Part shown: piece by piece, positions 1 to 64,000 of the stretch
How positions within the stretch are numbered: the stretch's first letter is position 1
Layout: every line of letters begins with the position of its first letter
Assembly: GCA_949825025.1 (NCBI GenBank)
Contig: OX463779.1
Span: 44,400,249-44,464,248, forward strand
From: Siphlonurus alternatus
Taxonomy: Eukaryota > Arthropoda > Insecta > Ephemeroptera > Siphlonuridae
Direction of reading: 5' to 3'
Length of the DNA: 64,000 bases
Made by a program: the position numbers and the translations under genes
Notes under the pieces: generated by a model
Told to the model about the DNA's origin: nothing
Database searches by the model: none
What the model saw: the letters and a program-made list of their open reading frames with translations, nothing else

Positions 1-1150
1 TTTTCTTCTCACACTACTCTCTCGCAGTAGCAGCGTGTAGTATTTCTTTGTACCGCGTCGATGCATTTTTCCCACTATATTCTCACCTCATTCAACTATA
101 ATATATAGTACGTATATATAATATTATTCTCTCTCTTTTTTTACCTTTCTATCTTTATACGCATATATTCACACACACATAAGAAGAGAGCTTGAAATTA
201 TATTAACTTCAATTCCCCCTTCTCTCATATTATTAAGAGACAGTAAGTGAAACCTCAACGCATATAGAAGCAGCTTTTATATATACTTGACACTATATTA
301 TATAATATACTATGGTGTATAATATTCATTCCTTCTTTAATTTACGACAATCTTAGTGTGGTGGTACGATATGGCATCATAAAGTTAGTTAGCTAATTAT
401 AATTATCTCTATACCACTGTTACAATTACTGGTACTATAATCCTCTCTCTCTCTCTCTCTCCCTCCCTCTCTCTCTCTCTCTCTCTCCGCCACCTGTTAT
501 CATTGTCTCTGAAATAAGACAGTGATTATCTGGTTACTTAAAGGCGAGTCTTATCAAAGTGAACATCACTGCAGTCAACCGTGCTATTCTGTGGCAAAGG
601 GCGCACATCTTATATGCAATATTATTATACGACGAGAAACAGTATAAGAGGAAACGTCGTGTGCCTTAATAATAAACACTCAAAAGTTTTTTATATTTCT
701 TAAAGCGGATATTCCCACAAACTTAAATCTTCCCAGACAACTATAGTAGTAGCACCAAGAACATTCATTAATACAGCTCACACAATAACTTTTTTTAAAT
801 GAATTAACCTTGAAATTATAAATAAAGAAAAAAAAATATGTATACTTGTAATAATAATTCATGATAATAATAATATTTTTTATATAAAAAATATTGTGAA
901 AATTATTGAAATAGGTTGAGATATTAATTATATGAAAATCTAGCTTACAAAATTCAATTTTATTAGTAAGTAAAAATTTTAACCAGGCACCTTAGGCCTC
1001 CTGTTACTTCTGGACACCATGAACTTTACTCCTGCTTGGTTTGTAGACATTACCACGAAGTCTATGGTGAATAAAAAATCTTTTAATATCGGAAGAAATT
1101 GAAAGAATAAGTACTCTTCTTATAATATGCCTCAACCAAAGTTACAAATC
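1..1150. other. AT-rich non-coding stretch with a (CT)n tract
   Basis: I see no gene here. The sequence is AT-rich with short open frames only. A CT dinucleotide tract, interrupted by CCCTCCCTC, runs from about 443 to 487. Nothing else stands out. Confidence 0.6.
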
Positions 1151-1398
1151 TGCCCCGAGTTTAACTAAATTTCATCTTTTATTCGCTATTAAACTCTCCT
1201 CTCGTCTTTTCTCCTCTTATTTTGCACCATTTTAGAGGAAAAAAGACGATATTACGTCTTTTTCCTCTTCTTGAACACAAAATGTTAGAAATATTGTTTT
1301 CATTTCATTCTCAGTTTGAGCGAAGAAGAAATAAGATGTGTTTTAGAGGTAAAAAGATTAGAAGATGAGTTGAACGCATAATTTTTCAACTATAAGGG
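1151..1398 (+). repeat. Dispersed repeat family A, copy 1
   Basis: This is the first of five copies of one roughly 250-bp family in the window; the others are at 12361, 43781, 52108 and 56123. Shared landmarks, in order, are a pyrimidine-rich CTCTCCTCTCGTCTTTTCTC, then TTTTAGAGGAAAAAAGACG with its inverted partner CGTCTTTTTCCTC, then AAATGTTAGAAATATTG, a TTGAGCGAAGAAG block and a terminal AATTTTTCAACTATAAGGG. Better-preserved copies begin TACCC and end GGGTA, which suggests a MITE with short terminal inverted repeats. No coding capacity is visible. The superfamily is not assigned. Confidence 0.7.
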
Positions 1399-2544
1399 AC
1401 ATCTTTCCGTGTATTTGAACTGCAGCCTATAGCAAGTGAGGCAGAAGTAAAATTCGTGCTGTCCATAGATGTACGATGGGTTGAAAATATTTAAATTGTA
1501 AATAATATTACCCTCTTATAATTTATTAAATTAAAGTAAATAATCATGTATTTTAATACATGAGTTCTGTATCATTATAGTTGTCAACTCATTAACTTTG
1601 TTAGATGACCAAAATTAGACTTTGATTAAAATCAATCTTAAGTCATGTTTATTAAACAGTAGGTAGAAAAACTGGTTTTTGTATTTAAAAATATGTGACA
1701 TCATAATATGAACAAAAAATATATCCCAATCCTACATTTTATATAACTTTCTACTATATAATATACATATAGCAACCGTGAAAATGAGAGTTGTTTTCAC
1801 TCTATTTTTTTTTTTTCATCACTTTGTAAGTTAGTCGTTTCAATAAAATAAATTGAATCTTTGAATAAATATATATAAAAAAAAAATAAAATAAAACACT
1901 TGGATGCTTCTTAAAAGTCAATATATCTCTTGGGATGGAATGAATTACAAAAACGTAAAGAGAAGTAATTCACTCAATTGATCTTACACTTGAGTTGCTA
2001 TACTACACCAATAAATAAAAAAAAAAGGCATACTATATATAGTTCTTATACTAAACGAGTCTCAATAATGTTCCTAGAATACAAAACAATATGCAGATAC
2101 TTCGTTATAGAGTATTAATAAGCCTCTTGACTGTCAATGCGAATCATAACTCAATAAATGTGCTTTTCACAGTGTAAAGTAAATATATGCTAAATATTTT
2201 GATTAAATTATTATTATATGCTAATATATAATACTAATAAAGATATAATATCATTAAAATATTCTTAATGTTGAGTTAATGAGAGATAGAAAATTATTTG
2301 CTTATTAATAAAAGTTGTTTTTAGAAGCTTATTATACAACTAAAAATAATAATTGATTAAAAATCAATATATCAAATTCTGATAAAATGTACAGTTTATT
2401 TGATACAGTTCAGGAAGAGACTTGAACAACAGCTATTAATGCAATAGCTTTTTAAAAATTATCATTTAAAGAAGGATTTTAGAATAATTTACTTGTTTGC
2501 TGTATTGTATTGGTGATTTCTATTATAAATTATACTTTATGTAT
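1399..2544. other. AT-rich non-coding stretch
   Basis: No gene, RNA or recognisable repeat is visible. It consists of AT-rich sequence with short homopolymer runs. Confidence 0.55.
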
Positions 2545-2734
2545 GGTGGATTTTCATGAGCGACAATGGCGATGCGATGCGATTTTGACGTAAAAAATGT
2601 AAAATTCTATAATTTTGGCCGGATATTGCGTTATTTACGGTGCTCTTATCACCAAATATGGCCGCCAATGGATGCTACAGCAAGTGCGCATTATTCGCGT
2701 CGTAGGCTGGAAATCGTCCATGTAAATCCACCTT
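2545..2734. mobile_element. MITE family D, copy 1 (diverged)
   Basis: The segment begins GGTGGATTTTCATG and ends CATGTAAATCCACC, imperfect terminal inverted repeats. It shares internal sequence, inverted, with the copy at 37903-38082: GCGATGCGATGCGATTTTGACGT here matches the complement of ACGTCAAAATCGCGTCGC there, and both carry an AATATGGCCG(C/T)CAATG block. The 70-residue open frame starting at 2566 lies inside this repeat and is not a gene. Confidence 0.65.
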
Positions 2735-4600
2735 CAGTCGAAAATGAGCTGTCTGCTATAACATCGTCATTGTTTTAATTAATATAATATACTTTGATAA
2801 AACGTTTATACAATATTATATGATCCGGTTATATTATATTAAATAAGTGTACCAGGTAACCTATATGTATTTGCTCTTCATTAGATCTGTATTACTTTGC
2901 ACAACATGAATATGTATGGAGGTTTTACGGCAGAAGGGCTAGTAGTTAAATCAACTGATTTAACATATTTATAATGTACATCGTGCGTGAAACAGCCAGC
3001 ACGTGATGTATACGTACACTCAACGTACTAAAATACGCCTCTCATGAAATGCAATATGTGGGCGTTTAACTTAATCATATGTAATATTATATAATCTCTC
3101 TAAATTGTATTAAATATATATATGAACAAAATTAATTTTAACTATGTCACCAATGAATAATATTTTTAAAGCTCATATTTCAACCAGATTAATTTTAATC
3201 CTTCTATAATCAAAAATTTATTTTCCTTTTCCTCTTAAAATCTCAAATTTATAGCGGTTACTTTAATGAATTTAAAAAGATAATAATGATAAATTTAAAA
3301 TATATCACAATCTTCAAAAAGGGGGTATAAAAAGGAAGTACATGATGGTTAAATTAATTTTTGATATCATTAGCAATTTTTATTACATTGATAATTTTCT
3401 TTGTTATAATAATTATCATCATACTAAACTTTTTGCCTAAAAACTAATGTACTGTAATTTAATTTATTTTTTATCGAAATTTAGAGGACAGCTTTTAGCC
3501 AAATGTAATACACAATACATACGTAAGCCTGAAGACTCTATATAATCTCTTGGTTAGTCTCTTTCTCTCAAGAAAATATGGCACATTGAGATTAATGAAA
3601 TTTTGATAATTATTTATTGTAAAAAATTAACATCCCTTAATTTATTTTATGTATAATAATCATTTTCTTCTATACCAAACCAAAGATGTTATACAATTTT
3701 TTTTAAATTGTATTTTCTCTTGTTTTAATAACCTAGAAAAAAATTCATACAAAAAAATAAGTATGTAAATATTTACAGCACTTACTGTAATATTTGAGTG
3801 GTTCCAATTATCGTTACATTTAGGTACACTTTAGGTAACAAGCAACCCAAAGCTTTAGACACGTAACCCACTCTTCTATACCCTGTTGCCTTCAGTTTTT
3901 CCAGCTTGAAAGTATAAGCTAGACCACTACGTAATTATTAATTCATCTCAACGGCTTGCCTGCATCAGCTTTTATACATACACACAAAAACTTTAAATTT
4001 GTAGTAGATAGCAGGTTGGTTTAAAAAAAGAAGTAGTATACACTTTTCTTTTTTTCATGCATGTAATGTACTAAAGCAAAAGCAAGGTATAGAGAGAGGT
4101 GTATGTAAGGTTTTACACTTGGGAAATATTGTATAATGTTTTTGATGAAAGAACATTACATGAAAAGATGAAAAAAACAACAAGATTTTAATACTTTTTC
4201 TAACAAATTATTGTAGAAATTTTACTGGCAAATGAATATAAGGTCACATGAAAAGATTATTTTTGGTTTCAAAAGAACATTTTATAAATAAATAAAAAAA
4301 GTATAGGAAAAGGTATTTAAATTGTTGGTATTTAAATTATATGTAAAAAGTCAGACTTTTATTAGCAAAAGTTAATCGTTACATATTTAAGACAGAAATA
4401 TAACGATGCTAGTTGTAACCCTTTTTTTTTTTTTTACAATCTAGTTTAAAAAAAATAGCATATCTATATAATGAGAACCAATTGAGTAAATCGTTTTTAG
4501 TTATAGAAAACTAAATTAATTGCTTATCGATTATCATATACTGTGGTAATAATAAAAATTCCTTTTAATTCATAAAATAATTGTCATGTGGACTAACAAA
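2735..4600. other. AT-rich non-coding stretch
   Basis: No coding region, RNA gene or clear repeat is visible in these 1.9 kb. It holds scattered poly-A and poly-T runs and short TA tracts. Confidence 0.5.
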
Positions 4601-4890
4601 AAAAACAGCGTGTGTGATTGGGGGACTGATTGGAGATGGAACAAAAGTCTGGCCATGCTGCGTGTCGGCTCAAGCACCTTGCTGGACCAGGTGATGCTAG
4701 CACCTGTTCTCTGACCGTGCGCATCCCCCCCACCCACCGTCTGGCACACGCTCTAAGCCGGCCCTGATGCTGCTGTTGGCTGACAGCGGCTAAGCTAAAC
4801 TAGCTCTACCAGGGTGGGTCTTAGTATAGCAGCTGAACTTTAAGGTATACCTGAAGCAATAAATCTTTCATTTTTTTTTACAACAAAATC
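4601..4890. other. GC-richer island ending in AATAAA
   Basis: A roughly 280-bp segment is clearly richer in G+C than its surroundings, with CCCCCCCACCC and several CTG-rich pieces. On the plus strand it ends with AATAAATC about 30 bp before a T-run, at 4859-4864. This could be the 3' end of a non-coding transcript or an old retroposed sequence. I find no convincing open frame or known RNA motif. Function unknown. Confidence 0.35.
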
Positions 4891-4932
4891 GTTTGTTTCA
4901 ATGTCAAACTTCTGATCTATTGTTGCTATTAT

Positions 4933-5282
<350 letters not shown>

Positions 5283-5500
5283 AGTGAATGTTCGAAGTAT
5301 TGAAGCCAGAGAGAAGATAAAGAGACAGAGAGGTAGTATCTGCCACAACGCGCCGCAGTGAGCGCACGATGGTATATCCCCAAACCCCACAGCCACTAAA
5401 ACCGCAGCACCAGACTCTCATAGGACCTGGCTGCCGATACCAACACACACTAATCCACAGTAGTCTACCCCCAACCTTCATCAATCGAACACAGAATCGT
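5283..5500 (-). repeat. GC-richer segment, possible retroposon body with an (ATTT)n tail
   Basis: A unique-looking 200-bp segment, much richer in G+C than its flanks, ends exactly where the AAAT array begins. On the minus strand this reads as a unique body followed by (ATTT)n, the arrangement typical of SINE or LINE tails that seed tetranucleotide arrays. I do not recognise the body and found no second copy here. The minus-strand frame across it is unlikely to be a gene, because it runs straight into the microsatellite. Confidence 0.35.
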
Positions 5501-5811
5501 TAATGATGACCTTACTACTACTGCATACTATATAATAATTGATTTATTTGGCCATATAGACACTAAAGTAAAATAAATGGCACTGGATTCATCCTTTATA
5601 ATTGAACACAAATATATCTTTATATAAATCTGTATTGAAATATTTTGCTTTATATAATCTCATATATCTACAAAATTTAACTATGATATACAGCAACAAT
5701 ATATATAGAATAATCATTCCAAATTTACTCCAATATTAAAAATAATCTGCGCATATATATAGAAAGCTCTTCCGGTAAATTTTGGGATCATTATATTTTT
5801 AATATGTGCGT

Positions 5812-5853
<42 letters not shown>

Positions 5854-6011
5854 CTCAACATGACGATGGCAATAATATATTGAGCTTAACACAATATATG
5901 AGGTAGTTTTGCATAGCAATGATTTCATGGGTTATGTGGTCATATAATCATAAAATCCTTAGAAATTGCTTTTAAAAAGAGAAATCATCTGAATTCACAA
6001 TGTAAAATGTT

Positions 6012-6079
<68 letters not shown>

Positions 6080-6093
6080 GAGTTGCCGTGGAT
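5501..6093. repeat. AT-rich stretch with T-tract and (TA)n
   Basis: No gene is seen. A long T homopolymer occupies about 5812-5853. A (TA)n tract at about 6014-6076 ends 17 bp before the adjacent MITE. Confidence 0.7.
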
Positions 6094-6307
6094 CAAAAGG
6101 GGTTATATCCAAGCCCAACTGGGATTGAATTTTGGAGCCATGGTTATATGAACAATAATATTTTTTCAGACCACTTTTGAACCTGGATTTGGAAAAATAA
6201 CTATGCTTGTCTTTTCAAATCTATATGGTTCAAAAAAAATTAATGTTCATGCATCAGCTGAGGCTAAAAAATTCAATCCCAGTTGGGCTTGGATATAACC
6301 CCTTTTG
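6094..6307. mobile_element. MITE E with about 50-bp terminal inverted repeats
   Basis: The element starts CAAAAGGGGTTATATCC and ends with its complement GGATATAACCCCTTTTG. The arms continue through AAGCCCAACTGGGATTGAA on the left and the matching sequence on the right, to a total of about 50 bp with few mismatches. The roughly 110-bp centre is AT-rich and non-coding. No clear target duplication is visible, so the superfamily is not assigned. Confidence 0.85.
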
Positions 6308-7751
6308 TTCTGCGGCGCCTTATATACTGCTCGGCCATCGTTAATTAAATAAATCAAAATTCCTTTAAAATTTGTGTATTAACATGTAGAACTCTCTATA
6401 TACGTAAATATATTAACCATGCCATGAAAGCCCAATATATTATATCAATACAATTTATTATTTGAATAACCAATGTTTTCTGTAATCAAATATTAAAATT
6501 AATGAGCAACTGTAACTACATCAGGTATTTCAGATTTATATTCAGTAATACCTTTTCACCATTTGACCTCAGTTTCTAAGTATTGCAAAACAAAATAATC
6601 ATTCAATCAATATTCATATATGATGTGTTTAATGTGTTTATATAGTTGATTTGATTTGTTTACAAATAATTAAGTCACTTCAATGAATATTTGATTTCAT
6701 GACAAGAGTTTGACAAACATTAAATAAAGCTATTTTATAACCTATATAACGTTACATGTGATAAAGTAAATATAATATATAGTCATGGTTTTATATACCA
6801 CAAAATATATGAATAATAAAAAAAAAGTTATAATATTTTTGGTAAACATTATCAAAACAAACTCTAAAAATGACTTTACACAAATATATATAGCATTATA
6901 ATATATATAGTATATTTATATGGAAAAACGTGTGCACCAGAGTATCTATATATTATATAACATGCATATTAAAACTGGAGCACTATAAAATCCACAGTAA
7001 TATACATATATAGTACATACATCAGAGAAGAGAGAACATAAGTATATGTACACACATATAAAACATATTTTGGTACAGTGAGTTGAAAATTCTAACCACT
7101 TTATAATATATACATTAAATATATCTTTATGTATATTATATATGAACCATATATAGTATAAGCGAGAGTGTATATAGTGTAGTAATTTTAAATCTGTAAA
7201 TTGTACAGTACTATATAATATGTATTAATATCTAGTGTATACGTCATATTGAAATAGCAACAAGAGAAGCAGGTGTATGTATATGGTTTATGAAGTATGT
7301 ATATGTACTGTTGTTTCTCTGTGTGTATATGTTGGGTTGGAATGAGATTGGAAGTCCATTTACCAGGATGAAAATGTTAAATATTCAGAGCAACACTCTG
7401 GAGTAAAAACACAGCTTCGACGAATATAGCACCGCGGTATCACGCCCCTTCTGCCCCACCCCTCAGGGGGGTTGGAGTAACATAGTGACAATGGGAGGTG
7501 CGATCCCCCCTTTTTTTCCCTGGGGTTACCTCACCACATTGAGCTGCTGGCAACGTTTGTTTACAATGTAATGGAAATTTATAATTATATAGGTCACTTT
7601 TTTTACATAAAATAACGTAAAACTCTCAAAGAATATTGGAAAATATTAAACTCTTATATTTATTAAAAAAAATATATAAATTAATTATTTTTTAAAATGT
7701 TATAAATTTATGAAAATTTTGAATACTAGAGAGCTTTTATATTTATTGAAA

Positions 7752-7803
<52 letters not shown>

Positions 7804-7823
7804 TATGAAATATTTAAAATATT

Positions 7824-7854
<31 letters not shown>

Positions 7855-8172
7855 AATGCATGGATTAAGAAAGACGAGAGAAAAGACAGTATTATAGTAC
7901 CAGCATTATAAAGAATAAGGGGGTAAAAAACTATCGATGAGAAAAAGAATCATCATGTATGTATATAAGACTTTTGAATAAGGCGTAGAAGAAAGAGAAA
8001 AAAAAAAAGAATAAGCAAGCAGAAATGTGAGCTTTTGGTTAGGTGGACAATTTTGCTGGTGCGGGTTTTATATGCGATGATGCGGGTGAATTCTCTCGGT
8101 CGTTGTCACATGTAAGTTTGTGCTACTGCTGACTCGCCGTCATCACCACCACCGCGGGAGCTACCCTAGGAA
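6308..8172. other. AT-rich non-coding stretch with (TA)n and a GC patch
   Basis: No gene is seen. A (TA)n tract lies at about 7757-7798 and a T-run at about 7829-7852. A GC-richer patch at about 7430-7560, containing CCCCACCCCTCAGGGGGG, has no recognisable coding or RNA signal. Confidence 0.5.
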
Positions 8173-8180
8173 ACGAGGAC
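8173..8180. repeat. 8-bp target site duplication (left), hAT MITE 1
   Basis: ACGAGGAC immediately precedes the TAGGGATGGG terminus and is repeated exactly at 8553-8560 after the other terminus. Confidence 0.9.
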
Positions 8181-8552
8181 TAGGGATGGGCGATACCGAT
8201 ACAATAATACTTGGTATCTAATACTCATGCCATGGTGTCGGTATTTATTGCTTCCAGCGATACAATCAGGTATTGATACCTACTCCAGTAGTGCTTGGTA
8301 CTGTGACGTCACAAAGTCATTTGTTGAGGTCAGGTGACTCGTTGATGACGTTATCAGCCCTCCTTAACTAGCAGCCCTCGGAAGTATTATGACGTCACAG
8401 AACCTTGATGACGTCACCAAACAGGCCTGACGGCCATTTTGTATTAGTATCGATACCCGAGTACTTGGGGTCCGATACAATACCGGTATCGACCGAGTAC
8501 TTTAAAAAAGTATCGTATCGAGTACTGCATGACCAGGTATCGCCCATCCCTA
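8181..8552. mobile_element. Non-autonomous hAT element (MITE 1)
   Basis: This 372-bp element begins TAGGGATGGGCGATACC and ends with the exact complement GGTATCGCCCATCCCTA. It is bounded by the perfect 8-bp duplication ACGAGGAC. The terminal sequence and duplication length are those of hAT elements. The interior has many GGTATCGATACC-like and TACTNGGTA pieces in both orientations, probably subterminal transposase sites, plus repeated TGACGTCA motifs. It encodes no transposase; the open frame from 8405 is within the MITE and is not a gene. Confidence 0.95.
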
Positions 8553-8560
8553 ACGAGGAC
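8553..8560. repeat. 8-bp target site duplication (right), hAT MITE 1
   Basis: ACGAGGAC directly follows the TCCCTA end of the element and is identical to the left copy. Confidence 0.9.
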
Positions 8561-9111
8561 ACTACCACTACCGCGGGGACCTACCCCTTATCTGTGGTCT
8601 TCTACAGTATATGCTAAACTGATCCTGTCTCTGATATATACTGCTAACTCAGCATCTATATATATACCCACATCATTTCTCACATGAGTAAACCAAAAGT
8701 CTTCACAATTTTATTTATTTTCTCACACTATATTGATAGAGAAAAATAAGAACTTTTATATAACAATTCTAAACTTTTATTATTATTTAAACAAATTCAG
8801 CAGAAATCTTTTCATTTATTTATACAGTTAAACGATTCAAGTTTTATTATTTGTTTGCTTTACAATGATGATAGTAGTACCGTATACTTCTTTGTCAGCG
8901 ATTAAATTCTCCTGAATTAATTCACTGTTAATATATTCCATGACAACTTTTTACCAATGAGCCAATATAATATGCTAGCTTGTGGACAGTACTTGTTCAC
9001 TTATTTATTTACTATTGCCAGATTTATCCATTATTACAAAATACAACATTTTGTATGAAAATTGTATATATTATACTAGATTAAAATTAATCCATTATTA
9101 TATACGTTTAA
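8561..9111. other. AT-rich non-coding stretch
   Basis: No gene or repeat is recognised. Short frames only. Confidence 0.5.
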
Positions 9112-9187
9112 AGCCTATATTACACGATACAATTTTTCTGATTATTGTATACAATAATCAGAAAAATTGCATCGTGTAATACCGGCT
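9112..9187. mobile_element. 76-bp near-perfect hairpin MITE, TAA duplications (PIF/Harbinger-like)
   Basis: This element is almost one continuous palindrome. It starts AGCCTATATTACACGATAC and ends with the matching GTGTAATACCGGCT, with the centre near TTGTATACAA. TAA flanks both sides (9109-9111 and 9188-9190), consistent with the 3-bp TWA duplications of PIF/Harbinger elements. A larger relative with the same ends lies at 35441-35594. Nothing is encoded. Confidence 0.85.
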
Positions 9188-10249
9188 TAACATTTCAAAA
9201 ATTGTATATAATATACATAACATTAAACACGCTATTATCGTTGATTTCAATAAAAAAATATAATAAAATAATCCTCCAATATCTATTGTGAAGCAAGTAT
9301 TACGTTAGGTGTTAAACTGTCAACAAGAGCAGTTTCTTAAACGTCGAATCTCACCCGTGTTAAATTAGCAAATATATAGTTACACAATGTTAAACAGTCA
9401 AATATTTGCATTAATTGTGTATACATTGCAATGAGATTAATATCCCAACGTATGTATGACTTCAGGTGAGAAATTGTATTAATCTCAGTGGGTTCTAATT
9501 TAATATCTTCATAGATGTTCATGATGCCTCTTACTTAAGTGTAAACATTCATTAAAATCTATTGTAGTAAAAGAGAAATGACTTTGTATGCATTGTGGGT
9601 TGCCAGCCCGCAGGAGTTGTGACCTTTTCTCTATGATAAAATTCATTGTACTTTTCGACAAGTCGAAGGATACGGGCTTGAATTTAAACCATGACATGAA
9701 ATATTCAAATTTACATGATGGGAGTAAAGTCTCTGTAAAATGCAATTACTATATTGCAATATGATGAAAATATTAATACTTTTTCAATCATAAAGCCTAT
9801 ACTGTATATAGAATTTCAATATCCTTAAATAGAAGACAATATATTTTTTTAGTGACAATAGAGGCTTCAAGTGTTCCAATTTTCTCCATAAGCTACCACG
9901 TTATAGAAAATTTGAATTTTTTCTCAGTAAGTATATATATTAAAGCTATTAATTTGAAACCATCTCCTACCCCCAACTTAGGGGTCTTTTGATAATGAAT
10001 CAAGAACTCATTTTCCTTTAAAAAAAATTGCTTTAATACAGCAAAAAAAGCAATTTCGAGTTTCCTTTACATTATAGGTTTGAATAGGACAATGGGAACA
10101 TCGCAAAATCAGCTGACTTGAAACCTCTATATACTAAATTTATGGTGGAAAAAATATAATCATGCATAAATCTACCCTTAATTTAAACAATTTAATTACA
10201 ATTTAATCTACATATTTATATTGTAAATTAACCCTAAGAGGTTAAAGGC
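9188..10249. other. AT-rich non-coding stretch
   Basis: The minus-strand short frames at 9337-9745 show no domain or codon signal that I can recognise. No RNA or repeat is identified. Confidence 0.5.
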
Positions 10250-10410
10250 CTGTTCGTAAACCCTGCTCGGTGTACACTTTCTACACCCAATCGACCTTAC
10301 GCACATGGACATACATAGCCAAGTGTGTAATAAATACAAACCAATCAACCAATCGACCTTATGCACATGAGCATAAGGTCGATTGAGTGTAGAACAGGTT
10401 TTACGAACAG
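10250..10410. mobile_element. MITE F, 161 bp
   Basis: The left end CTGTTCGTAAA and right end TTTACGAACAG are inverted repeats. Pairing continues with interruptions through TACACCCAATCGACCTTA and its partner TAAGGTCGATTGAGTGTA. The CAATCGACCTTA block occurs twice on the left side. No target duplication is evident, and the superfamily is unassigned. Confidence 0.75.
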
Positions 10411-11572
10411 AACTTTTATTTTTGAGGGAACAGTAGCATCGTCACTTAGATACAGACATTGGTCTGCTGCATCAGCGAGCACTGACCATCCAGTGTGAAA
10501 GTCTCAATTTTACCGCCACAGATGTGTTTGCTGATATCCATCAAGCGTGAATATCTCAAACTTGCATGCTCAGCCAACCACGCGGTACAGCGTCTTCATT
10601 TTTTTATTATTATTATGTATATTCCGTCAGCTGCTTACTATAACATACGTGAAGACAGATGTTGATTTTCCAAAAATATAATTTAATATGTCTATATAGT
10701 ACTTTAATTATAGTTTTATTTTATAATAACAAAAATATAAACGCTCAAGTATATAATACTCTAAACACACAATCAGTTTCAAATAATATTTATAAAGGTA
10801 AATGTTTGATTTTATACAAGATGATTTTTTATTTGAATCAGAAAAAAAAAAACGAAAGTTTTAAATTTTAAATGAAAATTATTATTTTTTTTTTTTAAAT
10901 TGAGTGTTTTACATATTTTAAGTTTTGATTATATAGAATTTATAATTTCAAGGTATGAATCCCATGTATCGATTTTATTTTATAACGGAGAAAAAATATC
11001 ATAACATTTTTTCACTATACTTTTTAAATTATAACTGGCAATAGATGTAATATAATACAAGACAATATTTAGTGGTATGCAATGTACTTAATTATGCAGG
11101 CTTGTAATATTAAAAATATAATACAGCGAATATAATTCAAGAATAAAAAATAATTCCATATATCTTAACCTTAATTTACAATACTTGGAAGTTTCATTAA
11201 AAATTACACTCGTACTTAAAAAAATAATATGCATGATAAAAAAAATAACATGATATACTTTTGTACTTTAGTTTTCTTAATTAAAAAGTAAATAACTATC
11301 CTTATGTATAAAAAAACTAAAGAACCATTGTTACAGTTACACATTTTTTTCTCCATCTTTTCATATAAAAATATTAAAAGAAACAAATGCTAACTCGACG
11401 ATATTTTTTACTCGTCTCATTATGAAAAAAAAAAAAAGAAGAAAAAACAGAGAATAAATAAAATATAAAAAGAGTAAATTTCCTGTTATATTATAAATAT
11501 TAAAATATTGCATCTATTTTATCTCTAAAATATTCTTATTGTTGCAGCTATACTGCAGAACTTAATATATTC
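10411..11572. other. AT-rich non-coding stretch
   Basis: No supported gene. A slightly GC-richer patch at about 10430-10600 is unrecognised. The rest is AT-rich with poly-A and poly-T runs. Confidence 0.5.
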
Positions 11573-11695
11573 TGGTTCACATTTAACTTGGTTTTCATTG
11601 TGTTTGTAACGTCTTCAGTTATTGGTGTGTTGATTTGTAACGAAGAATTTCATTGGCCAAACCAAGCCGATGAAAACCAATTTAAATATGAACCA
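11573..11695. mobile_element. Small foldback MITE G
   Basis: The ends TGGTTCACATTTAACTTGG and the partner ending ATATGAACCA form about 26-bp imperfect inverted repeats, continued by GTTTTCAT and ATGAAAAC. The element is about 123 bp, non-coding, with no clear target duplication. Confidence 0.65.
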
Positions 11696-12360
11696 TAGTA
11701 TAAAATGCATCAGTAAGCAGGGAGAGAAAGAGACCATCATTTGGTGACCTAGCAAAGCACCATAGTAGCAGCTTCTAGCACCGTGTCAACCCCACCGTGT
11801 TTCTCCTATCGCTTCATTGTTATTCAGGTGACGTGCTCCAATAGAGAAGGTATTCTACTCACTATAGTATAGGAGGGGTAGCTGCTAGAAGGACAGATTT
11901 GCTCTGGAAACTAGCTGATTCACATCACCGCTATCTCTCTTCCATCTAGTTACACTAGCACTTACACTGTAACATTTCGATGTACGATAATTCAGATTCA
12001 CGATAAACCGCGATAATTCAAATCTAGACCCATATTGACGCGATCACAAGCTCAGACAGTATAAATAGAACAAAATTTGCATTTAGATATTTTTAAAAAG
12101 AGAGAACCACGTTTTGTGTTTACTTGCTTTCAACTTGCAGTATTTACCATTCACTTCATGTGACAAATGCACAATTTATCATTAAATAAAAACAAATAGA
12201 AATTCTATTGTATATTACATCAAATTTACATGTATAAGTGCAATCTTGTGTAGTTATATAACAAAAGAGATTATGTAAATAAAAGTAATTGTGTATATTA
12301 ATAAATTTACACATTCTATCAGTACATACACTATATAGCTATAAATGTACAATATATTAG
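11696..12360. other. Non-coding stretch with a moderately GC-richer part
   Basis: About 11720-11980 is less AT-rich than its surroundings but shows no frame, splice pattern or RNA motif I can recognise. The remainder is AT-rich. Confidence 0.45.
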
Positions 12361-12765
12361 CCTGAGTCCATTTTAGAGGAAAAAAGAGGGAAAATGACGA
12401 GTTTGCGTCTTTTTTCCTCTTATTGATCATAAAATGTTGGAAATATTGGGGGACATTCACAAAGCACTTTAACCCCAACTTTAGCCCCAAGTTTTATCCC
12501 TGGTACTAAACATGGTGCTAAACTAGGAGCTAGACATAGTAAGCTCCTGGTTTAGTACCATGTTTAGCACCAGGGTTAAAAATCGGGGCGAAAGTGGGGG
12601 TTAAAGTGCTTTGTGAATGCCCCCCATTGTCTCCATTTCATCCTCACCTTGAGCGAGGAGAAAATAAGAGGACTTCTATGCTTTTTTTAGGTAAAAAGAC
12701 GTTATAAGATTAGGTTTAGTCATGTAAAGAATGAATTGAAGACGCAAATTTTCAACTAGGGTAAT
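12361..12765 (+). repeat. Dispersed repeat family A, copy 2, split by a nested MITE
   Basis: Family A landmarks are present on both sides of an inserted element. TTTTAGAGGAAAAAAGA and GAAATATTG lie to the left; the continuation CCATTTCATCCTCACCTTGA lies to the right. The 5' third seen in copies 1 and 5 is missing or diverged here. Removing 12449-12625 and one copy of ATTG restores the arrangement of the other copies. Confidence 0.8.
12449..12625. mobile_element. MITE of the GGGGCATTCACAAAG family, nested insertion
   Basis: The 177-bp element has ends GGGGACATTCACAAAGCAC and the complement of GGGGCATTCACAAAGCAC, followed inward by inverted TTTAACCCC and GGGGTTAAA. Further inward, CCTGGTACTAAACATGGTGC pairs with GGTTTAGTACCATGTTTAGC, so nearly the whole element folds back. 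Both sides carry ATTG, and comparison with uninterrupted family A copies shows a duplicated 3-4-bp target. Relatives lie at 32924-33153 and 47026-47289. Confidence 0.85.
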
Positions 12766-14757
12766 ATATACAGTACTAGTTTGTCCTTTTTTATTATTAT
12801 TTAATCTACTCTTAATAAGTTTCTGCATTATAAAAATGAATACATAGAATAAATTATGATAATTATCATATCACTATAATATTATATCATTACAAACATG
12901 CAGAGTTAAATATAAAAATATAATATTTTTTATAACACTAAAGTGCTGCTTTTTAAAAATAAAAATAATTCAAATAAAATTTAAAATAAGTTTTAATAAT
13001 AAACAGAATCTTTTATAACATTAAATTACAATAAAAATATATAATAAAATGATAATAAAAAAAAATAAACAACTATGTTCCACCTACCTAATAACTACTA
13101 TCTTGACCGCTGTGGTAAAAAGCTATTGACCTCTCCAGCATTATATATCGAACGTCATGATATACCTACACACAAAAAAAACATCAGCAGAATTGTCTTT
13201 TGGGTTAGTCACGTGGGATTGTCAGACACAGAAAGGTCAAGCTCTTAAATCGCCTGTTGATACCCTGGTCCTAGCGTCACGAAACACAAGATTCACTTAC
13301 TCTAGTTCCCTGTAGGTCTGATTGAATCCCACCAGACTTTGCAGTGTGCTCTAGACTACAGATTTTTGTTTTAAAAAAAAAATACTTTTTATTTATTGAT
13401 TTTTACTTTTATGTAATAAAAAGTTAATATTATTCATAATATGCGAGTATACTATTTTTAAAATATAATTTTATAGTTCTAAATTGTTGGTGGTTTTATA
13501 TTACATAGTAAAATTGAATTTTTAAAAATAATTTTTTGTTTTCTTCTTTCTAAAGTTTGAAATTGTTTTAAAATCTGACACTGTTTCAAAAAGATACATG
13601 ATATCAATGTTATAATACAGTAAAAATATAAATAAATATAATATAAAGAAACAATTGCTTTTTGACATTTTATCCGAATCTAAATTTTAACTTTTTTTTT
13701 ATTATTTATTTTCATATCATATTTTTATATATAATACAAAAAATATACATATATAAATATATGTACATTTTCATTTTCTCAGAAACGACAACAAAATTCT
13801 CTTTACATGGATTTGTCTCTGCTTTTGCATGATATTTAAAAATTGAATAACAAAAAAAATACATGGTTTAAAAAAATTGTAACCCTATTTTAAATATACA
13901 CACAGTGATGTTTAAAGCGAATGTTAGCATGCAGTAAAAAGGTAAATGGAAGCATGCTATCATTAAGAAAAAGCATGTAACTTTGTTAATGCTAACTAAT
14001 TTAAAAGACGACATGGTATAATAAAATAGGCACGTATAATATATAAACTTAAGGGATATACAGTATACTGTATAAAATAATATTAACAAAATATATAAAA
14101 ACAAGATCAACTTTTATTTTTCACTATATAGGATAAAATAAATTATAATAATTAATTTATCTCGTAAACCAAATATTCCATCATCATTAAAAATATACGA
14201 GTTTTGCTCTGCAACTAAAATATACTCTGGTATTTATAGTTTTAACCCCCCACCCATCCTTTTATACGGTAACAAGATGGCCACTACTATAATAGTAATT
14301 TTGTTTTTGGTATATATTATATAAGAGATAGAATTGAGTTCATTAAGACGACAAACAAAAGTCTGTGTTCTTTAATGCGACAACATACAAGTAAAAGAGC
14401 ATCACAACTTTTTTTCTTTAAAACATTAAGCTTAAATATATAAGGATGTCCAGTACTTAAAAGAAAAAAAATATATATAAAAGGATCACGGAAGCTTGTT
14501 GAAGTAGTTATATATTTTATGTATATATACTTCTCTATACAACAAGAAGCTAGGCCATAAGATGAAACTTTTTTTTAGTGCATTACAGTCTATTTCTTGA
14601 ACAAGCAAGTCGAGGCCCAAACAAGCGGAAAGTTGCTTTGCAGAGTAGCTTGAATGGTCTTACCAGCTGGTGAATATCAATGAGGCAAACTTTACCAGTA
14701 TACGCCTAAGTTGGGCAATACAACAAAATGACGTCACTGGATAACTCGATGATGTCA
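12766..14757. other. AT-rich non-coding stretch with a GC-richer patch
   Basis: The patch at about 13075-13370 is less AT-rich and contains a CACGTG core within GTCACGTGGGA near 13208, but I cannot assign a promoter or exon. The rest is AT-rich with short frames, including minus-strand hydrophobic frames that look like translated AT sequence. Confidence 0.45.
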
Positions 14758-14815
14758 CTATTCGCACTATAGTACGATTAGAATATACTATTCGCACTAT
14801 AGTACGATTTGAATA
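14758..14815. repeat. 29-bp tandem duplication
   Basis: Two adjacent 29-bp units each begin ACTATTCGCACTATAGTACG and differ at one position (A versus T). Each contains the short palindrome ACTATAGT. Confidence 0.85.
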
Positions 14816-14869
14816 TAAGGGAGGAGAATTAACAATGAATGTGAGAGAGTTCGGAGTCAAAGAATATTT

Positions 14870-15190
14870 TTTTATTAATGAATTAGATATTTAAAAAAAA
14901 AATCGAGAATTTTCTAAAACTTAATCACTTATGGTTTAAGCAAATTTTATGTGTTGGCAGTTTTCTCACAACAGCTTCATTTCCAGTTTCCATCCATAAG
15001 GCCAATGTTAAACTTCTACCTCAATTTTCACAAAACTGATAAGACAGATTCACTTCAAAATTTGTATGTCACCTATTGATGAGTTCAAAATCCCTTGCAA
15101 GTCTTGTTGCATTCAAGGGGGCCGATTGCGAGATTTCAATCAACTGAGATTTCAATCCTTATAGGCAGATACTTAATACTGTGGGAAGTA
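14870..15190 (+). repeat. Dispersed repeat family C, copy 1
   Basis: Shared with 42430-42725 and 57410-57860. Landmarks are AAAAATCGAGA(A)TT, CTTATGGTTTAAGC, TTTTCTCACAACAGCTTC, CCATAAGGCCAATGTTAAAC, TTCTACCTCAATTTTCA, AAAACTGATAAGACAGA and a final CAACTGAGATT. There is no coding capacity and no clear inverted termini, so it may be a retroposon body or a truncated element. Confidence 0.75.
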
Positions 15191-15841
15191 CACTTGATTG
15201 TATGAACTATTATAAAGTTGTTGAACTTGAGAAGTACTATAACGTTCGTATTTTAATCAAAACCTTTATTAAAAGCATGATATATTTTATTCAAAAGAGT
15301 TTTCATTGACAATGATATTTTATAAGTGTACGCATAGAAATAATGAAACAGCATTACATTATTATACTGCATATTTTTTTACATAGCGATAGAAAAAAAA
15401 GTACAAAAAAGTATTAAAAATATTATAAATTTTAATTAAAGAAAAACTGTATATGAATGACAATAATGTAAAAATATTTATTACGTTAATAAAAATTATT
15501 AATTAGAATAAGAACATTAAACAAATCTTAACATGTATAGTAACATAATAAAGTGTTTAGTAACATGATATTAAACCGCATCATTGCAGTCTGCATTAAT
15601 TAAAATCGTATACATTTATACAACATGTATTAAAATGAATATATAAAAATATAAAATATGTTAACATTAATATTTGAAACGTACACATAAATATAATACT
15701 CAAAGTAATAAAATATTTTTGTATGAGAGTGTAGGTGCGTAATTGCAAATTAAAAACCAGCACTGCATGTATGCAACTCCTTATTTGCACAATGTTAAAC
15801 AAGAACTTGATCACAAATTTTTAATTTAAAACAGCATTTAC
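15191..15841. other. AT-rich non-coding flank of the giant hAT element
   Basis: No gene is seen. AT-rich sequence leads up to the TTTATTTT target copy. Confidence 0.5.
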
Positions 15842-15849
15842 TTTATTTT
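15842..15849. repeat. 8-bp target site duplication (left), giant hAT element
   Basis: TTTATTTT lies directly before TAGGGCTG and is repeated exactly at 36513-36520 directly after CAGCCCTA. The sequence is low-complexity, so the match alone is modest evidence, but its position flush against both matching termini is what counts. Confidence 0.75.
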
Positions 15850-16500
15850 TAGGGCTGCTAATTTTAACCGGTTGATTAACCGTGCGGTAAAAACATCACG
15901 GTTAAAAGCTTTCTTACAAAATTTTTACTCGAGATTACGGTTAATTTAACCGAAATTCAAGTTAAACCGTACGTTGAACGTCGGTTAATTTGAATTACGG
16001 CCGGCTACCAATATTGACCGAACAATTTTCCGTCTCGGTTAAGCCTCCCCCGGTTAACCGCTATCCTACAAAGTTGGAACTTGCGTTTACGATTAACCGA
16101 TAACCGAAAATCCTTTAACCGATATCCGAATTGCACTTCTTCTTGACTGCGGTTAATTCTTAACCGGGTTAATTTGTGGTTTCATTTTAACCGCTTCACT
16201 GCAAGTTTGCATTTTAACCGATTTAGTTATATTTTTCCATTTCAATTCTCAATTAAATTTTAACCGTTTTAAACCGAGGTACACTATTTTAATCGTATTT
16301 AAAATTTGACCGTTTTAAACCGTTGTTAAACTTTATGATCGTCTCAACCGAAGTTACAAATTAACCATTAAAATGGTAAAAGTGTTAGTATTAACTTTTA
16401 AATGGGTACATTTTAATTGTGATTTTGAATTGAAAAATTTAACCACAATGTGAGTCGGTTAAAATGAAAACTCGCACTGAAGCGGTTAAAATAAATTAAA
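15850..16500. repeat. Left subterminal TTAACCG/CGGTTAA array
   Basis: By eye about 19 exact TAACCG or CGGTTA hexamers lie in these 650 bp, in both orientations, plus variants such as TTTAAACCG. Some are joined head to head as palindromes, for example CCGGTTAACCG near 16050 and TTAACCGGTT near 15865. Spacing is irregular, so this is not a simple tandem repeat. The motif falls off sharply after about 16500. Inferred role: transposase-binding sites of the enclosing hAT element. Confidence 0.75.
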
Positions 16501-17365
16501 AAGTACATTACACTTTCGATATTTTTAATTTGCTTAAGTAGTTTTAATACGGCGGTTTCATTACTACATTACATTTATAATTAAGTAAATAAAAGGCTCT
16601 TAAGAAAAAATCTGCGTAATATAAATAGAACAATTTTAATGATTTATAAAAAGTATAAAATGAGCCCGCGTGTAACTCTGCATGTAATAATACAGTATAT
16701 AAATATTAATATGGAAAAAATATTTATTATTATATGAAATTATATACATGATTATGTAAATAATGTTCTAAAAAATCGTCTACCACTCAATATACGGCTT
16801 TGTTAATCATCATGCCTTGTGTTTTTCTCATGTGGGGTGCGGTGATTTAGAAGACGGCGAAGGGAAATTTTTCGAGGCGACGAGTGTTCAATTTTTTATA
16901 TAATTTCTGTATCGAAGTAGTGTAGAAAAATAAAATATTTGCCATCAGTGCAATTTATATATTATATTTTAAAAAATGAAAAATAAACTTTAGTAAAATT
17001 TATTATAAATTGTTATCAGTTGAATTTGCTCAGAGTATTGATGGATGAATTTTAATACTTATTATATTGTTACAATGATATTATATAATATAATAAATAT
17101 ATCACTTTTACTTTAAACTTAATCGATTTTTAAATTTTTTTAATATCCCACATGGTTCATATGCCAAAAAATCAATTTATTTTATTTATTTTCAGTTACA
17201 GGAACTTAATTTTTTACACTAAATATCTTTAATATAATATATGTGTCAGTCTTGAAGCCAATTCGTGTCGGAATGTGATTTTTTTTTATCCCAACGCGTT
17301 GACTTGAAATTTCTGAAAGCTCCAATACGTTAGGATAAACATATATATTATATATATTATAAATT
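16501..17365. other. AT-rich non-coding interior of the giant element
   Basis: No gene or recognised repeat. Sequence around 17283-17335 (CCCAACGCGTTGACTTGAAA) loosely resembles a piece near 23950-24050, possibly an old interspersed repeat. Confidence 0.45.
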
Positions 17366-17718
17366 TTTTAATCAAACCCTATTAGGTACTTCTACTTGCT
17401 AATTACATACTACTTTGAAACCCCGAAACTTCCGAAACCCTAACTTAGCGTTTTAATTGCGGGCTCATCGAGAACGGGGGCGGAAACGGCCTTGCAATCC
17501 ATCCCGGCATTTGCCTGCGACTGAGGGAAACGTGGAAACCTCAGCCAGGATGGACGCTACAGCTTTTGACAATGAACCGTTGCAATTGTCCAAAGTCAGG
17601 GGAGCCACATATAGTGGAAAAGCGCAACAATTAACCCCTGGGTGGGAAACGTGTTTTTTGTTGAAAAGAGTCACCCATCCAATTACTTACTACGCTCGTC
17701 TCCCCATCTCGACACATT
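17366..17718 (-). mobile_element. 5S-rRNA-derived SINE with conserved core, copy a
   Basis: Read on the minus strand, the element begins with 5S-rRNA-like sequence ending TTGGATGGGTGAC, the 5S internal promoter C-box region. It continues through a body with TTTCCCACCCAGGG, a core with CTGGCTGAGGTTTCCACG and AAATGCCGGGATGGATTGC, and ends in a tail AAGTTAGGGTTTCGGAAG then TACCTAATAGGGTTTGATT and A-rich sequence. Copy b at 20262-20606 shares head, body and core; the window end carries the same tail. The overlapping short frames on both strands are not genes. SINEs with a 5S promoter (SINE3 type) are known in animals; the subfamily is not identified. Confidence 0.85.
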
Positions 17719-17734
17719 AGACATACAGGGAGGT

Positions 17735-18125
17735 ACAAAGCTACAAAGAGCCAGACACCGCACGCGGCGACACACAGGTGGCTGCATACCACCCTCACCC
17801 TAACTTTACTGGGAGGCATTAAACTCTCTGACCGCCACAAACCCTTTTCATTGTTGTGTTTTATTTGCAAGTTTAACAATTTTGAAGTCACAGGAAATAG
17901 AAAGAATTTTCTTTATATTTTATCCTGAATAAAATATTAATATTATTTCTCACAGTACTTTGTAGCAGTACGTGACTATTCAAAACTTGTTTAAAAACAC
18001 AACAGTGAAAAGGGTTTGTGTGACCACAGCCGACTGGGACTCTAGTCCAGTGAGACGCGGTCAGAGAGTTTATTGCCCCCCAGTACAGTTAGGATGAGGG
18101 TGCTGGTATTCAGCCAGAACCAAAA
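17735..18125. repeat. Pair of inverted repeats around a 120-bp spacer
   Basis: The segment ending about 17870 and the one starting about 17990 are inverted copies. Shared pieces are AAAAGGGTTTGTG, CGGTCAGAGAGTTTA and GCCCCCCAGTA or GCCTCCCAGTA, followed by GTTAGG(A/G)TGAGGGTG. The right copy contains extra sequence (CCGACTGGGACTCTAGTCC). It may be a foldback element or two oppositely inserted copies of one short repeat. Confidence 0.7.
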
Positions 18126-19768
18126 ACACTATATGTCACAGCCAAGTAACTAATCCGTCAATACATTGTTTTTCAGACTTTCATAGTGCAACGATTCACA
18201 ATATTTATTTCATGTGTTCCCCAATATCACCTTTACTTATAAGTAGTAGTATTTTATAACAAATTGATTAAATAATTTTTAAATTAAAAAAAAATATTTA
18301 TTTAAAGTATTTAAAAAAAAATGAAAGTATAATATTTTGAAGCACCTCGCACATCATTACAGTGTTTTGGTGATCCGGGCAAGAGCTTCAGTTTCCTGGA
18401 GTGTGGTATGGTTCTCCGGGAATCAGGTTGCTAATAGAGACTGGGAGGTAAGAAGAAGGGTCGCGTCATAAGGGGTTTTACAAGGACTTAAATTTGCAGC
18501 TTATACTGGTGCATACTTTCAATATTTTCATTATTCAAAATTTTTAATTGTTCATCCCTTCACGATATGTACACATACCCTTGATACCCTGGTTCCCACT
18601 GAAACTTCAATATTTTTTTCTAAATTGACATGGTAAATTTTTAAGCACTTTATCTTTCAAAAAATAATTTTCACAGCATAATCGATTTGAATGTACTATC
18701 AGCAAATCTATCAGTTTTATATAATTATTATTATAGTTATATTATCCAATTGTAAATAAATGGTAATAAAATAATTATATTACATTTTACAATATATATT
18801 ATTAACATTATTATATCAATATTTTGAATTAGCATTGTTTATTATAGTATAATATTGTTATTCAGATATTTTTCATATATTATAAGGATCCGAGAACATT
18901 AATGTTACAAACATTAAACAAACTACAAACTTTACACACTTTTTTCGTTTTATTGTGATGCCATAAAAATTTTATTTAATTAAAAAAATAAATTAATTTT
19001 GACTTAAAAACTATTATATAGCAAAGCGTATAGAGGTTTATAGTTTATAGAGGTTAATCAGCTGGTGGTTAAAGAGCATTTTACCTGCGCCGGTTGCATC
19101 GGCAAAGAAAGGGAGGGAGGGGCCGTGTGACGTTAGCGCGAGACCTGCAGCTAGCAGGTAAACCATTCTCCCCAGCAGTTTGCTGTGTTGTTGCAATGCT
19201 GTTTTCTTATAAAATTGCAACAATTAATATTTTGATGCAAATGTTTTTATTTCACTATCTAACTAATTAGTCTCTATAATTTCTCTGTATCGTTTATGTT
19301 ATGCAGTTATTAAAACGCTAGACTGCTTGAGACAGCTTGTGACAGAATACATGGAGTATAGCTATAACATGCATGATTTAATGGCTTAATTTCAACGAAT
19401 AAATGAATTTAAAATCATTGCTAAAATAAATAATTGATTTTAAAAAAATACTTATTTTTGTAAAAATTCTTCAGTTTGGAGATAAACTGTAGATTCATTA
19501 ATGCATTGCATGATTCACAATAAATTCCTATATAGTAGCAAGTTGGTAAATAAACGTAAATCAACGTAAGGCGTAATGATCAGACATATACTTAGTAAAT
19601 TTATATTATTTTACCTTTGGTGTCCTGGTGCTCAATGTTGCCTTGTAAAATATTCTACCATTTTTCCTGTAATTAATTAATTACTGGATTACTGCAATAA
19701 CTTATTAAATTTAAATGTATATTAAGAAATGTATGTTGATGACAAAAAATATGCAAAAACAGCATTCA
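18126..19768. other. Non-coding interior with one GC-richer patch
   Basis: The patch at about 18340-18490, containing GGTGATCCGGGCAAGAGC, is unusual in composition but matches nothing I recognise. Another small patch lies at about 19080-19170. No gene is supported. Confidence 0.45.
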
Positions 19769-20178
19769 GGGCATTGGGTGTAGCACCGGTAGTTGGCAGC
19801 ACTGACGTATCTTCACCATGTTAATTTTTGATCATTGCTCCTCGGTGTAATTTTTATGCTAGAGCTAAGCTGATTGCTGTAGTATCAAGATAATTAGTAG
19901 CCCAAGTGCACAATTTGGCTAAATAAAGCCTGATTTAAAGAAAAGTAATTTTTATTAATTTTTTAAATTTACATGCACTTTTCTAAAATATAAAAAAAAT
20001 ACTTTTCTTTAAATCAGGCTTTATTTAGCCAAATTGTGCACTTGGGCTACTAATTATCTTGATACTACAGCAATCAGCTTAGCTCTAGCATAAAAATTAC
20101 TCCGAGGAGCAATGATCAAAAATTAACATGGTGAAGATACGTCAGTGTTGCCAACTACCGGTGCTACACCCAATGCCC
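19769..20178. mobile_element. 410-bp near-perfect foldback element
   Basis: Two arms of about 180 bp are nearly identical inverted copies around an AT-rich loop of about 50 bp. The ends are GGGCATTGGGTGTAGCACC and its complement. Pairing continues unbroken through TTGGCTAAATAAAGCCTG. No convincing target duplication is visible, so the superfamily is unassigned. It ends about 85 bp before 5S-SINE copy b. Confidence 0.9.
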
Positions 20179-20261
20179 TTAAAAAGGAAAAAGTCCATAG
20201 AGGTACAAGTATATACAGTATAAAGCCGAACAAGATACAAATTAAAAAATAATAATAATAA

Positions 20262-20606
20262 TTGGTGTGGCGCAGAGCGCTTGACCGGATCTCGTCAGAT
20301 CACCGAAGTCAATCAACGCCGAGCGTTGTTAATAGTAGTTGGATGGGTGACCATTTTCAACAGAAACAATGTTTCCCACCCAGGGCTAAATCATAGCGCT
20401 TTTCTACCATGTGGTTACTCTGGTCTTGGATCATTTCACTTCCGGTTCTTTGACAAAAACTGTAGCGTCTATTCTGGCTGAGGTTTCCACGTTTCCCTCA
20501 GTCGCAGCCATCACAGACAAATGCCGGAATGGATTGCATGCAAGGTCGTGGCCGCTCTCGATCCGATGGGCCTGCGAAATCCTCAAGTTAGGGTTTCGGA
20601 AGGTTT
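20262..20606 (+). mobile_element. 5S-rRNA-derived SINE with conserved core, copy b
   Basis: The head carries an extended 5S rRNA match: GATCTCGTCAGATCACCGAAG, followed by CAACGCCGAGCGT and ends in TTGGATGGGTGACC, covering the A-box, intermediate element and C-box of the type 1 pol III promoter. The preceding GGCGCAGAGCGC is not 5S and looks like an extra tRNA-type A-box. Body, core (CTGGCTGAGGTTTCCACG) and the start of the tail (AAGTTAGGGTTTCGGAAGG) match copy a, but the end of the tail is missing. Short frames across it are not genes. Confidence 0.9.
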
Positions 20607-20984
20607 AAAAATTTAAATTGTAAGATATTATTTAAACTAAAATGATAAATTTTATGCAATTAATTGGAATTTAGTTTATTATACAAAGCAAATATTTTAA
20701 AACAGAGAACTCATTTCGTGAAACGGACATCCACTGCAATTTATATATATTTTTTACGTTATACATATAGTTGTTGTGGAATATGTTTAACTATTTAAAA
20801 TTTAGAGATATTAATATATAAAATATAAAGTGTTCTGTGAGTTTTACTTCCAGTAAAATAATAATATAATAATGTACAAAAAATGCGCATTTTTTTTAAT
20901 TTTATTGTATTTTTAGGAACAAATATTTTAAAGTTAGCTTTTTAATTTTATTACACTATTTTTTCTTTTATCCATTTTTTTTTG
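20607..20984. other. AT-rich non-coding interior
   Basis: No gene or repeat is recognised between the two SINE copies. Confidence 0.5.
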
Positions 20985-21190
20985 TAGGGTACTTAAATAG
21001 GTCGCAAGTGAAATTTTTCCTGGCTCTTCATGGACCCGAACTAGCCTATTGCTCAGGGTTTTGTGGATCCCTTCCCCCTTCAAAATCAGACCTGCTTCTA
21101 TAGCAATCCATCCCAACATTCGGCAGGCTGAAACTGAGGAAACCATGGAAACTTCAGTCAGGATGGTTGACAATTGATGGAGGTTGTTGA
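20985..21190 (-). mobile_element. Core-sharing SINE remnant, copy c
   Basis: On the plus strand GCAATCCATCCCAACATTC, then ACTGAGGAAACCATGGAAAC and TCAGTCAGGATGG match the complement of the core domain of copies a and b. The flanks differ from those copies, except for a TAGGGTACTTAAATAG piece reminiscent of their tail. It therefore shares only the central core with the 5S family. The 99-residue minus-strand frame here is not a gene. Confidence 0.65.
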
Positions 21191-22011
21191 CATCAGTGTT
21201 GATATCAATATAATTTTTTATACCTTCATACATTTACTTTATTTTATATTTCATGAATAAAAAATCAAGCCTTGGGTATACTGTATTGCATGGACTCAAT
21301 ACACACAATAAATAAAATAGGTGAGTAAAAATAGTTCAGAAAATATTCCTCCTCTTATAAAATTTGTCGCTATGGTTCAATAACGGATTAGTTAAAAAAA
21401 AACTCTATTATTATACAAACCCTCAAATATATATTATATATATATATATATTTATTAAATACATATAATATAGTACTTATATTTTATATTTGTACATCAG
21501 GTAGAATGGCATTGATCAGTCGCCTCTCCCAGGGACAGAATGACGGTCGATTCACTAAAACTACTTTTCATTCTGACTTCCTGATCACAATCTTTGTATT
21601 TTATGTTAACAAAGGGAAGTAACATTTATGTACTTGCGAACACGTGACGGCAGGTAACGTTCCCATCAGTATAGCCCCTGTGTCAAGTGACGTGGTGACG
21701 TACTGTACGTGGAAACAAAGCTGCAACTATTTCCCATTCTTGCCTTGACGACGGTAGGTCATTAGTGATGGTGCGTCCGTTTCCGGCTCAAAATCACTCA
21801 AACATATTCAGTATTCAATAGATATGACAAATAAAGCCAAGTATAATATATATTTTTATTAAAAATGCCTATTGACAAAACTTTTCAAAGTCTTTATCCA
21901 AAGTATAAAGAATTTTTTTCATTAATTAGCCCTCGGAGTCTTTGGTCGTTTATTATTATTTTTTCTTGCGTGGTATATACAGTATAACAATATATTATAA
22001 ATTATAAGTTA
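21191..22011. other. Non-coding interior with (TA)n and a GC-richer patch
   Basis: A short TA tract lies near 21430-21455. A patch at about 21500-21800 is less AT-rich, with two CACGTGA/GACGTGG-like sites, but is unassigned. Confidence 0.45.
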
Positions 22012-22143
22012 ATGGTCAATGAAGTTAATGAACATGGTTTTAAGTACTCAGCTCAAAGATTTTATAATAATTTACCTGAGGATACTAAAGTGAAGAAAAC
22101 ATTTGTATTTATAAGAAAAAAGTTAAGTGTTAATTATTTTTAA
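22012..22143 (+). pseudogene. Reverse transcriptase C-terminal remnant
   Basis: A short frame ending at the stop 22141-22143 reads FKYSAQRFYNNLPED then KVKKTFVFIRKKL. The arrangement of an aromatic residue, N-N-L-P, then a basic stretch with a phenylalanine about 12 residues on is the usual end of non-LTR retrotransposon (or related) reverse transcriptases. No catalytic FADD region is present upstream, so only the 3' tip is retained. Followed by about 180 bp of possible 3' UTR. Confidence 0.5.
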
Positions 22144-22980
22144 AGAATGTGTACAAAATTGACGATTTTTTTGAGAAAGACTTAATATTTAACAAACTTT
22201 AAGTGCAATGTAATTACTATGTATTGTTGACTTGTCTTTTAGAAAGATTAAAATTTTTTTAATTGAATTGAAGTACTAAAATATTGTGTTTTTATCTTTC
22301 TGTATGCATTTTCTGTACCATTCATGTTAATAAAATGTCAATAATTCTGAGAATTTACAAGACTACAAAATAATAACTGTCCAAATTTAAGGGAACTAAT
22401 TTTAGCATTGTGCCATTGTGAATTTACTTCAATATGTTTAATGCGCAGCTCCTTATAAAAATCTGAGCAGTTTGCTACTACAAAATATATATTATAAATA
22501 TAATATATGAATATATAATATACCATTAAATTAAATTTTTATGTGCCTTATACTTCATATGAGGAAATAAAATAATAAAATATCATGCCTTCAAATGTAA
22601 AAAACAGACAAAAACATAAAGTAAAAGAATAACGAGGTATTACGCGCTTTACCGACTGCATGTGCTACAGTTGCTACACGCAGTCTTATGACTTATGAGA
22701 ATGTTGTGCGCTATAGTAAAAATCATATAAGAGAATCATTTTTTCACCCCTCTCGCAACGCTACAGGATAGGAATATGAACCTTGTGGACGATTTTCGTA
22801 GCTGACGCGTGGTATATCCCTATATCCCACGGTCTAATTAAAATTCAAATATTTTTTTCATCAATTTCCAAGCATACAAACACAAACATTATAAAATGTA
22901 GCACTTTGAATGAAGGGTTAGACTCGTCGAAAACAAAACATATTTAAAAATATATTACTAATAAATAACATTATACACTA
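22144..22980. other. AT-rich non-coding interior
   Basis: No gene is seen. A possible 3' UTR of the preceding retrotransposon remnant, then unrecognised sequence with a small GC-richer patch at 22635-22820. Confidence 0.45.
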
Positions 22981-23230
22981 GAATTTAAATTGCAAATAAG
23001 CCTTCACACTATAAAAACAACAATCACTTAGAAGCGTTCTCACTGATTTTTTAAAATCTTTGTAATTTGACAATTTCCTTATACAAAGAGGTAGCTTATT
23101 ATACCTCCTATTAGTCTTGCTCCTGAACGTTAGGCAACCCGCACGCGCTAAAATCTCGCAATTCAAATTGTCCATTGCCAATATTTTCCTAAGAAACATT
23201 ATCATAAAAACGTGCATATAAGTATATAAG
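22981..23230 (-). pseudogene. Second reverse transcriptase C-terminal remnant
   Basis: The minus-strand frame contains RRYNKLPLCIRKLSNYKDF then KKSVRTLL, the same tail pattern as the remnant at 22012, with the L-P-x-x-I-R signature. Only about 60 residues look family-like and the catalytic domain is absent. Upstream, the frame runs into antisense 28S rRNA at 23238-23323, so the 114-residue open frame is a chimera and not a functional protein. Confidence 0.6.
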
Positions 23231-23237
23231 CCCCGGT

Positions 23238-23323
23238 GAGGGTCGCAACGGTGAGCGCTGAAGGGTATGGGCGTGAGTCTGCCTGGAGCCACTGTCGGTG
23301 CAGATCTTGGTGGTAGTAGCAAA
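23238..23323 (+). rRNA. 28S rRNA fragment (sense, about 86 bp, pseudogene)
   Basis: GAGGGTCGCAACGGTGAGCG, then GGGCGTGAGTCTGCCTGGAG and GTGCAGATCTTGGTGGTAGT followed by AGCAAA match my recollection of a conserved block of animal large-subunit rRNA. The match stops at AGCAAA on the right and near CCCCGGT on the left, so it is a short captured fragment and not an rDNA unit. A search against LSU databases would settle its exact limits. Confidence 0.75.
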
Positions 23324-24256
23324 ATCAGTAGCCCCTAGTCTAGTTTTTGCTGCAAGCTATGGCAAAGTACACTACAATTTAATTTGCTTTAACCATAAAA
23401 CGTACAAAATTTTTGGCATAAAAATATCGACTTGTTACAGCAATGAGCTTTTAATATAATCATTATTTATAATTAAAGTCTTTTTAAGTGATAAAAATTG
23501 TAGAGTGTGTTTAAGAACAACAGGTTTAACAATATAACAATCGAATTTTTGTTTAAGATCGTACAGATTTTTAATAATTATTTTAAATTTGTTACGTTGG
23601 CCACAATCCCACAATCATTTAATTGGCGCATAGAAAATGCTTTCAAAAAATATTTTAAAACATTTTTTATATTTTATTTATTAATTTAATGTAGGGTTTA
23701 TACTATTTTCATGTCTGATAATTTTTTGTCATTATAATAATAATAATTGTTTATTGGGTTAAAAATACATAATCTAGAGGGAAAAATAGTAATAAATAAA
23801 TACCTATAACTTAATTGGTGAATGTAAAAGACGAAAGTCCATACACAAAATGCGTACATTCACCTACTGAAAATATATAAAGAAAATAAAAAAAAATCGT
23901 CTTCACTTCTTTCCGAAACAAAGCCTGTGCTTTCTGTTTTCCTCATGGTCCCAACGCATTGGAAGCAAATTTTTTTGGTCTGAACGCGTTGTGAATTTGT
24001 TGATTTGAGATGCTGCAAATGCGAATTTCACGACTTGGAATTTCTGCATGGTTCCAAGGCAATGGGGCCAAAAATTTCTAAATATTATACAAAATTAAAC
24101 AATTTACTGCAATAATCATGCGATTAAAGCATTAAAGTGAAAACTAATTAGTCTAAGTGTATATGATAACATATTCATTCAAATTTTCAATTCGATCTAA
24201 GGCTGTACAGTGTACAGCATGAATGACCTCAATTGTTACGTAAAATAGAAAAATAC
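23324..24256. other. AT-rich non-coding interior
   Basis: No gene is supported. The plus-strand frame at 23507-23689 is AT-rich and lacks any recognisable motif. Confidence 0.45.
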
Positions 24257-24264
24257 ATGTGTCA

Positions 24265-24425
24265 CAGGCGCGGATCCAGGGGGTGGGCTGAGAGGGCTGT
24301 AGCCCCCCCCCCCGAAATTTTTGATTTATCATGGGCAATATAGGTATTTCCCCCACTCCAATTTTTTTTTAACATTGGCTTATGGACGCAACCCCTCCCG
24401 AAAATTTTTTCTGGATCCACGCCTG
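24265..24425. mobile_element. Non-autonomous hAT element (MITE 2), nested
   Basis: This 161-bp element has ends CAGGCGCGGATCCAG and CTGGATCCACGCCTG as inverted repeats with one mismatch. The 8-bp sequence ATGTGTCA occurs on both sides (24257-24264 and 24426-24433). Duplication length and the CAGG...CCTG ends fit hAT. The interior has runs of C and matching AAATTTTT pieces and encodes nothing. Its insertion lies within the giant element, about 0.5 kb upstream of the transposase start codon. Confidence 0.9.
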
Positions 24426-24433
24426 ATGTGTCA

Positions 24434-24957
24434 GATTTAATTCTAAATATTGTTATTATCATAAGATGTTCTAAAATTACTTTATTTTAAACAGAAATAC
24501 CCAAACAGTATTTCAAACCATATTGTACGATCATTACACACTAATTTGTTTCACTAAAATCGCAGGATTATTGCAATAAATTGGTTCATTTTGTATACTT
24601 ATATTTATTTTTATGTATGCTAATTTATCATATATTTAGTGTCGCATCCACAATGTGTATAATTATTAAATTTGTATTAGAGATGGTATAATATCTAGGT
24701 TTAACTGCAGCTTTAAATTTCCAATAGTGAACACCAGCCGCGTGTTGTAATGTTATTTTAGCGAGTAAAAAATTCTGCTTTTAAATTAACTCGCCAAAAA
24801 AAAGAGTGGGGCAGATTCTAGAAAAGGGTTGCTTTGGTTGGTCTACAAAAGAATTACTGACCAACCACAACACACCCCCACCTTGAACTACGAGGTGATT
24901 TAAAAGAGTGAGGTAGTCACCTCTTGTCATTGACGATTTTGACGGACACGCAGTAAG
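24434..24957 (+). promoter_or_regulatory. Putative 5' region of the transposase gene
   Basis: This stretch precedes the BED exon. The last 180 bp are less AT-rich and contain ACTACGAGGTGATTTAAAAG and AGTGAGGTAGTCACCTC, an inverted pair GAGGT(N)ACCTC. No definite TATA box or initiator can be chosen. A hAT-like TAGAGATGGTATAATATC occurs at 24679, but no matching right end was found. Confidence 0.35.
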
Positions 24958-25214
24958 ATGTCCAGCAAACCCAGTGATGTATGGTCACATACTACAAAAA
25001 ACTCAAAAACAAATCGCGTCAAGTGTAATTATTGTGATAGAGATTATGCTTATTCGGGTGGATCAACATCAACAATATGGTACCATCTCAGAAAACATCA
25101 CAAAGAACTCTTGGACCCACAACCATCGACATCCACAGCAGGGTATGCAGGAGTCGCGAAGCAGCCGTTGACGCAACCAACGATGAAGGACTTCGCATCC
25201 TCAACGGAAAAAAG
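24958..25214 (+). CDS. hAT transposase, exon 1 (BED zinc finger)
   Basis: The exon encodes residues 1-85 plus two bases of codon 86. A BED-type zinc finger spans about residues 5-52: W9, C23 and C26 in VKCNYC, and H43 with H47/H48 in WYHLRKHH. BED fingers bind DNA and in hAT transposases recognise terminal or subterminal sequences. The start ATG follows CAGTAAG, with no in-frame BED sequence upstream. The frame stops at 25216 unless spliced; AAAAG|GTAATT at 25214/25215 is a good donor. Joining to the acceptor at 30645-30646 gives AG+A (arginine) and continues in frame into the transposase. After the finger comes a serine/threonine/proline-rich linker. This is one exon of a 756-aa protein. Confidence 0.85.
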
Positions 25215-26508
25215 GTAATTAACGTCTATATAAGATGTTTATTGAAATCAAATTCTTTACTTTAAGAAAAAAATTAATGCAAAAAATCACATCATAGTTT
25301 CAATAATTTGCTGCTTTAATTTTGTTAACTTAATATAATATATATTTAAAAATCCCAAGACTTGAAATTCACATTACAATATATTTCTCTCATCATGTTC
25401 AGAACAAAACGCAGATGAAATATAAATTACGAACTTTCAATTTAAAACGAATTGATTGGCAAAAAAAAAAAATAAAAATAAAAAAGATTTCATATTAAAT
25501 TAAATAAAGAATTTAATGTACTTTACAAGTTTGTAAGTTGATATGAAATAAGTTTAAATAAAATTGTGATAGCATAATAATAATTAAAACAGTACAAACA
25601 GTTTCCGATTGTAAATTCATTTTTTTTTTTTTTTTTTTTTTTTTACTCTTAATAATTTTTTATAGCTATTTAGGAAAAGGTAACACGTCCAAGATTTAAA
25701 AAATTCACGTAAAAATTGTAAGAAAATTTAAAATATTTTTCCATACATCCTCTATATATCAGTAGCGAAAATATCATATTTAATATTTAAATTCAAGTAG
25801 TTTTTGAATTATGAATTATTTGACTAATTTAACATGGAAGTTCCATTTCTTTATATTTAAATCAGTCAACTTTAAAAATTCACAACAAAAACTAGCTTGA
25901 ATTTGTATACCTGATGTTTTAGCTACAGATAGGGGATGTAGAGGAGAACATATTAATTGCTAATTGTTTTCATGATTTTCGAGTGATAGATTTTCTTATA
26001 ACGTTGGGCTTGTTATCTGCCCCTTCATGCATTGTTGATCATTTTTAACTTGGATATTATTAAATAATTATATTAAAAATGTGAAACAAGTTTTAAAAAT
26101 TGCAGTTCACGCGCTGTTTAAAGTATAAATAATATTTGCGTCAGGATTTAGTAATTTAATGTAACGCTGTAAACTATTTCCATACATCTTTCGGTATTTG
26201 TACAATTTTGACAACAAATATACATAATTTCAGTGATCAAACGGATATTCAAACGATTGCAAATAGAGGCATTTTAGCTTCTTATCTGGTTTTTCTTTGA
26301 TAACAATCTTTAGTGACAAAGCATGCAGTTTGTTCGCCGGACCCTTGTATTTATGGCAGAAATATTTCTATTGAAGAACATTAAAATATTTGTAAATTTT
26401 ACAATAAAATAATTGTATTTAATCATAAGGAGTTTGTTCAGCGCTATTTCACCATCCTATTATTGCAATGAATGTATTTAAGTATCAAGATTTGACAGGA
26501 AAGATAAG

Positions 26509-26575
26509 TCCCTACTGGGCATTGCACCCAGGGACGGGGGTTGATTATCGGTCCAGGTGCTCTACCAGATGTTGT
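26509..26575 (-). pseudogene. tRNA-like remnant (possible SINE head)
   Basis: The minus strand reads TGGTAGAGCACCTGGACCG, an A-box-like D arm, followed by GGGTGCAATGCCC, an imperfect B-box/T arm with a 4-5-bp stem. A tentative anticodon loop CCGATAA would give GAT, isoleucine-like, but the 3' half of the anticodon stem is degraded and acceptor pairing is lost. It is most likely a decayed tRNA pseudogene or tRNA-derived SINE head. Confidence 0.5.
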
Positions 26576-26696
26576 TACTTGTATACATGCATTGCAATAA
26601 TTGGATGGCGAAATAGTACTCAACAAAATCCTTAATATAATTTAAATCATGCTTTCCAGTTAGAAGTAGAACTACAAAAAAAAATCTTGTTTTAAC

Positions 26697-26738
<42 letters not shown>

Positions 26739-28032
26739 TTAAGTCGTGATAATTAACATTAACTTTACTGATGCTGTTTATTATAGAATAATTATATTAT
26801 TTGACAAAATTTATTAAGACGGGTTTCATCATTAAACATTTTGATTAAATTTATTTACCTATTTCTTGATATGTTTGATGTTGTACTTATTCTGAAAAAA
26901 ATAAATACATAAAGAAATAAAATAGTGGTAAAACTCCAAATGATATAATATGAATGATTGTTAGTTTTACGGAGTACTTTGATACGTGGTGTGTTTATTT
27001 AAAAATACATTAAAACTGGTCAAGCTGCAGTGCTTGAAATATATATATTTTTTATTACAATTATTTATTTATATACATTGTAGTAAATTCTATGATAAAT
27101 AATAATGGTGGAAATAGTGGTTAATTATTAAAGTGTTAAATTATATTATTATAAATATACATTTTTAATTTTTATGTTATTATTAAAAAACTAGTTTTCA
27201 CAACAATGCAGTATTTTTTAAATGGATTTAATTATAAGAGATTTCGTGTTTCACCTGCAATGCACGAACAGGTCCATCTGTTTATGAATAAGAATGCATT
27301 GATTATGCATTTACGAACAGACTTATCTTTACATATTATATGCTCCTGCGCTGTGATGCATGTACGCAGCATATGGCTCTCGGTATATTTATGAAAGTTG
27401 TAACAGTTAAAACTTTATTTGTCATGTGAAAGAATCCTTCTAATCAAGATGTTTTATTTATTTAAGTTGCAAGAATACTACTGTACTACAGCATTATATG
27501 ATAATTAAGGCACAACTGTTTACAATGAAGGTTGATCTCAATAATTGTTGCTTCATAAAAAGTCAAAAGAATTTGAAATATAACATATATTATACACAAA
27601 ATTCAACTCTTCATGTGTGTTCCTGACATTTTATTCATCGTGGAATAATAATTTATCATTATTATTTACTTAGACTTGCGTAAAACATTTTACAATACAC
27701 ACTATCGTTACTAAGCTGTATGCTTTGAAATTAATACATTCATTTTATATTGAAAATTTGTGTTTATTACTCATTAAGCATTTTCATATATTCTGGAGAA
27801 AAAAACAAGACTCCTAATTAAAAAAAAGCAAAAACAGTAAATAAATTAAGTGTGTTATTTGGATCCAGATCTTAATATTGCAAACTCATTCAGTGCGCTT
27901 AATTGTGCGGGTCTAGACTTGCATAGGTCGCTCCATTACGTCATCGGCTAGGGCGAAGTTAGTCCGCGTGGCTAACAGTGACGTTTATTACTTTTGAAAA
28001 CAATATAAATGTGTTCGAATAAAAATTACCTA

Positions 28033-29640
28033 ATTAATGCACTAATTTGTTTTTCGCTTTATTTAATTTAACGGTAATAAATAAACATATATCATTGTTA
28101 TGCCATGAATTAACATAGTATAATTGTATTCGAATCAAATTTTTTTTCATCTATACACATAATAAATAATAAACTATAATGTTTTTACTCGATATCGTAT
28201 TAAAATATCAAAGTATACAAACGACGTGTTGGTAACATAATCGCTACAACTCTTGTTATATATTTTTCTTGTTATATGTATTACAACACTGTTAAAATGT
28301 TTATTTTTGTTTCATCCACGCATTTTTGGCGGAACGCTCAGTACCATCTCATATTCAGGAGATTTCTAATACTTTAAATAAAAAATTAATTTAATTATAA
28401 GTTGCATAATAGTTTCAGAATTTTCAGTAGTCAGTATATACTGTTTGGAAGATAGCATTTAATTGAATTAATGTTTATGAAATTTTATAATAAATAATTA
28501 TGTGTACATCTCGAACCAGCAACTGATGGCCGGGACCACGCAGGTGTCATATCTTTACGTGAACTGAAGGTATAATAAAACAAAATTATTTAAATTTATA
28601 AAACCATGCTTTTAGGATTAGTGAACTTGGTGCATTCAAGAAAAATATACTAGTAATTTTTTAAAATTTGAGAATTTAATTATAAATTATTATTCTTAAT
28701 TATATTGATAGTGCATGAATCATCGTAATGCTTGCTTATGCATTATCGAGATATTTTTATTAATTTTTGGTTTAAAAAAAATAAATATATATTATATATA
28801 TATATTTTTTTAGATTTTTAATATTCAAATAATTGTTATATTTTTATTATCCATTAGTAGGTGTAATAATTTAAAAATATTGTCAGAATATTTGATTAAA
28901 TGCAATCTATAATCACTATAATCATACTTCACTAATCCTTAATGCATGGTTTTATAAATTAAAATAAAATCATATTTTTATTATACCCTCAGTTCACATA
29001 AAAGATATGACACCTGCGTGGTCCCATCAGTTGCTGGTTCTAGATGTACACATAATTATCTATTATAAAATTTCATAAACATTATTTCAATTAGATGCTA
29101 TCTTCCAAACAGTATAATATATACTGACTACTGAAAATTCTGAAACAATTATGCAAACTAATAACAGTAATAACTAAATTAATTTATGATTTAATGTTTG
29201 AAATCCCCTGAGTATGAGATGAGATCTCCTGAGCGATTCGCTATGCATAAATGCAATGATCGATAAACATTTTTACAGTAATGTAATGTCATGTTATATT
29301 ATGAGACAATTAACGAGAGATGTAGTGATGTAGTGTTTGTAGAATTTATTATTTTTTGACATGATATCGAGTGACAATATTATAATTAATCATGTTTTAT
29401 GGTAGAAAAAATATTTGCTTTGAATACAAATAAAATATGTTAATTCATTGCTTAAAGATAATTATGTCTATTAATAATTGCCAGTTATTTAAATAAAGCA
29501 AAAAGGAAAAACCATATGCCGATATTTATTTTTTCTCTCTATTTATAATTCAAGTGAAGAAATAAAAAAATAATTTCGTGAACTGTGTAAAATACTTTTT
29601 TTATATTTTGAAGGATAAAATTGTAACAAATTAGTGCATT
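28033..29640. repeat. 1.6-kb imperfect inverted repeat centred at about 28780
   Basis: Several blocks pair symmetrically about 28780: 28402-28575 with 28985-29157 (for example GTTTCAGAATTTTCAGTAGT), CTCATATTCAGGAGATTTC with its partner near 29200-29230, ACTCGATATCG with its partner near 29360, and GCTTTATTTAA with its partner near 29495. The outermost block GCACTAATTTGTT pairs near 29630 with an offset of roughly 110 bp. The centre is TA-rich. It is probably a large foldback element with diverged arms; no coding sequence is present. Confidence 0.8.
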
Positions 29641-29659
29641 GGGTATATTTTCAAAAATT

Positions 29660-29880
29660 TATTCTAACCAGCACTATATGAGACCGCAAAAATTTCGAAT
29701 ATGATTTCGTATCGTATGACTTCGTATGATAAAAATTTAGAACCGGTTCTAAATGAGAAACTTACGATGTCATACGATACCATGCGAAGCTGTGTGCGCG
29801 CGCATACCTGATCGCATAGTTTCTTAATTTTTTTATCATACGCTGCAAAATCATGCGATGCTGTCTGCGAATAGCCTAAT
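29660..29880. repeat. Dispersed repeat family B, copy 1
   Basis: Shared with 50505-50725: ATGACTTCGTATGATAAA, AATTTAGAACCGG, ATGAGAAACTTACGAT, CGATAC(C/G)ATGCGAAGCTGTG, TTCTTAATTTTTTTATCATA and CGCTGCAAAATCAT. The segment is dense in CGTATGAT/ATCATACG motifs in both orientations, so the ends are partly inverted. Non-coding. Confidence 0.75.
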
Positions 29881-30240
29881 CCGTCGTCCGACCGTAACGC
29901 TATTTAACGCATGGTGCAGATCCAGCTCGCGGCTCTTGGGAGGGAGTTGGGTCGTGGCGGTGCCGTTCCCGCAAAGTGTAAATTTAGAGTGGGAGGGAGT
30001 GACGGGTGGGAGGTGCTAACACCTTCAATGTATTTTGGACCTTTTGTTTTGGGGGGGGGGGGGAGGAGGGGCAATTGCTCTAATCGCTTCCCCTTTGACT
30101 CGCGCCTCTATAACCCAATGTAATTAACTATCACTGCTAGCTGCGTGGCCTGCTTACTTAAATTCGCCCTAACACAAGAAACAGATGATACAACAAAGCG
30201 ACCTATGGAAGTCTAGATCCCCCTCCTCCGCAAATTAAAG
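29881..30240. other. GC-richer patch within the intron
   Basis: The patch includes GGGAGGGAGTTGGG and a run of about 13 G at about 30049-30061. The 70-residue frame here has no recognisable domain. It could be an inserted retroposon body; unassigned. Confidence 0.35.
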
Positions 30241-30537
30241 CACCCTGAATGCGTTTGTAATAACAAGATCTAGACCATTTTGTAAAGTATATTGCATTGT
30301 ACTATAAGCTGCATTAGTCTTGTAATAATAATAATTAAAAAAACAAAGTTAATCAGTATGTAATAAAAATGTATTTGTAAGTGCTTAATTGGCAGCATAC
30401 TTGAGCGCAGCGCCCATGCGCAGCATTGACGGGCAGGCAGGTGAAATGTTTTTTTCACAACGATCAGAAATGAACTTATTAAATTTAAAGATTTTATTTT
30501 TAATATATATGCATACTTAATTATATACACATATTTC

Positions 30538-30539
30538 GC

Positions 30540-30606
<67 letters not shown>

Positions 30607-30611
30607 TTTTA
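30538..30611. repeat. (TTTA)n microsatellite before the splice acceptor
   Basis: About 18 TTTA units end 35 bp upstream of the acceptor AG and directly precede the region where the branch point and pyrimidine tract should lie. Confidence 0.9.
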
Positions 30612-30646
30612 TTTGTCTATTTAACACAATGCTCGTTTTGTTTCAG

Positions 30647-32660
30647 AACCATCCAGAATACAACACAGCAAGCTGTCTCGGCAGAAGATGAACCTGAAGT
30701 GGAAGTCGTCACACCCGACCGTTCATTCGTATCAAACGCCCGTCCAGATTCCCCATTAACCTCTCCCGTGACTTCTCGCGCTGCACCTGAGACACCTGAG
30801 ACCCCAACAACAAAAACAAAGCAAAGCAGAATATTATTAACCTCCCCTAGGCTGACTGACCGTTTTATGGGTAGGGTGGTTATGGCAATTGCAATTTTTA
30901 TTGCAGTTGACATGGTACCCATAGCAATTGTCCAAGGTGCAGGTTTTGTAGCAATGCTTAAGTTCATGTTAGGTGATAAATTCAATGTCCCTTCTCGGTA
31001 TACAATAATGAACCATTTAAAGCAACTTGAGAGACAAGGAAAAGATTTTGTTAAAAATACTTTAAGTGTAATTGAATTTCTCAACATTACGACTGATGGA
31101 TGGACGTCACGTGCTTTGCATGCTTACTTAACAGCTACTTGCCATGGAATAAACGATTCATGGGAGCTAATAGCATTTACATTATTTACATGTGAGTTTC
31201 CTGATCGTCATACTGCTGTAAATATATCCGACAAAATAATAAAAAAACTCGAGGAATTTAACATTCAAGATAAAATTCTTAGTACTACACACGATAATGC
31301 AGCTAACATAACTTTAGCCGTCACAAGTTCAGAACAGTTAGGAGAGAGTAACCCATGCTTTGCTCACACTGAAAATTTGTGTATACAAAAAGTTCTTAAA
31401 TATGAGCCAGTGAAAATTTTGTTAAAAAAATGCAGAAAGTTAGTTGGTTTTTTTAAACATTCGACTCGAGCAAACGAAGGTCTTAAAAATGAACAAGTCA
31501 AGCAAGGTATTAAAAAAGGTGCATTAGTGCAGTTTTGTGTTACTCGCTGGAATTCATATTATGACATGCTAAAGCGCTTGGTTGAGCAAAGAAATGTAAT
31601 TAGTGCCGTTCTTAACGATAAAACTTACGTTAAAAGAAAAAAGGGAAAAGCACTTCGTCTTAGCGACATAGATTGGGATATGGTAGAATCATTAATCGAG
31701 ATAATGGCCCCATTTGCAGAAACCTTAGAAACATTATGTGCAGATCAAGTAGTTACAATATCCATGGTTAGACCCACTGCATATTACCTTCTTGACCATG
31801 TTAGACCGAATGCAGAGGATAGTGTTTTTATTAAAAAAACGAAAGAAACTCTTGCAGAAGAAATAAATACTCGCTTTAAAATTACTGTTCCTTGGTTCAC
31901 CGCGTTAAAAGAACAGCAACAACAAAACAAGGAAAATGACTCATTAGAAACCGACGTTGAACAACCAGCATCTAGTAATAATAAAGACAAGGTGGTCCAT
32001 CCAAATGAGGTTCTTAGCATGTTAGATGACCCCTTGGACGCAAGTGACGTAGATAGTGTAATAAGCGAAGAAGATAGTGATACTGAAACAACTGATGATC
32101 CTCAGCCACCAGGCGAGGAGGCCCCACCACCAGCAACCGGACCATCCGTTGCTCAAATAGCTTCTTTTTTAGACCCACGATTCAAAAATCTGCTTTTTGA
32201 AACAGTTGATGACCAAGTTAAAATTGAGCAGCATGTTAAGTCATTATATGAGAAAATCGAGCAGGATACAGACATGAACGAGAGTGTCGAGCAATTAGCA
32301 AAGCAACAAAAAACTGTTGCCATATTGAATAGAATAGCGAGATCAGTGGGATTTTATCGCTCATCAAAATCAGAGTTTGAAAAGTATCTTGATGAAGAAC
32401 CATGCAATGCAACTGATGATCCGTTATTATGGTGGAAGGGAAATGAAGCACGTTTTCCTAAAATAGCTAAGTTAGCCAAAAGATATTTATCAATTCCAGC
32501 CTCCTCTGCTTCATCGGAACGTGTATTTTCCACTGCTGGTAATATCGTTTCTGTAAAAAGAACGTGCTTATTACCAGAAAATGTGGATATGCTCGTATTT
32601 TTAAACAAAAATCCCTGTACCATACAACACATGTACGAATTAGCTCCCAAAAAATCGTAA
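30647..32660 (+). CDS. hAT transposase, exon 2 (catalytic core and dimerisation domain)
   Basis: The exon completes codon 86 and encodes residues 87-756, with the stop TAA at 32658-32660. After an acidic, proline/threonine-rich linker comes the RNase-H-like core. The first aspartate is D236 in TTDGWTS and the second is D302 in THDNAANI. The hAT CxxH (C323, H326 in CFAHTENL) and RW (R386, W387 in TRWNSYYD) motifs follow. An acidic low-complexity insert covers about 510-590. The C-terminal hAT region has PASSASSERVFSTAGNI with the expected catalytic E710. No frameshift or stop interrupts it. It resembles ZBED-type hAT transposases and is probably a nuclear cut-and-paste enzyme of the enclosing element. 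A frame starting at GTG 30699 is only the 5'-truncated reading; splicing to exon 1 explains the open codons before it. Domestication as a host gene is an alternative. Confidence 0.93.
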
Positions 32661-32773
32661 ATCAATGCATATATGCATGTACTTTTTTGTTTATGCTGTA
32701 CAAAAGTTTGAATTTGTTGTTCCATTTTAGTTTTCTTTAAATTTATTTCATGATAATTTTCTGCTCTTACCGC

Positions 32774-32779
32774 AATAAA
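32774..32779 (+). terminator. Likely polyadenylation signal of the transposase gene
   Basis: AATAAA occurs about 115 bp after the stop codon, in CGCAATAAATTATAAG. It is the first clear hexamer downstream. Confidence 0.55.
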
Positions 32780-32923
32780 TTATAAGAATACTAATAAAAT
32801 AAGATATTAATAAATAATAATAATTTGAATTTGATTTAATATTGAAAAGTGTATAATATATATTATATTTTGTAATATATATATAATAAACTGGATTTAA
32901 TTAATTATAAAATTGTAATTATA

Positions 32924-33153
32924 AGGGGCATTCACAAAGTCTTAAGGCCACATTTAAGGCTCGACAATTTAAAGCTTGATTTTAGACGTGTTTTTTAGAC
33001 CCAAAATTTCTGGTCTTAAATTTTTGAGCCTTAATTGTGGCCTTAAGACTCGATAATTTAAAGCTTGATTTTAGACGTATTTTTTAGACCCAAAATTTCT
33101 GGTCTTAAATTATTGAGCCTTAAATGTGGCCTTAAGGCTTTGTGAATGCCCCT
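32924..33153. mobile_element. MITE of the GGGGCATTCACAAAG family, internally duplicated
   Basis: The ends AGGGGCATTCACAAAG and its near complement CTTTGTGAATGCCCCT are followed by inverted CTTAAGGCC pieces. TTATA flanks both sides. The interior is a tandem duplication of about 105 bp containing AAGCTTGATTTTAGACGT, each unit itself bounded by inverted AAGGC/GCCTTAA pieces. It lies about 260 bp after the transposase stop. Confidence 0.85.
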
Positions 33154-33783
33154 TTATATGTTTAATTTGTAGTTGAATGTAGTTTCTGACATCTGGTATC
33201 AAAAAACTTGCCTACTTTTACAATAAAATTGAAATGTGAATGAACAGCATTATGTAGAAAATACATAAATTTGATCATTTTAGGGTAATATTTTTTATTT
33301 CATTTTGTGCAACTTCTCATGTACTTTTTTTTATAATTTCTTAAATACTACTAATTTATATATATGCTAAATATTTAATGGAAATTTTTTCCTTTTCTGT
33401 TTTATTTCAAAAATGTTATAATAATCACTGTAGTGCTAATACTTTGTAAGTTTTTTTATTTTTATATTAAATTAGGAGGGGATAGTAAATAAATGCTTGA
33501 CGTTTAAACCTTTAAATGTGTAAAACATGACATGAAATGTAAATATTGGTGTAGATAAATGCAAGTTGGAATGTTTTTTAATTAAAATGAACTATAATTA
33601 ATTATAATTTCTCTATTTTTTTTTAAATCTGAACCTTTCTTTACCCGAATAAAAAGTGCACATGACAAAAATTGTTGTGTACTTTTTATTCTGGTCACTC
33701 TTTAACATTTTTTATCTATATATAGTTTCAGTTGAGTAGGGGAATTTATAGCTCTAAATTATATCATAATATAAATAATAATA

Positions 33784-33922
33784 TGCCTCCTCCGCAATAA
33801 TGAGCTGTCAGCTATTTAGCGCAATTATGAACTGTAAATTTTAATTATTATTATAACGCTCATATTTGTGCTTACCTGAAACAGCAGATAACTCATTATT
33901 GCAATGAGATCGTGGGAGGCAG
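33784..33922. mobile_element. Small imperfect foldback
   Basis: The left end ATGCCTCCTCCGCAATAATG partly pairs with CATTATTGCAATGAG and GGGAGGCA on the right. The motif ATAACTCATTATTG is then repeated once more just outside. A degraded MITE is likely. Confidence 0.5.
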
Positions 33923-34429
33923 ATAACTCATTATTGTAGAAAGGGTCGATATATGTATGTATATGTAGTGATACAACTGATACAAGCTATAATTTTTGTT
34001 TTTACAGAAAGTAATACTTAATTGTTATTATCACATGGTAACCTAATACATTATATCTCCTCTCAATTTTATAGTTATATATAATAAAAAGAGAAAGTAA
34101 TTTCATTTTAAAAACGTTTCATTATTCGTGATTAAATCCATATAAATTTTCTTAAAAATGTAGATTCTAACATCCTGATTTTTTTGAAAAAATAATTTGA
34201 TTAATTAATGTATTATTTGTTTATTTGTGATTATACATCATAATAAATTATTAAGTACACCTTAATACCATTTTTTCATCAACAAGAGAGAAAGAGGGGG
34301 AGGGATAGACTTTTAAGTTAAATTAAATAGCCCCTAAGCAATCTTAATAAAAAGATTACACGGATCAGCTGATTGACGTAGTCTTATTTTATTACCATGT
34401 AAAAAATTTCTGAATTTCTGAGACAAAGT

Positions 34430-34780
<351 letters not shown>

Positions 34781-34989
34781 TTTAAAGATTGATTGGCTGA
34801 TATTTTGAGGCAATTGACACATTTTAGAAGATCCATAATTTAATTTATACAGATCTATAATACATATCATGGTTATTATAGTTAAGGTTAAAGTAACACG
34901 AAACAGCTGATTTTGTAGTTCCATTTGATTAACATATAAACCTTAGCGACCTCATATTAATTCAGTTTTTTTTAATTTATTTTTTAGAG

Positions 34990-35260
34990 ACAGTCCTTAC
35001 TAAAATGTTGCAGAAAAAATTTCCCATTGAAACGAGCTTCTTTTTTACCCCAGAAAACATCTTTCAATTTTTTAAATAAGTGTTAGTTAAGGATTTAATT
35101 TTTAGGGGTTGGTATTTTTACCCCTTAATGTTGAAATTCTTGAATGTCTCCGATTTAAAAAATTCAAAGATGTTCTTCGGAGTAAAAAAATAAGTTAGTT
35201 CCAATGGGAAATTCAAAATTAGGATAAAATTATTTTTTTAACGTAGTAAGGGTCAATATC
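34990..35260. mobile_element. Imperfect foldback element
   Basis: CCTTACTAAAATG to TTTCCCATTGAAAC on the left pairs with CCAATGGGAAATTC to GTAGTAAGG on the right. The inner pairs ACCCCAGAAAACATCTTTC and GATGTTCTTCGGAGTAA also match in part. Diverged arms indicate age. Confidence 0.6.
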
Positions 35261-35440
35261 TCGTTATGGGTTGTTTTCATCACATTTTGAATTACATCAT
35301 TAGATCCAGATTTAGATCACCCCCTACAAATAAAATTGATTGCTGATTGGACAAAATATTTCTATCAACTTAATTTAACATGGGAATCCCATTTTAGGAA
35401 GTAATGCAAAACATGAATCCACCCCTAAAAAGGCGTGTAA

Positions 35441-35594
35441 AGCCGGTATTACACGATACAATTTTTCTGAATATTGCAAACAATTTTTCCTTACAAGAAA
35501 AATTCATCTCCATACAAACAAATGGAGTTCAAGTTTTCTTGTAAGGAAAAATTGTATTCAATAGTTAGAAAAATTTTATCGTGTAATACTGGCT
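35441..35594. mobile_element. 154-bp MITE with TAA duplications (PIF/Harbinger-like), relative of 9112
   Basis: The left end AGCCGGTATTACACGATAC matches the MITE at 9112, and the right end GTGTAATACTGGCT is its inverted partner. TAA flanks both sides (35438-35440 and 35595-35597). The interior adds a second inverted pair, TTTTCCTTACAAGAAAA and TTTTCTTGTAAGGAAAA, absent from the 76-bp copy. Non-coding. Confidence 0.85.
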
Positions 35595-36019
35595 TAAGAG
35601 TGATTTTAAAAAAATTCTAACACATATAATATATAATTTATGTCAAAAAAATTTAAAATCCTTCGCTTAATTATGTATGCCAAATTTCAACTTTCTAGCT
35701 GAAAGCTAGTCCTCCCGCCGAAAATTAAGCGTATGATCGGAACACCATATCTGACCTTGTCTGTAAATATATATACAATATTATATACAGTATATATATA
35801 TACATATATATATATATACATATATATATACACATATATATTAATATTATTTATTAGAATTTCTTTATAAAAAATTTTATTTTATTTATAAAAATGACTA
35901 AAATCTATTTTTTTTATAGTATTAAATTATTATATAGCTATAGTGGTAACAGCCTACTGAATAACAACTAAATTTTAAATAAGAGTAAATGAATAAGGAG
36001 ATATTATAACCTCTTGATG
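35595..36019. other. AT-rich non-coding interior
   Basis: No gene is seen. A TA/TATACA-rich tract lies at about 35766-35842. Confidence 0.5.
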
Positions 36020-36512
36020 AATGTTAAACGATTAATTATATCACCCTTTTCAGGAAAATAATCGTTTAATCGTATGTTAACCGTTCGAGTAAATTAATCG
36101 CTTGATTAATTAAACCGTGTGAGTAAATTAATCGTATAATAACCAATTGATGAAATTAACCGTATGAGTAAATTAATCGTATAATAACCGTTTGAGTAAA
36201 TTGACTGATTGAAATATTTTAACCGATTTAAGTATTGCATTTCATTAGTTAAAAGTAGCCGCAAAATTAGCAACGTTAGCGAATTGCAAATAAATAACCG
36301 ATGCGGGAAGTTAACTATCTCGGTTAATTTAATCGATGGTTTAAATTAACCGACTCATTAAAATTTAACCGATTACAATTAGACGGGTTTTTTAACTGAT
36401 CAAACATTTTCAGATTAATGGGCGGTTATAAACCGAACATCGGTTTGATTAAAACCGGTTAGAAAATTGACGGTCACCGGTTAAACAATTTTGTCGGTTA
36501 TTTACAGCCCTA
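36020..36512. repeat. Right subterminal TTAACCG/CGGTTAA array
   Basis: By eye about 12 exact TAACCG or CGGTTA hexamers lie in roughly 490 bp, with several TTAATCG variants. Part is a local tandem repeat built on GAGTAAATTAATCGTATAAT (about 36088-36200). Motif orientation is mixed and density is highest near the terminus CAGCCCTA. It mirrors the left array, which supports both being parts of one element. Inferred role: transposase binding. Confidence 0.75.
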
Positions 36513-36520
36513 TTTATTTT
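36513..36520. repeat. 8-bp target site duplication (right), giant hAT element
   Basis: TTTATTTT directly follows the terminal CAGCCCTA and is identical to 15842-15849. Confidence 0.75.
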
Positions 36521-37077
36521 ATCATCTCTTTCATGGGCACTTAAGCATGACATACAGGTGTATAATAAATTCATCAGGCATAATATAAATATAGTCCCCA
36601 CTCTATAATAAAATTATGACTTTTGGTTATCCTATTTTACTATTTCAATTTTATATATATATTTCTTGCATGAGCTGCATAAATCGATTCAGAATAACAA
36701 ATCGTATGAAATTAATATAATTTGATTCTTAAACCGCGATTACTTATGTCCTATAAAAGAGCAAATGTTAATAACTCTAACGGTTGACTTTTCTCGTGGA
36801 CTAAGATACTGTTTTGAGAGACGTAGGAGTGCCCATACAGACGAGGTGACATCAGCAGCATCTCAGCTGGACTATGCAGCCGTGCGGCTGACTCATTCCT
36901 CCTCTCTTCATATCCCTGAATGGAGACTTGATGGGTGCGTCAATTTATACCCAATATTTTAACATCAAAACTATAAATCAAGATATTTTGTAATAAATCT
37001 TACTCATTTTGAAGCATACTAAATTGTATTAGTATTGCTTGCATTTTATTCTTCGCTTGGGTGATTTTTCAACCTTG

Positions 37078-37110
<33 letters not shown>

Positions 37111-37902
37111 TGTTAAATTTTACCATGAAAGTCCTTCATGAAAACTTATTGTATTTAATTTAAATCTTTGTTTTTATTTAATTATGTAGCTAAGCATACA
37201 TCCTTTAATTAAATTCAACTTTATATATAATTTTAAAATAAATAAACAATAGAGAGATTATATTGATTAAAGTTATTTCTCGTCGTTTCTTTTTTTCTAT
37301 TTTTTTTTTTTTTATATATATAAAAAATTAAAGATATATATTATAGCGTATTTTTGTTTATTTATTTTTCAAGATATGCACTAACTTTATATTTACAGAT
37401 AAATTAATATTTATAAACAATATTTAAAAATCAACGAATTTTAGTAGAAGTTTTTTGCATGCATGATACAAGGTGACGAATATATAAAATGACATTAAAA
37501 AAAATTATATACTATTTTCAACTTTTATACATTACAAGAGTGAAAAAAAAAAGTGATTACATTAAACGATGTGCGTGTGTAGCCTCATAATACGGTTGAC
37601 CATAGCATGCTGCAGTATACTATAAAACGTATGATGAGGTACATTTCTACACATGTTCAAATGGGCTCGGAGGGGGGGGGGAGTACTTTTTGCAACGAAA
37701 CTCGAGGCTGGTGGGGTTAGCAGCTGATGTAGATTAGCGTAGAAGGGGGGGGGGGGGGCACCACAGATGAGTAATATAGCTTGCGGTTACAGGTCTGTAT
37801 GTCACCAATGTGTTACTACCAACTAACTAGATGCAAGGGACACACACTAGCAAACAATTTACTAAACATGTACCGGTGTATGCAATACCAATAAATCCTT
37901 AA
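36521..37902. other. Non-coding stretch with GC-richer patch and G-runs
   Basis: The patch at about 36765-36960 is less AT-rich, with a 65-residue frame that I do not recognise. An A-run lies at about 37082-37110. G-runs of about 10-14 occur at about 37673 and 37745. No gene is supported. Confidence 0.45.
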
Positions 37903-38082
37903 AGGTGGATTCACATGTCGATTTTTATCATGTGACGCGAATAATGCGCACTTGCTATAACATTCATTGACGGCCATATTTGGCGATTAAAAGAAAAAGA
38001 TCATCGTAATTAACGCGATTGCAGACGATTTCACAGCTTTTACGTCAAAATCGCGTCGCATCGCCATTATTTGAATCCGCCT
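37903..38082. mobile_element. MITE family D, copy 2, TAA duplications
   Basis: AGGTGGATTCACATG at the left and CAAATAATGG...GAATCCGCCT at the right give short inverted ends GG(T/C)GGATTC. TAA flanks both sides (37900-37902 and 38083-38085), which suggests PIF/Harbinger. Internal sequence matches the 2545 copy in inverse order. Confidence 0.7.
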
Positions 38083-39949
38083 TAACATTACTCTGTTTTA
38101 AGGATAATCATCGAAATTAATGCTACCGTATCTAAATTGTTTCCAAGCTTGAACCTTGTATAATTTTAATATACATAAAAAAACACAATTATTATGCAAT
38201 AAATTTTAACCACGTGCTGACAATGTATTATTTTTTTTTTGTCTATTTACTTCTGTATACAATAAAATTATATCCTTGGTTATCATGTGTGTATATTTCT
38301 TTTTATCACTGGCGTGCAGCTTTGTTGTCTTTTTGATATTTAAAATAATGATATATAATTAAATATACACATGAAAACAATAAGCACCGTTATTTTTTAA
38401 ACAATACATGTTTTTTTGCGTGTTTTTAGCTATTTAGTCAACATTTTTTAAAAAATAACTAATTAAAAAAAGTTAGATAATTACATTTAATCAATTAAAC
38501 TTTTTTTACAAAAAAAAAGTGAACTTTTAATGAAAATGTAAAAAAAAAGGACGAAAAAAAATTCAATTGTCTGATAGCCGATAAGTTTGAAGGCTCGTTT
38601 GCCTATCGGGCAAGGCTGCCAATTAAGTAAGGGGGAGGGAGGAGGGTAGTGATTTTGGAAGCTTCCAACTTTATACCGACAAAGAGACAACACTACGTAG
38701 TGAAGGTTGGTGGAAAGAGGGGAAGGGGAAACCGACTGGAAAGCGCGATTAATTTGAGACGAGTACGTATATATACACGACTCGGGCTGTTTTAATTGAG
38801 TTCACTGTTGACACGGAATAAATTAAACTCAGCAGGCTAGGAGAGTGTGGGGGGGTAGGGTCACATGGCACGTATGTCCCATCACAGTACAGCTTTACAT
38901 CGCAGGAGGGATGTTATATAATAGCAGAGATATGCATAAAAGAGGATATATAATCCAGCACAAGATAAAATTAATTGTTTTCTAATGAAATATAAACCAC
39001 AATATATATGTTATTATACCAACATTTATTTATTTTTGTTTTTGGTATATTTTGATTATAATCAAAAAGGCATCATTTTTATGAACATTTAATCAATTTA
39101 ATAATACAGCGCCCAAGCAAAACATTCAGGGCAAAAATGTTCTACAAGAAGTATATTGAATATATATTCTTGCTATTGTTTATATTTTTGCAGAAAAAAG
39201 TTTAGGCGCAAATTAAATGTTTTTTGTTTAGTTTTGTTGATCTATGTATAAATTAATGTGAAAATAATAATTACATTTTAAATTTTTCTTCCAGCTACAA
39301 TATAATACTCCCACAATAAAACCACCACAATGTACAATCTAAACACAAAACAACTTTCTTTTTTTATAAAATATACTACACATTTTTTACTACAAAAAAA
39401 TGAGAAAAGAATGAGAAATAAAATTGCAACGAATGTAATAAAAATTCTATATATTTTTCTATAAAGATTCTAGTAACGTACTCGTGCATGGTTCTTTCAA
39501 ATATGATATATTTTATTATATAATATATATTTATATTTATATATATATATTTATATATATAATATACATTCTGCATATGTGACGTATATAAATCAATTTA
39601 AAATTTCGTCAAAACTCAAATATAAAATCAATATTCAGGCACACACATATTTATATTATATGCAATGCTTTTCTCCCTGCCACCATCAGAAGCACCAAAG
39701 TTACACTTATTCTCATATATTGTTGTGCACACATCTATTGTTGAGTATTGCAAGCTATGTAAAATACTGCAGGCTTTTCAGTAGTAAAATGTCAAGGAAT
39801 TTTATTTTTTTTTTTTTTTTTTTTAATTTGGCACGAATCTATATACGAAGGAAGCACTCTAGAAACTGCATTTTCAAATAAATTTGAAAAATAATATTAT
39901 GATATCGTTTTCAATTGACAACAACAATTACTTTGAATTTTTTAATTTC
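38083..39949. other. AT-rich non-coding stretch
   Basis: A GC-richer patch at about 38570-38760 is unassigned. A (TA)-rich stretch lies near 39505-39560 and a T-run at about 39806-39824. No gene is supported. Confidence 0.5.
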
Positions 39950-40225
39950 ATAATTAGAATATAATACATAAAATTATAGTTTTCTGAATTTTTTAGATTT
40001 TTTGGAATGCGGGAACTAATTTTAAAAATAAAATATTAAAGATGTTTTAATCAAGATGGTACTATACTTGATCGGACATTCACATCTTCAACAGCCAATC
40101 ACAACGCGAGAAACTGACGTCAAATCAAGTAGTACCACCCTAATTCAGATAATTTCAATTTTTTTTTTTAATTAGTTCCCACATTGAAAAAAATCTGAAA
40201 AATTCAAAAAAGCATTCTATAATAT
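39950..40225. mobile_element. Foldback family H, copy 1 (diverged)
   Basis: The arms carry TTTTCTGAATTTTTTAGATT, TTTTGGAATGCGGGAACTAA and the inverted AATTAGTTCCCACATTG, as in the long copy at 40990-41381. A central AGCCAATCACAACGCG and CTGACGTCA replace the duplicated centre of that copy. Confidence 0.75.
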
Positions 40226-40989
40226 AGTAAATTTTACAAAGTATTGAAGAAATCTTATAGTATAACGATTAAGTATATAAAGTTCAGCTTAATATAACAT
40301 AACTTAATTACAATGACTTACCAGTCTACCAGTCTTACCATTTTACCATTAACCAAGATTTTATTATTTTTTATATGTCGACAAAGAGTTCGCGACTATG
40401 CAGGGATGTTCTATTTTTCTTTATAATAAATTATAACTATAAGGAGAAAGAAAAGCTCAAGAGACGATATTCTTAAAGAATTTTTATATAGAACGATAAA
40501 AAAAAAATCTATATTTTTGCAACATGAAACATCAGGCGTCAAAAGTGTAAGCAGCTTATGTATCTACCTGGCGACCACAAAGCTTGTTAGCTTGTGTGAC
40601 AGTATCAAACACGAAGGAAAATAATTATTCTCCTTCTTATAAATGTTCAAGTACTTCAAGTTGATGTTCAAAGACCATCGAGTCTTTTTTTCTTTCTGTG
40701 GTGGTATACTGATTACATCATTTCAACATATACACCTGAAATCAACATTATTCCAAACCTATTCGCAAAATTCAAAAACTCTAACCTTAAAATACTTTTG
40801 CAGAGGGCAAAAAAACACATTGCTTATGTATTCTTCTATGGAGATACGCCTCACCCTCATGCATCATATAACACTATATATTATAAATATTATAACGAAT
40901 ATAATATATATGTTGGACAGCTGAAGTGCTTTATATTATATACTCCAGTAAAATTAAGCATTTTTTTACACCTCTAAATGAGCAAGTAT
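40226..40989. other. AT-rich non-coding stretch
   Basis: The 93-residue plus-strand frame at 40643-40924 shows no recognisable motif; it is not supported as a gene. Confidence 0.45.
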
Positions 40990-41381
40990 AATAGACAATA
41001 ATGGTTGCATTTTTGTATTTCATAATTAGAAAATATACCTAAAATTATGCTTTTCTGAATTTTTTCAGATTTTTTGGAGTGCGAGAACTAATTTTAAAAA
41101 AATATTTAAAATCTCTGAATTAGGGTGGTACATCTGATGGGACAACCGTGACGTCATTTGTCGTGCTGTGATTGGCTATTGATGATATCACGGTTGCTGT
41201 GATTGGCTATTGATGACGTCACGGTTGTCCCATCAGATGTACCACCCTAATTCAGATATTTTAAATATTTTTTAAAAATTAGTTCCCGCACTCCAAAAAA
41301 TCTGAAAAAATTTCAGAAAAGCATAATTATATGTATATTTTCTAATTATGAAATAAAAAAATGCAACCATTATTGTCTATT
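40990..41381. mobile_element. 392-bp near-perfect foldback family H, copy 2
   Basis: The ends AATAGACAATAATGGTTGC and its complement start arms of about 170-180 bp that pair almost without interruption, through TGCGAGAACTAATTTT, GAATTAGGGTGGTAC and CATCTGATGGGACAACCGTG. The centre contains two tandem copies of GCTGTGATTGGCTATTGATG. No convincing target duplication was found. Fragments also lie at 39950 and 47715. Confidence 0.9.
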
Positions 41382-42429
41382 GCATAGATGAAGTCTAATT
41401 TTAAGCCGGGTATAAGTTTGTTTATTTTGATTATTGCAATAATCCAAAACAATTTGGGCCTGGCTTAAAATGAGACCACATTAGATAATTATAATCTTTA
41501 ATAATAATTAAATAAATTTTATTTAATTATATATACTTGTATTTATATTGTATGAAATGTACAAGCACTCAAGCAGTAATTCCTTCAGAAAATAAATGAA
41601 TAAATAAAACTAAAAATGTTTTTTTTTTTTCATATATTATTTTGCAGAGTATACCAGTATAAACTATACAGTTATGAGTACAAGTATTATAGAGCTTGAA
41701 TATTGTTACAGCAAATACTTCAAAAATAACGCTGCTGCATGAAAACTCTCGTATATTGTGGAGGTTAACTCTTTATATAACACTCGTTGGTCCATAAGGG
41801 GTGGTAAACAACAGCCCTCCTCCCTTTCCATTCTATCTAATAATCCTATGTCACGTACAAACCACCCCTAACAACAAGCTAGCTACACTTCATTCCCCCC
41901 CGTGACCTGCTATATAAGCCTGCGTAACATAGCATCGTTCTACTACTTGTCGCAATAGCTCAATGACACTATATGTACGTAGGCATCACAGTATAGAATC
42001 AGAAAACAATGCAAGCGAGAGCACACTATATACTGTCACTCTAAAACAACGACCAGGGCATGGCAAAAACATAACAAAAACTTTCATAACACTCCCTCCC
42101 CCCTCAAGTTATATAGATGTGCTGCAGAGAGAGGGTTGTAGATATATATGGAATATTGTGAGAGAGAGGTGAGTGGGTATAGGTGCAAGAGAGAGATCCA
42201 CTTCATGGGGATTATGAATATACAGCAGGTTAAATATTTATAGCATTTAATAAAATAATAGAGCTGAATAACAAAAGAGAAGCAAGTAGTGAGAACGTAA
42301 ATAATTTTTTTATTTTTAAAAACACGGTATTTTTATTTATAATATTAGAAATATGCACATGGCAATACGGAGATTTTAAATTATAACGAGTATTTTTTTT
42401 CAACGATTAAATTAAATTATAACTGCTGG
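41382..42429. other. Non-coding stretch with a promoter-like patch
   Basis: At about 41905 the sequence CTGCTATATAAGCCTGCG is TATA-box-like within a locally GC-richer context (41790-42180), with an open frame of 69 residues starting at 41963. It could be a promoter and first exon, but nothing else supports a gene. Confidence 0.35.
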
Positions 42430-42725
42430 AGCCAGAGAATATTTTTCTATGATAGAATAAAAAAAAAATCGAGATTCTCTAAAATTTAATCGCTTATGGT
42501 TTGAGCAAATTCAATCTGGCAATTTTCTCCTATAGTAGCTCCTTTTCCGGTTTCTGTCCATAAGGCCAATGTTAAACTTCTACCTCAGTTTTAACAAAAC
42601 TGATAAGACAGGTTTGCTTCAAAATTTATGTGCCACCTATATTGATGGCGAGTTCTAACAATAAGTCCCCTGCAAGTCTTGTTGCATTCAGGCGAGATCT
42701 CAATTAACTGAGATTCATCCTTAAT
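42430..42725 (+). repeat. Dispersed repeat family C, copy 2
   Basis: Same landmarks and order as 14870-15190, including AATCGCTTATGGTTTGAGC, CCATAAGGCCAATGTTAAAC, ACTGATAAGACAGG and TGCAAGTCTTGTTGCATTCA. Confidence 0.8.
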
Positions 42726-43780
42726 ATTTTATGTGCTCCAATTATTTTAAAATCACTGAATGCATTTATAGCAGTAAAATGCAACCTTTTGCGCAGTAAA
42801 ATATGTTAATACCATGGCTTAAAATCATAATGTTTAACTATTTTAATATAATGATATTATATGCTCTATAATAAAACATTACAATTATTTAACAGTACAT
42901 TAGCAATTCTAGCTATATTATAGTATAGTAAATACTTAAGCTTTAATTCCATGTAGATGTATATTATATACATAGAAATATTTAGCATAATACTTGAAAG
43001 TTAAGTATAAAATATCCAAGCTATTCCTATTCCTTGTCCTAATGAAATGACAACTCCCATATCCAGTAAATTAACACCGATCTCTATGGTAATTTCTGAC
43101 CGAGGGGGTTACTAGGAGATCCGGACACGGTATAGCACGGATCTCTCTCTTGAAGCGGAACAAGTTGAAGATTCATTTGTTGTTTCTCCTTGCTTCACTT
43201 ACCGCCACGCCACGATGCTTACCTGCATGCATCGTCACCATACCTGTAGTATACACCTGCTGATGATGGCTGCTTCCGTGCACCTAACCAATATCATAAT
43301 GTATACGGGTAACAAGCCCCTATATATTTTAAAACCAGTTTTTACAATATATGACTATCAAGGACAACTTTTTTAATGTAAAAAATTCATTAAAAAAAAT
43401 GCTTTGTAGAAATGGAAAATTAAATAATCAAAGTTGAATTAAATACAATTACAATATAATTTATATACTACCAGTTCAAATTAATTGACTTAATTAAATA
43501 GGATGCAAGTTTAATTCTTATATAGGTTTCTGAGTCATTAATTTTCTAATTAATTTATATACTGTAGTTGTTAAATGAAAAAAAAAAATGAGTCGGAAAT
43601 ATAAAATAAATTTAAATAGTATAATTTTAGCTGTCATGCAATATCAAGGAAGCTATATAAAATTTATTTTAAATAATATAATAGTAAAATTTATATAATA
43701 TATACGCATGTTTTTTTTTTTTTCGTTTTTATTTTTATTATTATTTAATCGCTAATGACGGAGAGAAACCAAAAAATATA
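42726..43780. other. AT-rich non-coding stretch
   Basis: A GC-richer patch at about 43070-43310 (CCACGCCACGATGC) is unassigned. The remainder is AT-rich. Confidence 0.45.
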
Positions 43781-44072
43781 TACCCTAGTTAAAAATTTAC
43801 GTGTTTAACTAACTCTACTCAACTAACTTTACACGTCTAAACTTAATCTTATTACGTCTTTTTACCTCAAAAACATTGCACATCTTATTTTCTCCTCGCT
43901 CAAAGTGAGACTAAAATGAAGACAGTATTTCTAATATTTTATGCTCAATATATTAGAGGAAAAAAGACGTGATCTCGTTTTTTTCCCTCTAAAATAATGC
44001 AAAATAGGAGGGGATTAGAAGTAGAGAAAGCTTAATAGTAAATAAAAGATGAAATTTATTTTTAAGTCGGGT
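43781..44072 (-). repeat. Dispersed repeat family A, copy 3
   Basis: In opposite orientation to the other copies. TACCCTAGTTAAAAATTTAC at one end and AAATTTATTTTTAAGTCGG with GTA at the other form short inverted termini, giving the best view of the family boundaries. Internal landmarks TTTCTCCTCGCTCAAAGTGA and AGAGGAAAAAAGACG are present. Confidence 0.8.
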
Positions 44073-47025
44073 AAAAAGAATCCATTTTTTCCTCGTAGTT
44101 ATGCAACCTGCTCGACAGAGATTGTTCTTCAAACTTGAAGGACTATAATAAAGTATGATAAATATTAACTAACTGGGGTTGAGAATTTAACACCTTTGAT
44201 GAACGCATCGATAAAAATTGAAGAGGTTTTGTCTGAAAAGTCAATATTCCGGTATAGAGATCAAAGAGGGGAAAGAAACTGCAAGTAAACTGCAGACAAC
44301 GACATTTGTGACGGCTGAGTGGCGGAGATTGCTCTCCCTTTGTGGTCCATACAGCATCTCTGGACACTGACTGCGTGGGTTCCACCTTCCTCTCTTTATT
44401 TCTCTTTTAACATAGCTTTCAAATAAACAACAGCTTTTTTTCTAACGTTTTATTTAAAGTCTTTAGCTTCTTTTTTTTCTCATCCAGCACTAAATTGCTT
44501 CTTTTTTTTTATTTATATATTTATTGTCATCCGATGCACTCACATAACTAAACGATGCATAACCTGAAATGTTAAATATAAATAAAGTGTTACCTTTTGA
44601 AAACAAATTAAAATAATTCAAGTCTACATTTAATATTTAAAACAAATCTTATAGAGAAAATATATTTTAAACAAAAAAAAAAAGTTCATACGTGATAAAT
44701 TTATAAAAATAAATGTAATTTTAACACAAAGATTTACCTTCTCAAAAATACTTGCCAAAAATAAAGTATTATACATTATTTTTCAACAAACTCTTTCCTT
44801 TTTTTTTCAGAATACTTTTTTTTTTATTCGTAACTAGACTGATGTATGTAGTGGCACATACAGCAACATATATGATAATTATTCGCACCATCTCACACGC
44901 CGCACGCTTGCAAATATATAGATGCTTGTACCATTTTTCTTTGTCTATGTTTCCCTCCCCAAAAACTTTACGTCTACGACGAGAGATTTACATCAGAGGG
45001 ATAACTGTTAGCCAACCCCAGAACACGGATAGAAAAGGAAGTTGGTATTCCCTGCCAAAAAATTGTGTGGTTTTGTCGTTCGTGCTCGAGCGGTCTCTGC
45101 TATTCACTAGACCGAGTGATTACTAACTGCAGTAACAATCACGATGTGCTGAGGTTAATTGTTGAGCACAAAAACAGAATTTAACAATTAACAATTGAAA
45201 TTATTAATGCTAACTAAATTATTTTTAATGTCATGATTAAATTTTCATGTCTTTATGTGTAATTATAATAATTTGTGATAATATCTTTTAATAAATTAAA
45301 TAATTAATTTTTTATAAATAATGTAAATGTTTTTTTTTATACTGAAAAAAAAATCATATAAAATCTCAGTTTTGATTAATCTAAGCTCTTGACCTCCATT
45401 CCTTAATTGCAGGTATGAAAACACCTTGATATTTCATTAAGAGTAAACAAAAAATTGTTTGTTCTTTTATCAACTGCAAGGGCAATAAGCAAGAGAGAAA
45501 ACATATGAGAGCAGCAGAAACTGAACCAGAATTATGATAAAAAAAATTGATCAAATTTTCAGAAGTTTCCATGTTTTTCAGGACTTTGTCGCTCATATAT
45601 CAACGTTCTTTTATACAGGTGAAGACACCGATTTGACCAATGTTAAAAGGCTTAGTCAATTACATTAGATGATTTAAGTATTCTAGACCCCAATAGCTAA
45701 AATTTGAACATGCAAACATTTTTGAAATTTCGCAGTACAATGGGTCCTAAAAAATTGAGGCACGAAATTCCAGTGTAAAAAATCCTTGTTTTTTTTTAAC
45801 AAGGATTCTACTGTTCTGGGAAATTGTGAACTTTCTGACATTTTAGACCATTTCTGGCCATATTAAGATACGAATTAAGGTATCTGATAATGTAATGAAG
45901 TACAATGCCCCTGGTAGGCCTAATGTATTTTTTTTTAAATATCTTTTTGTTGGCAAGCTTCTGGTTGTTGTGAGCTCCAGTATTTACTTGTCGGGTGAGG
46001 GGGTGTTGACACGAACCATCAGATACAGAAATGAGAGTGCACCGACCCCTCCATGCAGCAGAAGAAGCTATCTTTAGCCCTCGTCGAGTGCACAGCGTGT
46101 CTCTGTTATGTCGACTACTTTTGAAACGTATCCAATTTTGTGAAGAGTTTGTTAATAAATTTAAGTTGAACTCAACACATTTATGTTTTAATTTACTTAA
46201 TCATTATAATATAGTGTCTTAATATGAAAATTCAATAGTTCGAAGCTGAAATATCTCAGAATAAAGAATAACAATGCTATTACAAATTTTCTAACTTTTC
46301 ATTTTGATGGACTTTACAGTATTTTATATTATATATACACTATTTTATACATATAGCAGAGATATGGTGCCGGAAAAAAAAAACGATAATTCGAAATTGA
46401 ATGAACCGGAAAATAGATACTTTATATTAAATATAAATACGTTTTTTTTTTAAAGAAATACGGATAATATTTTTTTATTTTATATAAATAATTTTAAAAG
46501 GTTTAAAGCATTATGTAATTTTTTTGTTTATAAAAAGAGGATCAATTAAATAATTTATTATTCTTTATATATGCCAGCATCAATACCGCGCATCCAAGTG
46601 TACGTGATGGGACATCAAGTCAGTGATTCTATACGTATATATTTATCAATTAATAAATTAAAATATTTTTATTAATTTTTATTTTCTCAGCAGTGCTACA
46701 AATTATGAGATTATGACGCGTCATATAAATTAATGTACAACATAATAAAGTTGGTTTCCCCTATAAGTACTACAATAATAACTTCATTGCTATAAATAAA
46801 GAGATTAAAAAAATTAAAAGCTTAATCAATTTGCGTCTAATTTTCAATCTTTCATAATAATAATATTGCCATGCATGGCTATAGAAAATTAACATTTTGT
46901 TAAGAGTTATAGACCTTGGTTTCTTTGAAACAAAACTAATATTACATGCACCTAATAAGCACCAAGTCAGAAGAAAATTATTTAAATAATATTCTTAAAC
47001 TCGGTATGGTCTAGGAAACACTAAT
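44073..47025. other. Non-coding stretch without recognised genes
   Basis: Frames at 44143-44385 (minus), 44752-45126 (plus), 45381-45596 (minus) and 45895-46077 (plus) were read and show no known domain, signal peptide or splice-supported extension. The region 44230-44390 is less AT-rich. A short hairpin AATCCTTG(T)n...AACAAGGATT lies at about 45780-45810. Confidence 0.4.
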
Positions 47026-47289
47026 GGGGGGCATTCACAAAGCACTATTTATTCCAACTTAAGCCTCGATTTTTATCCCGGGTTAAATCGAGTACTAAAT
47101 CAGGGCTAAAATCTAAAAACATAAGCTAAATCGGTGCTAAGCAACGTTAAATACATAATACGTTGGCACCGAATTAGCAAATATTTTTTAGCCCCTGGTT
47201 TAGCATAATGTTTTATAGTACTCAAATTAACCCGGGATAAAATTCAAGGTTAAAGTGGGGCTAAAGTGCTTTGTGAATGCCCCCCCCCC
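47026..47289. mobile_element. MITE of the GGGGCATTCACAAAG family, copy 3
   Basis: GGGGGGCATTCACAAAGCAC at the left and GTGCTTTGTGAATGCCCC at the right are inverted termini. Internal pairing (TTTATCCCGGGTTAA and TTAACCCGGGATAAA, GAGTACTAAATC and partner) makes most of the element a foldback. G/C runs at the ends obscure the target duplication. Confidence 0.85.
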
Positions 47290-47650
47290 TCTTTTTTTAG
47301 TCAAATTCGACGATTCTCAAAACAGCTGATTGAAACAACTGAGGGTTTTCAGATTTGTTCGAGGTGAGTCTTCTAGCAAGTTCTCTGAATTAAATTCGAC
47401 GTGGCTCATGTCAGCAGCTCGTACGTCAAACGTTTGCACGTGACTTAATCCCCCCTCCCCCTTCTCATACAGAAGAGGGCTCTCAACTGTCGTATACGTT
47501 CGTGCACATATAATCGTCTATAAAAACGTGTCTCATTAATAGAGTATCGACCTCAAAATTTTTTATTGCAAATATGGATAGAGGGTGCAAAGTTATATGC
47601 CACTCTGCTTTTTTTCACATTTTTTAGAGGCCATGTATTACTAAAAAGTT
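47290..47650. other. Non-coding stretch, partly GC-richer
   Basis: No gene is seen. The area around 47340-47480 is less AT-rich, with no frame or motif recognised. Confidence 0.4.
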
Positions 47651-47654
47651 TTGC

Positions 47655-47740
47655 CAAGGTCGGGTTTGAACCCACGCCCCTTTTAGATCCTATCCTTTAA
47701 TTAAAAGAGTCACTTTATCTGTAATTTCAATATTTTTTTA
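47655..47740 (-). pseudogene. tRNA-like B-box remnant
   Basis: On the minus strand GTGGGTTCAAACCCGAC is a T-arm-like hairpin with a near-consensus pol III B-box. Upstream sequence has only a weak A-box candidate and no complete cloverleaf. A decayed tRNA or SINE piece is likely. It is followed on the plus strand by a fragment resembling foldback family H (AAAATAGTTCCCTGACTC, about 47735-47850). Confidence 0.4.
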
Positions 47741-47850
47741 AAAAATAGTTCCCTGACTCTAAAAATTCTATAAAAAAAAATCAGACTATAAGCATAATTT
47801 TGCAGCCTATTCATTTCTGCGAAAAAAAAATTGAAGGTCGATACTCCATT

Positions 47851-50504
47851 TGTAAACTCACAAGTCAGTTGAATATTAATACATTTTTAACATTAATTGC
47901 ATAGCATATCATATTAACAGTTTCATTAATATATATATAAATAAACTAAAAATATTAATTGATATATACTAGCTCAATACTCAAAATATTTACGGGGGCA
48001 TACATGACCAAAATGTTTCAATTGTCCCAAAATACCAACCTTTCAATCAATCAATCAATCAAAATATTTACATTTCAGAATTTGCTGCACGATAAAAAAC
48101 TGCTATAAATATAGCAGGTATTTTATATCAAATCGTATAAAAGTTTTCCTTCGAGAAGCGAAACTCAAAAATAAAATCGCAGTGAATAAGTTATGCACTT
48201 GTATATGAGTGGATATTAAATTTATACATGCGAGTTTTTCCACTTTTTTCAGCAACGAGGCACGAATCAGGACTACAGTATTAACATTTTCGTTACATTT
48301 ACATGTAAAATACGACACAAAAAATAAATAAAAAATGTAATTACCTTTACTTGACTTGAAATGTACGTAAAAAAGTGTTAAATCTGCAGTCCAAAAAAAG
48401 GTATCAGTGAAGTTTTCAAACTGACTTGCCCTTTTCGAATGGCTGTAAGAGAAACACCTGTAAAGTACAACTTTTAATAGCTCTTTTCTAAAAGTTATGT
48501 CTTCCTCTTTTCTTTTTTTTTTTTTTTTTCTTTTTTTATCACGATTCATAGAACAGAAATGTTAAATTTAAATTCATTACATAGTAAATTTTATGAACAG
48601 TTAAAATTTTCTGTAATGTCGATAAATTTCAATGAACCAAGTCATTTAACTATTTTAAAGCACATGCATGTTATATAAGAAATGTAATAAATTATAATTT
48701 AATAGTTATCGTATTTTAAGACTTTACCTCAAGTTTCTAAATTATTATACAATAATATTGACATTATAATATTCAAGAGAAGTGTCAACAATTATCAAAG
48801 GAAGGACATCCTACCAGTTTGGTAACTACAAACACATGAGCATGGCAGATTCTTATGCAAATTATTAAACAAATAACCTAAAAACTTTATGAAAATCAAC
48901 ATTGCATCATATTAAAAAAAAAACTTGTTAATTATTGTAATTGAATTCAAACTTTGCATTATTAGTAATGTGCATACTTTGAAAGAAAATTGAATCTATA
49001 TATAGAATCTCATGTATAAAATACATTTTAACTCAAATTCAATATACTGTTTGTATGTTTTTATCACATAAATTTTAATGTGTTATTATTTTTTTATATA
49101 ATAAATATGCACATTTATATAATGCATCTATAAAAAAAAGAGAGAAAAATGAATTAACTTTTAAAAAATAGCACTTGAATACATTTAATACTCTCATGTA
49201 TTATATGTATATATATATATAGGTTACCGTAACAACGTACTGTATATATATAATATAAAAACCAATAAATTAATAATTAATTGAAGAGTAGACACTAACT
49301 AAACGAGTACACAGTATATATAATATTACTAACATTATAACAGCAACTCTAGCATAGAGTCGTCCCTATTGTCACATGAATATCATTTAATTACTAACGA
49401 TAACAACACACATTCGTGCACAGTGGCTGTATATAATATAACTATATCATGTAGAATATTAATATAATATATTATGAACTAGCAAAATATAAAGTGGCAT
49501 TAAGTTTTATGTTCAAAAAGTTGGTGTTATAGTTAGTTATTAAAATGTTGCATTATATTATATAGAGGTTTTTATAAAATAAATATATAAATGCAACCAC
49601 ACAACAACATAATATTTATACAGGGTCACATGGGGGTAGAAAGTGAGTATAATAAAGGTGTTAACGATTGCAATGGGTATCAGACTACTGCATGGTGATA
49701 AATATATATAGAGAGTTCGTCTCTACCAATATATATAATATATAGATCAATTCGTATATATCTCATATTACAGTCAGAGTTACAACCAGGAGAGAGGGAG
49801 AGGGGGGAGAGACAGAAAATACAGCAATTTTCGCCAACGATTCCCAACGAATGAATTAACTGCTTTTGCAGCAGCTCGCATGCAATACACGTTATATTAT
49901 AATATGTCGTTTAATCCTATATCGTCATATATTTTGTCAATTTCAACTACAGTACTTTTTTTTTTTTTTAGTCATTTCATCAGCTATCTCTCTACGTATG
50001 TATTTTCACTGAACTGTTATGCATATTGAATATAGAATATAGAGGTTAATAGAGAGGATAGAGGTTTATGGTTTCATATCACATGCATAGAGCAAGTGAT
50101 CTGTATAAACCATGATAATGACATTTTTTTCTAAAAAAATATTATAAAGCACAATCTTTTTTTATTGTCTCTATAAAAAAATCTAAATATCACATCACTC
50201 AATATGATAATAACACACAATTTAAACAAAAATATTTAAAATTTGTAAATTACATGAAACCAAATATACATCAAAGTTGATAATGTTTTTGCTTAAATTT
50301 ACTGTCGACATATAAGTTACATATATGAATTATTATGATAGTGATACTAAAATTTTGATATGTACATTGTACAGAAGTCATTTTAATGAAAGCCATCTTC
50401 AATATTCTGACATAATCTTTCAGTGATAACAGCTAACGTTACTGTGATCAACGAGACATGGTATCTATTGGAACTGTCTGACACTGAGCTATACATATTA
50501 TATA
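47851..50504. other. AT-rich non-coding stretch
   Basis: The minus-strand frame at 48103-48549 (148 residues) begins with a lysine run from a T-tract and has no recognisable domain, so I do not call it a gene. (TCAA)n of five units lies at about 48040-48060. Otherwise nothing is seen. Confidence 0.45.
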
Positions 50505-50725
50505 CATAGTAAGGGGGGTCGCACATTGCCTTCGTATGGTATCATATGACTTCGTATGATAAATATTTAGAACCGGAATGAGAAACGTATACAATCGCAT
50601 GCGATACGATACGAAGCTGTGTGAGCGCGGTGTATATATATCTTATGACATATATCTCATATAGGTTCTTAATTTTTCTTCATATACGCTGCTAAATCAT
50701 CCAATTCTATGTGAGACAGACCTTA
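50505..50725. repeat. Dispersed repeat family B, copy 2
   Basis: Matches 29660-29880 through ATGACTTCGTATGATAAA, TTTAGAACCGG, ATACGAAGCTGTGTG and TTCTTAATTTTTCTTCATAT. It starts after a G-run with GGGTCGCACATTGCC and ends GTGAGACAGACC. Confidence 0.75.
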
Positions 50726-51275
50726 TATATTTTATACCCGCGGTATCGCTTTCCACTCGTATGAGCTTCCCCTGATCGTATATAGGGTGGTATTGTTGCG
50801 AAACTTTATCACCCTTAAACAATCTACAAAGGAAACGCCCCCTTCCCTATCTATAGTTTTCAACCAACAATCAACATTATGTTACTTCATGAAAACAAAA
50901 AAAAAACATCAAACAGAGACATTAAAATAACTAAATTTTATATCAAAAAAGAATTTTTATTGCTAATTCCTACATCTTATTAACATAGAATGGAAACTGT
51001 GTTTTTATAAAAAAGAGGGAAAAAAATACTTTAATTTTATTAATGTTCAAAATGTCACTGAGATGGTTTTATTGATACCATTATATTGATTAAAATTGAC
51101 GAAGGTTAATTAATAGATTGAGTGCCATGTAATCGATTGAAAAGTCCATATACTATCAATCTTGCTGCAGCATGCTCCGCTTTACTGCGTCACCACAAAG
51201 GTATTATAATATATTATATAAAGTATTAAATGGATCAATGCTGCAACCATGTGATCTGAAAATTTTAATCACATC
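50726..51275. other. AT-rich non-coding stretch
   Basis: No gene or recognised repeat. Confidence 0.5.
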
Positions 51276-51471
51276 AATTTAAAATTCCCACCGGAAGTAT
51301 CCGGAAGTGAGTGCTTTCTGACCTTCCTGTTTTTATTTTAAATAAGACATTTTGAAGAAAGGTTTATAATTAAAGTAATGCGCGTTGGAAAATTTTCAAT
51401 ACTTATTAGTTTTAATACTGGAAGGTCAGAAAGCACTCATTTCCGGTTACTTCTGGTGGGAATTTTAAATT
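51276..51471. mobile_element. 196-bp foldback element
   Basis: AATTTAAAATTCCCACCGGA with GTGAGTGCTTTCTGACCTTCC pairs with GGAAGGTCAGAAAGCACTCA and the complementary right end. Arms are about 52 bp with few mismatches; the centre is AT-rich. No clear target duplication. Confidence 0.85.
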
Positions 51472-51809
51472 CATTTAACTGTATTTAACTTTATATTGCA
51501 TGTGTGAGGGAGAGGGTACCTTTGAATGAAGTTAATATTTTCATAATTAATTTGATTAAAATTTGATTATGTTAACATAAAGCATAACATTATTTTTCAA
51601 AGGATGCGACATGAATATATACTTTCGTTTTCATAAAATAAAGAAAATAATGTAATGACCATGTTAAATGAAGTTCTTTTTTGTACTTGTGATGATCAAA
51701 GCCGTATATGACATTGATTGACAAGAAATATGATAAATAGGTAAATCATATTATACGGTTTTCAGTACTTATAATATGCATGCATGAGGACGAGGAAATA
51801 TACAGTATA

Positions 51810-51887
<78 letters not shown>

Positions 51888-52107
51888 TAAGATATATGAA
51901 GAATTGAAGGTATATAATATTCATATAATATATAATATGAATAAATAAGATATTATCATGCACAAGATTTATACATATTATACTCAGATTATAGAATTTT
52001 ATAGATAGAATTTTTTCCATAACATATATATTTTTATGAAACAAACTTTTGAATGCTTACCTGCATGATTTGAAATAAATTTCTCCTATATATGTATATA
52101 TATTATT
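51472..52107. repeat. AT-rich stretch with (TA)n
   Basis: A (TA)n tract at about 51811-51884 dominates. The minus-strand frame through it (IYIY run) is an artefact. Confidence 0.8.
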
Positions 52108-52327
52108 CGTCTCTCCTGATTTCTGTTCCTCTTATTTTGTATACAATTTCCGAGGAAAAAGTACGAGATTACGTCTTCTTTCCTCTTATTGAGCATCTCA
52201 ATATAAGATGATGTTATTTCTTCTTGGAGCGAAGAAGAAACAATATCTATTTTTTTAAGGTTAAAAGACATAAAAAGATTAGGGTTAGACGTGTAAAGGA
52301 TAAGTTAGAGACGTAATTTTTAAACTG
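52108..52327 (+). repeat. Dispersed repeat family A, copy 4
   Basis: TCTGTTCCTCTTATTTTGTA, CGAGGAAAAAGTACGAGATT, AGCGAAGAAGAAACAATATC and AAAAGATTAGGGTTAGACGT follow the family order. The interior is somewhat shortened relative to copies 1 and 5. Confidence 0.75.
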
Positions 52328-52399
52328 ATCAATTTGATAATGAGAATAATCACACTATATAATATATCATCGACATTTTTTTTTTTTTTTTTTTTGTGA

Positions 52400-52610
52400 A
52401 TACTACACATGACGGCCATGTATTTGCGTCACCAGCTGGTCACGTGACGAACACCGAGTGTACTCCAACAAAACCGCGACGCCAACAAAATTAGAGGACG
52501 TTTCCGCGCCCGCACGAGTTCTTCCCCTCGCTATTTATAGTGCATGTTCATTGAATAACATCAAATGACAGGTGCTCCTCGAAATAAAGTGGACACGCGA
52601 CCTCTAACTG
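52400..52610 (+). promoter_or_regulatory. Promoter- or enhancer-like GC-richer island
   Basis: In a strongly AT-rich setting this island carries CAGCTG and the 10-bp palindrome GTCACGTGAC (about 52439-52448), an E-box of the bHLH-Zip type. CTATTTATAG (52531-52540) fits the MEF2 consensus exactly and could equally serve as a TATA-like element. No downstream exon is recognisable. A cis-regulatory element is an inference. Confidence 0.35.
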
Positions 52611-54152
52611 TTGCCAACCTATATATTATAATAACACTATTATTAATAACGACTGCTGCATAAAGATAATATTTTAATCTAAAAATACTTTCTTAATTTC
52701 AAAAATTTATTTTAATTCTTTAGAATAAATTATTTATATAAATATTTGTTTATAATTTTAAGCATGTATAGCATTATATTTTTATTTTTTATTTCCATGT
52801 TATGGAGAGATAATGAAATACGAGAAACCTGATGCAGATGAGCAGTTGGCATCATAAATATATAAATATACCCTATATTTATAATATACATTACTTTAGA
52901 GAGGACAATAGTTATTTAATAATTATTTTCTTTAATCATACCAATATTTCGATACTGCACGAAAATTAACACCGTTCTGTGGGCGTTTTACACTAATATA
53001 ATGTGTCATATACAGTATAATATTTTAGGGGGCGTAAAGGACGCATTTCTTTTAAATAGACTGCATTTCTCGCACTAAATTTGCAAAAATAAAACTATAT
53101 TTATCTTTTTACGATACTTTTCCAACAAAACTAGCAATAAGGATCTTCAAAATAGCTCCATCACATTATTTTATATTATGTAATGTATTTTTATAAGCAT
53201 GTTATATTACCTTCTATAAAAAAAAAAAGTGGTTATTACGATAAAAATAAGAGCGAAGAAAAGATTCAAAATGAGAAACACCACCTCGTATCATTATATT
53301 AAGGGGGAAACACCAGATGTTCTGGTAAAGTGAAGCGTGACAGTTGTCTTCTTCTTCGCTACTAATGAACTACATGTGGTCATTTGTAGTCTCTGGAAAT
53401 ATAAAAGTGTTATCAACCTTACAAACTGCTGCAAGAGTAGCTCGCCTAGCATCTTCATGACAACCGCATTGTAACGTTGTACTAACATAATGTGAAATTC
53501 TTTTAAAAGAAAAATGTATATAAATATTAAAGTATATGCATGAGTACCACTACAATTAAAATAATTATAATGGCAATGCTGTAACATTGTAAAAAAAAAT
53601 ATATATATTATTATGCGACTCTCTAAAAAATGAAAAAAAAATTAGAACTATATTTTTTTATTATACAATAATGTAATTTTTTTTTTAAGTAGAAATTTAT
53701 ACATGACACAAAAAATAAAATAAAAAGTTGGAGGAAAAAAAAAAAGTTGGGTTTTTGTATTTACAAAATAAGAAGTAAACATAATTATGTAATTATATAC
53801 AGTAGAGATTCTAGTTTTGTTAAAAAGTTCTTATATAATTATGTTATATATTATTATATAGTTTGTCGCAGGAATTAAAACTCTTGCAAGTAATGCAATA
53901 CTTTTAAAACATATTAAATAATTTAATATTGAGTTGATATTCATGCAATCTTGCAAAATAAAAAACTAATACAGATGGGGTGAACTGATGGGATGTACAT
54001 TTTTGTTCCCCTTTTTGCAATTTAGCATGAATAAAAATTAAAAATCAAATATGATGACAAACCATTGAATTTAATTTGCATAATTAAATTACTATTAACT
54101 GAATCAATGTAAGATTATTGTCAAAATCTTACAGTTGATTGCTTAGAGCTAT
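52611..54152. other. AT-rich non-coding stretch
   Basis: The minus-strand 97-residue frame at 53294-53587 has no recognisable motif. Nothing else is seen. Confidence 0.45.
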
Positions 54153-54650
54153 CTATCAACAATCGAAATCATCAAAGTTAGCCCTGGCTTAGAGCTAGAC
54201 CTCATCTATCAACAATCGAAATTATCAAAGTTAGCCCTGGCTTAGAGCTAGACCTCATCTATCAACAATCGAAATTATCAAAGTTAGCCCTGGTTTAGAG
54301 CTTGACCGCATCTATCAACAACCGAAATCATCAAAGTTAGCCCTGGTTTAGAGCTAGACCTCATCTATCAACAATCGAAATCATCAAAGTTAGCCCTGGC
54401 TTAAAGCTATACTCATCTATCAACAATCGAAATCATCAAAGTTAGCCCTGGCTTAAAGCTATACTCATCTATCAACAATCGAAATCATCAAAGTTAGCCC
54501 TGGCTTAAAGCTATACTCATCTATCAACAATCGAAATCATCAAAGTTAGCCCTGGCTTAAAGCTATACTCATCTATCAACAATCGAAATCATCAAAGTTA
54601 GCCCTGGCTTAAAGCTATACTCATCTATGCAATCGGGTGTTTATGACATG
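54153..54650 (+). repeat. Minisatellite, 52/53-bp unit, nine units plus a partial
   Basis: Units start CTATCAACAATCGAAATCAT and contain CAAAGTTAGCCCTGG. Unit starts are at 54153, 54206, 54259, 54312, 54365, 54417, 54469, 54521 and 54573. Unit starts are spaced 53 bp through 54365 and 52 bp from there on. The last five units are 52 bp, essentially identical, and carry GCTTAAAGCTATACTC in place of AGAGCTAGACCTC. A truncated tenth unit starts at 54625. Confidence 0.97.
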
Positions 54651-55236
54651 ATTACATAAAAATCGACGTTTGAATATTGTTTTTATATAAAAATATTTAA
54701 AAGCCTTCTCGAAATACCTGGCGTCAATTAAAAATGATGGTACACCGTCGAGCAGGTTGAGAGGAAGTAGAGGGGAGAACCTGACACCGATGTTTGGAGG
54801 GGAGCGGCCGGTGTGACCACCTCACACGGACAACAGCTGGGGTTCATTCAATCTAAATAAAATTACTATCTAACAATTAGGGACACAATCCTTGACAGAT
54901 GGTACACTCGTCGTCTTGGAAAATTTTCAACTTGCAGTCTTGTTAATCACCATGATACCCAATGTTATTCTTACAGGGCTGCATCAAGACTGGAAAGGGA
55001 AATTTTCCAAGGCGATGAGTGTACATCGTTCCCACACACGTATTTTCATAAAAAATTATATAATTTTTGAGTAAATAAAATTAAGAAAACGAAATAGGCT
55101 CTAGTTTTTTGGAAGAATGTCATAAAGATATATGCATGACTTTTAGTCAAAATTTAGCCAAATCAGCATCTAAAAAAACACAATAAAAAAATTAATAATC
55201 AAAAACTTGACCATATTATTTTTATTGAATCATGCA
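54651..55236. other. Non-coding stretch with a small GC-richer patch
   Basis: About 54715-54850 is GC-richer and ends in ACAACAGCTGGGG. The 60-residue frame at 54892-55074 has no recognised domain. Confidence 0.4.
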
Positions 55237-55255
55237 GGATAATAATAATAATAAC

Positions 55256-55328
<73 letters not shown>
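55237..55328. repeat. (AAT)n microsatellite
   Basis: About 30 AAT units, with one AAC interruption near the start. Poly-asparagine and poly-leucine frames across it are artefacts. Confidence 0.97.
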
Positions 55329-56122
55329 GTTGTTTATTGAGAATTGGTACAGGAAAAAAAACAGTACACAAAGCCCAATGGGTGATAATGATCAATTTGT
55401 TCTTTATCTTTATAGGTGTAAGAATATTTCGGAAAATAATGAGCAATGATGTCATTAATCCATATAATTATAATAACTAATAACCATTCATGAGATCTGT
55501 ACGAGAATTATATAGCTTAGTATGAAAACTATGTTTATTAGCCGTTTCAAATATTAATTTATTTGACAGAAAATATACGTATATAATAGGTTTGATAGAG
55601 GTTGGTTAAATTACATAATGTCTATCAATTAAAGTAGAAAGTTAAAGTGTCATATCGATTCCCACTCATTGTCCAAATTCGTATCAAACATAATAATTAG
55701 AGAGTGAAATAATTAGGTTGCTTCAATTAAGACTGAATTGCAATAGACATTTATTTGCAGGTTAGAATTCGCACCTGAGGCGTTACATCGCGAACAGGTG
55801 GTAGGGGGGGGGGGGGGAGAAAGTGAAGGGTGCCATGCGTGCTAGTACAGAATAAACCCATCTATAAATACATTTAGCCACCCTATACCGAATAAACGAT
55901 CTGTCAGTATAATATCTATTATATCTATTAAAAAAAAAAAAAAGATGAAGTATTTATTTTAATGTAACACGCGATACTATATACAAATCACTCTTGATTA
56001 TTAAAGTTATTTCATTTAATAACCATGTTGACAATATTATAGATATAAATTATTATATTTTATAATATATAATATTCTTATTTTATATAAGTCTATCACA
56101 CAAAAATTACTTAAAAAGAACT
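55329..56122. other. Non-coding stretch with a G-run
   Basis: No gene is seen. A run of about 13 G lies at about 55805-55818 and an A-run at about 55930-55943. Confidence 0.5.
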
Positions 56123-56389
56123 TACCCGAGTTGAAATAAATTTCATCTTTTCTTCACTATTAAACTCTCCTCTCGTCTTTTCTCCTCTTATTTTGCACCA
56201 TTTTAGAGGGGAAAAAAAATATGAAAAAGACAAGATTACGTCTTTTTTCTTCTTCTTGAACATAAAATGTTAGAAATATTGTCTTCATTTCATCCTCACT
56301 TTGAGCGAAGATGTGTTTTAGAGGTAAAAAGATTAGGTTTAGACGTGTAAAGGATGAGTTAAAGACGTAATTTTTCAATTATAAGGGTA
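56123..56389 (+). repeat. Dispersed repeat family A, copy 5
   Basis: Full-length copy, from TACCCGAGTTGAAATAAATT to TTTTTCAATTATAAGGGTA. It is the closest match to copy 1 and gives the uninterrupted GAAATATTGTCTTCATTTC junction that proves the nested insertion in copy 2. Confidence 0.85.
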
Positions 56390-56509
56390 AATAAAGAAAA
56401 TGTTATAAATAGATTTTTCACCACAATTGTATAATAATATCATCTAATTCAGTATTAATTTTGCATGCTAGTGTACTCCTTTAGTATTAAATATATAGCT
56501 GTGGTGAGG

Positions 56510-56830
56510 TTTTAGCTGATAATACGATGGGACCGCAAGCCAAGAAGCTGAGGAAGGAAGAAGAGCACCGGTACTATATATATACGTGCTTGAGGCTGCA
56601 GAACCGTCGTCAGTATACTTGGGTCTTTCATTACTTGGTGTGGCGGACGTTCAACACTCCTCCACAAACTCGGCTCAAAGTTTGGGTCCAACCCTTTGGA
56701 GAACACCCCCCACCACCCCTTCTCTCTAGGGGTCACGTCTGTCCCATAACTTATAGCCCTACAAACCCCAACCAAGCTTCCGTAACTCTCTCCCTCTATC
56801 TCTTATACGTCGCAGTCAATCACAACTAAC
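56510..56830. other. GC-richer island with open frames on both strands
   Basis: About 320 bp of balanced composition, with a 100-residue plus frame starting MGPQAKKLRKEEEHRYYIYT and an 87-residue minus frame. Neither shows a domain I recognise. It could be an exon or promoter of an unrecognised gene; the low-complexity CACCCCCCACCACCCC tract argues for caution. Confidence 0.3.
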
Positions 56831-57409
56831 GAACTATGATTTGCTACACTATTCAAATCAGTATGCACAAAGTATATAGCATGAATACGTCTTGTAAAGA
56901 TGATTTAATAAATTCAAAATGTTAGTCAAGATAATATATTTATTTAAAGTTTTAATACTTTAAATGAATAATATATTAATTATTCAATACTTTTAGAGGA
57001 AACAAAAATAAACTAATACTCTGATGTACTTATTATGAAATTACGAATACAATATACCTAAATGTGCATGAAAATTTAATGACAGTGTTATCCATTATAG
57101 TATCATATATACGAAAAAAAAAAAAAAATTAGAAAAAGTTTCAAAGAGCTTTTATGTATATAAAAAAAAAGTAATAACCTAATAACATGCTATACTCAAC
57201 ATATACAGTTACACGCATCAATAGTAATTGAATTATAAAATTTTTACTAACAACGAACTATATATATGCACGATGGAAAACATAAGAATTAAAAATTTCA
57301 AATTTCATACGAATAATAAAAAATCATGTGTTTCCCATTAACGATTAATCTCAGTAACTTCGGTGTCATAATGTTCATGTATTGAAAATTTCTGTCAGAC
57401 GGAATCGAA
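56831..57409. other. AT-rich non-coding stretch
   Basis: No gene or repeat is recognised. Confidence 0.5.
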
Positions 57410-57860
57410 TTAAATAAATTTTAAAATTTTGATTAATGTTCTGAAATTTAATCGCTTATAAGGTCAGCCGTCAGGATTCACGATAAGAGCATACAACAAC
57501 AACAACATGTATAACGAACGCTTGGCTTCTCCAAGCAATATATAATTATACTTTTGGAAGCTTTGGGATAACCTAATTTCTAACCAATTAGAAGCGCGCA
57601 TTCCTTACTACCCCGCAGTTTTATAGTATCAGATTGACATCTGTTTTCGGACATATGGTTTCGCTAATTCAAGGGGTATGTTTTCTCACAACAGTTCCAT
57701 TTTCGGTTTCCGTCCATAAGCCTCCATGTTAAATTTCTACCTCAATTTTCATAAAACTGATCAGACAGATCCACATTGCAAAATTTATATGCCACCTATT
57801 AATGATAAGTTCAATATTCCCTGCCGATTCCGAGATCTCTATCAACTGAGAATTGCCCTT
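57410..57860 (+). repeat. Dispersed repeat family C, copy 3, with about 190-bp insertion
   Basis: AATTTAATCGCTTATAAGG on the left and TTTTCTCACAACAGTTCC to ATCAACTGAGA on the right follow the order of copies 1 and 2. Between them lies extra sequence (about 57470-57670) with ACAACAACAACA and CTTGGCTTCTCCAAGCAAT, absent from the other copies. Confidence 0.75.
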
Positions 57861-59817
57861 AAAAAGATACTTATACAAGAGTATAACTTTTTTACAATTT
57901 AACTATATTTCAGACATGTGAATGCTATTAATTAATTATAACAATTAGTATTTTACTATGTCAACAATATTATAATACCTTTTTTGTTCATTGTAAATTT
58001 TATAAAGATACAATAACAGTATAGTATGAAATCTATATAAATGTATAAAGACAAAAGGTTCCTTCACATTTAATATTATATAATATAAAAAAGTGATGGT
58101 TTTATGTTCTGGGAAAATAACAGCAGCAGCAGCAGCAGCACCTTGCTCGGATTCCTCTTGGTTTACAAACGGAGGCTGGCTACACAGCCGCGGGCATAAT
58201 CTTCCTTAGAGGTTGCCACGTATATTATATTCACTACAAAACACGCACATCTGAATGTCTTCGATCACTTGTAGTATAACTGAACAGCATTGCTCTTCAA
58301 ATTGTTGTTATTTTTAATATAAAAATGCCTTTTAAAAAAAATATTGGCATTCTTTTATAAATACCAACGAATAACAAAAAAAGAACAACATTAAATTTTA
58401 ATTATTTGTAAATAAAAAAATATTTTTTGATATTTCATATAATTTGAAGTATGTAATAATTAATACGTTATATCGTAATCTCTTTATAATCATGATATTC
58501 ATGATAATTGTTGCTGATGAAAAAAAAAATAGTCCGACTTTTTTTTTAAATCTTTCATCACCAATTTAAATTATTACCAATTAATTAATAATGCAAGTGT
58601 ATGATATAATTCTTCATTCTTTTAACAAGTAGGTAATTTACCATTTATAATAAATGAACAACGACGCCGCCATCATGTTTTTTGCACAACAATGGCGGTA
58701 ACGTCATTTTCACACACAAGTATTTGACCAATTCTCATGTCGGACATTATTAAAAACAATAGTCAGCTGCGTGAGAAATTTGTTTAACAATATATTAATG
58801 ACGTCATGTTATCTTTATATGTTCTTCTTTATACTTGTCTTCCGCTTTATATAAAGTTTCCCAAACTGTTCTCCTACTACCCCCCCTCCCCCTCCATTTT
58901 CTAACAAAACTCAACAACAATGCTACAGTAATAATAGAGCAGCAGTTGTACCGCAATTTTAACACCATGACAATTTAACAATAAATAATTTTATTAAAAA
59001 TATATATTTTTTAAAATTAATAATTTACAAAAAATAAAGAGATAAAAGTTCAAGTTTATATCAATGAAGAAGTTCGTTCTTTTATTTTCTTTTTATCCAT
59101 TGAGAGGTATAGAAATAATATATTACAGTCATGTCGTATATGGCGGCCGGTTGGCGACACGCGACCAAGAAGTACCGGTAGAAAAGACGATGTTTTCTTG
59201 TCATCAAGTTAAGAATAAAAATATCAAACTCTTTGGCCCTGAAGACTGCCATACAACTTTACAACTTGTTGTGGAGAAGAACAATAGCAAAACAAAAGTG
59301 GTTGTAGTGGTGTAACTTGCAATCGATGCGATCAAATCAAATGATAATGCTTCAAGGGATAAGAAAAGAGTTAGGGGAGGAGGGGGTGTACAAAATAAAA
59401 AGGGGGGGGGACAAAAGAACAGGCAATCCGTTTTAAAAAAAAAAGGCTGAAAGCCAATATTTTTTTTTCTTTTGTTATTTATAGTAATTTTATTTGTATT
59501 ATACCTTTAAATGAAGTTTCAAAGTAATTTTATAAACTATAAACAATTTACTTTTATGGAAGTAACGTACTCATTTTAATTAATCCTTAATAATATTATA
59601 GATTAAGTAAATAATTATGGAACAGAACGAGTATTTTTTTTATGTTCTATATGCGTATTATGTTAAACAAACAAATTCAATGCAGGCTTTGCGGGAGTCT
59701 TCAGTAAGACTATAATATAAATACTGTATAATATGATGCAGTATGAGCATATATACAAATTAGCAAAATGGGCATACTATGCAGGGGGTATGCATAACTT
59801 ACAAGTAATGTAAATAT
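57861..59817. other. Non-coding stretch
   Basis: (CAG)n of about seven units lies at about 58123-58141, followed by a GC-richer patch. Another patch near 58660-58700 has two GGCGG/CCGCC-ATC sites. The 83-residue frame at 59064-59315 has no recognised domain. G-runs lie at about 59402-59410. Confidence 0.4.
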
Positions 59818-59843
59818 ATGTACCGGTATGCATACCGGTACAT
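59818..59843. repeat. 26-bp perfect palindrome
   Basis: ATGTACCGGTATG is followed directly by its exact complement. It shares TACCGGTAT with the satellite that begins about 40 bp downstream. Confidence 0.95.
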
Positions 59844-59884
59844 GTCGGTCATATTGATATAAATATTTTATATTCATACCAAAG

Positions 59885-60590
59885 TAAAACACATAAAAAT
59901 TAACTAAATTTTCAAATACAAAATATTAAATAATGAGTTACATCGGCATACAATAAGATCATTCACAATTGCACATGTTAAATTACCGGTATTCAAGCTA
60001 TATTAAATATTTAATACCGGTTGGAAATTATACCGGTAGCAGACTGGCGTAAATAATTAAATTAAAACACATAAAAATTAACTAAATTTTCAAATCCAAA
60101 TATCATATTCAATAACGAGTTACATTGGCATACAATAAGATCATGCCCATGTTAAATTACCGGTATTCAAGCTGTATTAAATATTCAATACCGGTCGGAC
60201 ATTAATACCGATAGCAAACTGGCGTAAATAATTAAAGTAAAGAACATAAAAATCAACTAAATTTTCAAATAAAATATTCAATGATGAGTTACATCGATAT
60301 ACAATATGACAATAAGATCATGCACATATTAAATTACCGGTATTCAAGCTGTATTAAATATTCAATACCGGTCGGACATTAATACCGATAGCAAACTGGC
60401 GTAAATAATTAAAGTAAAGAACATAAAAATCAACTAAATTTTCAAATAAAATATTCAATGATGAGTTACATCGATATACAATATGACAATAAGATCATGC
60501 ACATATTAAATTACCGGTATTCAAGCTGTATTAAATATTCAATACCGGTCGGACATTAATACCGGTAGCAAACTGTGACGTAAATAATTT
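59885..60590. repeat. Satellite array, 174-177-bp unit, four units
   Basis: The anchor AATTACCGGTATTCAAGC starts at 59981, 60155, 60332 and 60509, giving periods of 174, 177 and 177. Each unit has two further ACCGG/ACCGA sites in AATACCGGT(C/T)GGA and TAATACCG(A/G)TAGCA. The last two units are nearly identical; the first two are more diverged. No coding capacity. Confidence 0.95.
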
Positions 60591-61049
60591 ATTCCCTCGT
60601 CGTCTGACAGCTTGTCAAACACCTATAGATGAAAATTATTAATTAATTAACACTTACCATGAACAATGCAGATCAACAATATCACGATGTGAAGTGTACT
60701 GGAGGAACATTCCATTTTTAAATATTTCATGTGTTCTTCTTTAAACAAGAAAATCACGTGTAAGCATTTAAGTTCATTGATTTATACTTAAAACTTCACA
60801 ATAATAACACTTCATTAAATAGTCATATATGCATAATATATATAATATTATTAAATTTGTTTACATCACATCTATATTATTAAAACTATTTTACTGTTAT
60901 AAATAATTACTACTATAGAAAAACTTTTGATACAAAGGTTCTTATAAGTAAAACTAATAAGTTTTTGTTTTGTTTTTTGTCTATTTTAAATGTTCACAAC
61001 ACATGATAAAGATCGTAAAATTTAATCGTTAATTATAAATTAAAACAAT
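60591..61049. other. AT-rich non-coding stretch
   Basis: No gene or repeat is recognised. Confidence 0.5.
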
Positions 61050-61225
61050 GCAGTGCGATAGCTTATGACCGCACTTAGAGAATGCACGCGCGGGATAAAG
61101 ACGCAGCGATTTTCACCGAAACGTTCTTTCTCGCAGTCGAACTCGTACTGAGATCGGCCACTGGCCCGAAAGGAGCCGAGCGGGAGGGCGGGATTTCGTA
61201 GTACGATAGAATCTCGCTAGGGAGC
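61050..61225. other. Sharp GC-rich island
   Basis: About 175 bp, far richer in G+C than its flanks, contains CACGCGCGGG, CACTGGCCCGAAAGGAGCC and GAGCGGGAGGGCGGG. GCAGTGC occurs near the left end and its complement GCACTGC near the right. There is no adequate open frame, and no tRNA, 5S or snRNA signature that I recognise. It could be a small promoter or an RNA-gene remnant. Confidence 0.35.
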
Positions 61226-61578
61226 ACTGCGTTCGTTGAAAATAAAACTTTACTTTTTGCGTATAAAAAATTGAAAATAAAAAATTTAAGTAATGAATTA
61301 ATTATCTTATTATAAAATTACTTAAAACAATATAATAATCATTGTATTATCTAATTTATTTCAAAGTTAATTATCACAAGTATTTTTTATTCTACAAATT
61401 TTAAATTCGATAATTACAATATACAAAAAAGTATAAATTGAAAATAAACTACTAGATTTGATAGATTTATTCAGTTCATTAGGCCCTTTAGGGTATATAA
61501 ATTGTATATACAAGTCATATACAGTCATAATAACATCACAACAAAAACATACAAAACAATTACAAAAAAACGTAAATA
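61226..61578. other. AT-rich non-coding stretch
   Basis: The minus-strand frame 61367-61621 runs through AT-rich sequence into the palindrome cluster and is not supported as a gene. Confidence 0.45.
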
Positions 61579-61763
61579 CCAAAGCCCGAATTCGGGCAAA
61601 GCCCGAAAAAAATGCGCACACCTAGGTGTGCCCCTAGCGATTTGAGCAAAGCTCGAAATTAACAAATATTTCGGACTTTGCTCATTTAAATTTAAACATT
61701 TCTATATGTGCTCGAATCGAAAAAAGCAAAGCCCGACGAGAAGTTTTATTTTGGGCTTTGCTT
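61579..61763. repeat. Cluster of GCAAAGCCCGAA motifs and overlapping palindromes
   Basis: The motif or close variants occur six or seven times in 185 bp, in both orientations. GCCCGAATTCGGGC (61584-61597) overlaps the hairpin TTCGGGCAAAGCCCGAA (61591-61607), and the 16-bp palindrome GCACACCTAGGTGTGC lies at 61616-61631. Variants GCAAAGCTCGAAA and CGGACTTTGCTC follow, ending with GGGCTTTGCTT. It resembles a subterminal binding-site cluster of a DNA transposon, but no termini were found. Confidence 0.75.
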
Positions 61764-62679
61764 ATATACTGTTATAATTTACAATATATGATCATTTCTA
61801 GAAATGATCAAAGCGAAATGAAAAAAATAGTTAGTAATTATGCGTATTACAGTAAGAGAAGAGCATCTCATTTAGTTCACCCATGTCTGCATAACACCAA
61901 CAAAATAGAGCATCACAGAGGTGACGTGTCCAAATTGCAACGACAGGTCTCTTTCTCTCTAATGGTCGTCGTTCCAAGAGTTAATTAATTAAAGCTGAAT
62001 GTTTTGCTGCATCACTAACTGGTATACAGCATACGTACGTCATCCAATTATAGGGTTAAAAAACAGTCAAAAAAGCTGGTGACATAATAATATAAATATA
62101 ACACACGTTGGTACATTGCACTCAAATGTCAAAATCATTTTATCTTTATTATAATTGTGTTTAAAAATAAATTAAATGTCGAACAACATTTATATATATT
62201 ATTATAAAATCAAACGTATACTGTGTCTAATTATTTAATAGCATTCAACTTAAAATTAAAATATTCATTATTTAATAATCAATATATTCGCTATTTATCA
62301 AGTATATCTTATAGAATAAATAACAAATAAAAAAAAACATGTATTTCATCAAATCACTGTAAAGCAAGTTAGAGAGAAGGAATTTATATCATGAATAGTA
62401 TATGATATATTATATATGATTTGATAAATAATATATTCTGACTTTGCATTGACGAGTATTTCTTTTTATTTTCTTGGTACATCACGTGATAGTGAAATAA
62501 TTACTTCCGATCATTCAAATCTCCAATAAATACTATGCTGGTCCATGTTGTGGTCAAAAACTGCTGTCAGTCTATTTATGTATTTTTATTTCATAATTTT
62601 CAAATTTGCGGGTGTTAGGTACGACGCGACATCAATATTATATATATATTTTTTTAATAAGGATAAACAGACTCCTATA
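61764..62679. other. AT-rich non-coding stretch
   Basis: The plus-strand frame at 61758-61988 has no recognised domain. No repeat is seen. Confidence 0.45.
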
Positions 62680-62689
62680 TATGTGATTG

Positions 62690-62890
62690 GAGCTCGAAGC
62701 AGGGTAATGGGAATAGGGATAAGGGAAGGAAAGGATGGTGGCCACGATATGTTAAATACGCATCCCATTATTCGTTGAAGTAAGACTGAAGGAACCATGG
62801 AAAACCTCATGCAGTCAGGACGGACACCTCTATTTTTCATCAATTGACCAGAGTGATGTCCAAAGCCTGGTGCATGGAAAACCTGAGAAC
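62690..62890 (-). mobile_element. Core-sharing SINE remnant, copy d
   Basis: GACTGAAGGAACCATGGAAA and the following CCTCATGCAGTCAGGACGG match the complement of the core in copies a, b and c. TCATCAATTGACC next to it parallels GTTGACAATTGATGG beside copy c. The 5S head is not visible. The frames across it on both strands are not genes. Confidence 0.55.
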
Positions 62891-63344
62891 TGGGGAAATT
62901 TAACAACAACTACTTTCAATAATTTTATTAAAATGTAATAGATAGGCCAAGTTCAGCTTTTAATTAAAAAAACAACAATAATTTTGATTTATTTTTTAAT
63001 CAAGACCTTTCTAATCTTAATTCTATGATAAAATATCAACATCAATTTAGAATTTAAAATTTAAATAACTTTAATGATGAAAACTTATTATTATACTCGT
63101 ATAGAAAAATCGGAAGTAAGGGGCCGAAGGGGATGTATTTTTCAGCTACACCGCGACTCGGGGTGTCTACGCTACTATAGAATAGAACCTTATTAAGTAC
63201 GAAAGTTGATATGTACACAATCATCAGAGAATGAGACAGCATCTTAGTCTCTTGTCCGGCGGTTATTGGCACAGTGCAAACTTTTTAGTCGTCACTTCCT
63301 TCTTCCTTGTCGCTTTCCTCTAACCGTCTCTCTTTCTATCTCTG

Positions 63345-63381
<37 letters not shown>

Positions 63382-63884
63382 GTCAACCCCCTGAAGCACT
63401 TGCCTCGGTTCGTTGACTCACATCAGATCCAACGCTATATACTGCTGCTGCTATTGTTGTTGTTGTTGTTGTCCAATGTGTCAAATTGTCACCGTCACAC
63501 ATTTTCTTCACTCACAAAACTTTTTCTTAATTCTTATATTGTGTTGTGTCAATAACAAAAACTTTAATGTGACACTGCACTTGTATAAGTGAGTGTTTTA
63601 AATAGAATTTCCTGCAAAGATCATGTCAGTAAATGGATGTTGTTATAATTTGGCTTTCAGGTGAACACAAAATAATCACTTATGTAAATAGAGAGAAAGC
63701 ATAAATAATGAACCCTAAAATCATAGTTCTATATTTTTTTCAAGAATATTTAAAGAGGTCTTCATATATATAACATTTAATAGTTTTATTAGTGAAAATA
63801 AGAATACAGTCCTACGAAGGTGCTGGTGTACAAATTATATTACATTACAGCGAGCTTAGCAGAAAATTAAATATTTTTTTTTTT
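62891..63884. repeat. Non-coding stretch with (CT)n and (TTG)n
   Basis: A (CT)n tract lies at about 63339-63379, and CTG/TTG triplets at about 63445-63471. GC-richer sequence at 63110-63340 is unassigned. The serine/leucine-rich frame is a microsatellite artefact. Confidence 0.6.
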
Positions 63885-64000
63885 AATTTTTTAATCAAAC
63901 CCTATTGGGTACTTCTATTTACTAATTACATACTACTTTGAAACCCCGAACCTTCCGAAACCCTAACTTGAGCGTTTCGCGGGCTCTTCTGGAACGGGGC
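63885..64000 (-). mobile_element. 5S-derived SINE, copy e, tail only, truncated by window end
   Basis: TTTTTAATCAAACCCTATTG, then GGGTACTTCTATTTACTAAT and GAAACCCCGAACCTTCCGAA match the tail of copy a (17366) at high identity in the same orientation. The rest of the element lies outside the window. Confidence 0.9.

What the first reader, a model, noticed from the sequence alone, without database searches (positions are those of the whole stretch)
15842..36520. A 20.7-kb hAT transposon with matching termini, 8-bp duplication and intact transposase
TAGGGCTG/CAGCCCTA termini sit flush against identical TTTATTTT copies 20.66 kb apart. Each opens inward into a TTAACCG array, and an uninterrupted BED-hAT transposase lies between. 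hAT elements are normally a few kb, so this could be an undescribed giant hAT lineage carrying mostly non-coding cargo.
Basis: partly seen in the sequence, partly recalled or inferred. Interest (0 to 1): 0.9.

Follow-up and report, generated by a model that had tools for sequence, protein, structure and literature searches.

The report
Giant hAT transposon that moves whole
A cut-and-paste jumping gene of the hAT family, a kind usually 2.5-5 kb long, is present here as a 20.7-kb unit stuffed with other repeated DNA, and a near-identical copy at a second place in the same genome, bounded by a different 8-bp target duplication, means the swollen unit has likely jumped whole, predicted to be driven by its own intact transposase.

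Summary
TAGGGCTG/CAGCCCTA termini at 15850 and 36512 sit flush inside two TTTATTTT copies, and all 25 TTAACCG/CGGTTAA in the 64 kb lie in the two ends. The host genome decides the matter. Among the 40 scored of 230 candidates for each end, full-length ends occur at only two loci, the window and contig C5. The C5 copy differs by 0.66% substitutions over 20.4 kb and is flanked by its own TSD TTATTTTT, with no flank homology found. The transposase core likewise has two close matches, these two, both open. 170 other exact left tips exist; 25 of 28 fetched short relatives have both termini and identical 8-bp flanks. Corrections: the BED finger is on a separate exon 5.4 kb upstream. The bulk is non-coding as far as Pfam shows; at least 4.2 kb is dispersed repeats already present before the two copies separated. 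Empty sites were sought but not established. So this is an intact, recently mobile, nested-insertion-swollen hAT: a new variant of a known kind. That its own transposase moved it is inferred.

The parts
15842..15849 (.). left target-site duplication TTTATTTT
15850..16520 (+). left end: terminus TAGGGCTG plus subterminal array of 18 TTAACCG/CGGTTAA (19 TAACCG/CGGTTA), starting with near-palindrome TTAACCGGTTGA 15-26 bp from the tip
   Evidence: full length elsewhere only on C5 among scored candidates
17426..20605 (.). inverted-arm repeat inside the element (arms 17426-17698 and 20320-20605, 224/293 identical); related sequence at 63856-63999
   Evidence: shared with the C5 copy
19765..20182 (.). 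418-bp foldback repeat; all 38 other scored genomic places match it, mostly 98-99% identical
20700..23177 (.). dispersed repeat stretch made of several families (20700-20981, 21017-22690, 22028-22286, 22833-23104, 23114-23177)
   Evidence: coordinates
24958..25214 (+). transposase exon 1 with BED zinc finger (E 4.7e-8), predicted splice donor GTAATT
25215..30646 (+). predicted 5,432-bp intron, holding dispersed repeats at about 25668-26028 and 29695-29881 and an inverted-arm repeat at 28051-29504
30647..32660 (+). transposase exon 2: DDE catalytic core and hAT C-terminal dimerisation domain; predicted spliced product 756 aa
32920..33158 (.). palindromic repeat with internal 89-bp tandem unit (one unit fewer in C5)
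34544..34784 (.). palindromic repeat next to a TA array
35021..35856 (.). dispersed repeat (38 other scored places, 83-86% over its first 420 bp) interrupted by a second nested palindrome at 35440-35595, past which many of the other copies run without a break
36030..36512 (-). right end: terminus CAGCCCTA plus subterminal array of 7 TTAACCG/CGGTTAA (12 TAACCG/CGGTTA)
   Evidence: full length elsewhere only on C5 among scored candidates
36513..36520 (.). right target-site duplication TTTATTTT

Best explanation
The 20,663 bp from 15850 to 36512 are one autonomous-looking hAT transposon, present in two near-identical copies with different 8-bp target duplications, which has likely been cut and pasted whole at this giant size by its own predicted BED-DDE transposase. 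Shown: termini, TSDs, subterminal arrays, transposase reading frames that are open in both copies, and a common interior with nested repeats at the same places. Inferred: an ordinary hAT took in other repeats between its ends and within its intron; because the ends and the exons stayed intact it stayed mobile, and at least one jump took place after the swelling. Inferred from Hermes: BED fingers of a multimeric transposase bind the TTAACCG arrays, bring the two tips together across 20 kb, cut at TAGGGCTG and insert with an 8-bp stagger at targets that favour T at position 2 and A at position 7.
For: Exact TIR/TSD geometry, 0 of 200 simulated windows. The C5 copy 39419506-39445973 has its own TSD TTATTTTT on both sides; the alignment stops at the termini apart from a few A/T-rich bases (window 15846-36531). 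135 substitutions in 20,423 aligned bases. Full-length left and right ends at these two loci only, of 40 scored of 230 candidates each; the transposase core closely matched at these two only, 35 of 35 candidates scored. Transposase open in both (756 and 755 aa if spliced as predicted). Hermes fills the 12 best fold matches. Nested repeats sit at the same positions in both copies.
Against: No transposition was observed. Only two giants were found, so a single jump may account for the data. The empty-site test was inconclusive: the right flank belongs to a dispersed repeat, but left of the TSD the other copies resemble the window by only a few A/T-rich bases. The transposase could be inactive and the move made in trans, although the next closest gene is only 52% identical and carries a TGA. 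hATs are described as 2.5-5 kb, and DNA transposition is said to drop over 6 kb of cargo. The splice is predicted, not seen in RNA. The two giants' own TSDs lack the A at position 7. One assembly only.
Confidence: 0.86

Rival explanations
1. Macrotransposition: the outer ends of two neighbouring short elements were used together, carrying the host DNA between them, as reported for Ac/Ds in maize.
For: An Ac/Ds macrotransposon carried as much as 100 kb (passage of PMC3260210), and short relatives with both ends are common here.
Against: No internal ends survive: TAGGGCTG and CAGCCCTA each occur once in the window, and once each in the 34.7 kb of C5 examined. The tips differ from the short family (85-87% left, 76-82% right), and the open transposase lies inside. 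It could still be how the ancestor arose.
Confidence: 0.07
2. Two unrelated partial hAT ends that happen to share an 8-bp flank, with an unrelated transposase gene between.
For: TTTATTTT is common here (41 copies on this strand), so the flank match alone is weak, and no empty site could be established.
Against: The same pair of ends with the same interior and another perfect TSD exists on C5.
Confidence: 0.01
3. A segmental duplication or assembly duplicate made the second copy, so giant-size transposition never happened after the nested insertions.
For: Only two copies, about 0.7% apart.
Against: Different contigs, no flank homology found, homology ending at the termini, different TSDs, and two further large inserts in C5 only.
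Confidence: 0.02
4. The element is real but its transposase is dead; it was moved in trans by the transposase that spread the short relatives.
For: 172 exact left tips carry the same tip motif, so some transposase mobilised the short family; a 52% relative exists on C11.
Against: Both giant copies keep open frames, and the window copy keeps the conserved catalytic positions. The C11 gene has a TGA, and the one TAGGGCTG end seen 5 kb from it has a different subterminal array.
Confidence: 0.08

Closest known systems
Hermes (hAT superfamily)
   Same: DDE fold (12 best structure hits); 8-bp TSD (recalled); BED finger binding subterminal repeats, with a quasi-palindromic STR pair at LE 11-27 (passages of PMC10368747) much like TTAACCGGTTGA at 15-26 here
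   Different: About 20% identical in the fold alignment; a different subterminal motif; here the element is 20.7 kb with a predicted 5.4-kb intron between BED and core
Maize Ac/Ds and Ac/Ds macrotransposons
   Same: TAGGG-type terminus (recalled), many subterminal hexamers (AAACGG in Ac), TSD consensus nTnnnnAn (recalled as Ac-type), precedent for hAT ends moving large DNA (passages of PMC3260210)
   Different: Ac is 4.6 kb; macrotransposons use ends of two separate elements; here one pair of ends encloses the transposase
ToxhAT/ToxTA (14 kb, fungi)
   Same: Large unit with cargo once filed as hAT
   Different: Has a TA TSD and is now re-filed as likely Tc1/mariner-like and non-autonomous (passages of PMC12506042)
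Enlarged En/Spm (CACTA) elements of Chondrus crispus, 16-20 kb
   Same: Oversized cut-and-paste elements
   Different: Other superfamily; they harbour 4-5 ORFs instead of 1-2 (passage of PMC6431247)
Teratorn and Maverick/Polinton giants
   Same: Large DNA transposons with TIRs
   Different: Carry viral or replication genes; here a six-frame Pfam scan of 15850-35500 finds only BED and hAT-dimer domains

Membership tests
hAT superfamily | 8-bp target-site duplication | tested here: met
   Both giants, perfect and different; 25 of 28 short relatives
hAT superfamily | short TIR of YAGGG type | tested here: met
   TAGGGCTG/CAGCCCTA, 8 bp exact; shorter than the 10-25 bp quoted in PMC3942097, within the 5-27 bp quoted in PMC12506042; the YAGGG rule is recalled
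hAT superfamily | transposase with hAT C-terminal dimerisation domain | tested here: met
   PF05699 E 4.1e-24
hAT superfamily | N-terminal BED zinc finger | tested here: met
   PF02892 E 4.7e-8 on exon 1; joined in frame by a predicted GT-AG splice
hAT superfamily | RNase H-like DDE catalytic residues | tested here: met
   D236, D302, E710 of the predicted spliced protein, invariant or at least 90% conserved in the 40-sequence alignment; Hermes fold; that these are the catalytic ones is recalled from Hermes
hAT superfamily | usual length 2.5-5 kb (descriptive) | tested here: not met
   20,663 bp and 26,468 bp; size is a description in PMC3942097, not a defining criterion
Ac group of hATs | TSD consensus nTnnnnAn | tested here: met
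   T at position 2 in 24 of 27, A at position 7 in 18 of 27; consensus recalled; 25 of the 27 are short relatives, and the two giants' own TSDs have T, not A, at position 7
Ac group of hATs | transposase falls in the Ac clade | not tested
   No reference Ac, Buster or Tip transposases were in the tree
Ac/Ds-type macrotransposon | two flanking elements with internal ends | tested here: not met
   No internal TAGGGCTG/CAGCCCTA in the window or C5 copy
Maverick, Teratorn, Starship | DNA polymerase B, viral genes or tyrosine recombinase | tested here: not met
   Six-frame Pfam of 15850-35500 finds none at E<=0.1; 35501-36512 not scanned

The most novel reading that the evidence does not exclude
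The giants are a hAT lineage adapted to large size: their subterminal arrays are longer than those of the short relatives and hold about twice as many sites (31 versus 10-18 TAACCG/CGGTTA, reaching 639 and 435 bp inward), and this extended BED-binding platform lets the transposase pair ends across 20-26 kb, so the element can grow by swallowing other transposons and still carry them to new places. It would be a eukaryotic cut-and-paste element that acts as a vehicle for other mobile DNA.
Probability: 0.25. Interest if true: 0.8.

Novelty: new variant of a known kind. Interest (0 to 1): 0.62.

Why it matters
Cut-and-paste DNA transposons are thought to pay a steep price for length (PMC6431247, passages), and one large element once called hAT (ToxhAT) has been re-filed elsewhere. 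Here is a hAT with one pair of ends and the transposase inside, at 20.7 kb, in two copies less than 1% apart with different target duplications. It gives a natural system for asking how a hAT transpososome pairs ends 20 kb apart, whether long subterminal arrays compensate for length, and whether nested transposons travel as passengers.

Tried and rejected
Chance pairing of ends: rejected (0 of 200 simulated windows; C5 copy). Gene cargo: six-frame Pfam scans of 15850-35500 found nothing but BED and hAT-dimer domains. Rfam on the window: 0 matches. Relatives in viral contigs: none. First genome pattern search used a wrong spacer length and its zero means nothing. C11 relative as a third giant: TAGGGCTG end found, no partner end with a matching TSD in 60 kb. 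C5-only inserts: no Pfam domain in the 3.28-kb insert nor in the first 1.57 kb of the 2.6-kb insert (the rest was not scanned). Host identification: not achieved; ten chosen flanking ORFs gave only two sub-cutoff Pfam hits. Literature: listings showed no giant hAT of this kind (open-access PMC only, by title and abstract); one search found no paper holding any two of its four terms (the two terminal motifs, the array motif, hAT). For PMC10368747, PMC12506042, PMC3260210, PMC3942097, PMC6431247 and PMC8232201 I saw search passages only; other papers only as listings. The repeat share (4.2 kb dispersed, 8.6 kb with inverted-repeat structures) is a lower bound because only 40 candidates per query are scored; it leaves out 25668-26028, found.
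Full report
CHECK OF THE OBSERVATION. The termini, TSD and coordinates are as described: TTTATTTT at 15842-15849 and 36513-36520, TAGGGCTG at 15850 and CAGCCCTA ending at 36512. Each terminus occurs once in the window. All 25 TTAACCG/CGGTTAA in 64 kb lie within the two ends (18 left, 7 right), where about 0.13 are expected. A search for YAGGG 8-bp inverted termini flush with identical 8-bp flanks at 1-30 kb finds only this pair, and 0 in 200 simulated windows. TTTATTTT itself is common (41 on this strand), so the TSD alone would be weak evidence.

THE TRANSPOSASE. The ORF 30699-32660 has the hAT dimerisation domain (PF05699, E 4.1e-24) and matches Hermes by sequence (E 3.5e-26). A model (mean pLDDT 83) has Hermes as its 12 best structure hits. 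It has no BED finger. That lies on a separate ORF at 24958-25214 (PF02892, E 4.7e-8). A donor GTAATT after 25214 and an acceptor TTTCAG ending at 30646 join the two in frame to 756 aa; with that acceptor the three neighbouring donor positions tried break the frame. The splice is predicted. D236, D302, C323, H326, W387 and E710 (spliced numbering) are invariant or at least 90% conserved in an alignment of 40 sequences. The closest proteins found are P0001 and P0002 at 50-53% identity, and the three form a supported clade (100/99); a profile search added no closer relative (both searches scored 7,993 candidates).

THE SECOND GIANT. The host assembly has 455.7 Mb in 102 contigs and no name; the window is C2:44400249-44464248. 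The 651-bp left end has one other full-length match, C5:39419506 at 99%; the other matches listed, apart from each giant's own inverted self-match, cover only the first 100-117 bases at 85-87% (40 of 230 candidates scored). The 483-bp right end likewise matches in full only in the window and C5 (40 of 230 scored). Fetching C5 shows one unit of 26,468 bp, C5:39419506-39445973, bounded by TTATTTTT on both sides, collinear with the window element from terminus to terminus. 135 of 20,423 aligned bases differ by substitution (0.66%). Comparing 1.85 kb of left and 2 kb of right window flank with 5.2 kb and 3 kb of C5 flank, no match of over 60 bp at 80% lies beyond the termini. C5 has two extra inserts, about 3.28 kb next to the left array and about 2.6 kb in the intron, about 68 extra bases near window 25375, and one fewer 89-bp tandem unit. 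Its transposase is open, 755 aa if spliced alike, exon 1 identical and exon 2 99.3% identical. In the whole genome the core protein has two close matches, these two; next is a 52% relative on C11 with one TGA, then matches of 30% or less (35 of 35 candidates scored). The BED exon was not searched on its own.

EMPTY SITES: INCONCLUSIVE. The window flanks joined with one TTTATTTT were searched against the genome: 32 of 32 candidates matched, two being the window's own flanks. Of the other 30, 29 run across the junction with at least 3 bases beyond the TSD on the left and 20 on the right; the thirtieth starts at the TSD. Six were fetched, a chosen sample, and align across the junction. But a recheck shows that the shared part is nearly all to the right, around TATYATCTCTTTCATGGGCAC. 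To the left only one of the six (L065) matches well, 7 of 8 bases, and among 79 control TTTATTTT sites in the window the best also reaches 7 of 8; in four of the six the A/T run holds overlapping TTTATTTT copies, so the count of one (non-overlapping) does not stand. So the right flank is a dispersed repeat; whether other copies show the uninterrupted target is not established. I do not count this as evidence.

THE SHORT RELATIVES. The exact tip TAGGGCTGNNAATTTTAACCGGTTGATTAACCG occurs 172 times, 0 in the reversed control; of the first 100 places listed, only the two giants bear CT at the variable place and 96 bear TA (the other 72 were not listed). Of 28 short copies fetched, 25 have both exact termini and identical 8-bp flanks at 849-1,460 bp, the partner end being chosen within about 3.1 kb by its flank match; three gave no full pair. 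They share about 102 bp of the left tip (85-87%) and about 170-250 bp of the right (76-82%) with the giant, so they look like a sister subfamily, not direct deletions of these two copies. Over 27 TSDs, position 2 is T in 24 and position 7 is A in 18, the nTnnnnAn pattern I recall for Ac-type hATs; the giants' own two lack the A.

THE CARGO. Six-frame Pfam scans of 15850-35500 find only BED and hAT-dimer domains (the last kilobase was not scanned). Among scored candidates the interior exists whole only in the two giants, but pieces are host repeats at the same places in both: the 418-bp foldback 19765-20182 (38 other scored places, mostly 98-99%); several families in 20700-23177; about 25668-26028; 29695-29881; and 35021-35856, itself split by a palindrome at 35440-35595 past which many of the other copies run without a break. 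These, without 25668-26028, total 4.2 kb, or 8.6 kb with other inverted-repeat structures, of 20.7 kb. Since only 40 candidates are scored per query these are lower bounds. The coding sequence is 2.3 kb and the ends 1.15 kb, so about 8.2-8.6 kb has no assigned origin. The repeats were present before the two copies separated, so the swollen form is what moved.

MECHANISM. Likely, by analogy with Hermes (passages of PMC10368747), several BED fingers of a transposase multimer grip the TTAACCG arrays. In Hermes two sites form a quasi-palindrome at bases 11-27 of the left end; here TTAACCGGTTGA sits at 15-26 of the left end and has no counterpart at that place of the right. Cleavage at the tips and insertion with an 8-bp stagger follow. 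The giants' ends carry 31 TAACCG/CGGTTA sites (counted in the window copy) against 10-18 in the 25 short copies. Within the first 250 bp the numbers are alike (10 and 8 against 6-10 and 4-9), so the arrays are longer, not denser. That this helps pair distant ends is a hypothesis. A maize macrotransposon shows that hAT ends can move as much as 100 kb (PMC3260210), so length is not a bar in principle.

NOVELTY. hATs are described as 2.5-5 kb (PMC3942097); a review of giant transposons did not contain the word hAT in my whole-word search and says DNA transposition drops over 6 kb of cargo. The listings of my searches of open-access papers showed no such element. It is a member of the hAT superfamily on every defining feature tested; its size, long intron and nested cargo make it a new variant of a known kind.

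Noticed in passing
8181-8552: A separate 372-bp hAT-like MITE: TAGGGATGGGCGATACC inverted termini and perfect 8-bp TSD ACGAGGAC.
   Followed up: no
L031 about 899-4182 (G000 C5:39420198-39423481): C5-only insert of about 3.28 kb at a TTAA with CCCTCGCG-type inverted ends (piggyBac-like by recall); no Pfam domain in six frames.
   Followed up: partly
G000 C11:30110878-30112758, L051-L056: A 52%-identical transposase with one in-frame TGA; a TAGGGCTG end 5 kb downstream carries a different subterminal array (AGCTCGAAAACGAGCC-like); no partner end found in 60 kb.
   Followed up: partly
54151-54628 and 59881-60589: Tandem arrays: a 52-bp unit x 9.1 (96% matches) and a 177-bp unit x 4.0 (88% matches).
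   Followed up: no
36513-36545, and about 30 other genomic places: The right flank of the insertion is part of a dispersed repeat with a conserved block TATYATCTCTTTCATGGGCAC of unknown identity; its left boundary lies near the TSD.
   Followed up: partly
40990-41381: A foldback of about 392 bp (88% arms) outside the element; 39933-40215 resembles part of it.
   Followed up: no
48106-48561, minus strand: Sub-cutoff Pfam match to PigN (E 1.8e-4, 20.9 bits against a cut-off of 25.4); probably not a real gene.
   Followed up: no
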